Virus record (IMG/VR): IMGVR_UViG_3300025897_000024
Location: 1-44,889 of that record
DNA length: 44,889 nucleotides
Source of the DNA: a virus
Direction: 5' to 3' (one strand)
Below the pieces are notes generated by a model, which made no database searches, was not told the DNA's origin, and worked only from the letters and a program-made list of their open reading frames with translations. The position numbers and the translations under genes are program-made. Of this stretch, positions 1-44,889 are shown piece after piece. The number at the start of each line of letters is the position of its first letter. The first letter of the stretch is position 1.

Positions 1-186
1 ATAAGCGCAATGCTCAACCAGTTTTTTATCAAGCACAAATCGCTGTGCATCAATCATAGTGCGTTGCAATAGCCTACGATTGCCTTCTGTGTATCTGCCT
101 TTTTTGTAATTGTGTATTCCTCGTTCTGGATGCGCCAATGCCGCCAAAAAAGTATTTGCTAAATTTGGTTCATTATCTTCAATCAT
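1..186 (-). CDS. Small protein of unknown function (3' end beyond the window)
   Basis: The first 62 codons are present and the frame is still open at the left edge, so the C-terminus lies outside the window. The protein begins MIEDNEPNLANTF and is soluble, with a basic patch (HNYKKGRYTEGNRR) and a helix-like C-terminal part. I do not recognise a family. The ATG at 186 is fixed by the AACCACGGAGA start-associated sequence 5 nt upstream. It is the last visible gene of the leftward cluster of tiny genes that starts near 930. Function unknown. Confidence 0.7.
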   Translation of the reverse strand, partial: MIEDNEPNLANTFLAALAHPERGIHNYKKGRYTEGNRRLLQRTMIDAQRFVLDKKLVEHCAY

Positions 187-191
187 TTTGG

Positions 192-202
192 TCTCCGTGG
201 TT
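192..202 (-). promoter_or_regulatory. Start-associated sequence, copy 1
   Basis: Perfect AACCACGGAGA on the minus strand, followed by CCAAA and the ATG at 186. The stop codon TAA of the 27-residue peptide upstream (202-204) overlaps its first base. Confidence 0.8.
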
Positions 203-285
203 TAAAGAAAGAATAGTATCGGGAGTGAACAAAACATTGCCATCCCTAATACGCCCATTGTAATTTTAAAAGCTGACATCATCAT
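202..285 (-). CDS. 27-residue hydrophobic peptide, probable single membrane helix
   Basis: A short frame begins ATGATGATGTCA and encodes MMMSAFKITMGVLGMAMF followed by a hydrophobic stretch ending LPILFFL. Almost the whole peptide could form one transmembrane helix. Its ATG overlaps the TGA stop of the 94-residue gene (ATGA arrangement), which suggests translational coupling, and its own stop falls at the edge of the next start-associated sequence. It fills the only space between two well-supported genes. No ribosome binding site of its own was seen, so expression depends on coupling. Function unknown. Confidence 0.45.
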   Translation of the reverse strand: MMMSAFKITMGVLGMAMFCSLPILFFL

Positions 286-566
286 ACATACTCCCAATGA
301 GTGCCAGCTTGTCTAAGCCATCGTTGCGCTGTTTCAAAATCAGGTGCGCCAACTTTTAGCGTGACATTGATGGCGGCAAGCCTTTCAGCTTTTTCACGCC
401 GTGCATCTTCATCTGCGATAATCTGTAAACCTTGCAATTTTGCAGCGTAATTTTCAAATGTCCAACCCTCTGTATTCCGAGGTCGTACACCGTGGACTTC
501 CTTGAATGTATCACTGTAGGCTTGCGCCATATCTTCAAGGGTTGCGGCTCTAATATAATCAGTCAT
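282..566 (-). CDS. 94-residue protein of unknown function
   Basis: The protein begins MTDYIRAATLEDMAQAYSD and is mostly helical in character, with a charged middle (ADEDARREKAERLAA) and a Trp-containing C-terminus (RWLRQAGTHWEYV). No known domain is recognised. The start at 566 follows GGAGA plus five A residues, part of a shortened start-associated sequence. The stop overlaps the start of the hydrophobic peptide at 285. It belongs to the leftward early cluster whose only promoter candidate lies at 961-995. Confidence 0.75.
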   Translation of the reverse strand: MTDYIRAATLEDMAQAYSDTFKEVHGVRPRNTEGWTFENYAAKLQGLQIIADEDARREKAERLAAINVTLKVGAPDFETAQRWLRQAGTHWEYV

Positions 567-571
567 TTTTT

Positions 572-580
572 TCTCCGTGG
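572..580 (-). promoter_or_regulatory. Start-associated sequence, copy 2 (shortened)
   Basis: CCACGGAGA is kept, but the leading AA is replaced by AG. Spacer AAAAA, then ATG at 566. No stop codon overlaps this copy. Confidence 0.7.
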
Positions 581-589
581 CTGTGTAGA

Positions 590-745
590 TTATTTTTTAT
601 TTTGTATAATCTTTTTGAATGAATAGTTGATGCTGTTGTTGGCTTGAGTCAGCTTTGCGGTATCGCCAGCGTTTGCGGCGTTTACAGCTTTGATAATTGC
701 TGCGGCTGCTTCCAAAGTCCAAAAATCATCGTGCTTGTTAATCAT
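590..745 (-). CDS. 51-residue protein of unknown function
   Basis: The protein runs MINKHDDFWTLEAAAAIIKA and ends FKKIIQNKK. The N-terminal half is alanine-rich and predicted helical; the end is basic. The start is set by a perfect start-associated sequence 5 nt upstream (751-761). No family is recognised. It lies third in the leftward early cluster; a short gap of about 10 bases separates its stop from the next start-associated sequence. Confidence 0.65.
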   Translation of the reverse strand: MINKHDDFWTLEAAAAIIKAVNAANAGDTAKLTQANNSINYSFKKIIQNKK

Positions 746-750
746 TTCAA

Positions 751-761
751 TCTCCGTGGTT
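751..761 (-). promoter_or_regulatory. Start-associated sequence, copy 3
   Basis: Perfect AACCACGGAGA, spacer TTGAA, ATG at 745. The upstream gene ends with the TAA at 760-762, which is built into this element. Confidence 0.8.
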
Positions 762-930
762 ACTTGATAATTTCAATTTGTGTAGGCTTAACAATTTTGG
801 GTTTTTTGTTACGAATAGAAATTACAATTTCGTCATGCTTCCATTTGTTAATATCATTCTTAGGAGTTACTTTGATCACCTTGCCAATGGTGTTTCTAAC
901 CCTAACTGTGTTTCCAACTTGAATATTCAT
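760..930 (-). CDS. 56-residue basic protein, small beta-barrel-like
   Basis: The protein begins MNIQVGNTVRVRNTIGKVIK. The alternating V/R pattern resembles the small KOW/SH3-like barrels that bind RNA or protein, but the resemblance is only in pattern. The rest is lysine-rich (KNDINKWKHDE, IRNKKPKIVKP). It is the first gene after the promoter/operator at 961-995, so it is probably the most strongly expressed of this cluster. The start at 930 is given by a perfect start-associated sequence. Function unknown. Confidence 0.65.
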   Translation of the reverse strand: MNIQVGNTVRVRNTIGKVIKVTPKNDINKWKHDEIVISIRNKKPKIVKPTQIEIIK

Positions 931-935
931 TTTAG

Positions 936-946
936 TCTCCGTGGTT
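936..946 (-). promoter_or_regulatory. Start-associated sequence, copy 4
   Basis: Perfect AACCACGGAGA with spacer CTAAA before the ATG at 930. First element after the promoter of the left early cluster. Confidence 0.8.
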
Positions 947-960
947 TTCGTTGCTTACCC

Positions 961-995
961 ATTATATATCGCACACCTGTTTACCATTGTCAACA
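961..995 (-). promoter_or_regulatory. Leftward early promoter with palindromic operator (site a)
   Basis: On the minus strand, TGTTGAC-AATG-GTAAACA occupies 995-978 and contains a perfect -35 box TTGACA (993-988). AT-rich -10 candidates follow: GATATA at 17 nt spacing, or TATAAT at 21 nt (966-961); which is used cannot be told by eye. The operator half sites are inverted copies of GTAAACA with one mismatch. It reads toward the gene at 930 and lies in the only divergent gap on this side, so it could also influence the plus-strand replication genes. Confidence 0.65.
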
Positions 996-1022
996 CACAA
1001 AATGAAATAAATGAAAAAAATC

Positions 1023-1052
1023 TTGCGATAAAATATTGGCTGGGTTTATGTT
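1023..1052 (+). promoter_or_regulatory. Weak rightward promoter candidate for replication genes
   Basis: TTGCGA (1023-1028), 18 nt, then TATGTT (1047-1052) give 4/6 matches to each consensus box and would start transcription near 1059, just before the ribosome site of the gene at 1083. The match is modest, and the call rests mainly on position. Confidence 0.3.
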
Positions 1053-1082
1053 GTTTAACCACGAATGACCAAAGGAGCGAAC

Positions 1083-1709
1083 ATGAGTTGGGATGCAGTA
1101 GGGCTAGCGGCTAAAGCCAAGTGCCAGAACCCGACCGCCAAGTTGGTATTGATTATGATAGCCAACTACGCGGATGAAAACTTTTCCAGTTACCCTTCAT
1201 ACAAGAAGCTATCAGAGCTTTGCGGCTGTGATGAGCGTACCATACAGAGAGCTATTAAAAGCCTTGTGGCGGATGGTATGGTTGAGGTGACGGCTAGGTA
1301 TAACACTGATGGCAAACAAACTAGCAACACCTACACTCTAAAATTGAGTAGGGGTGACAATATTGCGGGGGTGGGGGTGACAAATATGCCCCCCAATACT
1401 ATCAGAGTTAAACAATCTAATAATACAAAGAGGGGTGACAAATATGCGCCTGACTTTTTAGAATGGTGGAACGCATACCCTCGCAATGATGGCTCAAAAG
1501 CAAAAGCCTATGAAGCATGGATGCGAGTAACGGACAGGGATATAGGGGTTAGGGATTTATTTTTAGCCACCTGTAGCTTTAAGCGCACCACGCATGGTAA
1601 AGATAAGAAGTACATTCCCCACGCGACCACATGGCTGAATCAGCGGCGTTGGGAAACTGTATCAGAGGCGCAAGCCATAACCACGAATAGAAACCAACTG
1701 GCGGGATAA
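1083..1709 (+). CDS. Replication initiator-like protein with N-terminal winged helix
   Basis: Residues about 1-80 look like the HTH_36/replication-protein-O type winged helix: a segment NPTAKLVLIMIANYADE, then SYPSYKKLSELCGCDERTIQ and a recognition-helix-like RAIKSLVADGMV. A Gly/Asn/Thr-rich linker follows, then a C-terminal domain with FLEWWNAYPR and KAYEAWMRV, typical of phage replication initiators that load the helicase. I chose ATG 1083 rather than an in-frame ATG 18 nt upstream because AAAGGAG (1071-1077) is well placed. AACCACG also lies about 25 nt before this start, echoing the minus-strand start element. The primase-helicase follows after 3 bases, supporting a role in replication initiation. 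Confidence 0.75.
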   Translation: MSWDAVGLAAKAKCQNPTAKLVLIMIANYADENFSSYPSYKKLSELCGCDERTIQRAIKSLVADGMVEVTARYNTDGKQTSNTYTLKLSRGDNIAGVGVTNMPPNTIRVKQSNNTKRGDKYAPDFLEWWNAYPRNDGSKAKAYEAWMRVTDRDIGVRDLFLATCSFKRTTHGKDKKYIPHATTWLNQRRWETVSEAQAITTNRNQLAG

Positions 1710-1712
1710 GCA

Positions 1713-3488
1713 ATGCAAAAATTAATTGATAATAAAATACAGTTACGCAACTGGACGGTTGGTGACCATAAAACTACTTGCCCAGAATGTTCACACATGA
1801 GACGCAACAAAGCAGACCAATGCCTTTCAGTTACCATAGAGCCTGATGGGGGTGCAGTTTGGAAGTGCCACCATTGCGAATGGGCTGGGGCTGTTGCTGG
1901 GTCTAACTACAAGCCCGATGGGCAGTATGTAAGGCCAGTGGAATACAAGAGGCCAGAGCCGCTTCATAGGCTTAAAGAGGCGGATTCAAAAAGCCAGCCA
2001 ATGCTTGAATGGTTTAAGCGGCGAGGAATAAGCAAAGAGACTGTAGCGGCGTTTCACATTACTAGGACAAATAATTGGTTCGGCAATGGTGAGGAAGCCT
2101 GTTATGCGTTCCCATATTTCAAGAACGGAATTCTAGTTAATATAAAATACAGAACTAAAGATAAGAAGTTCAGGCAAGAGGGTGGGGCAGAAAGAACATT
2201 ATTTGGCATAGACGCGGTTCGGGCTAACTGGAAGGCAACAGGAAAAAAAGAACTTATATTTGTTGAGGGGGAAATGGATGTTCTTTCTATGTGGGAGGCT
2301 GGTTTATACAACGCAGTTACTTTGCCAGATGGCGCACCCAAGACCGCAAAATTTGATGAAAACGATAAGCGGTTCCAAGCGTTGCAGAACTGCGAATGGT
2401 TGCATGAAGCAGAGAAGGTGATTGTTGCTGTTGATGCAGATGAAGCAGGGCAAGCGTTGAAGCTGGAATTGATACACCGTTTTGGCAAAGACCGTTGCTG
2501 GACGATTGAATACCCAAACCATAATGATGTGCAATGCAAAGATGCGAATGAATGTTTAATGGAGCATGGAGCCGAGGTTCTAAGGGAGATAATAGGATTA
2601 GCGGCTCCACACCCCATAGACGGATTATACACTGTCAGGGATTATGAGAAAGAGGTTTTGAATATTTATGACGGCAATGTGCAGAAGGCATTGTCTACAG
2701 GGTTCAAATCTTTGGATAATATTTATAAGGTGATGCCATCCACATTTGCTGTTGTTACTGGCGTTCCCAACCACGGCAAATCAAATTTTATAGACCAGCT
2801 TGCGGTAAACCTAGCGAGAAATCACGGTTGGAAGTTTGCTGTATTCTCACCAGAGCATAGCACTGCCAACCATATAAGGCGGCTTTCAGAAAAGGTAATA
2901 GCCAAGCCATTTGATATTGGTCCAAGCCAGAGGATGAGTAAGAGCGAACTTGTTGATGCCATGATGTTTTTGGATGACAAGTTTCATTTCATTGAAGCAG
3001 AGGAATCTGTGCCTAGCATTGATTGGTTGCTTGCCAAGGCTAGGGCTGCGTGTCTAAGGCATGGGGTAAAGGGCATAATCATTGACCCTTACAATGAGAT
3101 AGACGCAACTAGGGATGGCAACAAAAGAGAAGATGAGCATATTCGAGACTTGATAAGCAGATGCAAGCAGTTTTGTCGGACACATGAGGTTGCGATGTGG
3201 ATGGTTGCCCACCCAGCAAAGATGCAGAGAACGCAAGAGGGTATAATACCACCGCCTAGCCTGTATGATGTAAGCGGGTCAGCCCATTGGAACAATATGG
3301 CAGATGTGGGACTTGTTATTCATAGAGACTTTGAAACTGATGAAACCAGAGTAATTACCCGCAAGATTAGGGAACAAGGTTTATATGGCAATATCGGTGA
3401 ATGCTTTTTTAAATACAATTTAGCCAAGCACGTTTATGAGGAAACAGAACATCAAACAGTGCAAAACTACTGGACAGACAATGATTAG
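1713..3488 (+). CDS. DNA primase/helicase (T7 gp4 / Twinkle-like)
   Basis: The 591 residues match the bifunctional primase-helicase layout. A zinc-binding domain has C23, C26, C52 and C55 (CPEC and KCHHC). A TOPRIM fold has the acidic glutamate in VEGEMDV (about 184-190) and the DAD motif VDADEAGQ (240-247). The C-terminal RecA-like helicase has Walker A TGVPNHGKS (349-357) and Walker B GIIIDPYNE (454-462), and ends with a DnaB-like region rich in arginine (VITRKIREQG). It should lay primers and unwind DNA at the phage fork. The start follows the previous stop by 3 nt. The gene is full length for the family. No DNA polymerase is present in the window. Confidence 0.92.
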   Translation: MQKLIDNKIQLRNWTVGDHKTTCPECSHMRRNKADQCLSVTIEPDGGAVWKCHHCEWAGAVAGSNYKPDGQYVRPVEYKRPEPLHRLKEADSKSQPMLEWFKRRGISKETVAAFHITRTNNWFGNGEEACYAFPYFKNGILVNIKYRTKDKKFRQEGGAERTLFGIDAVRANWKATGKKELIFVEGEMDVLSMWEAGLYNAVTLPDGAPKTAKFDENDKRFQALQNCEWLHEAEKVIVAVDADEAGQALKLELIHRFGKDRCWTIEYPNHNDVQCKDANECLMEHGAEVLREIIGLAAPHPIDGLYTVRDYEKEVLNIYDGNVQKALSTGFKSLDNIYKVMPSTFAVVTGVPNHGKSNFIDQLAVNLARNHGWKFAVFSPEHSTANHIRRLSEKVIAKPFDIGPSQRMSKSELVDAMMFLDDKFHFIEAEESVPSIDWLLAKARAACLRHGVKGIIIDPYNEIDATRDGNKREDEHIRDLISRCKQFCRTHEVAMWMVAHPAKMQRTQEGIIPPPSLYDVSGSAHWNNMADVGLVIHRDFETDETRVITRKIREQGLYGNIGECFFKYNLAKHVYEETEHQTVQNYWTDND

Positions 3489-3546
3489 GTGATATTATGT
3501 TCCTGATCGCCAAATATGCTCCCAAGGCATTTGGTTTTCGTGGTTA

Positions 3547-3574
3547 GAAAGGGGGGTTTGGTCGCCCCCCTTTC
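3547..3574 (+). terminator. GC-rich terminator-like hairpin after the primase-helicase
   Basis: GAAAGGGGGG (3547-3556) pairs perfectly with CCCCCCTTTC (3565-3574) around the loop TTTGGTCG. The 10-bp stem is very stable, but the downstream tract is only GTATTT, so termination efficiency is uncertain. It separates the replication unit from the ParB cassette; the rest of the 139-base gap holds no gene. Confidence 0.6.
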
Positions 3575-3627
3575 GTATTTGCATCTTATAAAGTTTTGAT
3601 GTAATCTATCCCAAAATGGGGTGATTT

Positions 3628-4236
3628 ATGGAAATCAAAGAAGTGCCAGTTACAGATGTAAAGCCATACACAGGCAACCCAAGAGTCATATCTGAGTCAG
3701 CGGTCAACTCAGTTTCAGACAGCATTAAAAGTTTCGGCTGGCAACAGCCCATAGTGGTTGATGGTGATTATGTAATTATTGCGGGTCACACAAGATTCCT
3801 TGCGGCAAAAAAGCTGGGGATGAAAACTGTACCAATTAAAATTTCAGATAATTTAACTATTGATCAAATAAAAGCGTTTCGCATTTTAGATAATAAATTA
3901 AATGAATTGACAACATGGGATGATGGTTTGTTAGAGGCTGAAATGGCTCTTATTGAGGGCGGTGATTTAGAAGCGTTTAAGCACTTATGGGAAACAACAG
4001 AAATCACTCAATCTGCTGGCGACATTGAGTTCCTTAATGATATGATTGACAAGGAAAACTCAGACTCAGTTGATTCTGATGTAATAGGTTCAGTGGGTGA
4101 TTATGTAACCATGAGCTTTGTCATGTCACCGCAAGATAGAGATTTGGTTTTGAGTGCTTTACGCAATATTCAAAATCAAGAAAAATTAGATAACGTGACG
4201 CAAGCATTAATTAAAATAACAAAGGAATTCGTATAA
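3628..4236 (+). CDS. ParB/Srx-fold protein
   Basis: Residues about 1-105 form a ParB/sulfiredoxin-type domain: an N-terminal strand (IKEVPVTDVKPYTGNPR), a helix (SVSDSIKSFGWQQPIVV), the signature GHTR (53-56) in IIAGHTRFLAAKKLG, and IDQIKAFRILDNKLNEL. The same domain is found in phage ParB proteins and in ParB fused to DNA methyltransferases. The C-terminal 90 residues are not recognised and contain no methyltransferase motif. The SD is GGGGTGA. The gene overlaps the next by 1 nt and begins a four-gene operon. Likely nucleotide binding or hydrolysis; the true substrate is unknown. Confidence 0.82.
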   Translation: MEIKEVPVTDVKPYTGNPRVISESAVNSVSDSIKSFGWQQPIVVDGDYVIIAGHTRFLAAKKLGMKTVPIKISDNLTIDQIKAFRILDNKLNELTTWDDGLLEAEMALIEGGDLEAFKHLWETTEITQSAGDIEFLNDMIDKENSDSVDSDVIGSVGDYVTMSFVMSPQDRDLVLSALRNIQNQEKLDNVTQALIKITKEFV

Positions 4237-4919
4237 TGGAAATAATCTATGAGCCAAAACACACAGAGGGAATTCGCGCACTTGATACAATGTATCCAAC
4301 TTATGCGATGTATTTTGATAAAGATGTTAAAGAACAGGGCATACCTCATGCCACCACGTTTGGGTATGTGCTAACAGGCTCAGCAAAAATTACCGCGAAT
4401 GGTCAGGGCTGGTGGGTTCAAGAAGGAAATTATTTTGCATTTCACGGAGCCTATGACATTTCAGATTCATCTGATTTCAAACTCTGGACTGTAACGAAGC
4501 TAGGGTATCGGTGTATGCCAGTAATGGGTCAAACGGAATCAAATGGTCGATTGTCATATATTGATGGTTGCTCTGATAGTGTTTTGGTTTCAATGCCAAG
4601 GCAAGGTGATCCAGTTCTTAACTATCTGCATTTCCCAACTGGCATTTATCAAACCCAACACACTCACCCTTCAGTAAGGATGGGCGTTGTAATTGGTGGT
4701 GAGGGAGAGGCTTTTCAAGAAAAAAGTAATTATAGCGATGGCTGGGTCAAGCCTTTGAAAAAAGGGTGTATTTTTATGCTCACTGAACAGGAGCTTCATT
4801 CATTTAGAACCAGCAATAGTCACATGGATATTGTTGCATTCCATCCAGATAGTGATACAGGTCCAACTGATGAAAACCATTCAATGATAAACCGAACTTA
4901 CATTGACCATGGAAAGTAA
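4236..4919 (+). CDS. Two-domain cupin protein
   Basis: The C-terminal cupin carries a complete metal site: HTH in QTQHTHPSVRM (motif 1), the following acidic residue in GEGEAF, and H in EQELHSFRTSN (motif 2). The N-terminal half has a cupin-like barrel pattern (HATTFGYVLTGSAKI, WWVQEGNYFAF), probably without a full metal site. Cupins bind metal and act as oxygenases, isomerases or binding proteins; the substrate cannot be read from sequence. It sits between a ParB protein and a PP-loop enzyme with 1-2 nt junctions, so a joint biochemical task is likely. Confidence 0.75.
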   Translation: MEIIYEPKHTEGIRALDTMYPTYAMYFDKDVKEQGIPHATTFGYVLTGSAKITANGQGWWVQEGNYFAFHGAYDISDSSDFKLWTVTKLGYRCMPVMGQTESNGRLSYIDGCSDSVLVSMPRQGDPVLNYLHFPTGIYQTQHTHPSVRMGVVIGGEGEAFQEKSNYSDGWVKPLKKGCIFMLTEQELHSFRTSNSHMDIVAFHPDSDTGPTDENHSMINRTYIDHGK

Positions 4920-4921
4920 AA

Positions 4922-6130
4922 ATGGGTCGTCTCGGCAAAAAGAAAATCATTGATAAAAATGTATATGAACTCGCAATAGAACGTATTCATAGGGCTTATG
5001 ACAGGTTTGATACTGTTGCGGTTATGTTTAGTGGCGGTAAAGACTCAACGGCCTGTCTTATGCTTACATTGGGGGTTGCCAAGGAACGTGGCATCAAAAA
5101 AGTGCCAGTGCATCATTTTGATGAAGAAGCCATCCCATATGACACAGAAGAATATGTCCGAAGGGTAGCCCAAATCCCAGAAGTGGATATGCATTGGTGG
5201 TGTTTGCCTGTCAGACACAGAAATGCTTGCTCAGTAAAAGAGCCGTGGTGGTTTCCGTGGGGTCCAGAAGATAAAGAAAAATGGGTTCGCCCCATGCCGC
5301 CAGAGGGTATTGCCCATGTTGAGGGTTATCCAACAGACCCAAAAAAACGTCTAACGATACCAGAGATAAACGGATATTTGTTTTCACCTGAGAAAGATGG
5401 AAACGTGGGTATTATCATGGGTATCAGGGCAGATGAAAGCCTGACGCGAACAAGGGCTATCTTGAATAGCCGCAAAAGAGAAGATAAGCACATAATCAAA
5501 TATGATGAGGGGACATCGCAAGGAAACATTTATAAGGTTTATCCTGTCTATGATTGGAACACTAAGGATATATGGACAGCCCCTAGAAAGTTTGGCTGGG
5601 ATTATAACCACGCTTATGATCGCATGGATAAAGGCGGTATAAAGCCAAATGCACAAAGATGTGCTCCGCCATATGGGGAAGAGCCAATGCGGGGTCTGCA
5701 TCAATTTAGAGAGCTTTGGCCTGATATTTGGGACAGGATGCAAACAAGGGTGGCTGGCGCGGCAACGGCGGCTAGATATTCAACCACGGTTTTATATTCA
5801 TATGGCAAAACACCAGCCAAGCCAGATAACATGTCATGGCATCAATTTATAAAGTTCTGGGTGGATAAACATCCAGAGCCGTATAAAACGCAAGTCGCTG
5901 AACGCATAAAAGGATTTATTCAAAATCATTATGGAAAAACAAAAGAGCCATTATTAGATAAAATTGCTCATCCGCGAACAGGGGTGTCATGGGATTTTCT
6001 TCTTAAGATTGCGGTAAGAGGAGACTTCAAGGGAAGAAAACAGCCTACAATACAGGGCGGCACAGATGAGGCCATAAAACAAAAAAGGAAATATGATGAA
6101 GCAAGGTTCAGAAGCGCAACCCATAAGTAG
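4922..6130 (+). CDS. PAPS-reductase-like PP-loop ATP pyrophosphatase (IbrA-like)
   Basis: The P-loop SGGKDS lies at 37-42 in VAVMFSGGKDSTACLML. It is followed by features of the IbrA-like branch of the PAPS reductase/DndC superfamily: HFDEEAIPYDTEEYVRRV, the Trp/Cys segment MHWWCLPVRHRNACS, and KEPWWFPWGP. A MGIRADESLTR motif and a cysteine in QRCAPPYGEEP follow. PP-loop enzymes adenylate substrates, often for sulfur chemistry, but this branch has no settled reaction. The gene overlaps the next ParB gene by 38 nt, the IbrA-IbrB order known from E. coli. At 402 residues it appears intact. Confidence 0.85.
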   Translation: MGRLGKKKIIDKNVYELAIERIHRAYDRFDTVAVMFSGGKDSTACLMLTLGVAKERGIKKVPVHHFDEEAIPYDTEEYVRRVAQIPEVDMHWWCLPVRHRNACSVKEPWWFPWGPEDKEKWVRPMPPEGIAHVEGYPTDPKKRLTIPEINGYLFSPEKDGNVGIIMGIRADESLTRTRAILNSRKREDKHIIKYDEGTSQGNIYKVYPVYDWNTKDIWTAPRKFGWDYNHAYDRMDKGGIKPNAQRCAPPYGEEPMRGLHQFRELWPDIWDRMQTRVAGAATAARYSTTVLYSYGKTPAKPDNMSWHQFIKFWVDKHPEPYKTQVAERIKGFIQNHYGKTKEPLLDKIAHPRTGVSWDFLLKIAVRGDFKGRKQPTIQGGTDEAIKQKRKYDEARFRSATHK

Positions 6131-6635
6131 TGTGCAATGGGTCAATAGAGATACGCTACACGCAAACTCCTACAATCCAAACAAAGTCGCACCAGTAGAG
6201 CTTGAGCTTCTAGTTCAATCTATCTTGACTTGCGGGTGGACACAGCCTGTTGTTGTCAGATCAAATAATGAAATTGTGGACGGCTATCATAGGTGGTTGG
6301 TATCTGGTGATGATAGAATTGCTGAGAGAACTGGTGGTATGGTTCCTGTCGTTATGTTGCCTGATGATATGGGAATGGCGGAACAGGTGTCAGCTACTAT
6401 CACGCACAACAGGGCAAGGGGCAATCACTTTGTAATGTCAATGGCGGAGATAGTTCGAAGCCTTAAAGATGAACAGGGCGTTGATGATGAATGGATAGCA
6501 ACACACCTTGGTATGGAACAGGACGAGATTGAAAGGCTTTATGACAATGCGGGATCACCCGATACTAAAGGCGACCCCGATGATGAATTTGAAGATGGGT
6601 GGGTTCCAGATTTTACTAGAATGGAAGGCGGTTAA
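6093..6635 (+). CDS. IbrB-like ParB-domain protein
   Basis: A ParB/Srx domain covers about 10-130: VNRDTLHANSYNPNKV, LVQSILTCGWTQPVVV, the signature GYHR (64-67) in IVDGYHRWLVSGD, and the late helices THNRARGNHFVMSMAEIV and WIATHLGMEQDEIERL, which form an HTH-like region. The C-terminus is acidic. AAGGA upstream of the ATG at 6093 lies inside the end of the previous gene, so translation is coupled. It differs from the first ParB protein of the cassette, so two divergent paralogues flank the cupin and PP-loop genes. Its stop overlaps the convergent GGCT gene by 4 nt. Confidence 0.8.
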   Translation: MMKQGSEAQPISSVQWVNRDTLHANSYNPNKVAPVELELLVQSILTCGWTQPVVVRSNNEIVDGYHRWLVSGDDRIAERTGGMVPVVMLPDDMGMAEQVSATITHNRARGNHFVMSMAEIVRSLKDEQGVDDEWIATHLGMEQDEIERLYDNAGSPDTKGDPDDEFEDGWVPDFTRMEGG

Positions 6636-7093
6636 GTTTTCCAGCGTTTAGGTATATGACCATCATTTGAATCATAATCTTTTGTAAAGGCTAAAGCTGC
6701 ATCAATGTATGTTTCATCTAACCCAAAATCATCATATCCTTGGCGTATAGCATTCAAGTATCCGATTGGTGGCATGGCAAGCCCATGACCATTCATCACA
6801 TAGGCCATATAAACATCACCTGTCTTTGTGTTATCAAAATATTCTTTCCGATAGAGATTGGGGAATCCCTCATATCTATCTAAAGCCTTTTCACAAGACT
6901 CAGTTATTTCCCATAACACTACAGGAACTTTCCATCCCTTTGCAGGGATGATGTCAGCAACGCCACGGAACACAAGTCTGTAATCTGGTAGTAACATACT
7001 CACTATCGGTTTGGCATCAGGGCAACGCATGGACATTTGAGTTTTATTTAGGTTGCTCCCATAGGCCACATAAAAAGGTTGTTTGGTTATCAT
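6632..7093 (-). CDS. Gamma-glutamylcyclotransferase-like (GGCT/AIG2) protein
   Basis: The family glycine loop is YGSNL (11-15) in FYVAYGSNLNKTQM, and the catalytic glutamate is E75 in LDRYEGFPNLYRKEY. Family members release 5-oxoproline from gamma-glutamyl groups. At 153 residues it is full length. The ATG overlaps the stop of the preceding small gene (TAATG), with GGAG 9 nt before. It is the last gene of a three-gene unit led by an amidoligase. Amidoligases and GGCT proteins are known to co-occur in phage and bacterial gene clusters, which suggests making and removing amide-linked glutamyl-type groups; the acceptor is unknown. Confidence 0.85.
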   Translation of the reverse strand: MITKQPFYVAYGSNLNKTQMSMRCPDAKPIVSMLLPDYRLVFRGVADIIPAKGWKVPVVLWEITESCEKALDRYEGFPNLYRKEYFDNTKTGDVYMAYVMNGHGLAMPPIGYLNAIRQGYDDFGLDETYIDAALAFTKDYDSNDGHIPKRWKT

Positions 7094-7329
7094 TAGTTCT
7101 TACTCCATTTTGTCAACATACCTTCATCAAGCATAGATGCTATAAATGTTTCTGGTGTGTCAGGGTCTAATTTGCTGCTATTGTAAATCATTGTCCACTT
7201 TGTAACGAGGTTCATAAATTCGAATATATCATTAGTGCCAACAATCGTGTCATTTCGTAATTGTTCAACAAGGCTTCTTTCGTCCTTTGCGCTAAACAAT
7301 TTCCCATCATATGTTTGGAACACATACAT
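7093..7329 (-). CDS. 78-residue protein linked to the amidoligase
   Basis: The protein begins MYVFQTYDGKLFSAKDERSL and ends EGMLTKWSKN; it looks small, alpha/beta and soluble, and no family is recognised. ATG 7329 is preferred to the in-frame ATG 18 nt upstream because AGGAGG, located in the last Arg codons of the amidoligase, sits at the right distance. Both ends are coupled: it starts 1 nt after the amidoligase stop and its stop overlaps the GGCT start. It may be the acceptor or a partner of the amidoligase, which is only a suggestion from position. Confidence 0.7.
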   Translation of the reverse strand: MYVFQTYDGKLFSAKDERSLVEQLRNDTIVGTNDIFEFMNLVTKWTMIYNSSKLDPDTPETFIASMLDEGMLTKWSKN

Positions 7330-7330
7330 C

Positions 7331-8206
7331 TTATGCCCTCCTTGCATCTATCTTGCGCTGTAATTCTTTAGCGCGAGCTTTGTAGAAAGTGCGGGTGGCA
7401 GATGACATTCCACCAACCCGCACCGCCGCACCAAGAAGGGTGTCGAGAACCTTCTTGGCATCCACGGAATTCATTGGATCCAAGTAACCGCTCCAACCTT
7501 TGATCGCTTTGCCATTATCGGCATCAGCTATCAATGATCCTGTCAACTCTATCCAAGCAATCACCTTCTGCTCATTGAATGAACCGCTATGGTGACGTAT
7601 CTCTACAGTTCCTGTTCTGTGATACTTAGCAAGGTTCAGCTTGTTATAGCGACCACCGCCTTGTATCAGATTGCGAAGTTGGGTCACTGTACGACAGCCG
7701 TCTATCTTGGTGAACATGGTTTGCACAGTCTGAGCTAGACTATTGCTGACATGACCCATGACCACGTTTGAGTAAATTGATTTTGTATAGTAAGCGTTAT
7801 CACTGCGTCGGCTAAGTGGCTGAAGCAAGTCTATGCCTTTCTCAAATTTTGCCCAACGCTTGTAAAAGTTGCGGAAATTCTTGATCCGCCAATCACGAAC
7901 ACCCCAATGGATATGGAAGCCGCATGACTCATTTGCGTCACCGCCATTATCACGAACAACGCTTAAGACTTTTTTGACTTGCTCTAATCCATCCGTGCCT
8001 TGCAAAACTGGTGACACAACCTCAAACCCATAACGCCCACTAATTGAGCCATCTGGCTTTACTTGCCAAACGCTGTAGTCCGAACCTGAGTAAGAAGCCA
8101 ATCTAGCATTGATACCTACATGACGTAACTTGCTAACAAGGGTATCCATAGGAATGCCATAACCCTCAAACTCAACTCCGTAAGTGCGATTTGTATTCAT
8201 GGTCAT
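7331..8206 (-). CDS. COOH-NH2 amidoligase (Amidoligase_2 family)
   Basis: The conserved blocks of this glutamine-synthetase-fold ligase are all visible: GVEFEG (10-15), WQVKPDGSISG with GFEVVSPVL (47-68), CGFHIHWG (95-102), RYNKLNL (186-192) and GTVEIRHHSGSFN (199-211). These acidic, His and Arg residues bind metal and ATP in the family, which joins carboxyl and amino groups. I chose ATG 8206, giving 291 residues, because a start-associated sequence lies 5 nt upstream; a longer frame exists. The gene leads a unit with the small gene and GGCT, and has its own promoter/operator at 8251-8284. The substrate is unknown. Confidence 0.87.
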   Translation of the reverse strand: MTMNTNRTYGVEFEGYGIPMDTLVSKLRHVGINARLASYSGSDYSVWQVKPDGSISGRYGFEVVSPVLQGTDGLEQVKKVLSVVRDNGGDANESCGFHIHWGVRDWRIKNFRNFYKRWAKFEKGIDLLQPLSRRSDNAYYTKSIYSNVVMGHVSNSLAQTVQTMFTKIDGCRTVTQLRNLIQGGGRYNKLNLAKYHRTGTVEIRHHSGSFNEQKVIAWIELTGSLIADADNGKAIKGWSGYLDPMNSVDAKKVLDTLLGAAVRVGGMSSATRTFYKARAKELQRKIDARRA

Positions 8207-8211
8207 TTTGA

Positions 8212-8220
8212 TCTCCGTGG
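8212..8220 (-). promoter_or_regulatory. Start-associated sequence, copy 5
   Basis: ACCACGGAGA with T in place of the leading A, spacer TCAAA, then the amidoligase ATG at 8206. Confidence 0.75.
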
Positions 8221-8250
8221 TAAAAACTAGGGCAATGCCCTCTCGACACA

Positions 8251-8284
8251 ATTATAATCACATATCTGTTTACTACTGTCAACA
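8251..8284 (-). promoter_or_regulatory. Promoter with palindromic operator for the amidoligase unit (site b)
   Basis: The minus strand reads TGTTGAC-AGTA-GTAAACA (8284-8267) with -35 TTGACA (8282-8277). A TATAAT (8256-8251) lies at 20 nt, and GATTAT at 17 nt is an alternative -10. This is the same architecture as site a, placing the amidoligase unit in the same putative regulon. The flanking bases up to 8341 hold no gene. Confidence 0.65.
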
Positions 8285-8341
8285 GCAATAACAAAGAAAA
8301 GTGAAAAAAGTTTTCAATAAAAACAGTGACTTGTAATTTTT

Positions 8342-8710
8342 TTATTTTATTCTCATGCAATTAAATTTTTTTGTGTTTTTTATTAGCCTAGTTCTGGATG
8401 AGGAAGAGCCATATTCTTTTGCCATTGCTTGTCTAAACATCGCCCTTCCGTCCTCATTATTAGCAGTAAGATAATCCCCGATATTCATTTTTTTCACTAG
8501 GCTTGCCATTGTTTTTGGTGGCTTGGGAAATAAAAATTTCTTACCCACAGGGGGAAGTGCTTTTTTAATTATCTTGTTTATTGATTCAATCGTTTCAAAT
8601 TGAATCTTGCAAATGTTGCATTTCCTAAGTCGATAGCATTTTGATGTGGCTTCTTCAAAAAAAACGCTAGATGTTGTATTAACGGTTTTGCAGTTTGGGC
8701 AAGGGAACAT
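8342..8710 (-). CDS. NrdR-like zinc-ribbon protein
   Basis: The N-terminus MFPCPNCKTVNTTSS followed by YRLRKCNICKIQFETIE reproduces the zinc ribbon of NrdR-type regulators (CPxC, then RRxECxxCxxRFTTFE), giving C4, C7, C31 and C34 as ligands. The rest is not the NrdR ATP-cone; it is basic and contains KPPKTMASLVKKMNIGD and EYGSSSSRTRLIKN. It may therefore be a phage DNA-binding regulator using only the ribbon. It has no start-associated sequence, unlike its downstream neighbours, so it is probably expressed separately. No strong ribosome site was seen. Confidence 0.6.
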   Translation of the reverse strand: MFPCPNCKTVNTTSSVFFEEATSKCYRLRKCNICKIQFETIESINKIIKKALPPVGKKFLFPKPPKTMASLVKKMNIGDYLTANNEDGRAMFRQAMAKEYGSSSSRTRLIKNTKKFNCMRIK

Positions 8711-8768
8711 CTTATCACTTTCAACTAAGGGTTATCTCTGATACAGTTAATTTGCCCCAATATGGGGG

Positions 8769-8795
8769 AAGCATTAATTTACGATGCTTTTTTTT
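8769..8795 (+). terminator. Rho-independent terminator before the packaging genes
   Basis: AAGCAT (8769-8774) pairs with ATGCTT (8784-8789) around a 9-nt loop, and the plus strand continues with a run of T to 8795. The stem is short but the T tract is strong. It would stop rightward readthrough before the terminase genes. The 117-base gap also contains CCCCAATATGGGG (8755-8767) but no gene. Confidence 0.55.
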
Positions 8796-8827
8796 GAAAC
8801 ACAAATGAGAAAATTTGATAACGGTCA

Positions 8828-9394
8828 ATGTCAAAAAAATTCACAGAAGCATTAAAAAAAATAATCAAGTCAGAGTTTATTGAGGGCTTTATAGATGATA
8901 ATGGGGTTAGGGTTTACTCATCTGTTGAGGCGTTAGCCAAGCGGCACGATGTAAGCAGGGCAACGATTTACAGATATTCAAATCCACAAAAAGAAGATTG
9001 GCAGAAATTAAAAAATAATTTCCAGACACAGGTAGATAAAGAGATTGAACAAAATCGTTTGCGTGATTTAGCTGAGAACGCCAAGACGCTAGATAAAAAC
9101 TCACTTAATATCGCGCAAGCCTTGCTGCAAAGGGTAGGCAGAAAAATTGCCAAGTCCATTGAAGATGAAAGGGAGAACCCTCAATATGGCGGAATTACCG
9201 CTAGTGAATTAAGAGAATTATCACAGGTGGCGGCTAACGCACAAAAGATAGGGAAGTTAGCTTTAGGCGAGGCGCAAGAAATATCAAAGGTATCAGCGGA
9301 TGTTGGAGAGCCAGATTCATACAGGAACCTCATCAGACACTTGGAAGGACTTGCCAACGAAAAGGCATCACTTGGCAAGCACACTATTCAGTGA
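8828..9394 (+). CDS. terS: Terminase small subunit
   Basis: The protein has an N-terminal HTH (SSVEALAKRHDVSRATIYRYS, about 31-51) that would recognise the packaging site. A long helical oligomerisation region follows (VDKEIEQNRLRDLAENAKTL, then ASELRELSQVAANAQKIGKL). Size and arrangement match small terminases that form a ring and hand DNA to the large subunit. The TerL gene immediately follows in another frame, overlapping its 3' end. No clear SD was seen before ATG 8828. Confidence 0.75.
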   Translation: MSKKFTEALKKIIKSEFIEGFIDDNGVRVYSSVEALAKRHDVSRATIYRYSNPQKEDWQKLKNNFQTQVDKEIEQNRLRDLAENAKTLDKNSLNIAQALLQRVGRKIAKSIEDERENPQYGGITASELRELSQVAANAQKIGKLALGEAQEISKVSADVGEPDSYRNLIRHLEGLANEKASLGKHTIQ

Positions 9395-10598
9395 TTGGAG
9401 TGATCAGGCTAGATATGAACAACTCCCATTAGAGGGAGATTGGAATATTTGGTTAATATTGGCTGGACGCGGGTGGGGAAAAACTAGAACAGGCGCAATG
9501 GATGCGGTGTTATTTGCATTGAATAATCCGCAAGTACAGGTGGCGGTAGTCACGCCCACATTTGGCGATTTACGCAGAGTCGCGTTTGGTGGAATATCTG
9601 GTATTTTGCCAAACATCCCCAAAGAACTTTTGTTGGAAGGCAGGGGGCAGGGCTACAATGCCGCCAATCAAGAAATAAGATTGTACAACGGCTCCAAAAT
9701 AATGGGGTTTAGTGCCACAGAGCCAGATCGTTTGCGTGGTCCACAGTTTCATAGAGCGTGGTGCGATGAGTTGGCGGCATGGTTTTATCCAGAGACATTT
9801 GACCAGTTGATGTTTGGTTTAAGGTTAGGAGATAATCCTAGATGTGTAATAACAACCACACCCAAGCCAACCCCTTTAATCAAAAAATTATTAAAACGTG
9901 ATAAAATTCTTATTACTAGGGGAAGCACGTTTGACAACGCAGATAACTTGGCTCCTTCAGCCCTTGAGCAATTAAAAGAAAAATACGGTGACACAAGGCT
10001 AGGGCGTCAAGAACTGTATGCTGAAATTCTTGATGATACAGAAGGGGCATTGTGGAACTATGGGATGATAGATGAAACAAGAGTTTCTAGAGATGCAGTG
10101 CCAGAATTAAACAGAATCATTGTCGCAATAGACCCTGCCGTGACAAATAATGAAGGATCAGATGAGACAGGGATTATCGTTGCTGGGCAAGGGAATAACG
10201 GTAGGTACTATGTTATTGATGATGTTTCTGGTAAGATGACACCAGATGGGTGGGGTAGATTAGCCGTTGATATGTACTACAAGTATCAGGCTGACCGTAT
10301 TGTTGCAGAAGTGAATAATGGTGGCGATTTGGTGGAACGTCTGATAAGAACAATAGACAATGAAGTATCATATACACCAGTAAATGCTTCTAGGGGTAAA
10401 TTGGTAAGGGCAGAACCTATTGCCGCATTGTATGAACAAAAGAAGGTTTCTCATGTCGGTATGTTTTCAGAGCTAGAAGAACAGCTTTGCTCATTTACGG
10501 TAGGCAGTAGGAAATCACCTGATAGACTTGATGCTCTAGTCTGGGCGTTGACAGAACTGAGCCAATCCAGTGGGACGGCTACTTGGAGAATCACATAA
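9300..10598 (+). CDS. terL: Terminase large subunit
   Basis: The N-terminal ATPase motor has Walker A GRGWGKTRTG, VAVVTPTFGDLRR and Walker B AWCDELAAW. The C-terminal RNase H-like nuclease has the acidic residues in IVAIDPAVTNNEGSDETG, RIVAEVNNGGDLVERL and SPDRLDALVWAL. It cuts concatemers and drives DNA into the prohead. The ATG at 9300 gives a 95-nt overlap with terS, which is long; in-frame TTG codons at 9351 or 9372 could be the true start, since nothing recognisable precedes FSDWSDQARYEQLP. The gene ends in TAATG with the portal start. Confidence 0.93.
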   Translation: MLESQIHTGTSSDTWKDLPTKRHHLASTLFSDWSDQARYEQLPLEGDWNIWLILAGRGWGKTRTGAMDAVLFALNNPQVQVAVVTPTFGDLRRVAFGGISGILPNIPKELLLEGRGQGYNAANQEIRLYNGSKIMGFSATEPDRLRGPQFHRAWCDELAAWFYPETFDQLMFGLRLGDNPRCVITTTPKPTPLIKKLLKRDKILITRGSTFDNADNLAPSALEQLKEKYGDTRLGRQELYAEILDDTEGALWNYGMIDETRVSRDAVPELNRIIVAIDPAVTNNEGSDETGIIVAGQGNNGRYYVIDDVSGKMTPDGWGRLAVDMYYKYQADRIVAEVNNGGDLVERLIRTIDNEVSYTPVNASRGKLVRAEPIAALYEQKKVSHVGMFSELEEQLCSFTVGSRKSPDRLDALVWALTELSQSSGTATWRIT

Positions 10599-12790
10599 TG
10601 GTTGGCATCAGAGATTTTTTTAGTTTCCTACAGACCAAAGCAATAGAGACAAAAGAAGCACCACAGGTCTACTTAAACACAACAAACACCACTCACTACA
10701 GGCGTGATAATTATGAGGCTTACGCAGATGAGGGCTATAGGCAGAACGCCATTGTGTATCGTTGTGTAAATGAGATTGCAAACGGTGCGGCTTGTATTCC
10801 CTTCAAAGCGTTTCAAGGTGATATGGAGCTAGACCAGCATCCTATACTAAGTCTTTTGAACCGCCCCAACCCTATGCAAGCAGGGGTTGAATATTTCCAA
10901 GCCGTATATTCATACTTGCTGTTATCTGGAAACAACTACGCTATTCGCTCTGAGGTCGCGGGTGAGGTTAGAGAGCTTTATCTTTTAAGGCCAGACCGCA
11001 TAAGAGTTAAGCCTAGCAAGACCACAACACCAGCGGGATATGATTATATAATCAATGGCAAGGTTGTCAAAACATATGATGCCAACCCGCTTACAGGTGA
11101 ATCAGAAGTAAAGCATATGAAGCTGTACAACCCATTAGATGATTACTATGGGTTATCTCCACTTATGGCGGCGGCAGTAGACATTGACAATCACAACGCT
11201 ATCAACAAGCACAACATCAGTTTGCTCAACAACGGCGCAAGACCCAGCGGTGCTATAGTGTTTAAGCCAACAAGTGATAGAGGCTTGCCTATGCAACTGA
11301 GTGATGGGCAACGTCAACAATTACAGGATGATTTAGATGTTAAGTTTAAGGGTCCAGCTAATGCGGGTCGTCCACTCTTATTGGAGGGGGATTTTGATTG
11401 GCGTGAAATGGGTCTTAGCCCTAAAGACATGGATTTTCTCCAACAGCGAAACATGGCGGCGAAGGATATCGCTTTGTGTTTTGGGGTTCCGTCTCAACTT
11501 ATTGGTATTCCTGACTCACAGACGTATGCAAATGTCCAAGAAGCTAGGCTGGCTCTTTACGAAGAAACGATAATGCCGTTAGCAAGGCGAGTGCAATCTG
11601 ATTTAAATGAATGGCTTGCACCGATTTATGGTGATGACATCTATATTGAATATGATTTTGAAGCAGTGCCAGCAATGGTGGAACGCCGTAGAAGGGTTTA
11701 TGAAAACGTAACACAAGCAGTCCGTGAGGGTATCATCTCTCGTAATGAAGCTAGAGAGCGTTTAGGGCTTGAGCCAATTACAGGAGGTGATGATGTCTAT
11801 ATCGCGGCTAATCTCTTTCCACTTGGAACCACAGAAACCGCACCAGCCGAAGGACAGGAGGCCGAACAAGATGGTAAAGATGCTTATGGAATGGATGCAG
11901 AGGTTAAACAGGAAGTTGAAAAAGACGTATTTACAACTGAAGGTGAGGCTGAAGATAGGGCAGAGCAAATAGGTTGCATAGGCACACACTCGCATGAAAC
12001 AGCTAATGGCACAGTCTTTATGCCTTGTGAATCCCATGATGATTATGACCGTTTAACCAGTGAGGTTCTTGATGATGATGCAAAGGCAGAGAGCGATGTT
12101 GACACAACGCCTACTGACGCAATGGCGAAAGAGGCTGAACGCGGCCTTGCCATGCGGAAAGAATTTAACAGAGGCGGAACAGAAGTTGGTGTCGCAAGAG
12201 CAGTCCAACTTGTATCCAAAGAAAGACTTTCCCCCCGCACAGTAAGGCGGATGCACAGTTTCTTTAGCCGCCATGAAGTAGACAAAAGAGCCGAAGGCTT
12301 CCGTCAAGGTGAAGAAGGGTATCCAAGTGCAGGGAAAATTGCGTGGCTATTGTGGGGTGGTGATGCTGGTCAAACATGGGCAAGACGCAAAGCAGCGGCG
12401 TTAGATAAAGAGCGTGAAGGCAAGGACGAGGCCATTGGCTATATGCAGATGGAAGCCCCAACAGACCACGACAGCCTAGACCAAAAAGCCAAAATAAGTG
12501 AGGCTGTCAAAAAAGGTCTGGCTGAAAAGGTAAAAGAGCATAATGACAAGCATGGCGACAAGAAGGGAAAGCGTGTAACCCAGCGGATGCTTGAGGCCGT
12601 GTTCCGTAGAGGTGTGGGGGCATACAGAACAAACCCGCAATCAGTGAGGCCGAACGTTCGTGGTCCAGACCAATGGGCATATGCAAGGGTCAATGTGTTC
12701 TTGGCGGCTGTTAGAACAGGCAGATTCAAAAGCGGCAAGTTTGATTTAGATTTACTGCCAATAGACCACCCTCTCAGTAGCAAGAAATGA
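10598..12790 (+). CDS. Portal protein with extra C-terminal domains
   Basis: Residues about 1-410 are an HK97-family portal: QNAIVYRCVNEIANGAACIP, HPILSLLNRPNP, YSYLLLSGNNYA, DIALCFGVPSQLIGIPDSQT and RREAR-like NEARERLGLEPITGG. The remaining 320 residues are not needed for a portal. They hold a GTHSH...MPCESHDDY motif (DNA about 11970-12045), a MRKEFNRGGTEVGVARAVQL...RHEVDK...WLLWGG block (about 12135-12400), and RVTQRMLEAVFRRGVGAYRT...SGKFDLDLLP (about 12570-12760). Each resembles conserved phage domains of unknown function. ATG 10598 is preferred: it overlaps the TerL stop and has GGAGA 9 nt before. The portal forms the ring through which DNA enters. Confidence 0.9.
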   Translation: MVGIRDFFSFLQTKAIETKEAPQVYLNTTNTTHYRRDNYEAYADEGYRQNAIVYRCVNEIANGAACIPFKAFQGDMELDQHPILSLLNRPNPMQAGVEYFQAVYSYLLLSGNNYAIRSEVAGEVRELYLLRPDRIRVKPSKTTTPAGYDYIINGKVVKTYDANPLTGESEVKHMKLYNPLDDYYGLSPLMAAAVDIDNHNAINKHNISLLNNGARPSGAIVFKPTSDRGLPMQLSDGQRQQLQDDLDVKFKGPANAGRPLLLEGDFDWREMGLSPKDMDFLQQRNMAAKDIALCFGVPSQLIGIPDSQTYANVQEARLALYEETIMPLARRVQSDLNEWLAPIYGDDIYIEYDFEAVPAMVERRRRVYENVTQAVREGIISRNEARERLGLEPITGGDDVYIAANLFPLGTTETAPAEGQEAEQDGKDAYGMDAEVKQEVEKDVFTTEGEAEDRAEQIGCIGTHSHETANGTVFMPCESHDDYDRLTSEVLDDDAKAESDVDTTPTDAMAKEAERGLAMRKEFNRGGTEVGVARAVQLVSKERLSPRTVRRMHSFFSRHEVDKRAEGFRQGEEGYPSAGKIAWLLWGGDAGQTWARRKAAALDKEREGKDEAIGYMQMEAPTDHDSLDQKAKISEAVKKGLAEKVKEHNDKHGDKKGKRVTQRMLEAVFRRGVGAYRTNPQSVRPNVRGPDQWAYARVNVFLAAVRTGRFKSGKFDLDLLPIDHPLSSKK

Positions 12791-13551
12791 AATTAGCACA
12801 CAAGGCACCACGCAATCGCATATCTATACGCAGGGAATATATAGAGCAAAACCGATTGCGTATTGGGTTTGAGCGTAAGCTGCGTCTGCAGATGCAAACC
12901 TTGTTTGCTGAAACAGGGCAGAAGGCTCAACAGGATTACAAAGAAGCGGGTAGGCTGGTAAATACACAGAGGATTTTCTCCACCAACCTTAAATCTATTT
13001 TAGATAACCACTACAGGGCTGTCATAGATGAGTTCGGTCTGCGAATACTCAGGTATCAAAAACAAGATAGCCAGTTTGAAATCATCATTCGCGAGTTCAT
13101 CAAACTGTATGGGGCAACTAGGGTCACGCAGATAAGCGGCACAACCCTTGCTCAAATACAGCGAATTATCAAGGCGGGTGAATTAGAGGGCTTGGGTGTA
13201 TCAGTTATTGCAACCAACATCTTTGAGTCAATGCGTGGGTCATTTAGCAAGTTTAGGTCAGCTACTATAGCAAGAACAGAAACCCACACCGCCGCCAGCT
13301 ATGCCAATCACGCAATTAATGAAAGCCTTAAAATACCTAATCAAATGAAAAGGTGGGTCGCGGTAGCTGACGAACGGTCAAGACCGTGGCATCAGGCCAT
13401 GAACGGCAAAGAGGTTCCACTAGATGAGGATTTTGTGGTCAGGGGTATGCCAATGTCTTACACAGGTGACCCAAGAGGTGGAGCCGCCAATGTTATCAAC
13501 TGTCGTTGTGTGACGGTGTATTTTACGCCAGAAGATGAAATAGAAGATTAA
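12787..13551 (+). CDS. Minor head/head-morphogenesis protein (Mu gpF / SPP1 gp7 type)
   Basis: The C-terminal third carries the family pattern: SATIARTETHTAASYANHAI, WVAVADERSRPWHQAMNGKEV, and the end NCRCVTVYF. The N-terminal part is helical and basic. These proteins sit in the head near the portal and help DNA entry or assembly. The start overlaps the portal stop (ATGA), so translation is coupled. The stop overlaps the convergent minus gene by 4 nt, after which the structural genes are interrupted by a reversed island. Confidence 0.87.
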   Translation: MKLAHKAPRNRISIRREYIEQNRLRIGFERKLRLQMQTLFAETGQKAQQDYKEAGRLVNTQRIFSTNLKSILDNHYRAVIDEFGLRILRYQKQDSQFEIIIREFIKLYGATRVTQISGTTLAQIQRIIKAGELEGLGVSVIATNIFESMRGSFSKFRSATIARTETHTAASYANHAINESLKIPNQMKRWVAVADERSRPWHQAMNGKEVPLDEDFVVRGMPMSYTGDPRGGAANVINCRCVTVYFTPEDEIED

Positions 13552-13748
13552 TGCCTTGCGTGGTCTTGGTCAGAATATTTGCTAGGTGTCTCTGACCCTT
13601 TGTCTCCGAACACCACAGTATCATTGACCCAATCAATATCACCGTGACTTCTCCAATCATGCCAACGGTGTGTGAAGTCAGGAACCCCCCAAACCAGTGT
13701 GGCTTGCAGGGTCTGTTTATCAGTTACCCCTATGAAGTGTGTGGTCAT
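13548..13748 (-). CDS. 66-residue island protein of unknown function
   Basis: The protein begins MTTHFIGVTDKQTLQATLVWG and contains DFTHRWHDWRSHGDIDW. It is rich in Trp, His and Asp and no family is recognised. A start-associated sequence precedes it with an 8-nt rather than 5-nt spacer. It is the last gene of a three-gene minus-strand island inside the head module and overlaps the stop of the minor head gene by 4 nt. Confidence 0.7.
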   Translation of the reverse strand: MTTHFIGVTDKQTLQATLVWGVPDFTHRWHDWRSHGDIDWVNDTVVFGDKGSETPSKYSDQDHARH

Positions 13749-13756
13749 TGTTTTGC

Positions 13757-13767
13757 TCTCCGTGGTT
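13757..13767 (-). promoter_or_regulatory. Start-associated sequence, copy 6
   Basis: Perfect AACCACGGAGA, but the spacer is GCAAAACA (8 nt), the only copy with a spacer other than 5. It also supplies the TAA stop (13766-13768) of the preceding gene. Confidence 0.75.
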
Positions 13768-13939
13768 AATACATCTTTTTGCCAACGCTGTTTCTGCTAG
13801 GGGAAAGGTAAATTTCATACTTGCTAGGGTCTTGCTTGCGTAATTTACGCATATCCCTTGCAGAGCCTTCTGCTTCAATTATTTGGGTATCCTTGTTTAC
13901 CAATTTATAAGCAGTGCTTTTAGGAAAATAATTCATCAT
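13766..13939 (-). CDS. 57-residue basic protein of the island
   Basis: The protein begins MMNYFPKSTAYKLVNKDTQ and continues with SARDMRKLRKQDPSKYEIY and SPSRNSVGKKMY. It is strongly basic and small, so nucleic-acid binding is possible but not shown. The start-associated sequence (13945-13955) with spacer CCACC fixes the start at 13939. It ends inside the next start-associated sequence. Confidence 0.65.
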   Translation of the reverse strand: MMNYFPKSTAYKLVNKDTQIIEAEGSARDMRKLRKQDPSKYEIYLSPSRNSVGKKMY

Positions 13940-13944
13940 GGTGG

Positions 13945-13955
13945 TCTCCGTGGTT
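13945..13955 (-). promoter_or_regulatory. Start-associated sequence, copy 7
   Basis: Perfect AACCACGGAGA with spacer CCACC before the ATG at 13939. Just upstream on the minus strand lies a GGGGG/CCCCC hairpin (13959-13974). Confidence 0.8.
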
Positions 13956-13980
13956 AGCGGGGGCTTTCACCCCCTTGTTG

Positions 13981-14190
13981 CTATGCGTTACCGCTTAATA
14001 CTCTAATTGCCATAATCTCTCTTGCGGCATCCAATCTTTTCTGTAGGTTTTTAATTACCTTTGCGGAAGTGCCAGCAGGGTGTGGGTTATCAATCTCTTG
14101 TTGTATCCATGTTGGGTAAACCCGCAACACTCGCTCTAAAGACTCTTGGCTGTTAATCATAATTTCTTTGTGGCGTTTCATGCTAATCAT
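13981..14190 (-). CDS. 69-residue helical protein of the island
   Basis: The protein begins MISMKRHKEIMINSQESLER and contains VYPTWIQQEIDNPHP and VIKNLQKRLDAAREIMAI, helical throughout. No family is recognised. The in-frame reading extends upstream to 14286, but the start-associated sequence 5 nt before ATG 14190 decides the start. It is the first gene of the island after the promoter at 14362-14392, with an unusually long leader of about 170 nt. Confidence 0.7.
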   Translation of the reverse strand: MISMKRHKEIMINSQESLERVLRVYPTWIQQEIDNPHPAGTSAKVIKNLQKRLDAAREIMAIRVLSGNA

Positions 14191-14195
14191 TTTCT

Positions 14196-14206
14196 TCTCC
14201 GTGGTT
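14196..14206 (-). promoter_or_regulatory. Start-associated sequence, copy 8
   Basis: Perfect AACCACGGAGA with spacer AGAAA before the ATG at 14190. The 155 bases between it and the promoter hold no convincing gene. Confidence 0.8.
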
Positions 14207-14361
14207 GGTGTTTCGTTTGGTGTAAACAGGGCTTTGGCAGTTTGGGCTTTGAACATCCTCTTGGGGCTTACCTGTGTTGAAATCAAAAGTTTCGCTATCA
14301 GTGCTTACGTTCGGTTTGCTCAGTCCGTGTTGTCATAACCTCATTCCCTGTTTACCCTCTT

Positions 14362-14392
14362 AATATAGGGGCATTGTTTACTGGTGTCAACA
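14362..14392 (-). promoter_or_regulatory. Leftward promoter with palindromic operator for the head-module island (site c)
   Basis: TTGACA (14390-14385), exactly 17 nt, then TATATT (14367-14362): the best sigma70-type match in the window. The operator TGTTGAC-ACCA-GTAAACA (14392-14375) covers the -35 box. A second GTAAACA half site lies at 14355-14349. Confidence 0.75.
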
Positions 14393-14437
14393 CATAAAAT
14401 GATAATAATTGAAAAAAAGTGAAAATAATTGTAGATG

Positions 14438-14466
14438 TTGTCTATTGTTCAACAAGAGTGTATGAT
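14438..14466 (+). promoter_or_regulatory. Rightward promoter candidate for the protease-capsid genes
   Basis: TTGTCT (14438-14443), 17 nt, then TATGAT (14461-14466), just before the ribosome site of the protease gene. A TTGTTCAACAA palindrome (14446-14456) lies in the spacer. It would be needed because the reversed island separates these genes from the terminase-portal unit. Confidence 0.45.
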
Positions 14467-14486
14467 GTACCTATTAGGAGATGCTT

Positions 14487-15359
14487 ATGCCCATACCAAA
14501 GCCTAGCTCTGGTGAAAGCGAATCTGATTTTATGGCAAGATGCACAGGTGATACCACCATGCTTGCCGAATACTCACAGCGTGACCAGCGGGTTGCAGTC
14601 TGTCTGAGCAGTTACCGCGATGGCGGGAAAGAGGAGACTGTGATGGATGAAGCCCTAGCATTTGAAGAATGTGATGAGGTCAAGTTTGTTGAAACTGGGT
14701 ACATTGATTGCGAGGCCGACTTAGAGTTAAAGGCTTACGATGATGATGACGATGACAAAAACAAAGGTATGTTTGAGGGTTACGCATCTGTATTCGGTAA
14801 CAAAGATTTGGGAAATGACGTTGTAGTCAATGGGGCGTTCCGAAAATCATTAAAAACCAAGGGTGCGCGGAAAATCAAAATGCTTTTCCAGCATGACACC
14901 AAAGAGCCAATCGGCGTTTACACACAAGTTAAAGAAGATGGCAACGGCTTGTACGTCAAAGGCCAACTTGCCATGCAGACCCAAAAGGGGCGGGAAGTCT
15001 ATGAGCTTATGAAAATGGGCGCGATAGATGGCTTGTCAGTGGGTTACAGGGTTGATGCCAAGGGTTACAGCTATGATGAGCGTGGCAAGAAGCGTATGCT
15101 CAAAGAGGTTGACCTTATGGAAATCAGTGCAGTTACCTTTCCAATGAACCCGAAGGCACGCATCAGTGCAGTCAAGGCAGAGGATAGGTCGATTCGGGAT
15201 TGGGAGGCTTTCTTGCGGGATGCAGGGGGGTTGTCTCGTTCAGAATCAAAAGTGGCGGCATCAGCCGTTTCAAAGGCTTTAGACCAGCGCGAGGTTGGCG
15301 ATGAGCAACAGGAGGTAATGGATTCCATTACCAATTTAACCAACATCCTAAAATCGTAA
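14487..15359 (+). CDS. Prohead maturation protease (HK97 type)
   Basis: The protease core starts near residue 90: MFEGYASVFGNKDLGNDVVV, the catalytic His in MLFQHDTKEPIG, the catalytic Ser in IDGLSVGYRVDAKG, and MEISAVTFPMNPKARI. It trims the capsid scaffold domain during maturation. An N-terminal module, MPIPKPSSGESESDFMARCT to QRDQRVAVCLSSY, is seen in many phages ahead of the protease; an acidic stretch (DDDDDDKNK) links the two. ATG 14487 is chosen over 14481 because AGGAG (14476-14480) then has a 6-nt spacer. The capsid gene follows. Confidence 0.9.
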   Translation: MPIPKPSSGESESDFMARCTGDTTMLAEYSQRDQRVAVCLSSYRDGGKEETVMDEALAFEECDEVKFVETGYIDCEADLELKAYDDDDDDKNKGMFEGYASVFGNKDLGNDVVVNGAFRKSLKTKGARKIKMLFQHDTKEPIGVYTQVKEDGNGLYVKGQLAMQTQKGREVYELMKMGAIDGLSVGYRVDAKGYSYDERGKKRMLKEVDLMEISAVTFPMNPKARISAVKAEDRSIRDWEAFLRDAGGLSRSESKVAASAVSKALDQREVGDEQQEVMDSITNLTNILKS

Positions 15360-15371
15360 AGGGGCTATGAC

Positions 15372-16589
15372 ATGAGTGATGATGTCAAAACCGCAGTAGA
15401 GGGCATGGCAACAGCTTTTGAAGAGTTCAAAGCTACCAATGACGCTCGTTTGGCGGAAATCGAAAAAAAGGGTTCGTCCGACCCGCTGGTTGAAGAAAAG
15501 CTGAAAAATATTGAAGCTGACCTAGACCGCTTTGAGGACATAAACCAGAAGCTGACTTTGGCTGAACAAGAGCAAAAGCAGTTTGGTGATAAGCTAGACA
15601 ACATGGAAGCAATGTTGAAGCGGCCTGAAACTGGTCTTGAGGCAAAACAAGTTGATATGGCTGTTCAGGCTTTCGACAAGTTCTTGCGTAAAGGCGATGC
15701 CAATATGGAGCCTGAAGAAGTTAAGGCTTTGACTGTGAACAATGACACAGGGGCGGGTTTCTTAGCACCACCAGAGTATGTGAATGAGTTAATCAAAACT
15801 CTCACAGAAATCTCACCAATGCGTACTATCGCAAGGGTTCGGGCAACTAGCCAGAAGTCAATTCAGATGCCAAGCCGTACTGCAACATTCAGTGCAGCAT
15901 GGGTAGCTGAAACTGGCACAAAGTCTGAGACAACTGGATACACAACACAGTTGGAAGAAATCCCAACACATGAGCAATATGCTTTAGTTGATATTTCAAA
16001 TCAGATGCTAGAGGACTCAGTGTTTAATCTTGAGGCAGAAATGCAGCAAGAGTTTGCACAGCAACTTGCAAAGAACGAAGGCGCAGCCTTTGTCTCTGGA
16101 AGTGCAGTGGGTCAGCCAGAGGGTGTGATTACTAACTCAAGTATTGGTCAAACTGTATCAGGAGCCGCCGCTGCGTTGCTTGCTGATGGTTTGATTGACC
16201 TTGTTCACGCAATCAAGTCACCTTATGCTTCTAATGCAAACTTTATCTTCAACCGTTCTACACTGGCAAAAATTCGTGCCTTAAAAGACACGGCTGGTCA
16301 GTATGTGTTCCAAGCTGGTATGATGTTGACGGCGGGGGTTCCAAACTCAATCCTTGGGCATCCATACGTTGAAATGCCTGATATGCCAGATGTAGCTGCA
16401 AATTCTCTATCAGTTGCATTCGGTGATTTTTCACGCGGCTACATGATTGTCGATAGAGTTAACCTTTCAATCCTGCGTGACCCATTCACACAGGCATCAA
16501 CTGGGAGCGTTAGGTACTATTGTCGGTCAAGGGTTGGCGGACAAGTTGTCTTGCCTGAAGCTATCCGCATTCAAAAGACAAGCGCATAG
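15372..16589 (+). CDS. Major capsid protein (HK97 fold)
   Basis: The N-terminal 100 or so residues are coiled coil (FKATNDARLAEIEKKGSSD, NIEADLDRFEDINQKLTLAE), the scaffold-like delta domain that the protease removes. The mature fold starts around residue 125 with GAGFLAPPEYVNELIKTLTE, followed by SPMRTIARVRATSQKSIQMP, LVDISNQMLEDSVFNLEAEM and GQPEGVITNSS, all typical of HK97-like capsids. Length 405 is normal. The SD is AAAGGGG. A decoration-like gene follows after 9 nt. Confidence 0.95.
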   Translation: MSDDVKTAVEGMATAFEEFKATNDARLAEIEKKGSSDPLVEEKLKNIEADLDRFEDINQKLTLAEQEQKQFGDKLDNMEAMLKRPETGLEAKQVDMAVQAFDKFLRKGDANMEPEEVKALTVNNDTGAGFLAPPEYVNELIKTLTEISPMRTIARVRATSQKSIQMPSRTATFSAAWVAETGTKSETTGYTTQLEEIPTHEQYALVDISNQMLEDSVFNLEAEMQQEFAQQLAKNEGAAFVSGSAVGQPEGVITNSSIGQTVSGAAAALLADGLIDLVHAIKSPYASNANFIFNRSTLAKIRALKDTAGQYVFQAGMMLTAGVPNSILGHPYVEMPDMPDVAANSLSVAFGDFSRGYMIVDRVNLSILRDPFTQASTGSVRYYCRSRVGGQVVLPEAIRIQKTSA

Positions 16590-16598
16590 GAGGGCAAC

Positions 16599-17090
16599 AT
16601 GGCAGACCTTACACACTCCCTAAAACAAGTCACAACCATTATCAATGCAGTGAAAACTGCTGATGCTAATGGAACTGACGTTGACACAACAGGCTATGAA
16701 TCAGCTACGTTGATTGTTCAAGTTGGCGCAGAGGGCGATACCCTTGCGGCAAACCTGTTTTTCAAGATTCACATTGAACACGCTGATGATGATGGTTCTG
16801 GCTCTGCTAGTACCTATTCAGAGTGTACACAAGCTGAAGTCACTGGAGGCACAATTGCCGCCAATGGCGTTTGGTTGATTCTTGATGGCACAGGTACGGC
16901 TGGCTCTGGTGGAAACCCAGACACAGTTGGCTTGGTTGACCGCATTGGTTATATCGGCGGCAAGAAGTTTGTACGCGCAAAGATAAGCAAGTCAGGTACG
17001 CATTCCAATGGAACGCCTATCTCGGCTCAGTTTATTTTGGCAAATGCTCGTCACACTGGCGACAATGCAAAAGCTGACCATAACGTCTAA
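16599..17090 (+). CDS. Putative head decoration or fibre protein
   Basis: The protein begins MADLTHSLKQVTTIINAVKT and is rich in small residues, Thr and Asp with beta-strand alternation (ESATLIVQVGAEGDTL, KKFVRAKISKSGTHS). There is no catalytic motif. A small beta-rich protein directly after the major capsid gene, with a strong SD (AGGAGGG), usually decorates or stabilises the capsid. The call is from position and composition. A strong hairpin follows, which could lower expression of the next gene relative to this abundant product. Confidence 0.6.
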   Translation: MADLTHSLKQVTTIINAVKTADANGTDVDTTGYESATLIVQVGAEGDTLAANLFFKIHIEHADDDGSGSASTYSECTQAEVTGGTIAANGVWLILDGTGTAGSGGNPDTVGLVDRIGYIGGKKFVRAKISKSGTHSNGTPISAQFILANARHTGDNAKADHNV

Positions 17091-17099
17091 ATAAAATAG

Positions 17100-17135
17100 G
17101 GGGGCAAGGTTTAGGTATAAACTGACCTTGCTCCC
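17100..17135 (+). terminator. Hairpin after the capsid genes (partial terminator or processing site)
   Basis: GGGGGCAAGGT (17100-17110) pairs with ACCTTGCTCCC (17125-17135), one G-T pair in 11, loop of 14 nt. The T tract is missing (TACTTCAT follows), so it may reduce readthrough or protect the capsid mRNA end rather than stop transcription fully. Confidence 0.4.
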
Positions 17136-17153
17136 TACTTCATGGAGGGCTTT

Positions 17154-17462
17154 ATGGCTATAATAATGATTCAAGATGGCATCGGCGTTTCAAATGAACG
17201 TGGTTCAATGACTCGCACATATAAAGAAGGTGAAGAGCTTTCTAGTGACACAGAATGGGAACAGGCCAGAAACGCAGCTTTTATTGACAGTGGGCTTGCT
17301 CAAGAAACTAAGGTGGTAAAACCTACCGAAACTAAGACAGCCGCCCCTGAGAGGGCTAGAAAAGCTGATGGCACACTTATTGGTGACGATAAAAGCACCC
17401 CAGATACAAATGAGGCTTGGGTAGGCGGCAAAGCACCTAAGAAAGCTAAAACTAACGGTTAA
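17154..17462 (+). CDS. 102-residue structural-region protein of unknown function
   Basis: The protein begins MAIIMIQDGIGVSNERGSMT, with a small beta-like N-terminal part, EGEELSSDTEWEQARNAAFI, then a charged, low-complexity tail rich in Lys, Pro, Thr and Ala. ATG 17154 is chosen over 17142 because GGAGG lies 5 nt before it. It sits between the decoration-like protein and the first tail-tip gene. No family is recognised; a head or neck accessory role is only a guess. Confidence 0.6.
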   Translation: MAIIMIQDGIGVSNERGSMTRTYKEGEELSSDTEWEQARNAAFIDSGLAQETKVVKPTETKTAAPERARKADGTLIGDDKSTPDTNEAWVGGKAPKKAKTNG

Positions 17463-17476
17463 GCATTGGGGGCATC

Positions 17477-18037
17477 ATGAGCCGTGGAATAACCAATGCG
17501 TTAAACACCGTATTCACATCATCACATATCAGGCCGTTTGTTGCGGTTGACCTAGCCTTTTCTGGCGCAAATGTCAGAGTTTGGACAGGGCTGGGCAATA
17601 TTACCTTTGCTAGTACAACCTTTGTCGGTACTGGTGAAATCTTGGGTATATCGCCAGTAACAGAAAGTGGCGCAGTTCAGGCCAATGGTCTTAATGTGAA
17701 TTTCAATGGCTTAGATTCAGCATTGGTTGCAACCGCCCTTACTGAAAATTATCAAGGCAGAAGCGCAAAAGTTTATCTGGGCAGTATCACAGAGGCTTAT
17801 GCAGTTGTTGCTGACCCATATCTTTTATTCAGTGGTCGCATGGACACCATGAACATATCAGATGATGGAGAGAGAGCTAACATTCAAGTCTCATGCGAAA
17901 GCCGTTTGGTTGATTTAAACAGGCCAAAAGTCAGGCGTTATACACAGGTTGACCAGCAAACAGAGTTTGCGGGTGATAAGGGTTTGGACTTTATATCTAG
18001 CCTTCAAGAAAAATCCATTAAGTGGAGTGCGCCGTAA
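17477..18037 (+). CDS. Tail-tip component (DUF2163-like, shortened)
   Basis: The protein resembles the first domain of DUF2163/GTA gp13-type tail proteins: RPFVAVDLAFSGANVRVWTG, TGEILGISPVTESGAVQANG, LFSGRMDTMNISDDGERANI and the segment SRLVDLNRPKVRRYTQVDQQ. It ends soon after GDKGLDFISSLQEK. The 186 residues are shorter than the usual proteins of this type, which have a further C-terminal domain, so that part is missing or replaced. The tail-tip J-like gene follows; such pairs form the tail hub. Confidence 0.65.
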   Translation: MSRGITNALNTVFTSSHIRPFVAVDLAFSGANVRVWTGLGNITFASTTFVGTGEILGISPVTESGAVQANGLNVNFNGLDSALVATALTENYQGRSAKVYLGSITEAYAVVADPYLLFSGRMDTMNISDDGERANIQVSCESRLVDLNRPKVRRYTQVDQQTEFAGDKGLDFISSLQEKSIKWSAP

Positions 18038-18068
18038 TTGATTTCGGTAGTTTATTTAAATTGCGGAA

Positions 18069-20936
18069 GTGGAGGTAATAGGGTTCGGTAATTTTTTCAA
18101 GTCGTTTTTCAAAGCGTTAACAGATATAACAACTATCGTTGCTGCGGTTGCCGTTGTCGTCATTGCTGGTCCTATAGCTGGCATGGGGTATCTTGCAAGT
18201 ATAGCAATATATGCCGCTGCAAGTGCCGCGCTGTCAGCGTTGTCACCCAAACCAGACATGCCCAGCATGGGGGGTTATGGTGATTATGTTAGTGAGGCTT
18301 CATCCCGCACACAGATGATTAAACAGCCAGCGCAACCGCGCAGGGTCGCATATGGCAAGGTTCGCGTATCTGGTGTGTTGTCTTTTGTAGAAACGACTAA
18401 TTCAGATAGTGAGTTGCATTTAATTATTTCTCTGGTAACACATGAGATAAATAGTTTTGTTAGCTTCAGGATTGATGAAGATACAGTCACCATGACAGGG
18501 CATAAAGTATCCGCCCCAGCAAGGTTTATGGATGGAAGCACTAATCTTGTAGAGATTAACATTCATAATGGCGCAGATGGCCAAACCGCAGACACCCTTT
18601 TAACGCAAAGAATAAAAGCGTGGACAACTGACCATAGATTGCGTGGCATTGCGTATTTGTATTGTCGGTTGAATTTCAATGCTGAAGCGTTTCCGCAGGG
18701 GTTGCCAAATATATCAGCCGTAATTGAGGGGAAAAAGGTCTTTGACCCACGCGATTCAAGCACAGCGTACTCAAACAATGCGGCTCTTTGCATTAGAGAT
18801 TTTCTAACCAACACCAGATATGGGCTTGCCTGTAGCGCAGATGAAATAGACGACACATCGTTTATTGCGGCGGCAAATACTTGTGATGAGAATGTAACAT
18901 TAGCTGATGGCACTACGCAAAAGAGGTACACCCTTAACGGTACATTCCAAACAAACAGCGCACCCAAAAAGATTATTGAGAATATGCTCACATCATGTGG
19001 CGGCATATTAACTTACACAAACGGCAAGTTTCGTTTGCTGGTTGCAGAATACAGAACTCCAGCCATTACCCTTACTCAAGATGATTTTCACGGACCAATA
19101 CAGTTGGCGGCAACCCAAAGCCAGATGGAAAACTACAATTCAGTCAAAGGCGTTTATTCACCTGAATCAAATGGGTTTATTCCGACTGATTACCCGCCGA
19201 TTACATCAAGCACGTTTGTTTCTGAGGACAATGGCGAGACAAGATATTTAGATTATGACTTGCCATACACAACAAACTCACCTCGCGCACAGCGTCTTGC
19301 CAAGATAGTTCTTTATAGAAATAGGCAACAGGTCGTTTTGCAGTGCCAGCTTTCTATGAAGGGTTTTAACTTAGCAATTGGCGATACCTGTTATGTCACG
19401 CTGCCAAGATATGGCTTCAGCAGTAAGGTTTTTGAAGTTGCTGAATGGAACATTGCCGTCATAGGCGGCATGAATCTAGGGGTTGATGTTACGTTAAGGG
19501 AAACCAACAGCGCGGTATATGATTGGAACGCTGAAGAAACTGTCTTCCAAGAAGATAATTCAACGCTTCCTGACCCATTTGTTATCCCTGCGCCAGTAGT
19601 AACTGCAACAGACATTGTTCAAACATTCCAGCAAGGCGCGATTACAACCCTGCAAATCAATGTAAGCTCACCAAGCGTTTATGCAAATCAATTTGAGGTT
19701 GAGGCTAGGGTAAAGGGAGACGCCACATTTACCGCATTAGGCACTCAAAAAGCTGGAATATACGAACTGGTTAATGTTGAAGATAATACAACATATGAAA
19801 TTCGCGCTAGGTCAATAAGTACATTTCAAACAAAATCAGCATACACGACTATAGAACACACAATCGCTGGAAAAGCTGGTACTGCTCCATCTAATGTTGC
19901 TGATTTCACCCTAGACTATTTGGGTTCTAATGCGCTTCTTACATGGACACCAGTGACGGATGCAGATTTATCTCACTATGTAATACGCCACCAAGGGGTC
20001 ACAAGCGGGGGTGACTTCTCAAGCGGCATAACCATAGCGCAAAAGGTATCAAGGCCAGCCAACAGCGTCATAGTGCCAGCCTTAGAGGGTACATATTTCT
20101 GTGTGGCGGTTGATAAGTACGGTAACAATTCAGCCGTGGCCGCCCAGACCATAGGCATTATTGATGAAGCTCCTGTTTCGGCTAATTTCAAAGTGGTTGC
20201 AACCAATACGCAAAACCCATCATTTGCAGGGGTTAAGACTAATGTAATCAAACCATCAGATGAGGATGTGCTTGTTCTTGAAACAACTATTTTATTTGAT
20301 AGCGGCTCTGGTTTGTTTGATGATGCGGATGGACTGTTTGATGGCGGTGTAGATGGTGTTGTCGCAACAGAAGGCTTTTATGATTTTGATAGCGTGGTTG
20401 ATTTAACAGCCAAGCAAACCTCTAGGGTGTCTTTCAATATTACGCAAACACGCCGCCAATATGATGTAGTCAAGCCAACCTCTCAGGGAACAACGGATTG
20501 TGAATTGCAAATAGCCACAACTGATGATGACCCAGCCAGTGGTTCAGCTACGTTCAGTGCGTTCTCAAGGGTGGTGGCTGGTGATTATTCGGCAAGAGGG
20601 TTTAAGTTTAGATTGAAGATGAACACAATAGACATTGATGACACGCCTGTTGTTTCTGCTTTACAGGTTAATCTATCTTTGGAAAAGCGCACAGAATCAC
20701 AGGGCAACATAGCCAGCGGCACAGGGGGAAGCGGCAAGGTTATAACATTCCCTACAGCATTCGGCTCTATTGATGGTATAACAATCATGGGGCAGAATAT
20801 GAATAGTGGTGAGTTCTATCAAGTAACTAACAAGACAACCACAGGGTTTACTATTACATTCAAGGAATCAAATGGAACTATTGTGGACAGAACATTTGAT
20901 TATGTGGCACAGGGTCACGGCAAGATAAGCGCATAG
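18069..20936 (+). CDS. Tail-tip attachment protein J-like
   Basis: A long hub protein of 955 residues starting with GTG. The N-terminus has hydrophobic segments (ITTIVAAVAVVVIAGPIAGM, SIAIYAAASAALSALS). A TipJ-like section follows (AYGKVRVSGVLSFVET, LRGIAYLYCRLNFNAEAFPQ, FDPRDSSTAYSNNAALCIRD, then KKIIENMLTSCGGILTYTNG). A fibronectin-III-like stretch (FEVEARVKGDATFTALG, LTWTPVTDADLSHYVIRH) precedes an Asp/Gly-rich C-terminal region. Related proteins form the tail-end spike that meets the receptor. It lies far upstream of the tape measure gene, opposite to the usual order. Confidence 0.85.
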   Translation: MEVIGFGNFFKSFFKALTDITTIVAAVAVVVIAGPIAGMGYLASIAIYAAASAALSALSPKPDMPSMGGYGDYVSEASSRTQMIKQPAQPRRVAYGKVRVSGVLSFVETTNSDSELHLIISLVTHEINSFVSFRIDEDTVTMTGHKVSAPARFMDGSTNLVEINIHNGADGQTADTLLTQRIKAWTTDHRLRGIAYLYCRLNFNAEAFPQGLPNISAVIEGKKVFDPRDSSTAYSNNAALCIRDFLTNTRYGLACSADEIDDTSFIAAANTCDENVTLADGTTQKRYTLNGTFQTNSAPKKIIENMLTSCGGILTYTNGKFRLLVAEYRTPAITLTQDDFHGPIQLAATQSQMENYNSVKGVYSPESNGFIPTDYPPITSSTFVSEDNGETRYLDYDLPYTTNSPRAQRLAKIVLYRNRQQVVLQCQLSMKGFNLAIGDTCYVTLPRYGFSSKVFEVAEWNIAVIGGMNLGVDVTLRETNSAVYDWNAEETVFQEDNSTLPDPFVIPAPVVTATDIVQTFQQGAITTLQINVSSPSVYANQFEVEARVKGDATFTALGTQKAGIYELVNVEDNTTYEIRARSISTFQTKSAYTTIEHTIAGKAGTAPSNVADFTLDYLGSNALLTWTPVTDADLSHYVIRHQGVTSGGDFSSGITIAQKVSRPANSVIVPALEGTYFCVAVDKYGNNSAVAAQTIGIIDEAPVSANFKVVATNTQNPSFAGVKTNVIKPSDEDVLVLETTILFDSGSGLFDDADGLFDGGVDGVVATEGFYDFDSVVDLTAKQTSRVSFNITQTRRQYDVVKPTSQGTTDCELQIATTDDDPASGSATFSAFSRVVAGDYSARGFKFRLKMNTIDIDDTPVVSALQVNLSLEKRTESQGNIASGTGGSGKVITFPTAFGSIDGITIMGQNMNSGEFYQVTNKTTTGFTITFKESNGTIVDRTFDYVAQGHGKISA

Positions 20937-20944
20937 GAGAAAGC

Positions 20945-21229
20945 ATGGCACAGCATGATTACAACATAGCCAACCAAACATTTCCCGCCACCAGAACAGA
21001 TATAAACAATGTTCTGGATGCCATAGTGTCCTTGAACTCTGGGGCTAACCAGCCATCAACGCCCTATGCTTATCAACTGTGGTATGATACAACTACAGAT
21101 ATATTAAAGATTAGGGATTCATCAAATGGTGCATGGCTTGACCTTTTTACATTTGACCAGACTACAAACACTGTGACAGCCGTTGCGGGTGCAGAAGACC
21201 CAACAGCCATAGCGATTGCGCTAGGATAA
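20945..21229 (+). CDS. Small tail-fibre stalk protein
   Basis: The sequence MAQHDYNIANQTFPATRTDI, then VLDAIVSLNSGANQPSTPY and LWYDTTTDILKIRDSSNGAW, matches a short protein type common at the start of fibre regions in marine phages. It probably forms a connector between hub and fibre. GGAGA precedes the ATG. The C-terminal part (TAVAGAEDPTAIAIALG) is low in complexity. The call is by resemblance and position, without a catalytic motif. Confidence 0.65.
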   Translation: MAQHDYNIANQTFPATRTDINNVLDAIVSLNSGANQPSTPYAYQLWYDTTTDILKIRDSSNGAWLDLFTFDQTTNTVTAVAGAEDPTAIAIALG

Positions 21230-21239
21230 GGAGAGAAAA

Positions 21240-21707
21240 ATGGCAGATGACGCTTTAGTATCGCTATCAGTTACAGCATTGCCTGATGAGATAGCCCAAA
21301 CATTCTCTGGCAACCTCAGTGTTGCGCCAGCGGATGCCAATGATAAATGGTATTATAAACTATCAACCATCACTACAACCAGCGGTGATTTAATTGCGGG
21401 TTCGTTTCTGGATTATACAGCGGTTGCGGCGGGAACAGCCCCAACAGCTATCACAACCAGTGACAAAGTAAAGTTCTTGATGATACAGAACCAAAGCACC
21501 GCAGATGGTATTGTTATTTGTCTGGATGGTGGTACAGCCGCTTATGACCTCGTTGATGGTATATTTATTGGACCAAGCCAAACATTCACTCTTAGATGCC
21601 CAAATACTACTGTAGGCAATTTACACGCTGTGTCGGCTGATATTGATTCGGCTGGCGACGCTTCTGTAACTGCAATAGTGGCGGCTTTGATTGATGATGT
21701 AGCGTAA
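21240..21707 (+). CDS. Fibre-region structural protein (155 aa)
   Basis: The protein begins MADDALVSLSVTALPDEIAQ and is Ala/Thr/Asp-rich with beta-strand character (KVKFLMIQNQSTADGIVICL, PSQTFTLRCPNTTVGNLHAV). No enzyme motif. The phrase DKVKFLMIQNQST...PSQTFTLRC is typical of small marine phage fibre components. Strong SD AGGAGAG. It is followed by a second small protein of similar style, so the pair may form one structural subassembly. Confidence 0.55.
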   Translation: MADDALVSLSVTALPDEIAQTFSGNLSVAPADANDKWYYKLSTITTTSGDLIAGSFLDYTAVAAGTAPTAITTSDKVKFLMIQNQSTADGIVICLDGGTAAYDLVDGIFIGPSQTFTLRCPNTTVGNLHAVSADIDSAGDASVTAIVAALIDDVA

Positions 21708-21719
21708 AGGGGTAGGCGC

Positions 21720-22046
21720 ATGGCAAATAATTTTGACAGAGCAATATTGGATGGCTCGACTTTGCCAGCTAATACTGCGTTCACCCTTTACACTTGCCCA
21801 ACCACAGCAACAACAAAGACTGTTGGCATTGGGTTGTTGTTCTCAAATGTTGGCTCATCACAGGTTTTGGTTACGCTTTCTTTCAACGGCATAAGCACCA
21901 TGAAAGATATTCCAGTTCCAGCGGGTTCATCATTAGAATATTTTGGCGGCAACAAGATTGTTATGAAAAGCGGAGATGCAATTCAGCTATCATGTGATAC
22001 TGCTAATTCCCTAAATGCTTATTGGTCATATATGGAGATAACCTAA
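21720..22046 (+). CDS. Fibre-region structural protein (108 aa)
   Basis: The protein begins MANNFDRAILDGSTLPANTA and contains FTLYTCPTTATTKTVGIGLL, SLEYFGGNKIVMKSGDAIQL, then WSYMEIT. The pattern of a beta sandwich with a GD-I-L motif near the end is frequent in phage accessory baseplate or fibre proteins. The SD is AAAGGGG. Its stop overlaps the next start (TAATG), so the two are co-translated. No function beyond structural can be given. Confidence 0.55.
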   Translation: MANNFDRAILDGSTLPANTAFTLYTCPTTATTKTVGIGLLFSNVGSSQVLVTLSFNGISTMKDIPVPAGSSLEYFGGNKIVMKSGDAIQLSCDTANSLNAYWSYMEIT

Positions 22047-22708
22047 TGCCATATCTGGGGAACATTCTTGCCAAATCATTTAGCGCGGTTTCTTACCAAG
22101 ATTTGACAGGTGGAAGCGGCACAGGCTTTACTCTTGACCATGCTGTGGCAAATGCCAATGAGATAGAGGTTTTTGTAGAAAATGTCCGCCAAGAGCCGAA
22201 TGTAGCCTATACAGTATCAGGCACAACTATGACCATGACAGGTGCAGTAGCGGCCACAGATGATTTCTATGTGGTGTTCCAAAGCAAGGCTCAACAGAGC
22301 GTCACATTGCCAGCTAATATCACAAGCCCCACCACATTTGGCGGCGGGGTGACATTTGCGGGTGACGCAACATTTAGTAAGGCCATGCAGGGCAATACGC
22401 AAACCGCCTCAATCAGTAGCACAACAACTCTAGATTTTGACACATTCCAGAATTTCATTCTCACATTGGGGGCATCAAGTATCAGTCTTGCCAACCCAAC
22501 GACTGAGGCGGTAGGTCAAACAGGCTTTATAATCTTTATACAAGACGGAACAGGCAGTAGAAGTGTCAGCCCTGCTAGTGACTACATAACACCCGCTGAT
22601 ACTGCTCTAACGCTCTCTACAGCGGCTAATGCGGTTGATTTGGTTCCATATGCGATACAAGCCAGCGATAAGATACTTTTGGGAACGCCCCAACTCGCAT
22701 TTAGTTAG
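22046..22708 (+). CDS. Tail-fibre protein (220 aa)
   Basis: The protein begins MPYLGNILAKSFSAVSYQDL and has the repeat domain found in marine phage fibres: GSGTGFTLDHAVANANEIEV, FVENVRQEPNVAYTVSGTTM, DDFYVVFQSKAQQSVTLPA. Its C-terminal half looks like a shaft. ATG 22046 rather than 22022 is chosen: GGAGA precedes it and it overlaps the upstream stop. A related repeat domain is found twice in the protein at 27924-29018. Confidence 0.65.
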   Translation: MPYLGNILAKSFSAVSYQDLTGGSGTGFTLDHAVANANEIEVFVENVRQEPNVAYTVSGTTMTMTGAVAATDDFYVVFQSKAQQSVTLPANITSPTTFGGGVTFAGDATFSKAMQGNTQTASISSTTTLDFDTFQNFILTLGASSISLANPTTEAVGQTGFIIFIQDGTGSRSVSPASDYITPADTALTLSTAANAVDLVPYAIQASDKILLGTPQLAFS

Positions 22709-22716
22709 GAGGCAAT

Positions 22717-25566
22717 ATGTCAGGAGTGTTTGGTAATCCTTGGCTATATAACGCCACCCCCCCTTTTTATAACTACCTCATAAATCAATCATTGCGATTT
22801 AATGGAAGTGATGAATACCTAACTAGGACAACCAGCGGAAATCCCTCTAGCACAACATCAACGGTATTTTCTTGTTGGGTAAAGCGAAGCAAGCTTGGGG
22901 CTATACAAATGATTTGGACAGCCGCAACTACGGCTCCAAATGTTTGTGGTTATGTTTATTTTAATGCTAGTGACCAAATTCAAGTTTATCTTGATAAGTC
23001 AGCGGCAGGGTCAGATGAATTAAACACAACTACTACAGCCGTATTTAGAGACCCATCAGCTTGGATGAATGTTGTTGTGGTCTACAATACCGCTGATAGC
23101 ACCACAGCAAATAAATCTAAAATCTATGTTAATGGTGTGCAACAAGCAGTTAGCACCAGTGTTACAGGTAATGCCGTTACTACTCACCGACTTTTAGATA
23201 ACGGTGTTGTAAATACGATTGGTAAATCTTTTAATTCAAGTTCTTATTTTGATGGATATTTAGCAGAATTTCACGTTGTAGATGGTGTTTCTGGCATAGA
23301 TTATGATGATTTTGGGGAAACTAAAGACGGTGTTTGGGTAGCAAAACAGTATTCTGGTGGACACGGAGATAATGGATTTTACCTCACATTTCAAGGAACA
23401 GGCACGGCTACCACATCTGACGGCACAACAGCGCAAACGAATATTGGTGATGACCAATCTGGGGTAGGAAATAATTTTGCCGTGTCTGGTCTTGCCGCAA
23501 ATAATGTGGTTCCAGATAGCCCCACAAATAACTTTGCTACGCTTAATCCATTAGATAATTACAATACTGGCGCAACCCTTAGTGAAGGTAATTTAAAATG
23601 GACTATAGGTGCTGCAGATGGGGCATCACGTTCTACTTATGTAATGACTGCGGGTAAATGGTATGTTGAGTTTCTAATAAACAATGATTACATCGGCGTT
23701 GTTAGTGGAAACGCAGATATTACAACTATGAATGGAACGCAAACTGTTTTTTATGCACAGGACGGAACAAAAAGAGTAAATGGTAGCAGTAGTTCATACG
23801 GCGCTTCTTATACAGATGGAGATATTATTGGCATTGCTCTTGACCTTGACTCTGGCACACAAACAGTCACCTTTTATAAAAACAATGCCTCTCAAGGTTC
23901 TTTAAATTTAACTGATGTAGGTAATGAAGGATATTCAGTTAGTTGTGGTAGTGGTAGTGGTAGCACCAACGCAACAGCTAATTTCGGTCAAGACAGTTCG
24001 TTTGCTAACGCAAAAACAAGCGGCTCTGCGGGTGCGTCTGATGCGAATGGTGTAGGTGATTTTTTTTACGCGGTTCCGTCTGGGTTTTTGGCATTAGCAT
24101 CCAGCAATTTGCCAGAACCTTCTATAATTGATAGTTCTAATCATTTCAACACGGTGCTTTGGACTGGCACTGGTTCTGGAATTACACGCTCAATCAGCGG
24201 GGTCGGATTTCGTCCAGATTTTTCGTGGTCAAAAAACAGAACGCAGAACTACAGCAATATTTTATATGATGCTGTGAGAGGCACTGGAAGTGAGGCAGAG
24301 CTTCAATCTAACGACACTGCCAAACAAGGTGATGGTAACAACGACACATATGGTTATTTATCATCTTTTGACAGTGATGGCTTTACCTCAACCGCTGGTT
24401 CAGGTGGCAACTCTCAAAACTTATATTTTAATGAGGCAAGCCAAACTTACGTTGCTTGGAATTGGAAGGCTGGAGGCGCAACACCAACCAAGACATATAA
24501 AGTGGTTGTGGTAAGTGATAGCGGAAACAAGTACAGATTTAGAAACAGTGCGGATGATGCAACCTATGCCGCCAGTGCAGTAACCCTTGAACTGCAAGAG
24601 GGCGGCACATATACCTTTGACCAATCAGATAGCAGTAATTCAGGACACCCATTTAGATTTTCCACCACATCAAACGGCACACATGGTGGTGGTTCAGAAT
24701 ACACAACTGGAGTCACCACAAGTGGAACAGCGGGGTCAGCGGGGGCAAATACCACTATCATTGTGGCGGCTGGTGCGCCAACGCTTTACTATTATTGCAC
24801 AGTACATTCTGGAATGGGCGGTCAGGTAAATACAAACTCAACCTATGGCTCAACAAATTTTGACGGCACTTTGATTGCAACGGTATCAGCAAATGTTGAG
24901 GCTGGATTTAGCATTGCTAGATGGACAGGAAATGCAGTTGACAATACTGTTATCCCACATGGTCTTGGTGGGGCAGCGGATTTAGTTATAACAAAATCTC
25001 AGACTATTGTAGATGGTTCTTGGCTGGCCTTGCACTCAAACATTGCGTCTGAGACTAATAACGTAATTATTCTTAATCAAATCACGGCGGCTGTTAATGG
25101 CTCTAGTGCCTTAACCAATGGGTGTCCTGATGAGCTAACATCAGTGGGCGTTAAATTGGTCAGGGGTACTGGCTCTGGCATGAACGCTGTAAATGGCTCT
25201 GGAAGAGCATACATTGCGTATTGTTTCAAAAATGTTGATGGATATCTAAAATGCGGTGGGTACACTGGGAATGGAGCCAGCGATGGGGTTTTCATTTACA
25301 CAGGTTTTCGTGTTTCATTATGGATGATGAGGGCTGTAACTGATGCATCACATTGGGTTATCTATGACGCTGCAAGAGAGCCAGAAAACGCTGTTGACAA
25401 GCAACTGTTGGCTAATGAAGTCAATGCAGAATACGCATCTGGCAGAGATGTGGATTTTTTGAGCAATGGTGTAAAGCTTAGATTTAGCACATATCTTAAT
25501 GTATCTGCTAAAAAGTACATATACGTTGCCATAGGAAATTCATTTAAATACGCAAACGCCCGATAG
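22717..25566 (+). CDS. Large multidomain tail fibre (LamG-, SPRY- and cupredoxin-like)
   Basis: The 949 residues carry several recognisable regions in order. A concanavalin/LamG-like domain at about 20-215 contains LRFNGSDEYLTRTTSG and WMNVVVVYNTADST. An SPRY-like region at about 260-440 contains GKWYVEFLINNDYIG and DIIGIALDLDSGTQTVTFYK. A DUF7483-like piece at about 480-600 contains FSWSKNRTQNYSNILYDAVR. A cupredoxin-like piece at about 595-705 contains SGHPFRFSTTSNG and YYYCTVHSGMGGQ. A second DUF7483-like piece ends the protein. It probably binds host surface glycans. The cupredoxin-like region keeps His, Cys, His and Met in type I copper spacing. Confidence 0.75.
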   Translation: MSGVFGNPWLYNATPPFYNYLINQSLRFNGSDEYLTRTTSGNPSSTTSTVFSCWVKRSKLGAIQMIWTAATTAPNVCGYVYFNASDQIQVYLDKSAAGSDELNTTTTAVFRDPSAWMNVVVVYNTADSTTANKSKIYVNGVQQAVSTSVTGNAVTTHRLLDNGVVNTIGKSFNSSSYFDGYLAEFHVVDGVSGIDYDDFGETKDGVWVAKQYSGGHGDNGFYLTFQGTGTATTSDGTTAQTNIGDDQSGVGNNFAVSGLAANNVVPDSPTNNFATLNPLDNYNTGATLSEGNLKWTIGAADGASRSTYVMTAGKWYVEFLINNDYIGVVSGNADITTMNGTQTVFYAQDGTKRVNGSSSSYGASYTDGDIIGIALDLDSGTQTVTFYKNNASQGSLNLTDVGNEGYSVSCGSGSGSTNATANFGQDSSFANAKTSGSAGASDANGVGDFFYAVPSGFLALASSNLPEPSIIDSSNHFNTVLWTGTGSGITRSISGVGFRPDFSWSKNRTQNYSNILYDAVRGTGSEAELQSNDTAKQGDGNNDTYGYLSSFDSDGFTSTAGSGGNSQNLYFNEASQTYVAWNWKAGGATPTKTYKVVVVSDSGNKYRFRNSADDATYAASAVTLELQEGGTYTFDQSDSSNSGHPFRFSTTSNGTHGGGSEYTTGVTTSGTAGSAGANTTIIVAAGAPTLYYYCTVHSGMGGQVNTNSTYGSTNFDGTLIATVSANVEAGFSIARWTGNAVDNTVIPHGLGGAADLVITKSQTIVDGSWLALHSNIASETNNVIILNQITAAVNGSSALTNGCPDELTSVGVKLVRGTGSGMNAVNGSGRAYIAYCFKNVDGYLKCGGYTGNGASDGVFIYTGFRVSLWMMRAVTDASHWVIYDAAREPENAVDKQLLANEVNAEYASGRDVDFLSNGVKLRFSTYLNVSAKKYIYVAIGNSFKYANAR

Positions 25567-25572
25567 GAGACT

Positions 25573-26139
25573 ATGATGTGGAAATATAACAACAGGACGC
25601 TCAAGGAGGGTAGGGCTTGGACTGATGATGAGGGCTATCAGCATCCCAAAAATTGGGCTATGTGGGACACACCAACAAAGACATCAAGAGGTTTGGTTTG
25701 GGAAGATGAAGCCGCGCCTTTTGATAACAAGTTTTATTCTGGGCGTGATGCAGATGGAACGCTGATAGAGAAAAGCCTAACCGATACCCTGTGGGTGGAT
25801 GCTGATGGCAATGCTGTTGTAGATGAAATGACAGGCGCACAAGGCGTAACAGATGGCCTCAAAAACAAATACATAAAAGAAACCAAACAAATAGCCAGCA
25901 GCTTGCTTGCCCCTACAGATTGGATGGTTGTTAGAAAAGCAGAAGATAGCTCTAAAACACTTGCATCAAAATACACAACTTATAGGGCGGCAATCCGTAC
26001 AGCTTGCGCGGCAATAGAGCAAGATATAAATGATTGTAGCTCTTTAGATGAGTTTATGGCATTATGGGATACGCCAGTAAAAGATGGTGAGCCAAGTGGC
26101 AATGCGCCAATCAATGACTGGCCTGATGTGGTGGAGTAA
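25573..26139 (+). CDS. Tail-fibre assembly/chaperone-like protein
   Basis: The N-terminal half is rich in Trp and acidic residues (MMWKYNNRTLKEGRAWTDDE, TSRGLVWEDEAAPFDNKF). The C-terminal half holds the chaperone-like motif PTDWMVVRKAED followed by YTTYRAAIRTACAAIEQDI and EFMALWDTP. The TDW...YR...R pattern is shared with three smaller genes downstream. Such proteins attach to or fold the adjacent fibre. The SD AGGAGA and position straight after the large fibre support this. Confidence 0.6.
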   Translation: MMWKYNNRTLKEGRAWTDDEGYQHPKNWAMWDTPTKTSRGLVWEDEAAPFDNKFYSGRDADGTLIEKSLTDTLWVDADGNAVVDEMTGAQGVTDGLKNKYIKETKQIASSLLAPTDWMVVRKAEDSSKTLASKYTTYRAAIRTACAAIEQDINDCSSLDEFMALWDTPVKDGEPSGNAPINDWPDVVE

Positions 26140-26142
26140 GTT

Positions 26143-26790
26143 ATGGCACTATCTAAAATTAGCAATGGCTCAATTGATAGCACTGTTGCTGGGCTTGAAC
26201 TTATTGCAGTCAATGAAAAAACAGCTTCAGATTTCAGTTCTGGAACTAATTTTTTGGACATTGCAAATTGCTTTACCTCTGACTATGAAGATTATTATGT
26301 AAGATATTACTGTCAATCAACTGACGATACAGTGAATTCGCTCAATATGGCTTTAGAAACATCAGGAGCCAGCGTAACTGGCGCAAAAGAACAATTTAGC
26401 AGTCCCACATTTAGTCCAGATACATTTAATGCGGTAGTATATTATGATAAATTGCAGTCCGCATCCCAAGGGTATGTCAATTCTTTTGGTGGGGCGTATC
26501 CTTTTTTAGGCGCAAATACAGGTGATGCTACAGGTTATTTTGATGGAGAGGTGTGGCTGAGAAATGTATATTCTCTACCTAGATTCTCTTATTGGCACCA
26601 TCATCATATGCGCACTAACGCTGGTCAAGATTATTATGAATATGGCGGCGGTATGGCTGTCACTTTTTCTAGTGCAGTTGCGGCAAGGGGCATTCGGTTC
26701 TTCACTACAGATAACGCTACCTACGGTTCAGGTACAGGCCAATTGAACACTTACGGAAGGACAGCAGTTTACGGAGTTAAAAAAGGATGA
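26143..26790 (+). CDS. Putative distal fibre/receptor-binding protein
   Basis: The protein begins MALSKISNGSIDSTVAGLEL and ends TAVYGVKKG. It has many aromatic and Gly/Thr residues (FPCLG-like GAYPFLGANTGDATGYF, SYWHHHHMRTNAGQDYYEYG) and no enzyme motif. The four-His run in SYWHHHHMR is unusual and could bind metal. It overlaps the start of the next chaperone-like gene (ATGA). Size and place between two chaperone-like genes suggest a receptor-binding tip. Confidence 0.55.
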   Translation: MALSKISNGSIDSTVAGLELIAVNEKTASDFSSGTNFLDIANCFTSDYEDYYVRYYCQSTDDTVNSLNMALETSGASVTGAKEQFSSPTFSPDTFNAVVYYDKLQSASQGYVNSFGGAYPFLGANTGDATGYFDGEVWLRNVYSLPRFSYWHHHHMRTNAGQDYYEYGGGMAVTFSSAVAARGIRFFTTDNATYGSGTGQLNTYGRTAVYGVKKG

Positions 26791-27137
26791 GTGTAGCTAG
26801 AGCAATAGAAAATTTAGTTGATGGCGCAGTAAACTTACAAGACTTTGTAGTTCACACCGCCGCTGATATGGTTAGCTATACCGTTGAGTGGTTAAATGCA
26901 GACCTTACAGAGCCAACAAAATCTGAAATAGAATCGAAGCGCACAGAATTGTATGCAGAAGATAAACTGCGACAATTAAGAATAGAGCGTAACAAGCTGT
27001 TGGCTGAAACAGACCATTGGGTTCTGTCGGACACGACTGATGCTACATCTGCACAAACAACTTACCGTCAAGCTCTGCGTGATATTACAGACAACGCCAC
27101 ATCATTAGACGATGTGACTTGGCCTACAAAACCATGA
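26787..27137 (+). CDS. Tail-fibre chaperone-like protein (116 aa)
   Basis: The N-terminus MSVARAIENLVDGAVNLQDF resembles the start of fibre proteins, while the C-terminal half carries IERNKLLAETDHWVLSDTTD and YRQALRDITDNATSLDDV, ending TWPTKP. This half is nearly the same as the small gene at 27723-27914. Translation is coupled to the upstream gene. The protein may be a fibre fragment fused to a chaperone motif, since the two halves are unlike each other. Confidence 0.6.
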   Translation: MSVARAIENLVDGAVNLQDFVVHTAADMVSYTVEWLNADLTEPTKSEIESKRTELYAEDKLRQLRIERNKLLAETDHWVLSDTTDATSAQTTYRQALRDITDNATSLDDVTWPTKP

Positions 27138-27144
27138 GGATGCT

Positions 27145-27711
27145 ATGACACAGGCAAGGACATTAGCGGATATTGGCGCGACAGGGGCGGGTAGCAACAT
27201 AAAAGAACAATTTACATTAGTGTGTAATGGTGAAGCGGTAACGGTTGGCAGCGGTACTTACACACCAGCTAATGTAACGACATCGCAACTGTTAACAGAG
27301 TCCCACGCTGTTATTAACGGTTCAAGTTTAGCGTACACCCCGCCGTCTGATACAACAGAGGTAATCTATGAATTTTCATTTACTTGGCAACTTTATAGTA
27401 CAGTTACCCAATTGGCGCACTATGCGATGAGAATTGATGGAACTCAAATAACAGGAACAAAAAACACTTATTCCAATGATGCGACTTATGGCAACGAAAT
27501 AATAGATTTTAAATGGCGTATTCCTATTGGCGGTTCAGCTTCAACCTCAACAGGAAGGGTTGCTAGTTGGACAAGTGCAAAGACTATAGATATGACAGCG
27601 AGAATCTTTAGTTCAACCTACACTGGACAAGTCCACAGGTCTTCTTATTGGGATGGTGCGTCTAGCGCATTTTTCCCACAACCGATTATTAAAATCACGG
27701 CTTTAGGGTAA
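27145..27711 (+). CDS. Putative distal fibre protein (188 aa)
   Basis: The protein begins MTQARTLADIGATGAGSNIK and has a beta-rich middle (EVIYEFSFTWQLYSTVTQLA) and a Ser/Thr-rich end (GQVHRSSYWDGASSAFFPQP). It belongs to the marine phage fibre tips that begin with an ARTLA-type motif, also seen at 29316. No enzyme motif. It is followed by its own small chaperone-like gene. Confidence 0.55.
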   Translation: MTQARTLADIGATGAGSNIKEQFTLVCNGEAVTVGSGTYTPANVTTSQLLTESHAVINGSSLAYTPPSDTTEVIYEFSFTWQLYSTVTQLAHYAMRIDGTQITGTKNTYSNDATYGNEIIDFKWRIPIGGSASTSTGRVASWTSAKTIDMTARIFSSTYTGQVHRSSYWDGASSAFFPQPIIKITALG

Positions 27712-27722
27712 GGGGTGTTTTG

Positions 27723-27914
27723 ATGAGTGACGCTGAAATGCAGTTGTATATGTTAAGGGTGGAACGTAATCGTTTGCTTGAAGAAACTGACCATTGGGTT
27801 CTGTCTGACACTACTGATGCTACATCTCAACAATTATCATACCGCCAATCATTAAGAGATATAACAGATAGTGCAACATCACTAGATGATGTGACTTGGC
27901 CTACGAAGCCATAA
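27723..27914 (+). CDS. Short tail-fibre chaperone-like protein (63 aa)
   Basis: MSDAEMQLYMLRVERNRLLE is followed by ETDHWVLSDTTDATSQQLSY and ends VTWPTKP. Over about 50 residues this matches the end of the 26787 gene almost residue for residue, and the DNA is also very similar (about 26990-27134 versus 27759-27911). ATG 27723 with AAGGGG upstream is chosen over the TTG 3 nt earlier. A recent duplication of a chaperone module is the likely origin. Confidence 0.7.
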   Translation: MSDAEMQLYMLRVERNRLLEETDHWVLSDTTDATSQQLSYRQSLRDITDSATSLDDVTWPTKP

Positions 27915-27923
27915 GGAAGAGCT

Positions 27924-29018
27924 ATGCCATATATTGGAAAATCACCAGAGTTTGGAGTCAGGGAGAGGTTCTATTTCACCCAGACAAGTGCGGGTGCGAC
28001 CTCTATTTCTGGGTTTGATGACAACGGCACAACTCTTAGATTCACAGATGGCAACTATGTTGATGTCTATTTGAACGGCGTTCTGTTGGTTGATGGGGTT
28101 GATTACGGAACAAGCACAGCTAACACCATAAGCTCATTATCAGCATTGGCGGATGAGGATGTAATTGAGGTTGTTGCTTATGATGTTTTCAACCTTGCCA
28201 AGAATCAAGCAGAGGTAACACGGACAAGATATTACAAGACCGCCTCTGGTAGCGAGACATCTATAAGCGGCAATGATGATGATGGTGTAGCAATTTCCTT
28301 CCCCGCTGGCGCACAGCTAGATGTTAGTTTGAACGGCGTGTCATTAGTGGCGGGTACAGATTACAACACTAGCACAGCCAATACTATCTCAGGCTTGTCA
28401 GCGTTAAGTGCAGGGCAAGTTATTGAGATTGTCAAATATGAAAAGTTTGTTGTCAGTGACACCGTGAGCAAGGCGCAGGGCGGCACGTTTACTGGTGGTG
28501 TGACTATGGGTGGTACGCTGAATGTTACTGGTGCATCTACTTTGTCTAGTACGCTTGGTGTTACTGGCAAAATAACATCAACGGCTGGAATTACCTTTGG
28601 TTCAGATACCGCAGCGACAAATGTACTGGATGATTATGAGTATGGCACTTGGATACCAAGCATAGGCGGCGATGCCACATATGGTACGGTAAACCACGGC
28701 AGATATACAAAAATTGGAAATATTGTATCATTGAATTTTACTCTTCAAGTCAACCTAAAAGGAACTGGCAGCAACGCACTGCTTTCTGGCCTACCATTTA
28801 CCAGTGAAGATATTGGTTGGGTTCAAACTGGATGTGTTTCTTACTATACAGACCTAGCAACAACCACTAATTTTATTGCTCTTTACGTTAGCAATAATTC
28901 TACAACAATAAGTTTTGTGGGTAATAATGGTAACAACACGACAATAGCTTTGAACGGTTTTGCGGCCATAGGTAACAGCACACTACTTACCTGCTCTTTA
29001 ACATATCGAGTAGCATAA
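27924..29018 (+). CDS. Tail fibre with two internal repeat domains (364 aa)
   Basis: Two copies of one domain follow each other: FYFTQTSAGATSISGFDDNG ... DVYLNGVLLVDGVDYGTSTA (about 15-100), and RYYKTASGSETSISGNDDDG ... DVSLNGVSLVAGTDYNTSTA (about 100-190). A TLNVTG/TLSSTLGVTG shaft motif follows, and a C-terminal beta-rich tip ends SLTYRVA. The repeat type is common in marine phage fibres. SD AAGGAAG. This is the longest of the smaller fibre genes. Confidence 0.7.
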   Translation: MPYIGKSPEFGVRERFYFTQTSAGATSISGFDDNGTTLRFTDGNYVDVYLNGVLLVDGVDYGTSTANTISSLSALADEDVIEVVAYDVFNLAKNQAEVTRTRYYKTASGSETSISGNDDDGVAISFPAGAQLDVSLNGVSLVAGTDYNTSTANTISGLSALSAGQVIEIVKYEKFVVSDTVSKAQGGTFTGGVTMGGTLNVTGASTLSSTLGVTGKITSTAGITFGSDTAATNVLDDYEYGTWIPSIGGDATYGTVNHGRYTKIGNIVSLNFTLQVNLKGTGSNALLSGLPFTSEDIGWVQTGCVSYYTDLATTTNFIALYVSNNSTTISFVGNNGNNTTIALNGFAAIGNSTLLTCSLTYRVA

Positions 29019-29063
29019 CCTGATTGGATTATCAGGTAGTCAGTCCATCCATAGGAGATAAAA

Positions 29064-29315
29064 ATGGCACTAACAGAAGAAACAGTACAGGACAAAATTG
29101 AAATCGTATCTGAACATAAATTTGTACAGGTCAGAACTGCAACCGTTATTAAAAAAGATGGTGTAGAGATAAGCCGTAGCTTTCACAGGCACGTTGTAGC
29201 ACCTAACGCAGACATCAGTGGCGAAAGCACAGAGGTACAGGCTATCTGTGCAACAGTTCACACACAAGCAGTTAAAGATGCGTATGCGGCGCATTTAGCG
29301 GCACAGGTGGTATAA
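29064..29315 (+). CDS. 83-residue fibre-region protein
   Basis: The protein begins MALTEETVQDKIEIVSEHKF and continues VRTATVIKKDGVEISRSFHR, with a C-terminal Ala-rich helix (VKDAYAAHLAAQVV). This short protein type is common beside fibre genes in marine phages; its function is unknown. SD AGGAGA. A small inverted repeat (29018-29037) lies in the gap upstream. Confidence 0.65.
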   Translation: MALTEETVQDKIEIVSEHKFVQVRTATVIKKDGVEISRSFHRHVVAPNADISGESTEVQAICATVHTQAVKDAYAAHLAAQVV

Positions 29316-29957
29316 ATGAGTAGAGCAAGAACATTAGCGAATTTCGTTGGCGGCACTTCTACCATTGTTGGAAACCCAACATTTACTGGAACAACAGTAG
29401 GCGCGGGTAAAATAGTGCAGATTAAACAAACAGTTTTTAAAGACCAATTTTATACCACAGTCACAACCGCTGGGCATGAGCAAGTTGTAACAGGCTTGAA
29501 TTGCACTATTACACCAACCAGCGCAAGTAACAAAATATTGCTTCAATATTCTATCCACATGGGATGCACACAGGGTTATGACAATGGCATTAACATATAT
29601 AAAAATGTGTCAGCAAACTCTGGCGCACGCCCTCTTGGGACTAAGTTATTAGATTCAGGTGGTAACGCTATCGAGGGTACAGGCACTTCAAATAGACCAT
29701 CTTCCGTAGGTGTGCTTTCGCCATATGCTAGTGGTGTAAGTGATGTTTATAGATTACTTCCTGTTACCTTAAATGTTATAGACCACCCAAATAGCACAAG
29801 TGCGCTAACTTATAGTATCGCTGTAACGAGTTATGCTTTTACAAGTTCATCGTATATTTTTGTAAACAGAAGTCATCAATTTCAAGTTGATACTGCCAGC
29901 CCTCCACTTTACGACCACTGTCCTGTAAGTACAGTAACCCTGATGGAGGTAAGTTAA
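29316..29957 (+). CDS. Putative receptor-binding fibre tip (213 aa)
   Basis: The N-terminus MSRARTLANFVGGTSTIVGN is the attachment motif shared with 27145. A beta-rich tip domain follows (SASNKILLQYSIHMGCTQGY, NVSANSGARPLGTKLLDSGG, DVYRLLPVTLNVIDHPNSTS). Variation among related tips usually reflects host recognition. The gene starts 1 nt after the preceding stop and is followed by a fourth chaperone-like gene. Confidence 0.6.
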   Translation: MSRARTLANFVGGTSTIVGNPTFTGTTVGAGKIVQIKQTVFKDQFYTTVTTAGHEQVVTGLNCTITPTSASNKILLQYSIHMGCTQGYDNGINIYKNVSANSGARPLGTKLLDSGGNAIEGTGTSNRPSSVGVLSPYASGVSDVYRLLPVTLNVIDHPNSTSALTYSIAVTSYAFTSSSYIFVNRSHQFQVDTASPPLYDHCPVSTVTLMEVS

Positions 29958-29958
29958 T

Positions 29959-30192
29959 ATGCAGTTATCGCAAATTATACAATCAGCCCCCAATGCGTTT
30001 GAAGCGGCACAGCACGTTTTGCAAAGAACAGATTGGACACAGCTTAAAAATTGTGGATTAACTGATGATTGCATTGCTGAATTTGTTACATATAGAGCAG
30101 CAATTCTTGTTATTAGAAAACAAAGTGATTTATTAAGTAAAAGGCCATCTGAATTTACATGGCCTGATTTGCCTGATGAAGTTTGGAAGTAG
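29959..30192 (+). CDS. Tail-fibre chaperone-like protein (77 aa)
   Basis: MQLSQIIQSAPNAFEAAQHV is followed by LQRTDWTQLKNCGLTD and FVTYRAAILVIRKQSDLLSK, ending WPDLPDEVWK. The TDW, TYRAA and W-P-D-L-P positions match the chaperone-like motif of the 25573, 26787 and 27723 genes, though more distantly. It closes the fibre region. The 10-base gap to the head-tail connector gene suggests that the two modules are fused in one transcription unit. Confidence 0.55.
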   Translation: MQLSQIIQSAPNAFEAAQHVLQRTDWTQLKNCGLTDDCIAEFVTYRAAILVIRKQSDLLSKRPSEFTWPDLPDEVWK

Positions 30193-30201
30193 GGGCTTGA
30201 T

Positions 30202-30873
30202 ATGAGTGGATTAACAATAACTACTGCGCCAGCTAACGAGCCGCTTGATGCCGCTGAAACCATATCGTATTTGCGACTGGACTCTGGTGTAGACACTACG
30301 CTTGTTGATAATCTCATTAAAGCAGCGAGGTTTTGGGTAGAAGATTACACAAACAGAACATTGCTGACCACCACGTTTACTCTATCTCTAGACGGAATAG
30401 GATATGTGGATGTGCCAATTAAAGAGGGCTTTCACACAGGTTATTCTGATACGCCAAGAATAAATTATATAGAATTACCAAAGTCACCAGTGCAGTCAGT
30501 TACGCACATCAAGTCATACACAGATGATAACACGGCATCAACTCTTGCTACATCTAATTATTACAGTGATTTGGTAAGAGAGCCAGCGCGGATTGTTCTG
30601 CGTGATGGCGGGTCATGGCCTACAGATTTACGCAATGCAAATGGAATAGAGGTTGAATATATAACTGGCTATGGCGATTCAAGGGCAGCTATTCCAGAGC
30701 CAATCCGTGTTGCTATGCTGGAGTATATTTCATTTTTATATGAACACAGAGGCGATGATGAGGGTAGAGCGTTAAACCCGCCAATGATGATTACCTCTTT
30801 ATTGCAGCCTTATGTTATTATGAGATACGGCGTTAGCTCTTATGGTGGAGGTATGGGTTTTGGCTATCGGTAA
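30202..30873 (+). CDS. Head-tail connector (phage gp6-like)
   Basis: The N-terminal helical domain is typical: PANEPLDAAETISYLRLDS, DTTLVDNLIKAARFWVEDYT, followed by NRTLLTTTFTLSLDG. The middle has LPKSPVQSVTHIKSYTDDN and IEVEYITGYGDSRAAIPEPI, then a helix. The protein forms a ring below the portal and joins it to the tail completion proteins. Usually this gene follows the capsid directly; here about 13 kb of tail-tip and fibre genes lie between. Confidence 0.87.
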   Translation: MSGLTITTAPANEPLDAAETISYLRLDSGVDTTLVDNLIKAARFWVEDYTNRTLLTTTFTLSLDGIGYVDVPIKEGFHTGYSDTPRINYIELPKSPVQSVTHIKSYTDDNTASTLATSNYYSDLVREPARIVLRDGGSWPTDLRNANGIEVEYITGYGDSRAAIPEPIRVAMLEYISFLYEHRGDDEGRALNPPMMITSLLQPYVIMRYGVSSYGGGMGFGYR

Positions 30874-31207
30874 GATGCAACATTCACTGGCCTTGCAAGC
30901 AAAGGGTTCAAGTGCAGATGGTGGCGGCGGTTCATCTGGTGCGTTCTCTACCTTTGCAACCACATTTGGCAGAATAGAGGCTCAAGGTGGCGGTGAGAGG
31001 TTCTTTGGTGACCAGAATGAAGGCCGCACAACTCATAAAATCACAATACGCTTTAGGCGCAATCTTACAGTAGCGCACCGCATTCTGTATTCTTACACAG
31101 CGGATGGCGCAAGCTATACTCGCACGTTTAATATTCGCAGAATTGAGAATAAAGGTGAGCGTGATAAGTATCTTGAAATTTTAGCCGAGGAAGGCGTTGC
31201 AACCTAA
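30860..31207 (+). CDS. Head-tail joining protein (SPP1 gp16 / HK97 gp9 type)
   Basis: The family start pattern xIGxLRHxxxLQ is met if translation begins at the TTG at 30860, reading (M)AIGKMQHSLALQ, which has GGAGGT 7 nt upstream. An ATG at 30875 would remove the IGK segment. The rest includes FATTFGRIEAQGGGERFFGD, HKITIRFRRNLTVAHRILY and FNIRRIENKGERDKYLEILA, standard for this family. It overlaps the end of gp6 and the start of the next gene. Confidence 0.75.
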   Translation: MAIGKMQHSLALQAKGSSADGGGGSSGAFSTFATTFGRIEAQGGGERFFGDQNEGRTTHKITIRFRRNLTVAHRILYSYTADGASYTRTFNIRRIENKGERDKYLEILAEEGVAT

Positions 31208-31626
31208 TGGCTAGGGTAACTACCAAAATAGTACGCAAACCCCGCACACAGGCCGTGGTCAAGGATTATGAGGGTAGTTTAAGGGCTTTGGTTGGCAGGG
31301 CTGGCAATCTGGTGCGAAACACAGCCGTTCAATCTATAAATCAGGGAAGCCGCAGTGGAGCGTTTTATACAAGAGGCGGCAAAACAGGGCAAAGGTCAGC
31401 GGCGGGTGAGCCGCCGAAAACAGACCAAGGGATTCTTGTTCAAAATATTGTTATAGACATTGACCCTGATGGACTAGGAGCAAACGTAGAAAGTCGAGCG
31501 GATTATTCTGAGGCATTAGAGTTTGGCACATCAAAAATGGCGGCTAGACCTTTTATGCAACCCGCGCTAGAAGAAAACAAACCAAAGATTAATCGTTTGG
31601 CTAAACAGATGGTGAAGGCTAAATAA
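31207..31626 (+). CDS. Tail completion/neck protein (HK97 gp10-like)
   Basis: The conserved motif YSEALEFGTSKMAARPFMQP near the end is diagnostic for HK97-gp10-like proteins. The start includes a basic helical region (VGRAGNLVRNTAVQSINQGS). It helps join head and tail. Length 139 is normal. The start overlaps the stop of the upstream gene, and the next gene overlaps in the same way. Confidence 0.85.
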   Translation: MARVTTKIVRKPRTQAVVKDYEGSLRALVGRAGNLVRNTAVQSINQGSRSGAFYTRGGKTGQRSAAGEPPKTDQGILVQNIVIDIDPDGLGANVESRADYSEALEFGTSKMAARPFMQPALEENKPKINRLAKQMVKAK

Positions 31627-32036
31627 TGGCATTGCATAGCTGGGAATTACAGAAAGCGGTGTATAGCAAGCTAACAGCCGCCAGCATTACTGATTATGCT
31701 GGTGATGCAATTACTGGTGTATTTGATGATGTGCCAACAGATACAGCTTATCCCTATGTTGTTATTGGGGATGAAACAGCTACTAATGTTTCCGCCAAAG
31801 ACAAGGATTTACACGAACATACGTTGACTATTCATATATGGTCGCAATATCGCGGAAACCGTGATATAAAAGAAATCATGGAACAGGTATATGCCGCATT
31901 GAATGATGTCAGCTATGCTGTTTCGGGTGCTTCTGGGGTGAACTTGAAACATGAGTTTCAAACGACACTCACAGAGGGTGATGGGATTACACGGCACGGT
32001 GTCATGAGATTTCGTGCGGTTGTGTCAGACATTTAA
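31626..32036 (+). CDS. Tail terminator (DUF3168 family)
   Basis: The pattern ELQKAVYSKLTA ... GVFDDVPTDTAYPYVVIGDE ... HTLTIHIWSQYRGNRDIKEI ... VYAALNDV is characteristic of DUF3168 proteins, which form the ring that caps the tail tube. It is intact at 136 residues. It overlaps the gp10-like gene by 1 nt and is followed by the major tail protein after an AGGAGA ribosome site. Confidence 0.87.
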   Translation: MALHSWELQKAVYSKLTAASITDYAGDAITGVFDDVPTDTAYPYVVIGDETATNVSAKDKDLHEHTLTIHIWSQYRGNRDIKEIMEQVYAALNDVSYAVSGASGVNLKHEFQTTLTEGDGITRHGVMRFRAVVSDI

Positions 32037-32048
32037 AGGAGACTAGAC

Positions 32049-32462
32049 ATGCCTGCACAAAAAGGTTCAGCCCTGTTAATGAAATTGGGTGATGGTGCAA
32101 GCCCAGAGGCTTTCACAACAATCGGCGGTATGCGTTCAACATCCCTGACTATGAATGATGAGATGGTTGACGTAACAAATAAAGACTCAAGCAGTGCAAG
32201 AACTATCTTAGCGCAGGGTGGGGTCAACTCTATCAGTGTTTCAGGCAGTGGTGTATTTACTGATTCACCTTCAGAGGCAACACTCAAAGGCAAATTCAAC
32301 GTAGCAGCATTAACAAATTATCAGTTCCTTGTGCCTGATTTTGGCACGTTCACAGGTGCATTTATGTTGACCACCCTTGAATATGGCGGCGAGTACAATG
32401 GTGAAGTAACTTACAGCTTTACCTTTGAAAGCTCTGGCGCAATCACATTTGCTACGGTGTAA
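32049..32462 (+). CDS. Major tail tube protein (TP901-1 type)
   Basis: The sequence PAQKGSALLMKLGDGAS ... TTIGGMRSTSLTMNDEMVDV ... SSSARTILAQGGVNSISVSG ... GAFMLTTLEYGGEYNGEVTY ... SFTFESSGAITF follows the family from end to end. It forms the stacked hexamers of the tail tube. It is 137 residues, slightly short but complete, and preceded by AAAGGAGA. Its place between the terminator and the chaperone genes is standard. Confidence 0.9.
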   Translation: MPAQKGSALLMKLGDGASPEAFTTIGGMRSTSLTMNDEMVDVTNKDSSSARTILAQGGVNSISVSGSGVFTDSPSEATLKGKFNVAALTNYQFLVPDFGTFTGAFMLTTLEYGGEYNGEVTYSFTFESSGAITFATV

Positions 32463-32465
32463 TGA

Positions 32466-32738
32466 ATGACTTGGGTTCAAGTAGAAATTGAAGTTGGTGG
32501 CAAGACCTTTAACGGACACATGATGTCTAATGAAGATGCCACCATCTTTAATATTCCCCCTGCCTCAGAATTAAAGGTGGATGGGAAATTCAAATGCGGT
32601 GGGCAAACATATACCGCCGCGACTGTTCACGATGTAGCCCAGAGGGGCGAAGAATTATTGGTAGAAGCCAAGGAGAAAGCGGATGTCAAATCCAAAGCGC
32701 GGGGAGCTAGAGATAGTTCTGGGGGAGAAGACGTATAA
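32466..32738 (+). CDS. 90-residue tail-region protein of unknown function
   Basis: The protein begins MTWVQVEIEVGGKTFNGHMM and is beta-rich, then FKCGGQTYTAATVHDVAQRG and a charged helix (LVEAKEKADVKSKARG). No family is recognised. It overlaps the chaperone gene by 56 nt, and the SD for that gene (AAGGAG) lies inside its 3' end, so expression is coupled. It may be a minor tail tube or chaperone accessory. Confidence 0.6.
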   Translation: MTWVQVEIEVGGKTFNGHMMSNEDATIFNIPPASELKVDGKFKCGGQTYTAATVHDVAQRGEELLVEAKEKADVKSKARGARDSSGGEDV

Positions 32739-33042
32739 AGGCAAGGTAACGCTGGATGCCGTTATGCGTATTGAGCAATCATGCGGCATGGGCATTGTCA
32801 AAATAGCGCAAGCGTTATCTGAAGGCAATTTGACCACTTCTCAAATGGTCGCAATATTAACGCCTGTTATTAGAGGCGGTGGTAATGACATTAATGAAAA
32901 AGAGGTTGGTCAATCTCTCTGGGGTGCGGGTTTAGTTGGCGGTATGAAATCTATTGGTGAGATTTTAGCCGCTGTTCTTTCATCGGGCGAAGATGAAGAG
33001 GCCGATGAGGGAAACGGCGAACAGGCGGCAGCGTTGTTGTAG
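32683..33042 (+). CDS. Tail assembly chaperone 1 (GTA gp10-like, Phage_TAC_11)
   Basis: The protein NPKRGELEIVLGEKTYKGKV ... AVMRIEQSCGMGIVKIAQAL ... TSQMVAILTPVIRGGGNDIN ... GMKSIGEILAAVLSS follows the GTA gp10 family. The C-terminus is acidic. The slippery heptamer GGGAAAC (33009-33015) sits in frame as G GGA AAC near the end, and the -1 frame leads into the second chaperone. The short form ends at TAG 33040. It works with tape measure and tube during tail assembly, like lambda gpG. Confidence 0.85.
   Translation: MSNPKRGELEIVLGEKTYKGKVTLDAVMRIEQSCGMGIVKIAQALSEGNLTTSQMVAILTPVIRGGGNDINEKEVGQSLWGAGLVGGMKSIGEILAAVLSSGEDEEADEGNGEQAAALL
33009..33015 (+). other. Programmed -1 frameshift site (GGGAAAC)
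   Basis: The codons of chaperone 1 read G GGA AAC here, the X XXY YYZ form of a -1 slippery site and one base from lambda's GGGAAAG. The -1 frame has a TGA at 33006-33008 and is open from 33009 to 33236, so it opens exactly at the heptamer. Confidence 0.8.
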
Positions 33043-33236
33043 AAGAGTTGCCGTGGAATAATTGGATGCGTTTGGGTTTAGGGAAAATGCAAATTGCGCC
33101 GAATCATTTTTGGGATATGAGTTTCCCAGAGTTTTACGCGGCAATAGAGGGTTTTGCAGAGTTTCATTCAGGTGGTAAGCCGCCGCCACTAACTAGAGAT
33201 GGTTTAAACGAGTTGATGGAACTCTATCCAGATTAA
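33009..33236 (+). CDS. Tail assembly chaperone 2, made by -1 frameshift (Phage_TAC_6-like)
   Basis: The second chaperone contains PWNNWMRLGLGKMQIAPNHF and WDMSFPEFYAAIEGFAEF, the pattern of the GTA-linked DUF2376/Phage_TAC_6 family. There is no ATG before the domain; the only independent start would be a TTG at 33048. With a slip at GGGAAAC the product is a fusion of about 184 residues carrying chaperone 1 at its N-terminus, equivalent to lambda gpGT. The linker after the shift reads RRTGGSVVVEEL. Confidence 0.8.
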   Translation, partial: GKRRTGGSVVVEELPWNNWMRLGLGKMQIAPNHFWDMSFPEFYAAIEGFAEFHSGGKPPPLTRDGLNELMELYPD

Positions 33237-33256
33237 CCAAGGAAGGTATCTAAAAA

Positions 33257-35371
33257 ATGGCAACAACAGTAGATACCTTGCTGGTTCGCATTGAGGCTGA
33301 TTTAAAAGATGTCAACCGCAAGCTAAAACAATTTGATAAAAATGTAGATACCACAGCTAAAAAAGCTCAACGAAATTTCAATAAAATTGGAACGGCGGTT
33401 AAGGTCGTTCTTGGTGCGGTTGTTGTCCAACAGCTTGCTCAAGCTGGCATGGCGGCTATCAAGTTTGCCTCCAGTGTTGAAGAAATGCAATCCAAGTCAT
33501 CAGTTGTTTTTGGTGCTTTCACACAAGATGTAAGAAATGCTTTATCAGATTTTGGCGATGAAGTAGGCCGCAGCACTTTTGAACTTGAGGGCATGGCCTC
33601 TACTATCCAAGATACTTTTGTGCCTATGGGCTTTGCTAGGGGTGAAGCTGCAAAACTATCTGTAGAGCTTACCAAATTAGCGGTTGATGTCGCGTCATTT
33701 AACAATGCATCTGACACAGAGACCATGAGGGCGTTTCAGTCCGCCCTGATAGGAAACCATGAGACTGTTAGACAATTTGGTATCGTTATTACTGAAGCAA
33801 CCCTTCAGCAAGAACTTTACAGGATGGGGGTCACCAAAAACTCCAAAGATGTAGACAACGCCACCAAAGTTCAAGCGCGGATGAACCTTATCCTTAAAGG
33901 TACAACTGATGCACATGGCGATGCGGCAAGAACGTCTGGCAGTTTTGCTAACACATCCAAGGCATTAGGCGCGGCACTTGATGAATTATTGGTTAATGTA
34001 GTTACCCCATTATTGCCAGCATTAACTAAGATGGTTCGGGGTCTTGCGGATGCCGCTGGTGCGCTTAATGCGTTTTTAATAGAGGTTGGATTAATAGAGC
34101 AAGTTGGCTCTGAAGGGGCGGATGCTTTAGAGCTTTATAATATAAAAGTTAAGGAAGTAGAGACATTAACCAAACAAGCCGCTGAACAAGTAGTAAAGTT
34201 AAATGAAGCTGTAAATTCTAAAGACCAAAACAAAGGTGATTTTATTGATGGAGCAAGAGCAAGGTTAACAGAATTTGATAACCAAATTAAGGCAGCAAAA
34301 GCGGATTTAGTAGATTTGGAAACAATGCTTGTTGCTGATAGCTTTGCTCTAGCGACTCCCCCGCCATCTGCAACTGGTGGTGATGATGTAGATACTGAAG
34401 AAGTTGCCCGCCAGAAAAAAATTAAATCGTCTTTAGAAGATTTGAGCAAGGCCAATAGGATTTTGGCATTAGATAAAATGGGCTTGAATGAAGCGGAAAA
34501 AGAATTTCAAATTTTACAAATAGAGCTAGGCAAATTAACGAAGACACAAGAAAAGCAATTAAGGGCATTGACTAGAGAACAGGTTGATATGAACAAGCTG
34601 TATGATGCCGCCACAAAAGCAAATGATGCTTATAATACAAAAATGAAAGAAGGGCAGATTATAGCTCAAGGGTTTATTCCAGAGCAGACCAAACTTGAGC
34701 AGCAGCTTGAAAATGTAAGGTTAGCCATGAGGGGGGCGGCTACAGAAGATTTGCCACTGTATGAAAGCGCAATAAAAGATTTGCAGTTTCAGATTAAAAT
34801 GACTAACCCTGCTTTTGAGTCTCTATTCAATGCAGCTATGCAAGCCGCAGATGGTATTTCAAACGCTCTTGCTGATGCTTTTGTAAACGGCAAACTTTCC
34901 CTGTCAAGTCTTGGTGATGTATTCAAGCAAGTTATAAAACAAATGATAGCAGATGCAATTAAAGCGCAAATAATAAAGCTATTAATGAGGGCAGCTATGG
35001 GCTTTGGTGGGGGCGGCTCTGTTGGCTCTGGCTCTAGCTCTATGACATTTACATCTGCATCTGATAGCTTTGCTTCTGGTGGCAGAATACCAGCAAGGGC
35101 TGGTGGCGGTCCTGTTCTTGTGGGTGAGCGTGGTCCTGAATTGTTTATACCGCACAGCGGTGGGGTAATTAGAAACAATCACGATACCAAAAATATGATG
35201 GGTGGCGGTTCGCCTGTTGTGGTCAATCAAAACATCAATATTGAAACAGGGGTTGCCCAAACAGTCAGGGCAGAGGTTATGTCTATGATGCCAAGGATTA
35301 AATCTGAAACCATACAGGCAATGATTGACGGAAAGCGCAGAGGCAACTCAATCAGTAAGGCATTTGCATAA
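33257..35371 (+). CDS. Tail tape measure protein
   Basis: The protein begins MATTVDTLLVRIEADLKDVN and contains a long helical region (KLKQFDKNVDTTAKKAQRNF), a hydrophobic segment (VVLGAVVVQQLAQAGMAAIK), MQSKSSVVFGAFTQDVRNAL and further coiled coil (VKEVETLTKQAAEQVVKLNE). The C-terminus is Gly-rich (PVLVGERGPELFIPHSGGVI), the usual end of tape measures. At 704 residues and about 0.15 nm per residue, a tail of roughly 100 nm is inferred. It follows the chaperones after 20 bases. Confidence 0.9.
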   Translation: MATTVDTLLVRIEADLKDVNRKLKQFDKNVDTTAKKAQRNFNKIGTAVKVVLGAVVVQQLAQAGMAAIKFASSVEEMQSKSSVVFGAFTQDVRNALSDFGDEVGRSTFELEGMASTIQDTFVPMGFARGEAAKLSVELTKLAVDVASFNNASDTETMRAFQSALIGNHETVRQFGIVITEATLQQELYRMGVTKNSKDVDNATKVQARMNLILKGTTDAHGDAARTSGSFANTSKALGAALDELLVNVVTPLLPALTKMVRGLADAAGALNAFLIEVGLIEQVGSEGADALELYNIKVKEVETLTKQAAEQVVKLNEAVNSKDQNKGDFIDGARARLTEFDNQIKAAKADLVDLETMLVADSFALATPPPSATGGDDVDTEEVARQKKIKSSLEDLSKANRILALDKMGLNEAEKEFQILQIELGKLTKTQEKQLRALTREQVDMNKLYDAATKANDAYNTKMKEGQIIAQGFIPEQTKLEQQLENVRLAMRGAATEDLPLYESAIKDLQFQIKMTNPAFESLFNAAMQAADGISNALADAFVNGKLSLSSLGDVFKQVIKQMIADAIKAQIIKLLMRAAMGFGGGGSVGSGSSSMTFTSASDSFASGGRIPARAGGGPVLVGERGPELFIPHSGGVIRNNHDTKNMMGGGSPVVVNQNINIETGVAQTVRAEVMSMMPRIKSETIQAMIDGKRRGNSISKAFA

Positions 35372-35997
35372 TGGCGGCTCCATCCTATCCATTGACACTT
35401 CCATCAGCCCCAGCTTTCAAAAAGGCTCGTTGGTCATTAAAGCGCGTTACAGCGGTGTCTGAATCACCATTCACAGGTCAGCAACAGGTATATGATTATG
35501 GCTATGCTTTATGGACAGCCGCACTGACTTTACCGCCTATGTTGCGGGCTGACGCAGCTAATTGGGAAGCGTTCATGATGAAGCTGCATGGCAGAACTGG
35601 CACTTTTTTGTTATATGACCCAGACGCAAAAACTCCACAAGGTGGCGTGACTACCAGCGCAACTTTGAGTGGGGCGGTTGCTGTTGGAGAGTACACAATA
35701 GATATAGACACCAATAACGACAATTTAACCAATGTGTTCAAGGCTGGTGATTATATTCAAATAGGCACAGCCGCATCCGCAAAATTACACATGATTGTTG
35801 ATAATGCTAATTCAAACGGTGCAGGGGTAGCCACAGTCAATATTGAGCCGCCTATCAAAGCTGTGGCAAGCGATGGCGCGGCAGTCAATTACACCAGCGC
35901 GGTCGGTGTGTTTAGAATGGATAGCGCAGATTTGGGCTGGGATACAGATGAGGTTTCAAAGTTTGGTATAACATTTTCATGCACAGAGGCTTTGTGA
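35371..35997 (+). CDS. Distal tail protein candidate
   Basis: The N-terminal half shows a tail-component pattern: SYPLTLPSAPAFKKARWSLK, SPFTGQQQVYDYGYALWTAA, and WEAFMMKLHGRTGTFLLYDP. The C-terminal half is beta-rich (IEPPIKAVASDGAAVNYTS). It is the only tail-tip-like gene directly after the tape measure, where distal tail proteins lie. The family could not be fixed. It overlaps the start of the small membrane protein after it (ATGA). Confidence 0.6.
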   Translation: MAAPSYPLTLPSAPAFKKARWSLKRVTAVSESPFTGQQQVYDYGYALWTAALTLPPMLRADAANWEAFMMKLHGRTGTFLLYDPDAKTPQGGVTTSATLSGAVAVGEYTIDIDTNNDNLTNVFKAGDYIQIGTAASAKLHMIVDNANSNGAGVATVNIEPPIKAVASDGAAVNYTSAVGVFRMDSADLGWDTDEVSKFGITFSCTEAL

Positions 35998-36230
35998 TGG
36001 AAGAAATAACAATGTCAAACGTATTATGGTTTATCACCACATTATTGGTTGGATTTTTTATTAGAACCATGTGGGAAAGAATTAGTGTTTTGGGCAAACG
36101 ATTAGATAACTGGTCAACAGTCATGCCAGAAACTTATGTGCGCCGTGATGATTATCGTGATGACATCCGCGACATAAAAGAAATGCTTGGCAAAATCTTT
36201 GACCGTTTAGAGATGAAGGCAGACAAATGA
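35997..36230 (+). CDS. Small membrane-anchored coiled-coil protein (77 aa)
   Basis: One transmembrane helix near the start (NVLWFITTLLVGFFIRTMW) is followed by a charged helical segment (YRDDIRDIKEMLGKIFDRLE). This organisation occurs in phage lysis regions, but the role is unknown. The start overlaps the stop of the tail gene; an internal ATG at 36012 is another possible start. The gene overlaps the lysozyme gene by 4 nt, placing it in the lysis unit. Confidence 0.6.
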   Translation: MEEITMSNVLWFITTLLVGFFIRTMWERISVLGKRLDNWSTVMPETYVRRDDYRDDIRDIKEMLGKIFDRLEMKADK

Positions 36231-36655
36231 ACAAGAACAGATTTATTTCGCAAATCCGCTTCCATGAGGGCGTTGAGAGTAAGGTATATAAAGACCATTT
36301 GGGCATAGAGACTATCGGGGTGGGTAGGAACCTAAAAGACCGTGGCTTGTCAGAGGATGAAATTGATTACCTTTTGACCAACGATATTACAATTATTGAG
36401 AATGAGCTTGATAAGGCTTTTCCTTGGTGGCGGGATTTGGATGAAGTGCGTCAACGTGCGTTAGCTGACTTGGCTTTCAACATGGGCATCCCTCGTTTGC
36501 ATGGCTTTGTCAAAATGCTTGGCGGGTTACAGCGCAGGGATTATCACGCCGCCGCAGAAGAATTGCTTGATTCCAAGTATGCAAAACAGGTAGGGGCAAG
36601 GTCAGAGCGTGTTGCTGGCATGATAAGAACAGGTGAAGATAGCGCGGAGTTTTAA
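36227..36655 (+). CDS. Endolysin, T4-type lysozyme (GH24 muramidase)
   Basis: The catalytic triad is visible with the T4 lysozyme spacing: E14 in FHEG, D23 in VYKDHLG and T29 in IETIGVG. The C-terminal part ALADLAFNMGIPRLHGFVKM is also typical. It cleaves peptidoglycan between MurNAc and GlcNAc. No signal peptide is present, so it needs the holin found downstream. Length 142 is normal for a short family member. Confidence 0.92.
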   Translation: MNKNRFISQIRFHEGVESKVYKDHLGIETIGVGRNLKDRGLSEDEIDYLLTNDITIIENELDKAFPWWRDLDEVRQRALADLAFNMGIPRLHGFVKMLGGLQRRDYHAAAEELLDSKYAKQVGARSERVAGMIRTGEDSAEF

Positions 36656-36870
36656 TGTATGAAACCATAGTGATTATTTGCGCCTTTGGTGTGGCAACAG
36701 TAGGTCACACTTATCCCTACAAAATGCACACGGTATGCGAGTATTTTTGTGAGCGTAGTCAAAGCAAATATCATTATTACTATAATCCAGTAACGGTCAT
36801 CCCTTATGGGTACACTTGCCCACAAAGTAAGCGGGTGACTTTTGAAAAATGGGTTAAGAAAAAGCGGTGA
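36655..36870 (+). CDS. 71-residue protein with hydrophobic N-terminus
   Basis: The protein begins MYETIVIICAFGVATVGHTY and carries four cysteines (HTVCEYFCERSQ, GYTCPQSK) and a Tyr-rich middle (KYHYYYNPVTVIPYGYT). The N-terminal hydrophobic segment could be a signal or anchor, and the cysteines could form disulfides in the periplasm. It might take part in lysis (a spanin-like role), but it lacks a lipobox and no family is recognised. ATG overlaps the lysozyme stop. Confidence 0.55.
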   Translation: MYETIVIICAFGVATVGHTYPYKMHTVCEYFCERSQSKYHYYYNPVTVIPYGYTCPQSKRVTFEKWVKKKR

Positions 36871-36875
36871 ATCTT

Positions 36876-37262
36876 ATGTATGAGTACAAAATCAAAGAAG
36901 TGGTCAAGGTCGTTGATGGAGATACTATTGACATCATTATTGATTTGGGCTTTGACCTAACCAAAAAAGAGCGTGTGCGTTTGGCTGGTATTGATACGCC
37001 AGAAAGCAGAACCAAAGACCTTGAAGAAAAAGAGCTTGGCCTTGAGGCAAAAGAGTTCTTGGAACGCCGCATAGCTGATTGCGACAACCTGTGGGTATCT
37101 ACTGAAAAAGATGGCAAGTATGGTCGGATGCTAGGCAACATCTGGTGTGGGGTTATTAATATCAATGAGGAAATGGTCAGCCGTGGGTATGCGTGGGAAT
37201 ATGATGGCGGCAAAAAAGAAAAGAACCTAGATGACCTTAGAACCATAAGAGGAATCATATAA
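36876..37262 (+). CDS. Staphylococcal-nuclease-like (SNase) protein
   Basis: The key residues are in order: D14 and D16 in VVDGDTID, R35 and D40 in VRLAGIDTPE with E43 following, and R84 in KYGRMLG. This is the complete SNase active site. The protein degrades DNA or RNA in a calcium-dependent way in related proteins. ATG 36876 is chosen over the GTG at 36867. A nuclease between lysis genes may help degrade host or released DNA; this is inference. No signal peptide is seen. Confidence 0.88.
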   Translation: MYEYKIKEVVKVVDGDTIDIIIDLGFDLTKKERVRLAGIDTPESRTKDLEEKELGLEAKEFLERRIADCDNLWVSTEKDGKYGRMLGNIWCGVININEEMVSRGYAWEYDGGKKEKNLDDLRTIRGII

Positions 37263-37265
37263 AGG

Positions 37266-37508
37266 ATGTTCAACATCCACCACACAACTGAGGTGGCTTA
37301 TGTTCTTGTGATTACTATGTGGGGGAATACTGGAACTGTCTGGGAGTACATTGGCAATCAAATTGTTTTGCAGCAAAAAATGACAGAAGCGCAGTGCGAG
37401 TATTTAATTGATGAAGAAATGTGGGAAGCGACATATCAGAATAAATATTTCCGCATGATGGCGCATTGCTTTCCAGAAGATTGTGCAGGGAAGAAAAGTT
37501 GTGAGTGA
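37266..37508 (+). CDS. 80-residue lysis-region protein of unknown function
   Basis: The protein begins MFNIHHTTEVAYVLVITMWG, then TVWEYIGNQIVLQQKMTEAQ and CEYLIDEEMWEATYQNKYFR. It contains three or four cysteines near the end (HCFPEDCAGKKSC). The hydrophobic segment near residue 10-20 is weak. A related style of small Cys-rich protein lies upstream at 36655. No family is recognised. It overlaps the next gene by 8 nt. Confidence 0.55.
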   Translation: MFNIHHTTEVAYVLVITMWGNTGTVWEYIGNQIVLQQKMTEAQCEYLIDEEMWEATYQNKYFRMMAHCFPEDCAGKKSCE

Positions 37509-37713
37509 AGAAAAGAAAAAGCCTGTTGAGGTTAATGTTGGTGAGAACAGCTTTGAGCTTACACTTAGAATACTAGGTAATGAGTTTATAGCCATCAAGA
37601 TTGGCTCAACTAATTTCTCTGGGAAGCTAATAGCTGGCGGTGTTTTGCTTTTATTCTTCACGTTTATGTTGATGGAAATTTTTGGGTTGTCAGGAATGAT
37701 GGGTGTTGAGTAG
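37501..37713 (+). CDS. 70-residue protein with one C-terminal membrane helix
   Basis: The charged N-terminus (VSEEKKKPVEVNVGENSFEL) leads to a hydrophobic helix, KLIAGGVLLLFFTFMLMEIF. The start is taken as GTG 37501, since GCAGGGAA lies upstream; the in-frame ATG at 37483 is less likely. It could be a holin partner or antiholin, but this is only from position and topology. The last base is shared with the next start. Confidence 0.55.
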   Translation: MSEEKKKPVEVNVGENSFELTLRILGNEFIAIKIGSTNFSGKLIAGGVLLLFFTFMLMEIFGLSGMMGVE

Positions 37714-38117
37714 TGGCAACCAAATTAAATGAGAACACTGAACTATCAATGCCTATCCGCAACCTTATGGCGATGGTTGTAGGGGCGGCTATAGGAACAT
37801 GGGCATATTTTGGAATCATTGAACGCCTGAACACTATTGAAAATAAATTTGTATTGATAGAGGCTGATTTAAATCAAAACACAGAGTTTCGCATCAAATG
37901 GCCTCGCGGTGATATGGGCAGTCTGCCAGCGGACAGTGAACAGTATATGTTGATTGAGCATCTAGCAGAACAGCTTTCCAAGCTACAAGAGCAGATTGAT
38001 GAAGGCCGCGCACCACATGACCAGCAACAAAAGCTGACATTAGATTTCTATGAAAAAAGAATTACAAATATTGAGAGTCAAATAGAGAAGCTTAGGAATG
38101 GACGCAACAGTAATTAA
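37713..38117 (+). CDS. Membrane-anchored coiled-coil protein (134 aa)
   Basis: One helix near the start (NLMAMVVGAAIGTWAYFGII) anchors the protein. A coiled coil (EHLAEQLSKLQEQIDEG and FYEKRITNIESQIEKLRNG) follows. GTG is the start. The arrangement is similar to i-spanins or Rz-like proteins, which span the periplasm, but no clear partner with a lipobox overlaps it. It overlaps the next gene by 20 nt. Confidence 0.6.
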   Translation: MATKLNENTELSMPIRNLMAMVVGAAIGTWAYFGIIERLNTIENKFVLIEADLNQNTEFRIKWPRGDMGSLPADSEQYMLIEHLAEQLSKLQEQIDEGRAPHDQQQKLTLDFYEKRITNIESQIEKLRNGRNSN

Positions 38118-38325
38118 AACCATGACATTGATTCTGTATATGGGCGGGGATATTTCAGAGCATACCGCCTATGAACAGATTGCTAAATGTTTGAAAGCCA
38201 AGCGCACCATAGAGCGAAACCTTTATAAGAAAACTACATCAATAAGATATTCATGTGAGAATAAAAAAGTTGAGGTTTCAAAAAATGCAGATGGCTCAAA
38301 TTACATCGTGAGGATAATAGAATGA
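38098..38325 (+). CDS. 75-residue lysis-region protein of unknown function
   Basis: The protein begins MDATVIKTMTLILYMGGDIS, with a moderately hydrophobic first helix, then KAKRTIERNLYKKTTSIRYS and a short strand-rich end (KKVEVSKNADGSNYIVRI). No domain is recognised. It is coupled on both sides by overlaps. AGGA lies just before the ATG. A secreted role is possible but not proven. Confidence 0.5.
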   Translation: MDATVIKTMTLILYMGGDISEHTAYEQIAKCLKAKRTIERNLYKKTTSIRYSCENKKVEVSKNADGSNYIVRIIE

Positions 38326-38699
38326 TACAAGCTCTTATAGGACCAATAGCTAACCTAGCTGGCTCATGGATGGAATCAAAGGTTGAGCAAACAAAGGCCA
38401 AGGGTGCGGTTGCCAAAGCTAGGGCAGAAGCGGAAGCACAGGTTATGGTCACGGCGGCTACACACGAAGCTGGCTGGGAAAAGATTATGGCTCAAGCGTC
38501 AGACAACTCATGGAAAGACGAAGCGTGGACTATTCTCTTTATTGTCATAATTGCTATGTGCTTCATTCCGTTCACCCAGCAATATGTTGAGGATGGCTTT
38601 GCCGCCTTGTCTCGTACCCCAGAATGGTTCCAGTGGGCGATGTACGCGAGTATCGGTGCTTCATTTGGAATACGCGGTCTAAAGGGATTTAAAAAGTAA
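38322..38699 (+). CDS. Holin (GTA-type three-helix family)
   Basis: The C-terminal half WKDEAWTILFIVIIAMCFIP ... VEDGFAALSRTPEWFQWAMY ... SIGASFGIRGLKGF follows the GTA_holin/3TM family with the AALSRTPEWFQWA motif. The N-terminus has an amphipathic helix (KAKGAVAKARAEAEAQVMV). It likely makes the pore through which the lysozyme passes. It is complete at 125 residues. ATGA overlap with the upstream gene and TAATG overlap with the downstream one. Confidence 0.85.
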   Translation: MIQALIGPIANLAGSWMESKVEQTKAKGAVAKARAEAEAQVMVTAATHEAGWEKIMAQASDNSWKDEAWTILFIVIIAMCFIPFTQQYVEDGFAALSRTPEWFQWAMYASIGASFGIRGLKGFKK

Positions 38700-38959
38700 T
38701 GTCTGGGAAGAAAAGCCGCACAGGGTTGTCAAATGTGCAAAATGTTCGGCTTGGTGGCCTTATCGCCGTTTTAAGCGGCAGAGAGCCGTATGACTTCATT
38801 TTAGGTGGGTTGATAAGCGAGGGGTTCGTCAAAGAGGCTGGCGGGGCTTTAAACGTCACAGAAAAGGGTATGCGTGAAAAGGATAGGCTTGTCACCCTCG
38901 CGGGGCTTATGGTTGAAAAAGAACATCCCTTATCTGCAAAGCAACAGAACGCTATCTAA
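38699..38959 (+). CDS. 86-residue protein, last gene of the rightward unit
   Basis: The protein begins MSGKKSRTGLSNVQNVRLGG and contains IAVLSGREPYDFILGGLIS and a helical C-terminus (EKGMREKDRLVTLAGLMVEK). A winged-helix-like shape (GGLISEGFVKEAGGALNVTEKG) is possible, so a regulator is conceivable. No firm family. It overlaps the holin start-stop (TAATG), and its end overlaps by 8 nt with the convergent oxygenase gene. Confidence 0.55.
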   Translation: MSGKKSRTGLSNVQNVRLGGLIAVLSGREPYDFILGGLISEGFVKEAGGALNVTEKGMREKDRLVTLAGLMVEKEHPLSAKQQNAI

Positions 38960-39527
38960 ATGGCTCACCTGTAATCCAACACACCAATGACCACCTTATG
39001 CCCTTGGTTAAGGGTGTAACCCTATGAGGCAAAAATGATGGGAAGGCTATGGCTTGCCCAGCGTCAGGCTTGATTGATTGGTCGCCTGTTATAAAGAATC
39101 CCAGTTCACCGCCCTCATAATCATCGTTCAGCAATATTGATATGCTTATTTTTCTAGTTGAGGCATCACCTCTCCCAATATCCATATGCCAATCATATCC
39201 GTTGGATGGTGCTTTATATCGTAACAGTTGAGGGCGTTCCATTAACCCGCTTATGTTTAATTCAAATGTCTGATTGGCTGTCAAAGCGGCGGTGCATATT
39301 AAAGCATCAACCCAATGATGGTCTTCATGAATAACCCAAACATCCGTATCTCTTGTTTTTAAATCCACAACATTTGAATTTTCGGCGTTTATCCTAGCTG
39401 TTTTGTGAACATTTTGTGGGTCTTTGTGAAGTTCTATAATATCTCTGCATTGAGCCTTGTCTAATTCTAATGGGCTAATAACACCTAATTCGCCCTGTCT
39501 ATGGTTTGGCGGTATAACCATGCTCAT
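38952..39527 (-). CDS. 2-oxoglutarate/Fe(II)-dependent oxygenase
   Basis: The metal site is H114 and D116 (YDWHMD) and H168 (FLPHRVTP), and R178 (KGIRWSLVCW) would bind 2-oxoglutarate. The fold follows PKHD/P4H-type hydroxylases (ISISILLNDDYEGGELGFF). It would hydroxylate a protein, peptide or nucleobase; the target is unknown. GGAGAATTAG precedes the ATG. The length of 191 is typical. It is separated by a short membrane-protein gene and a terminator from the regulator gene upstream on the same strand. Confidence 0.87.
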   Translation of the reverse strand: MSMVIPPNHRQGELGVISPLELDKAQCRDIIELHKDPQNVHKTARINAENSNVVDLKTRDTDVWVIHEDHHWVDALICTAALTANQTFELNISGLMERPQLLRYKAPSNGYDWHMDIGRGDASTRKISISILLNDDYEGGELGFFITGDQSIKPDAGQAIAFPSFLPHRVTPLTKGIRWSLVCWITGEPFR

Positions 39528-39536
39528 CTAATTCTC

Positions 39537-39713
39537 CTATCGCAGTAATTGTTTTAGTGGAACGCAAGAGCTTTCGCTAGTCCACTTTGTTTCATCCCAA
39601 GTTCTGCAACCCAATACAGCATTTAAAACAGCCCATTCAAAAAGTATAACAATAATGAATAGTAAGAATATTGAAGCCGTTACGTTTAACAATGTCCTCA
39701 TTTGCAAACTCAT
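39537..39713 (-). CDS. 58-residue membrane protein
   Basis: The protein begins MSLQMRTLLNVTASIFLLFI and continues through a transmembrane helix to VLGCRTWDETKWTSESSC, with two cysteines in the exported or cytosolic tail. ATG 39713 has AGGAG with a 6-nt spacer. The gene lies between the terminator (39726-39751) and the oxygenase gene, so the promoter for both must be in that short region or they depend on readthrough. No family is recognised. Confidence 0.6.
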   Translation of the reverse strand: MSLQMRTLLNVTASIFLLFIIVILFEWAVLNAVLGCRTWDETKWTSESSCVPLKQLLR

Positions 39714-39726
39714 CCTTAACTCCTAT

Positions 39727-39751
39727 AAAAACGCCCCCAATCAAGGGGGCG
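39727..39751 (-). terminator. Rho-independent terminator after the HTH gene
   Basis: On the minus strand CGCCCCC (39751-39745), loop TTGATT, GGGGGCG (39738-39732), then TTTTTAT. The 7-bp GC stem with a U tract ends the leftward regulator unit whose last gene is at 39758. Confidence 0.75.
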
Positions 39752-39757
39752 GTTTGT

Positions 39758-40159
39758 TTAGTCATTAAATTCATCAGGGTTTAATTTTTGGTCTGCCAAA
39801 TGTAACCCATAAAGAACCGCCTGTTGTGTAGTTATGTTAAAGCCTAGCCTGTCAGTTAAGCATTTAGCAATGAATTTAGTCTTGCCATTTACTTTGTTGT
39901 TCACATGGTCAGGATTATGGTGTTGCTCAAATTGCAAAATTGGTGCGTGTTTTATTGGTTGACTCTTGCTCATATAGCGATAAACAGCAACGCCATCACG
40001 CATTGATTTGGTAATGTCATGCCCACGGTTTCTGCAATCAGTTATGTAGGTGCTAATTGTTGCTTTGGTCTTGCCTAGCTTTTCAGATATTTGTTCAACT
40101 GAACGTGCTTGCTTGTTAATCACTGGCAGAATTATTTCTGCATACTTACGGTTTTCCAT
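39758..40159 (-). CDS. HTH DNA-binding regulator (133 aa)
   Basis: The N-terminal HTH is ARSVEQISEKLGKTKATIST (about residues 18-37) followed by YITDCRNRGHDITKS, a winged-helix-like pattern. The C-terminal part is His/Asn-rich (KHAPILQFEQHHNPDHVNNK) and may fold separately. No exact family was identified. AAGGAG with a 6-nt spacer sets the start. A terminator follows directly. It could control the leftward early genes or the late switch, but neither is shown. Confidence 0.7.
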   Translation of the reverse strand: MENRKYAEIILPVINKQARSVEQISEKLGKTKATISTYITDCRNRGHDITKSMRDGVAVYRYMSKSQPIKHAPILQFEQHHNPDHVNNKVNGKTKFIAKCLTDRLGFNITTQQAVLYGLHLADQKLNPDEFND

Positions 40160-40172
40160 CTGGAACTCCTTA

Positions 40173-40463
40173 TTATTTTACTAATTGTTGTAATAAAAAT
40201 GCGTTGTTACTGGAGCCAAAGTCATCAAGAACACTGTGACCCCTACCCGCTAAACATCTCGCAACGGCTTTATGATTTGTCGGGAATATTGAGTAATCAA
40301 CTTGCTTTGCTAATTCACGACACTCCATTAAATCCCTTTGATATACTTGTGCCTCGTCTTTGGAAGCCCTCAAGTCAACCACAGGGTTATAGCTACAGGC
40401 GGTCAAAAAGCTAACCGCAAATGAAAGGAACCAAAGTATCATTAATGATTGCAAGGTTTTCAT
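40173..40463 (-). CDS. Lipoprotein (96 aa)
   Basis: The N-terminus MKTLQSLMILWFLSFAVSFL ends with the lipobox LTAC, so cysteine 22 should be lipidated. The mature chain starts SYNPVVDLRASKDEAQVYQR and has two cysteines (MECRELAK and ARCLAGRG). This type of small lipoprotein is common in marine phages. ATG 40463 overlaps the stop of the upstream gene (ATGA). A role in the outer membrane, such as superinfection exclusion, is possible but not shown. Confidence 0.75.
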   Translation of the reverse strand: MKTLQSLMILWFLSFAVSFLTACSYNPVVDLRASKDEAQVYQRDLMECRELAKQVDYSIFPTNHKAVARCLAGRGHSVLDDFGSSNNAFLLQQLVK

Positions 40464-40684
40464 ATCCGCACCCATAGCATCTTATCAATGAACGCTTTGG
40501 CCTCATCAATTTTCATCCATTGGTATGGTGTGTGTTCGCCACATATCATAACATCAAGCGGGTTAACCCTGTTTACAAAACGGTGTGTCGCTTTGCGGAT
40601 GCCTTCTTCATCTTCATGCTCAATCTCTGGCTTATAGATATATCCCTTATGGGAGTACTCAGGTGCGTTGTGCCAATTTATCAT
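40460..40684 (-). CDS. 74-residue protein of unknown function
   Basis: The protein begins MINWHNAPEYSHKGYIYKPE and has an acidic middle (EHEDEEGIRKATHRFVNRVN), then VMICGEHTPYQWMKIDEAKA. No family is recognised. GGAGA precedes the ATG, which overlaps the end of the XRE gene. The lipoprotein gene is coupled to its stop. The order XRE-unknown-lipoprotein suggests one transcript. Confidence 0.6.
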   Translation of the reverse strand: MINWHNAPEYSHKGYIYKPEIEHEDEEGIRKATHRFVNRVNPLDVMICGEHTPYQWMKIDEAKAFIDKMLWVRI

Positions 40685-40868
40685 AATGCTTCTCCATCAA
40701 CAAATTCATGGTCAAGGTTAATCGTGGTGTTATTTGTCTGTTACCGCTTTCAAGGTGGCAGATCATAGACCGTGTATTGTATCCAAGTATTTCTGCCATC
40801 TTGTGTTGCGATACTCCTAGTTTATTTCGCATGGCTCTAAACTCACGCGGCGTTAGAACGTTCTTCAT
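40659..40868 (-). CDS. XRE-family HTH regulator (Cro/C1 type)
   Basis: A full Cro/C1 HTH: LTPREFRAMRNKLGVSQHKM, AEILGYNTRSMICHLESGNR, then ITPRLTLTMNLLMEKHYDKL. At 69 residues it is almost only the DNA-binding domain. It could bind the TGTTGAC-N4-GTAAACA palindromes upstream of five phage units; that is a proposal. Its 3' end overlaps the next gene and its start overlaps the end of the 91-residue gene. Confidence 0.82.
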   Translation of the reverse strand: MKNVLTPREFRAMRNKLGVSQHKMAEILGYNTRSMICHLESGNRQITPRLTLTMNLLMEKHYDKLAQRT

Positions 40869-41118
40869 GGAAAGAAATCCCCTCCTCTATTTTTTGATCA
40901 ATGGGTGCGATTTGCTCCGCTAGAATATCATCAAGTTTAGCTATTACGTCTGTAAGCAATTCACCATTGAATGCCATCGCTCCTTCGCTTTGGAACTTCA
41001 TGGTAACTTTGATTGCATCTTGAATACAGCTACGGAGTGTCATTGTTACCATGAGGTCATTGTGACAATCGTCAACAATAGCTTGGTCAATATATTCATT
41101 TCTGTTTTCAGTGGTCAT
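40843..41118 (-). CDS. 91-residue protein, first gene of the XRE-containing unit
   Basis: The protein begins MTTENRNEYIDQAIVDDCHN and is helical (VTMTLRSCIQDAIKVTMKFQ, LLTDVIAKLDDILAEQIAPI). No family is recognised. It has a start-associated sequence with two extra bases (41124-41137) and follows the operator/promoter at 41142-41179. It overlaps the XRE gene by 26 nt. Confidence 0.7.
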   Translation of the reverse strand: MTTENRNEYIDQAIVDDCHNDLMVTMTLRSCIQDAIKVTMKFQSEGAMAFNGELLTDVIAKLDDILAEQIAPIDQKIEEGISFHEERSNAA

Positions 41119-41123
41119 TTTAG

Positions 41124-41137
41124 TCTCCTTCGTGGTT
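41124..41137 (-). promoter_or_regulatory. Start-associated sequence, copy 9 (with insertion)
   Basis: AACCACGAAGGAGA: two bases are inserted between the AACCACG and GGAGA parts. The 5-nt spacer (CTAAA) to ATG 41118 is kept, which suggests that the spacer, not total length, is under selection. Confidence 0.75.
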
Positions 41138-41141
41138 AAGA

Positions 41142-41179
41142 TATGTATAACATCGCATACTTGTTTACCTGTGTCAACA
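41142..41179 (-). promoter_or_regulatory. Promoter with palindromic operator for the XRE unit (site d)
   Basis: TGTTGAC-ACAG-GTAAACA (41179-41162) with TTGACA as -35 (41177-41172). The -10 is less clear: GATGTT at 17 nt or TTATAC at 21 nt. The operator ends 2 nt before the upstream gene's stop. If the XRE protein binds here it would control its own unit. Confidence 0.6.
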
Positions 41180-41180
41180 G

Positions 41181-41723
41181 CTATTTTAGTGCTTTTATGA
41201 TTCTTCTTGTTTTTTCTTGGTCTGGCAGTTCATCCCATTTTGCTTGCCCTCGAACCTTGGCGGTATCAATGCAATCGTTCTCCCTTTCAATCTGGGTATC
41301 ATGAATGGTCTTGCCTTTCATATGTTCTATCCGATTTCTTCTTGCGTCATCTCCAGATATATAATCTTCAACATAAAGGGCGGATGGTATAAGCCATGTT
41401 TGTCCTTTGGGCTTCATGCAATTTTGTCCAGATTTATAAAATGATTTTCCTGAACTCCATTTACAGTCGTGGTCAACAACAATTCTGCCTCTATCAGTGA
41501 TTGCTTCAATTACACAATGTTCGGGAAGCCACATCTCGCTATGACTAGCGGTCGCAATAATAACAACTTTGTCACCCACTTGAGGCGGGTTTTTTGTGTA
41601 GTAATCTTTTGTCATTTCCATATCATCTCGCTTATGTCTAAAAGCGTGTCCTATACCGAAGCGACCTCTAAATGTGTCATGGCTTGCATTAGGCGTGGTT
41701 TTCTTTCCATCTTCTTCAAACAT
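41181..41723 (-). CDS. 180-residue protein of unknown function
   Basis: The protein begins MFEEDGKKTTPNASHDTFRG and has a small beta-rich middle (VGDKVVIIATASHSEMWLPE, AITDRGRIVVDHDCKWSSGK) and a charged helical end (RARRNRIEHM-like DARRNRIEHMKGKTIHDTQ). It looks like a DNA- or RNA-interacting protein by charge alone. ATG 41723 overlaps the preceding stop, with GGGGAG upstream. No family is recognised. Confidence 0.6.
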   Translation of the reverse strand: MFEEDGKKTTPNASHDTFRGRFGIGHAFRHKRDDMEMTKDYYTKNPPQVGDKVVIIATASHSEMWLPEHCVIEAITDRGRIVVDHDCKWSSGKSFYKSGQNCMKPKGQTWLIPSALYVEDYISGDDARRNRIEHMKGKTIHDTQIERENDCIDTAKVRGQAKWDELPDQEKTRRIIKALK

Positions 41724-41947
41724 TAAATTTCTCCCCATCCAGCGGATTCAAGCCAAGCGTTATCTTCTTTAGACATACGCAATCTGTTTTCATGCTCCGC
41801 CATCTTTTGTTTGTTATTAGCGCACTCATCACAAAAGGCTGTATCAACATGGCCTCGCTTTGTGATTGTGGAGCCGCATCTAGTTTCAACTTCTTTGTAG
41901 CTGTATCCACGCTCAACAAAGTAAAATGCAGGGTTATCACACGACAT
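41723..41947 (-). CDS. Small Cys-rich protein, probable zinc finger
   Basis: The protein begins MSCDNPAFYFVERGYSYKEV and carries ETRCGSTITKRGHVDTAFCD and ECANNKQKMAEHENRLRMSK. Cysteines C3, C24, C39 and C42 could form a zinc site. ATG 41947 is chosen because AGGAG lies 8 nt before it, and it overlaps the end of the HEIGH gene. No family was assigned. Confidence 0.6.
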   Translation of the reverse strand: MSCDNPAFYFVERGYSYKEVETRCGSTITKRGHVDTAFCDECANNKQKMAEHENRLRMSKEDNAWLESAGWGEI

Positions 41948-42320
41948 ACATAAATCTCCTCTCCCAAATATCTTTGTGTTTCTGTTCCCATCTGTAGCTA
42001 TCCATAGCGCGGCGCATGATACGCTCGGCTGTATCCGTCCACACAAGGGCGTTCTCTCTTGCCCATATCCAAGCGTACAACTCTTGGGTCAATAGCCTGT
42101 TGCGGGGCATCTGGCGGTCTCCTACGATATGCCCAATCTCATGCAGGGCAGATACATAGTATCCAGTGTTCTTGGTTGGGCGGATTTGTATTTCACGCGG
42201 ATGCCGCCTTGCCCAATAGCGAGGCTCAAAATCCTCAAGGCTCTGGTAATGAACCTTAATCTTATGCTTGGCACATAATTCCATAACGTGCAGAGCCATC
42301 TCTATCCGTTTAACGCTCAT
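41937..42320 (-). CDS. HExxH metallopeptidase-like protein (ImmA/IrrE-like)
   Basis: The zinc site HEIGH in VSALHEIGHIVGDRQMPRNR is followed at the right distance by ELYAWIWAREN, which could supply the third ligand as in ImmA/IrrE peptidases (pattern HEIGH, then E-x2-A-x2-WA). Related phage proteins with this pattern are usually annotated as hypothetical. ImmA proteins cleave the XRE-type repressor ImmR in ICEBs1 and related elements. An XRE gene lies 1 kb downstream on the same strand. ATG 42320 overlaps the preceding gene's stop region. Confidence 0.6.
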   Translation of the reverse strand: MSVKRIEMALHVMELCAKHKIKVHYQSLEDFEPRYWARRHPREIQIRPTKNTGYYVSALHEIGHIVGDRQMPRNRLLTQELYAWIWARENALVWTDTAERIMRRAMDSYRWEQKHKDIWERRFMYVV

Positions 42321-42636
42321 AATGCACACCCTCTACCATATGGTCTAAGACTTCAATCAACTGGTCTGCATAAACATAATCATATGAATCACACACCTTA
42401 ACCTCACCCTTGCGTATCTTTACTGTCTCAATGGTGTAGGTATCATTGAACATCAGGTTAATCACAACCAACCCCTTGTGCTTGTATCCGCTTGTCTTAA
42501 ATTGCAAGCCACCGTGTCTTTTGTCTGTCTCGTTAAGGGCAACAAAGTTCCGCGCCGCATAACTCATAAGAGCCATTGGGGATTGCGCTACAATCTGTTG
42601 TTTAATTGTGTTTGCTATTTCCATTGTTCTGGTCAT
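42310..42636 (-). CDS. 108-residue protein of unknown function
   Basis: The protein begins MTRTMEIANTIKQQIVAQSP and is alpha/beta: helices at the start, then GLQFKTSGYKHKGLVVINLM and DTYTIETVKIRKGEVKVCDS. No known domain. The start follows a perfect start-associated sequence. It lies upstream of the HEIGH gene, with a short overlap, so the two are likely co-expressed. Confidence 0.65.
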   Translation of the reverse strand: MTRTMEIANTIKQQIVAQSPMALMSYAARNFVALNETDKRHGGLQFKTSGYKHKGLVVINLMFNDTYTIETVKIRKGEVKVCDSYDYVYADQLIEVLDHMVEGVHYER

Positions 42637-42641
42637 CGTGG

Positions 42642-42652
42642 TCTCCGTGGTT
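42642..42652 (-). promoter_or_regulatory. Start-associated sequence, copy 10
   Basis: Perfect AACCACGGAGA with spacer CCACG before ATG 42636. The TAA stop (42652-42654) of the upstream gene runs into the first base. Confidence 0.8.
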
Positions 42653-42852
42653 TAGTTATCTAAAATATTATCAATCGCTTGTTTTGCACCTTTTTTAGTA
42701 AGGCTGGTAAACTCTTTGCCATATGGTGTTTCAGTAATCCAGCAACCTGTATTGCGGGAAGTTTTTATAATATAGCCCCTGTAATTCCAAGCCCTATACC
42801 CAGTCCAATAAGGCTGTAATCCAGTTTGTATTTTTTTTGCTGTATGTCTCAT
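42652..42852 (-). CDS. 66-residue basic protein
   Basis: The protein begins MRHTAKKIQTGLQPYWTGYR and has aromatic and glycine-rich middle parts (AWNYRGYIIKTSRNTGCWIT), ending with a basic helix (TKKGAKQAIDNILDN). It might bind nucleic acid. No family. Its start-associated sequence (42858-42868) is perfect, and its stop lies in the next element. Confidence 0.65.
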   Translation of the reverse strand: MRHTAKKIQTGLQPYWTGYRAWNYRGYIIKTSRNTGCWITETPYGKEFTSLTKKGAKQAIDNILDN

Positions 42853-42857
42853 TTTAG

Positions 42858-42868
42858 TCTCCGTGGTT
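42858..42868 (-). promoter_or_regulatory. Start-associated sequence, copy 11
   Basis: Perfect AACCACGGAGA with spacer CTAAA before ATG 42852. The upstream gene's TAA (42867-42869) overlaps two bases. Confidence 0.8.
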
Positions 42869-43106
42869 AAGAAAGTTTAGATGTTAGAATTTTTACTAAA
42901 TCGCGCTTTGTTTCCGCTTTGGCAATTTTTTTGTTTACCTTACGGCCGTTAATAATTGCAAACTCAGATGTATCAACAGCAAACCAACTAATCCCTAACT
43001 GGCGAACCGCAATATTTTCATAACCAACAACAACCCAATCAGCAGTGGTTGTGCCAAATCCGTTACCGTTCCAAGTGGCCTCTTGCGTTTTAGTAAGTTT
43101 TAACAT
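42867..43106 (-). CDS. 79-residue protein, first gene after promoter site e
   Basis: The protein begins MLKLTKTQEATWNGNGFGTT and has ADWVVVGYENIAVRQLGISW, a beta-rich stretch, then a basic helix (KVNKKIAKAETKRDLVKILT). No family recognised. A perfect start-associated sequence and the promoter at 43139-43172 precede it. It begins a chain of at least five coupled leftward genes. Confidence 0.7.
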   Translation of the reverse strand: MLKLTKTQEATWNGNGFGTTTADWVVVGYENIAVRQLGISWFAVDTSEFAIINGRKVNKKIAKAETKRDLVKILTSKLS

Positions 43107-43111
43107 TTTTT

Positions 43112-43122
43112 TCTCCGTGGTT
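43112..43122 (-). promoter_or_regulatory. Start-associated sequence, copy 12
   Basis: Perfect AACCACGGAGA with spacer AAAAA before ATG 43106. A GTAAACA half site (43130-43124) lies just upstream. Confidence 0.8.
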
Positions 43123-43138
43123 TTGTTTACCTTACCTG

Positions 43139-43172
43139 ATTATAATGGCATAGGTGTTTACCATAGTCAACA
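43139..43172 (-). promoter_or_regulatory. Promoter with palindromic operator (site e)
   Basis: TGTTGAC-TATG-GTAAACA (43172-43155), with -35 TTGACT (43170-43165) and TATAAT (43144-43139) at 20 nt. This is the one site with a mismatch in the last -35 base. It serves the unit 43106 to about 41181. Confidence 0.6.
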
Positions 43173-43209
43173 CATAAAACAAGAAAAAATGCAAAAAATG
43201 TCGTTTTTT

Positions 43210-43235
43210 TAAGAAAGACCCCTCAGATGAGGGGT
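43210..43235 (-). terminator. Hairpin terminator after the excisionase-like gene
   Basis: Minus strand ACCCCTCA (43235-43228), two-base loop TC, then TGAGGGGT (43225-43218), followed by CTTTCTT. The 8-bp stem with a very tight loop stops the leftward replication/recombination-type unit before promoter site e. Confidence 0.6.
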
Positions 43236-43251
43236 AAGTTTAGGGAGGTTA

Positions 43252-43476
43252 TTATTCTACCCTATCATCTTCTTTTAATTGAGCAAGGGCAGATTCAAAT
43301 TCATCTACATCATACACCACTTTATTGTCACCCATCTTTATCCCCTTGGGCATTTTCCCTTCACCAACCATTTTCATAAAAAGACGCTCTCCAATATTCA
43401 TGTGGTCAGCAAGAACCCGCCGTGTAACGAATTGAATGTTATATTCTTTTGCTTGCGCTAAGGTAGCTATAAACAT
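43252..43476 (-). CDS. Excisionase/AlpA-like winged-helix protein
   Basis: The helix-turn-helix pattern is RRVLADHMNIGERLFMKMVG followed by GKMPKGIKMGDNKVVYDVDE, similar to excisionase-type MerR-like wHTH proteins (helix, KMPKGIK turn, then strand and wing). It may act as a regulator rather than as an excisionase, as no integrase is seen. GGAGA precedes the ATG. It is the last gene before the terminator. Confidence 0.6.
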   Translation of the reverse strand: MFIATLAQAKEYNIQFVTRRVLADHMNIGERLFMKMVGEGKMPKGIKMGDNKVVYDVDEFESALAQLKEDDRVE

Positions 43477-43485
43477 CTTATTCTC

Positions 43486-43809
43486 CTATATTTTGACTGC
43501 TCTGTGATTAGCGGAAAAGCTGCGCCATGCTTCAATCTTTGCTTCTGCCGCTATTCGTAAAAACCTATTTTGTTCATCCTGTGCTATTGCAATCTTCATG
43601 GCCTCAAGATGTTTTAGGTATCTGTCATCTGCATATGCCTCACGCTCTTGTGCGCCAACTGGCAGATGGTTGTACTCTCTCATAATCAAAGCCTTTAGTG
43701 ATTTACGGAACTCATCCATGTAAATCCTGTTAGCTCTGGATTGGGCGGCATTGGTTGCGCTATCACGCAGATAGTCAATCGCCTTTTCCACATCATCATC
43801 TGTAATCAT
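43486..43809 (-). CDS. 107-residue helical phage protein of unknown function
   Basis: The protein begins MITDDDVEKAIDYLRDSATN and is entirely helical: RANRIYMDEFRKSLKALIMR, AQEREAYADDRYLKHLEAMK and EAKIEAWRSFSANHRAVK. This family appears widely in alphaproteobacterial phages near recombination genes, with unknown function. GAGGAA lies upstream; the HNH gene ends just before it. Confidence 0.7.
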   Translation of the reverse strand: MITDDDVEKAIDYLRDSATNAAQSRANRIYMDEFRKSLKALIMREYNHLPVGAQEREAYADDRYLKHLEAMKIAIAQDEQNRFLRIAAEAKIEAWRSFSANHRAVKI

Positions 43810-44154
43810 TTATTCCTCGTCATCATTGTGAGGGCTTCGTTCCCAATACTGTTGAGCAATGATTTTGCCAAAGTCACCGTTGCCAGTGATTTCCTCAAAG
43901 TATTTGATTTCGTTACCCCGCTTGTGAAGCATTATATGATGCCGCTGGCAGAGGGGGATAAGGTTGCGGTCTGTTGCCTTCAGCCCCATGCCCCTAACGC
44001 CATCCCAAGGTTTAAGCAAATGATGGGCTTGTATTACGCCCAAGCAATCGCCGTTGACCTTCAAGCAACAATCAAATTCATGCACCCATGATAGGTGGCC
44101 TTTGTTTTCATATCGTTTCTTTTTAGAACGGTATGTCTTCTTCTTGATTGCCAT
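43810..44154 (-). CDS. HNH endonuclease
   Basis: The HNH core is CCLKVNGDCLGVIQAHHLLK followed by ATDRNLIPLCQRHHIMLHKR, containing two His in AHH, the Asn in RNLIPLC and the final His in RHH. It may cut DNA in packaging or recombination, or process branched DNA like a RusA-type substitute. ATG 44154 is chosen because the upstream gene is real; the in-frame start at 44238 would overlap it for 115 nt. No strong SD was seen. Confidence 0.78.
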   Translation of the reverse strand: MAIKKKTYRSKKKRYENKGHLSWVHEFDCCLKVNGDCLGVIQAHHLLKPWDGVRGMGLKATDRNLIPLCQRHHIMLHKRGNEIKYFEEITGNGDFGKIIAQQYWERSPHNDDEE

Positions 44155-44518
44155 GTTGCGGCTCACCTTCTTTATCTTTGTATTTCTCAACGCTGTCTTT
44201 TGACGGTGCAAATCCAAGCCTTGTATAATCATTTCCATTCTTATCGGTTTTCTTGCGACCCCAACACATCTGCTTTTCGCCGTTAATTTCTAGCTCACCA
44301 GAAATATCCCAATCTTTGTTCTCTGTTTTATCTTCATTGATGTATAGAACGCCTACCTGTTTATACACTTGAAATATAGTCATGCCTTTCTTTGGTGTTA
44401 CTGTTTTGGCAATGACAAGCTCATGGTCTAAGCCTTCAATATCAACCTTTCCCTGCCTTACTATTTCAGAATTGTTAGCGGGGAAAAGGTTGCCAGAATT
44501 TTCATATTTATTATCCAT
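44123..44518 (-). CDS. Protein with SSB-type C-terminal tail (possible ssDNA-binding protein)
   Basis: The last residues are QEEDIPF, matching the conserved acidic tail of bacterial SSB proteins, which end in DDDIPF and recruit repair enzymes. The N-terminal region MDNKYENSGNLFPANNSEIV and the following beta-rich part (MTIFQVYKQVGVLYINEDKT, ISGELEINGEKQMCWGRKK) resemble a compact single-domain protein; the KYENSGNLF start recalls DUF736-like proteins. Ser/Lys-rich linker before the tail. The gene overlaps the HNH gene in another frame. Confidence 0.6.
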   Translation of the reverse strand: MDNKYENSGNLFPANNSEIVRQGKVDIEGLDHELVIAKTVTPKKGMTIFQVYKQVGVLYINEDKTENKDWDISGELEINGEKQMCWGRKKTDKNGNDYTRLGFAPSKDSVEKYKDKEGEPQHGNQEEDIPF

Positions 44519-44775
44519 TATATCAACTCCTGTTGTCTTGGATCATGTGTCAGTGGTTTCCAAGTTATATCGACTAATTGGTACTGACCACCGAACTTGG
44601 ATTGATGCATCTGGCCTGATGGCTTCAATGCCTTTAGTTCATCAATAGACATTTCCATAATATCTTCATTATGAAACAACCTTAACCCGCCACGTTGAAT
44701 AGCGGATTTAATTTCATAGTCGCGTATGGAGACAAATTTGCCTTGCCATAATTTTTTAACTTGCTTTGTTTTCAT
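44518..44775 (-). CDS. 85-residue protein of unknown function
   Basis: The protein begins MKTKQVKKLWQGKFVSIRDY and contains EIKSAIQRGGLRLFHNEDIM and ALKPSGQMHQSKFGGQYQLV. Strand-rich, basic. No family is recognised. GGGGA precedes the ATG, the gene overlaps the end of the upstream partial gene by 20 nt and the start of the SSB-tail gene by 1 nt. A DNA-replication partner is possible from the neighbours only. Confidence 0.6.
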   Translation of the reverse strand: MKTKQVKKLWQGKFVSIRDYEIKSAIQRGGLRLFHNEDIMEMSIDELKALKPSGQMHQSKFGGQYQLVDITWKPLTHDPRQQELI

Positions 44776-44889
44776 CAGTCATCCCCAGCGCATCAATTCG
44801 TGTTATCCAGTTTTGCTTTGCTTTATCAGTCATGTCTTGTGAATCAACAACATCACCCCGCACACGATTTGCTTCTTTAATGTTAGCGT
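44756..44889 (-). CDS. C-terminal end of an unidentified protein (5' end beyond the window)
   Basis: The frame is open from the right edge to a TAA at 44758-44756 and reads ANIKEANRVRGDVVDSQDMT, then KAKQNWITRIDALGMTDENK. The start lies outside the window unless the internal ATG in SQDMTDKAK is used. The helical, charged end does not identify a family. It is the first gene seen of the leftward replication/recombination-like unit. Confidence 0.6.
   Translation of the reverse strand, partial: ANIKEANRVRGDVVDSQDMTDKAKQNWITRIDALGMTDENKAS

Follow-up and report, generated by a model that had tools for sequence, protein, structure and literature searches.

Why does one short sequence stand, almost letter for letter, in front of so many genes of a single phage? 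The window, that is the whole 44,889-nucleotide stretch analysed here (IMG/VR record IMGVR_UViG_3300025897_000024), holds nine exact copies of AACCACGGAGA, nine of nine on the minus strand and none on the plus strand, together with three near copies, also on the minus strand; these 12 start-linked boxes confirm what the original prediction had claimed. When up to 2 mismatches were allowed on both strands, we counted 18 matches against a mean of 7.0 and a maximum of 13 in 100 shuffles, the enrichment which that prediction had proposed to look for, and the reversed sequence, used as a control, matched nowhere in the window. The spacer between box and ATG, said to be fixed, is indeed 5 nt in 11 of the 12 sites and 8 nt in the remaining one. 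All 12 boxes lie within five gene runs, and each run is headed by a feature absent from the earlier description, a sigma70-like promoter whose -35 element is overlapped by the near-palindrome TGTTGAC-N4-GTAAACA.

The five runs, all on the minus strand, are as follows. Promoter P43171 (43142-43172) carries its operator at 43155-43172, over the -35, with the -10 after 17 nt; a terminator-like hairpin was noticed by eye right before this promoter. Its three boxes, at 43112-43122 (AACCACGGAGA), 42858-42868 and 42642-42652, precede open reading frames at 43106-42867 (79 aa), 42852-42652 (66 aa) and 42636-42310 (108 aa). P41178 (41149-41179, operator 41162-41179) is followed by the variant box AACCACGAAGGAGA, which has a 3-nt insertion (41124-41137; ORF 41118-40843, 91 aa), and by a 69-aa XRE/HTH_3 protein at 40659-40868. 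P14391 (14362-14392, operator 14375-14392) heads an island oriented against the head genes, with boxes at 14196-14206 (ORF 14190-13981, 69 aa), at 13945-13955, where a GGGGG/CCCCC hairpin lies immediately upstream (ORF 13939-13766, 57 aa), and at 13757-13767, the site with the spacer of 8 (ORF 13748-13548, 66 aa). Behind P8283 (8254-8284, operator 8267-8284) the variant TACCACGGAGA at 8212-8222 precedes an amidoligase gene (8206-7331, 291 aa). Finally, P994 (965-995, operator 978-995) points away from the replication initiator gene and leads to boxes at 936-946 (ORF 930-760, 56 aa), 751-761 (ORF 745-590, 51 aa), 572-582 (the variant AGCCACGGAGA; ORF 566-282, 94 aa) and 192-202, whose gene runs off the contig after 62 codons, compared with 377 codons for its relative in L135. 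The expectation of a small gene behind every box thus holds for most of them and fails for the amidoligase and, judging from that relative, for the gene behind box 192. Five boxes overlap the stop codon of the preceding gene, as had been noticed, and the supposed TAACC reading applies to only three of them: the overlap reads TAA/CCACGG at 751, 13757 and 42858, and TAA/ACCACGG at 42642 and at 192, where the preceding ORF has 26 aa. The distance from the preceding stop is 7 nt for box 572 and 25 nt for box 13945.

The operator sits about 50 nt before the box. Judged by sequence only, the -10 stands 17 nt from the -35, with A in 44 and T in 43 of 49 promoters. Of the 67 unique operators in the phage family, the window included, 52 have, within 230 nt, a box with no more than 1 mismatch; among 4000 random stretches of 195 nt the count was 84. 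The other 15 operators have none within that distance, and L244, which has no protein match, was excluded from this count. What could act on the operator? The protein at 40659-40868 scores 23.1 bits with Pfam HTH_3 (cut-off 23), and in L155, L148 and L157 homologues of it follow the operator on the same strand. An altered operator, TGTTGACATATGAAAACA, occurs in a subclade whose XRE protein is 43-47% identical, yet L157 retains GTTGAC-N4-GTAAAC with an XRE protein just 41% identical, and on these sequences the two do not strictly co-vary. We propose this protein as a putative operator-binding regulator, which may switch the units together.

The window belongs to a marine phage family. A search of IMG/VR with the operator and box pattern matched 42 stretches, 41 of them within the family of the window (10 already collected, plus 31 of the 32 newly found, which encode proteins like those of the window). 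When the window was compared by megablast with annotated phages, bases 1-20000 had no match and the remainder matched only 4 records, over 77 bp. Since the capsid protein is nearest to that of Rhizobium phage RHph_X2_25 (47%) and the final third of the portal is closest to Roseobacter phages (54%), and since 8 of the 9 loci in a genome scan are alphaproteobacterial by title, an alphaproteobacterial host is likely. On the other hand, the bulk of the portal has its closest counterparts in phages of mixed hosts, Geobacillus for example, and one genome match is titled Flavobacteriales. Within the family, 104 unique sites with an ATG 3-9 nt from the box head 40 clusters (among 99 proteins), with a spacer of 5 nt in 81 of them. 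Boxes are nearly uniform within a genome. The box is retained in 27 of 39 unique upstreams of box-gene homologues. The same box also occurs in a second phage group, which has its own inverted-repeat promoter and whose proteins show no similarity detectable at 1e-4.

Do the boxes mark the points where genes are exchanged? The original prediction had offered homology for gene swapping as one role for the repeat, and this idea is now well supported by flank breakpoints, by turnover of the first gene and by arrays that differ in single units. Indeed, in flank comparisons homology changes over at the box. In 13 site pairs the upstream 30 nt are alike (at least 80%) while the genes past the box are unrelated, and in 28 pairs the gene is shared and the upstream is not, several of the latter being small register shifts only; the 33 clusters of this comparison include one 1-aa artefact and one 14-aa ORF. 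If the first gene is taken as that behind the nearest box downstream of the operator, up to 230 nt away, 7 different first genes occupy 22 loci beside the replication gene, and 7 occupy 23 loci at the head island. Operator-bearing loci devoid of a box gene number 6 of 28 and 4 of 27, respectively, and the distinct leaders 15 from 28 and 20 from 27. Many loci overlap or come from one contig, and the pairs are therefore not independent. MDFIQVAK-type genes are found at both fixed loci. Between related arrays the differences are single units of box and gene, such as the cassette of box 751, which is missing in L066 and its group. From an upstream-anchored comparison, in which 106 of 141 pairs scored as different downstream, many of them through register shifts, we used only the 34 same-downstream pairs and one case, L054. 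The latter reads AACCACG/CAAGG where the window has the box and a gene ending in ACCACGCAAGG, and this junction at ACCACG looks like a deletion scar. The target is without a box in 20 of 50 pairs with the same gene and different upstreams, and in 2 of 31 pairs with homologous upstreams. Identical boxes could also be homogenised with no role in recombination, and swaps may be merely tolerated where the ribosome site is common.

We consider it likely, on these sequence patterns and on the conservation of the box described below, that the box is both a start-associated sequence and a constant joint between exchangeable gene cassettes, which probably carry early genes. A standard unit would consist of a sigma70-like promoter with the TGTTGAC-N4-GTAAACA operator, a short leader, AACCACGGAG, usually 5 nt, and the gene; further box-gene units, presumably co-transcribed, may be added in tandem. 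GGAG would be the Shine-Dalgarno core and would put a ribosome site at the right place before each gene; AACCAC may contribute to translation as well. With nearly identical stretches of 10-11 nt ahead of every gene, short-homology recombination could insert, remove or replace a single gene; an exchange from box to box would leave promoter, ribosome site and spacing intact, and a newcomer would arrive with its ribosome site already set.

The sequence of the box itself bears on the competing explanations. In 34 homologous site pairs, compared without gaps and leaving boxes with insertions uncounted, 3 of the 340 comparisons at the ten box positions are mismatches; identity is about 91% over the 10 nt upstream and about 86% over the following 6 nt. 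AACCAC is conserved about as well as GGAG, in line with the claim that it is kept for something beyond rRNA pairing. A trans-acting RNA-binding factor, coded by phage or host, that reads AACCACGGAG in the mRNA and raises or lowers translation would account for this conservation, and for the near uniformity of the boxes in each genome, the repeated boxes proper to other branches (CCTACGGAG three times in L163, GCACAGGAG four times in L167) and the recurrence of the box in the protein-dissimilar group with its own promoter. T4 RegA, CsrA and RegB-like nucleases exemplify such control. However, no known RNA-binding regulator, RegA and RegB included, stood out among the proteins scanned, a subset of the ORFs; two box types coexist on single contigs of L148, L151 and L152; and the distance from ACCA to GGAG varies (AACCACGAAGGAG, AACCATTAGGAG). 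Moreover, in the predicted folds of the 12 window boxes none lies in a hairpin loop; the mean unpaired probability is 0.64 at boxes, and 16 other starts on the minus strand have a mean of 0.47. CsrA/RsmA targets present ANGGA in a hairpin loop; ACGGA is present here, but in those 12 folds it lies outside the loops, leaving a CsrA-like presentation unsupported. As for a possible conserved 5′ hairpin, such structures are visible before the amidoligase box; folding 8 sequences jointly with RNAalifold yielded 3 pairs, of which one showed a two-sided change, and the covariation term was +0.34. We hold such a factor to be possible, though rather unlikely.

An explanation of still lower probability, which we regard as doubtful, is that the box is simply a strong binding site for the ribosomes of the host group, uniform for reasons of translation strength alone. 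GGAG pairs with the anti-Shine-Dalgarno at normal spacing, and the box regions are predicted to be more open than other starts. But against the one alphaproteobacterial 16S 3′ end read by eye, GGATCACCTCCTTTCT (L216, Hellea), GGAG alone among the ten bases pairs; the earlier statement to this effect holds for that end, and the true host's end may differ. A search for the 16S 3′ end in 5 alphaproteobacterial genomes found the first pattern in 0 of 5 and a shorter one in 1 of 5; a match of AACCACGG within 16S was regarded as coincidence. Other genes rarely have the box (0 of 302 unique upstreams for homologues of 12 plus-strand genes, 2 of 70 for those of 16 other minus-strand genes), and ACCACGGAG-N6-ATG had 0 matches in 5 alphaproteobacterial genomes holding distant portal relatives only.

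It is quite improbable that a single promoter-leader segment was copied recently and that its copies have yet to diverge. Different genes do sometimes have nearly identical leaders, but internal boxes sit directly on the previous gene's stop, with neither promoter nor leader, boxes are retained next to replication proteins that share 66-75% identity, and 9 of 12 amidoligase homologues (27-93% identity) are boxed while their leaders differ. Duplication of the genes themselves was ruled out as a source of the copies, since the 12 window genes fall into 12 separate protein clusters. The asymmetry, single orientation and many copies of the box would also suit a role at the DNA level, as a target of a repressor or terminator in the manner of the stoperators of mycobacteriophage L5, but the near-fixed distance to the ATG, the ribosome site inside the box and the separate palindromic operator make such a role scarcely credible.

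The reading as a start-associated joint invites a bolder extension, which we offer tentatively and at something short of even chances: an integrase-free, integron-like gene capture, in which the box is selected both as ribosome site and as recombination seam, single-gene cassettes are exchanged in register at fixed loci and their promoters are under repressor control. As the same box occurs in the second group, cassettes bounded by it might in principle move from one phage family to another. It would account for phages stocking unrelated small genes ready for translation. The natural gene replacements at the two fixed loci make a role of the box in translation, in exchange or in both testable, and new small phage proteins could be sought with the promoter and box pattern.

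How does the box compare with known systems? The role of start-associated sequences (SAS) was called unknown in 2011 (PMC3203893) and is still described as unclear in the cited parts of papers of 2024-2025 (PMC11373665, PMC12699233). The suspected likeness to those of cluster K mycobacteriophages is real in several respects. Both are short asymmetric ribosome-site repeats, almost all in one orientation, before many non-structural gene families and conserved beyond rRNA pairing; here the position relative to the start codon holds in 11 of 12 sites (81 of 104 in the family), the orientation in 9 of 9, non-structural genes are concerned (the box stands in 0 of 302 upstreams for homologues of the plus-strand genes), and the conserved positions cannot pair with 16S, if the Hellea end, which may not be the host's, is a guide. 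Our rerun of the analysis, which covered portions of three cluster K genomes, yielded 48 sites, 45 of them with a start, heading 30 clusters. About half of the SAS sites there have an inverted repeat, which in Adephagia holds a SigA-like promoter according to the passages cited (PMC3203893). The window likewise has an inverted repeat and a sigma70-like promoter upstream, as in ESAS-type elements, but it lies over the -35 some distance away, whereas in cluster K it adjoins the box. The consensus GGGATAGGAGCCC, with up to 2 deviations (PMC3203893, in part), does not accommodate AACCACGGAGA, and the box is thus outside the cluster K sequence family. Cluster K sites mostly follow gaps of more than 50 bp, whereas 7 of the 12 here lie within 25 nt of the previous gene, and the cited passages do not describe cluster K boxes as exchange seams.

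In the SAS/ESAS system of Microbacterium cluster EF phages, ten copies of a 13-bp ribosome-site box are linked to upstream elements, with little similarity to cluster K, but the sequence (GGGAAAGGACCCC), the hosts and the type of upstream element differ from ours in the portion cited (PMC7302621). Citrobacter phage Mordin repeats a GGAGA-core leader before 8 hypothetical genes; this repeat is, however, 26 bp long and belongs to enterobacterial myophages, and the cited portion describes no exchange (PMC4611695). A search with it matched 153 phage records; the 8 records listed each contain it at 11-14 places. We take these records to be Felix O1-like. The PeSLs of T4-type phages, treated by Arbiol in 2010 and Comeau in 2014, are reportedly mobile regulatory cassettes. 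They too are repeated early regulatory elements between genes, for which modular shuffling is proposed in the passages cited (PMC4503421, PMC3950731). Their unit, as described there, is a promoter with a stem-loop, whereas here the seam is a ribosome box, present also inside promoterless gene runs. The boundary sequences of lambdoid phages, said to have been described by Clark in 2001, differ from junction to junction, in contrast to the one sequence serving 40 gene clusters here. Like our box they are short conserved sequences at module junctions, proposed in the cited part as sites of homologous exchange (PMC3029335). A search of the PMC literature for the letters of the box gave no phage paper by title among the matches listed, and the evidence for exchange is clearer here than that which we found in print. 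In appearance, the box-gene arrays also resemble the cassette arrays of integrons.

The window carries tailed phage genes (replication initiator, primase/helicase, ParB-like, portal, head, tail and lysozyme) and, in its 44,889 bases, nine exact copies of the start-associated box AACCACGGAGA, all on the minus strand; across the whole window the plus strand holds none and the reversed pattern does not occur. Three near copies, one with a 3-nt insertion (AACCACGAAGGAGA), bring the total to the twelve of the original prediction, and the spacer to the ATG proved to be fixed as claimed, at 5 nt in 11 of the 12 boxes and 8 nt in the remaining one. The motif is also enriched over shuffled sequence, with 18 matches at up to two mismatches in the window against a shuffle mean of 7.0 and maximum of 13. 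The proposal that each box precedes a small gene fails at 8212 and 192, where the genes are not small; the five overlaps with a preceding stop codon stand, except that two read TAA|ACC and not TAA|CC. At 202-282 (minus strand) lies a membrane-like ORF of 26 aa without a box of its own; the same ORF directly follows a box in two metagenomic loci, L134 and L135.

The pattern GTTGAC-N4-GTAAAC is found upstream of the first box gene in each group; the window has five copies, each on the minus strand, at 43171, 41178, 14391, 8283 and 994. Each of the 12 window boxes follows one of these operators within the same minus-strand gene run, and a run may form one transcript. Among 49 unique sites of the phage family, the operator core, TGTTGACA-N3-GTAAACA, is nearly palindromic and covers the -35, with a -10 (A in 44 and T in 43 of the 49) at 17 nt from it, an arrangement that makes the element look, by its sequence, like a repressible sigma70-like promoter. 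The 69-aa XRE protein encoded behind the operator at 41178 (HTH_3, 23.1 bits for a cut-off of 23) is a candidate to bind it. A homologue is found downstream of an operator in L155, L148 and L157 as well. The XRE proteins of L141, L142 and L169 are 43-47% identical, and the operator of the L058/L066/L142/L169 group is TGTTGACATATGAAAACA; L157 keeps the usual operator despite an XRE protein only 41% identical. In a sister group (L146, L147, L152 and L153) the operator is kept and the leader opens with ATGACCAAYYTAGTGGAGAAC, at about the point where the transcript would start; this may represent a leaderless mRNA or an in-frame MTNLVEN extension before a second ATG.

Two IMG/VR protein scans, one restricted to the best 80 of 113 matches, gave at least 157 partly overlapping loci of relatives on metagenomic contigs (1.73 Mb), in which ACCACGGAGA occurs 97 times, some in overlapping stretches, versus 4 for the reversed string. 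A direct search for operator plus box matched 42 stretches, 41 of them within the window's phage family. The box, with at most one mismatch, lies within 230 nt of 52 of 67 unique operators, against 84 of 4000 random 195-nt stretches in the control; among the other 15 operators are some whose box has a changed spacing (AACCATTAGGAGA, AACCAACGGAG) and some from branches that have other leaders. Of 39 unique regions upstream of homologues of the 12 box genes, 27 retain the box. It is present in 2 of 70 upstreams for homologues of 16 other minus-strand genes, both before a gamma-glutamyl cyclotransferase gene, and in none of 302 for homologues of 12 plus-strand genes. The more distant relatives L163 and L167 have repeated start boxes of their own, CCTACGGAG three times and GCACAGGAG four times; in L163 a hairpin, judged by eye, directly precedes the box at two sites.

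Is AACCAC conserved in its own right? We compared, without gaps, 34 site pairs with homology on both flanks, the box having served as selection criterion for one member only. Its ten positions show 3 mismatches in 340, while the 10 nt before it are 91%, the 6 nt after it 86% and the gene about 92% identical; if 9% is taken as the flank rate, a binomial calculation gives a chance of about 1e-10, although the pairs are not independent. As originally predicted, GGAG is the only part that pairs, judged by eye, with the one alphaproteobacterial 16S 3' end compared, that of Hellea (L216). AACCAC is therefore kept for a reason other than rRNA pairing, which may be exchange, a factor or the two together. 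This alphaproteobacterial 16S rRNA gene also holds AACCACGG, matching the box over its first eight bases, at L216:1436-1443 in helix 44; this is probably chance.

Shuffling at short repeats has precedents in the T4 PeSLs and the lambdoid boundary sequences, and gene swapping at the box, as originally proposed, is well borne out here. Clustering short proteins by BLAST at E 1e-3 (1e-2 in one comparison), we found that the 12 window box genes fall into 12 different clusters and that the family's 104 unique box sites precede 40 clusters among 99 proteins of at least 20 aa. In 13 site pairs the 30 nt before the box are alike (80-100%) and the genes behind it unrelated; 28 pairs share the gene and differ before the box, some merely by small shifts. 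A box gene directly follows the operator in 22 of 28 operator-bearing loci beside the replication initiator gene and in 23 of 27 at the head island, with seven clusters at each; some loci share a contig, and different 140-nt leaders number 15 and 20, respectively. The MDFIQ cluster (box genes are named by the first residues of their proteins) is found at both. Related arrays differ by single units: MNIQ>MTD[F/Y] versus MNIQ>MINK>MTDY; MISM>MMNY versus MISM>MMNY>MTTH versus MISM>MDFIQ>MTTH; and MTKF>MTNS versus MTVK>MTKF>MTNS. In L054, the MMNY gene is followed by AACCACG and then by CAAGG, much as the MTTH gene of the window ends (ACCACGCAAGG at 13564), a junction that reads like the expected remnant of gene loss between two ACCACG copies and suggests that a few box bases were enough as homology in this case.

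Start-associated sequences have been described in cluster K mycobacteriophages (PMC3203893), Microbacterium cluster EF phages (PMC7302621) and Citrobacter phage Mordin (PMC4611695), and in Adephagia the extended element contains a SigA-like promoter and an inverted repeat (PMC11373665). In parts of the cluster K phages Anaya, Pixie and ZoeJ, we found 45 sites with starts, before 30 clusters; the likeness of their upstream regions seems to stem from the repeated extended element. Neither the window's box nor a role of start boxes as seams between cassettes was described in the literature searched. The sole megablast match to annotated phages in its half of the window is a 77-bp segment at 27838-27914, with 84-87% identity to Melnitz-group Methylophilales phages at a tail assembly chaperone gene.

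The box also occurs in a second phage group. L031, from the first pattern scan, has four copies of AACCACGGAG and no window-like proteins at 1e-8 or 1e-4, although its tape measure protein and that of the window each have matches in the broad families phrog_1535 and phrog_28918. A promoter-plus-box search added L252 and L253. In this group (51% GC) the box follows a repeated promoter flanked by the inverted repeats TTGACATCT / AGATGTCA (L031:4765-6198, L252:1890-2484 and L253:8804-9398) and again precedes different genes. The same box in phages without detectable window-like proteins favours either a sequence function beyond shared ancestry or transfer, with no preference between them. At L253:9095-9130 a terminator-like hairpin, GCCCCTC...GAGGGGCCTTTT, with a fold z of -2.8, encloses a box copy that has no start codon; the element is also present in L031 and L252, and a decoy, a small RNA and recombination debris are candidate explanations for it.

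Follow-up and report, generated by a model that had tools for sequence, protein, structure and literature searches.

Here we describe a pair of small open reading frames, lying between a major tail tube gene and a tape measure gene, that are very probably joined by a programmed ribosomal frameshift. The window, by which we mean the whole stretch of DNA that was analysed, is an IMG/VR virus record of 44,889 bases (44.9 kb), and the features of the locus are collected in Table 1. The first reading frame begins at an ATG with an AAGGAG Shine-Dalgarno sequence 7 nt to its 5′ side, and its product exceeds the Pfam gathering cut-off for Phage_TAC_11 (48.9 against 27.8 bits, model positions 1-95 of 96). 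The second lies in the -1 frame, runs for 75 amino acids until the TAA at 33234-33236, and exceeds the cut-off for Phage_TAC_6 (47.9 against 23.4 bits, model positions 1-57 of 58). Towards the end of the first frame the codons GAG (33007), GGA (33010) and AAC (33013) read through a slippery heptamer as G GGA AAC. A first-pass annotation, made from the sequence, had given the heptamer these coordinates and this phase, exactly as we find them, and had described the -1 frame as stopped at 33006, open from 33009 through the second domain, and without an ATG ahead of that domain. All of this was confirmed: the stop is a TGA, the frame stays open to 33236, and its first ATG, at 33066, lies inside the TAC_6 domain. 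The proposed kinship of the two domains to gp10 of gene transfer agents (GTAs) and to the small GTA chaperone beside it was borne out by the two Pfam matches; the best NCBIfam match of the TAC_6 domain, TIGR02216 (“rcc01693 family”), reaches 43.7 bits against a cut-off of 56.1, which makes it a relative and not a member of that equivalog.

Table 1. Features of the tail-chaperone locus, in coordinates of the window
Feature	Position	Strand	Evidence or remark
Major tail tube protein (Phage_tail_2)	32049..32462	+	PF06199 E 1.3e-34; PHROG 1407 major tail protein E 3e-29
TAC_11 / GTA-gp10 chaperone, 0-frame gene, G-like product, 119 aa	32683..33042	+	PF11836 E 7e-13
TGA closing the -1 frame directly 5′ of the heptamer	33006..33008	+	sequence; found at this place in most relatives
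Slippery heptamer G_GGA_AAC, in phase	33009..33015	+	sequence; conserved in 81/81 distinct family members as GGGAAAC or GGGAAAG
-1 frame extension: linker GKRRTGGSVVVEE plus Phage_TAC_6 domain (T-like part)	33009..33236	+	PF09550 E 1.8e-12, residues 14-75
GGNGG, conserved, 8 nt 3′ of the heptamer	33024..33028	+	read as Gly-Gly in the -1 frame, within the linker of the fusion
Predicted hairpin of this phage, without conservation across the family	33025..33054	+	fold of 33005-33105
0-frame stop TAG	33040..33042	+	ends 27 nt after the heptamer
TTG, sole start-like codon before the TAC_6 core	33048..33050	+	not conserved
Tape measure protein	33257..35371	+	PHROG 1535 tail length tape measure protein E 6e-23; PF09718 below cut-off

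Some neighbouring features deserve a brief mention. A 90-aa open reading frame at 32466-32738 shares 56 nt with the beginning of the TAC_11 gene and has sub-threshold matches only (Phage_HCP, PG_binding_3). Between the capsid and neck genes, about 12 kb (17477-29957) encode fibre-like and repetitive small proteins, including a 949-aa protein at 22717-25566. The best terminase match in the phage collection is to Roseobacter phage CRP-6 (49%), whose fibre genes also stand between portal and capsid.

The AlphaFold model of the TAC_11 protein (pLDDT 77) is ordered from about residue 5 to 102 and ends in a disordered tail, 103-119, which holds the slip codons, so that the slip is predicted to fall after the folded domain. 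The TAC_6 model is weak (pLDDT 68). A search of the sequences of solved structures returned no significant match for either domain, and a structural comparison with the PDB found no chain above Z 3 for TAC_11 and none at Z 2 for TAC_6, whose model is the weak one. Tail assembly chaperones were among the top TAC_11 matches in BFVD, with modest scores.

Conservation of the slippery heptamer

The bare heptamer is not rare: GGGAAAC occurs six times in the window, where 4.9 occurrences are expected. Among the 63 in-phase sites of the form X_XXY_YYZ in plus-strand genes, the one at 33009 is the only one that gives a long -1 extension beyond the stop. An in-phase GGGTTTT at 30855, where the gene for the head-tail adaptor is about to end, opens a -1 frame of 40 aa and is probably due to chance. 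What speaks for a signal over chance is context together with conservation, and on the sequences compared here conservation is decisive.

Relatives were retrieved by protein similarity, with peptide patterns outside the heptamer, and then with a TAC_6 protein motif as the sole selection, yielding 84 distinct sequences, of which 81 come from IMG/VR (the window included) and three are GenBank phages. Every one of the 81 IMG/VR sequences keeps the heptamer in phase, as GGGAAAC in 79 and GGGAAAG in two, a form reported to be highly shift-prone in E. coli (PMC5009743); two of the three GenBank phages have GGGAAAC and the third CCCTTTA. The heptamer is, in these sequences, fixed across this uncultured phage family. 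When the relatives were reduced to 31 clusters, below 80% TAC_6 identity, GGGAAA was invariant, and in 29 of them the seventh base was C, which makes the A-site codon AAC. Across these genes GGA accounts for 18.5% of glycine codons and AAC for 30% of asparagine codons, and a codon-choice test over the 31 clusters puts the probability that the encoded amino acids would yield the heptamer by chance at about 0.013 per sequence. Since that probability is so small, chance would be negligible even with 16 independent lineages, the lineages being not fully independent. In all 31 clusters the 0-frame reaches its stop codon 18-30 nt past the heptamer, a TAG in 24 and a TAA in seven.

Downstream of the heptamer, the GGNGG motif is conserved at 97-100% at positions +15, +16, +18 and +19 across the 31 clusters. 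The sequence 33005-33105 of the window folds at -26.5 kcal/mol with a z of about -1.6 to -1.7. RNAalifold found no consensus pairs after the heptamer in 25 relatives, and the 57 nt after the heptamer showed no excess structure over synonymous shuffles in the 31 clusters (mean z +0.40, if anything less folded), while a control window offset by 60 in the same clusters was more folded than its shuffles. Because there is no excess over the 31 clusters, the hairpin of the window is not a family feature, and neither result points to a conserved stimulatory RNA structure downstream. Folding of the RNA after the heptamer, which the first-pass annotation had suggested as a check, brought out nothing conserved. 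Since no stimulatory structure is conserved, the heptamer probably acts largely alone.

How the second domain is reached

We consider, with a probability of roughly 0.94, that a -1 programmed ribosomal frameshift of the lambda G/GT type joins the TAC_11 and TAC_6 chaperone domains; our confidence that it is real as a sequence feature is high, and it is very likely functional. In this mechanism, most ribosomes would read 32683-33042 and produce the G-like TAC_11 chaperone in abundance. A minority would slip backwards by one base on G_GGA_AAC, the P-site and A-site tRNAs re-pairing with GGG and AAA, and these ribosomes would bypass the 0-frame TAG and continue to 33236, making a GT-like fusion of 184 residues composed of TAC_11, linker and TAC_6. 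By analogy with lambda, the G part would bind the product of the tape measure gene that follows the pair, while tail tube subunits would be recruited by the T part. We infer the slippage itself, its low efficiency and these chaperone roles, the roles being suggested by protein family, gene order and the lambda analogy. A survey in E. coli suggested that bacterial ribosomes tolerate the re-pairing of AAC to AAA less than eukaryotic ones do (PMC4066793), and for this reason the shift on G_GGA_AAC may be weak in E. coli, so that the choice of the native host is of consequence.

The alternative that comes closest is that the two domains are separate genes, with TAC_6 translated independently or by coupling from the TTG at 33048 or the ATG at 33066 after the TAG at 33040, in the manner of the NTGA overlaps of GTAs. 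The TTG is indeed present, GTA homologues are organised in just this way (105 pairs with an ATG or GTG of their own, 79 of them NTGA overlaps), and distant relatives have been annotated publicly as two genes. However, the TAC_6 core opens with a PW motif, and in 59 of 83 sequences the stretch from the heptamer to this motif contains no ATG, GTG or TTG, the other 24 having a TTG there; with a start codon absent from that many, independent initiation is not the shared mechanism, and with a TTG in just 24 of 83, TTG 33048 is not a conserved start. The independent TTG start was rejected on this count. Moreover, a GAAGAG directly abuts TTG 33048, with no spacing between them, a start at ATG 33066 would remove the conserved PW beginning of the domain, and separate genes would leave the invariant heptamer unexplained. 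We regard this organisation as highly unlikely in the phage.

Transcriptional slippage on the G/A run, giving a subpopulation of mRNA with joined frames, would likewise produce the fusion and conserve a homopolymer tract, though none of our results favours it over slippage of the ribosome. Known transcriptional slippage sites are long A or T tracts, and the runs within GGGAAA, at just three bases each, are too short; tandem slippage of two tRNAs also accounts better for the codon phase and for the conservation of the seventh base, so we give this explanation hardly any weight. It is equally hard to credit that a sequencing or assembly indel has split one continuous gene, or that the heptamer is a chance match. 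That bare GGGAAAC is not rare in the window would fit such an artefact, as would Rhodobacter phage RcapNL, which seems to have both domains in one frame, but the same frame relation and heptamer recur in the 81 distinct IMG/VR sequences and in GenBank phages, and this recurrence refutes it. The lambda-like frameshift put forward in the first-pass annotation thus finds support in phase, domain families and the conservation of the heptamer in 81 of 81 sequences. The comparison of relatives that it had called for was favourable: neither loss of the heptamer in close relatives, which it had named as refuting, nor a conserved TTG start was found when looked for.

Gene transfer agents, other phages and known systems

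When bacterial genomes were scanned with a pattern, most of the loci returned were Rhodobacterales GTAs, including 105 pairs with a recognised upstream gp10. In all 105 an ATG or GTG for TAC_6 lies between -30 and +25 nt relative to the gp10 stop, and in 79 it forms an exact NTGA overlap. An in-phase heptamer occurs in the last 75 nt of gp10 in two of the 105, both about 70 nt upstream of its end. Rhodobacterales GTAs use separate genes, which are probably coupled; the RcGTA-type trait, TAC_11 and TAC_6 as separate genes with a start codon at the junction, is absent from the window. In a description of GTAs, g10 (pfam11836) and g10.5 are named tail chaperones 1 and 2, and frameshifting is not mentioned (PMC11409702).

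Beyond the GTAs, distant GenBank phages have in-phase GGGAAAC (OP947159, MW202777, MN988490), GGGAAAA (MW202897) or CCCTTTA (MW202613), and MW462191 has a weak AAACCCT; all six are annotated as two genes. In samples of 240 alphaproteobacterial genomes and 398 genomes of the same phylum, TAC_6 lies in the -1 frame in many of the non-GTA pairs, with a junction heptamer (CCCTTTC, GGGAAAG, GGGAAAA, GGGAAAC and others) and without an ATG or GTG; some pairs have an ambiguous TTGA overlap, and some prophages have separate genes. No prophages of this phage family were found in the genome_contigs collection, and the plasmid collection held no match for a related TAC_6. Rhodobacter phage RcapNL carries a 190-aa gene (10354-10926) with TAC_11 and an apparent TAC_6 in one frame, a possible third arrangement by in-frame fusion. 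Roseobacter phage CRP-6 has an unrelated chaperone pair, gp45/gp44, at 24745-25487, in which gp44 (Phage_TAC_18) is encoded in the -1 frame and annotated with a TTG start, and in which gp45 has no heptamer towards its end.

On a tree of 93 pairs the two arrangements change five times, against a mean of 28 when shuffled, and the GTAs share one clade of loci with separate genes, set among phages of the frameshift type, the tree being unrooted and many of its branches weak. The simplest reading takes frameshifting as the usual arrangement in phages and the split in GTAs as derived, the direction being drawn from an unrooted topology. The first-pass annotation had held that the two domains are normally separate genes that recoding has joined here. 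That they are separate in GTAs stands, in 105 of 105 pairs, but separation as the normal state and joining as an innovation are not supported, for non-GTA phages and prophages mostly have an in-phase heptamer and no ATG or GTG for the second domain. The ancestor of alphaproteobacterial GTAs may have been a frameshifting phage, the GTA lineage having exchanged the frameshift for two separate, translationally coupled genes, a proposal to which we assign slightly less than even odds. If it is true, the way of setting chaperone stoichiometry changed as a phage tail became a host-controlled particle.

This kind of frameshift has been known since lambda, and tail-chaperone frameshifts were surveyed by Xu et al. 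2004, as cited in PMC5009743 and PMC3483164. The only paper found in the open library that names the TAC_11 and TAC_6 families does not discuss frameshifting, and as far as that library shows, what is new is that the site is fixed in this uncultured family, that it occurs more generally in TAC_11/TAC_6 phages, and that GTAs contrast with them. The logic of the tail-chaperone frameshift would thereby extend to the GTA-type families TAC_11 and TAC_6, where it was missed in the GenBank annotation of the relatives that we checked. Phages that slip and GTAs that do not, built on the same two proteins, offer a natural contrast in which the need for a covalent G-T fusion in tail assembly becomes testable. 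The strict use of AAC in the A site, and not AAG, raises a question about host tRNAs, AAC being reportedly less shift-prone on bacterial ribosomes.

Among known systems, two share the identical heptamer, GGGAAAC, by which they were compared: a tail-chaperone frameshift was predicted there in gp18/gp19 of Burkholderia phage KL1 (PMC3483164), and it is listed as the g-t shift site of the haloarchaeal virus HCTV-1 (PMC5009743); both have other hosts and are single-genome predictions. Desulfofustis phage LS06-2018-MD02 (OP947159), Rhizobium phage RHph_Y3_1 (MN988490), MW202777 and MW202897 have a TAC_11/TAC_6 pair with TAC_6 in the -1 frame and an in-phase GGGAAAC or GGGAAAA, but differ in a protein identity of about 20-40% and in their annotation as two genes, and MN988490 also has an ATG 20 nt past the stop of its first reading frame. 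RcGTA has the same two protein families in the same order (g10 is Rcc1692, and g10.5 probably belongs to the rcc01693 family), but as two separate genes, usually with an NTGA overlap, at a junction without a slippery heptamer. The G protein of lambda binds the tape measure protein, tail tube subunits are recruited by the T part of GT, and G and GT are made at about 30:1 (PMC5009743). The lambda site is GGGAAAG, where here it is nearly always GGGAAAC, and our domains belong to TAC_11 and TAC_6, with no Pfam match to the lambda G or T family; yet in both loci a two-domain chaperone pair directly precedes the gene for the tape measure protein, the second domain is encoded in the -1 frame, and a heptamer of one and the same type lies towards the end of the first reading frame.
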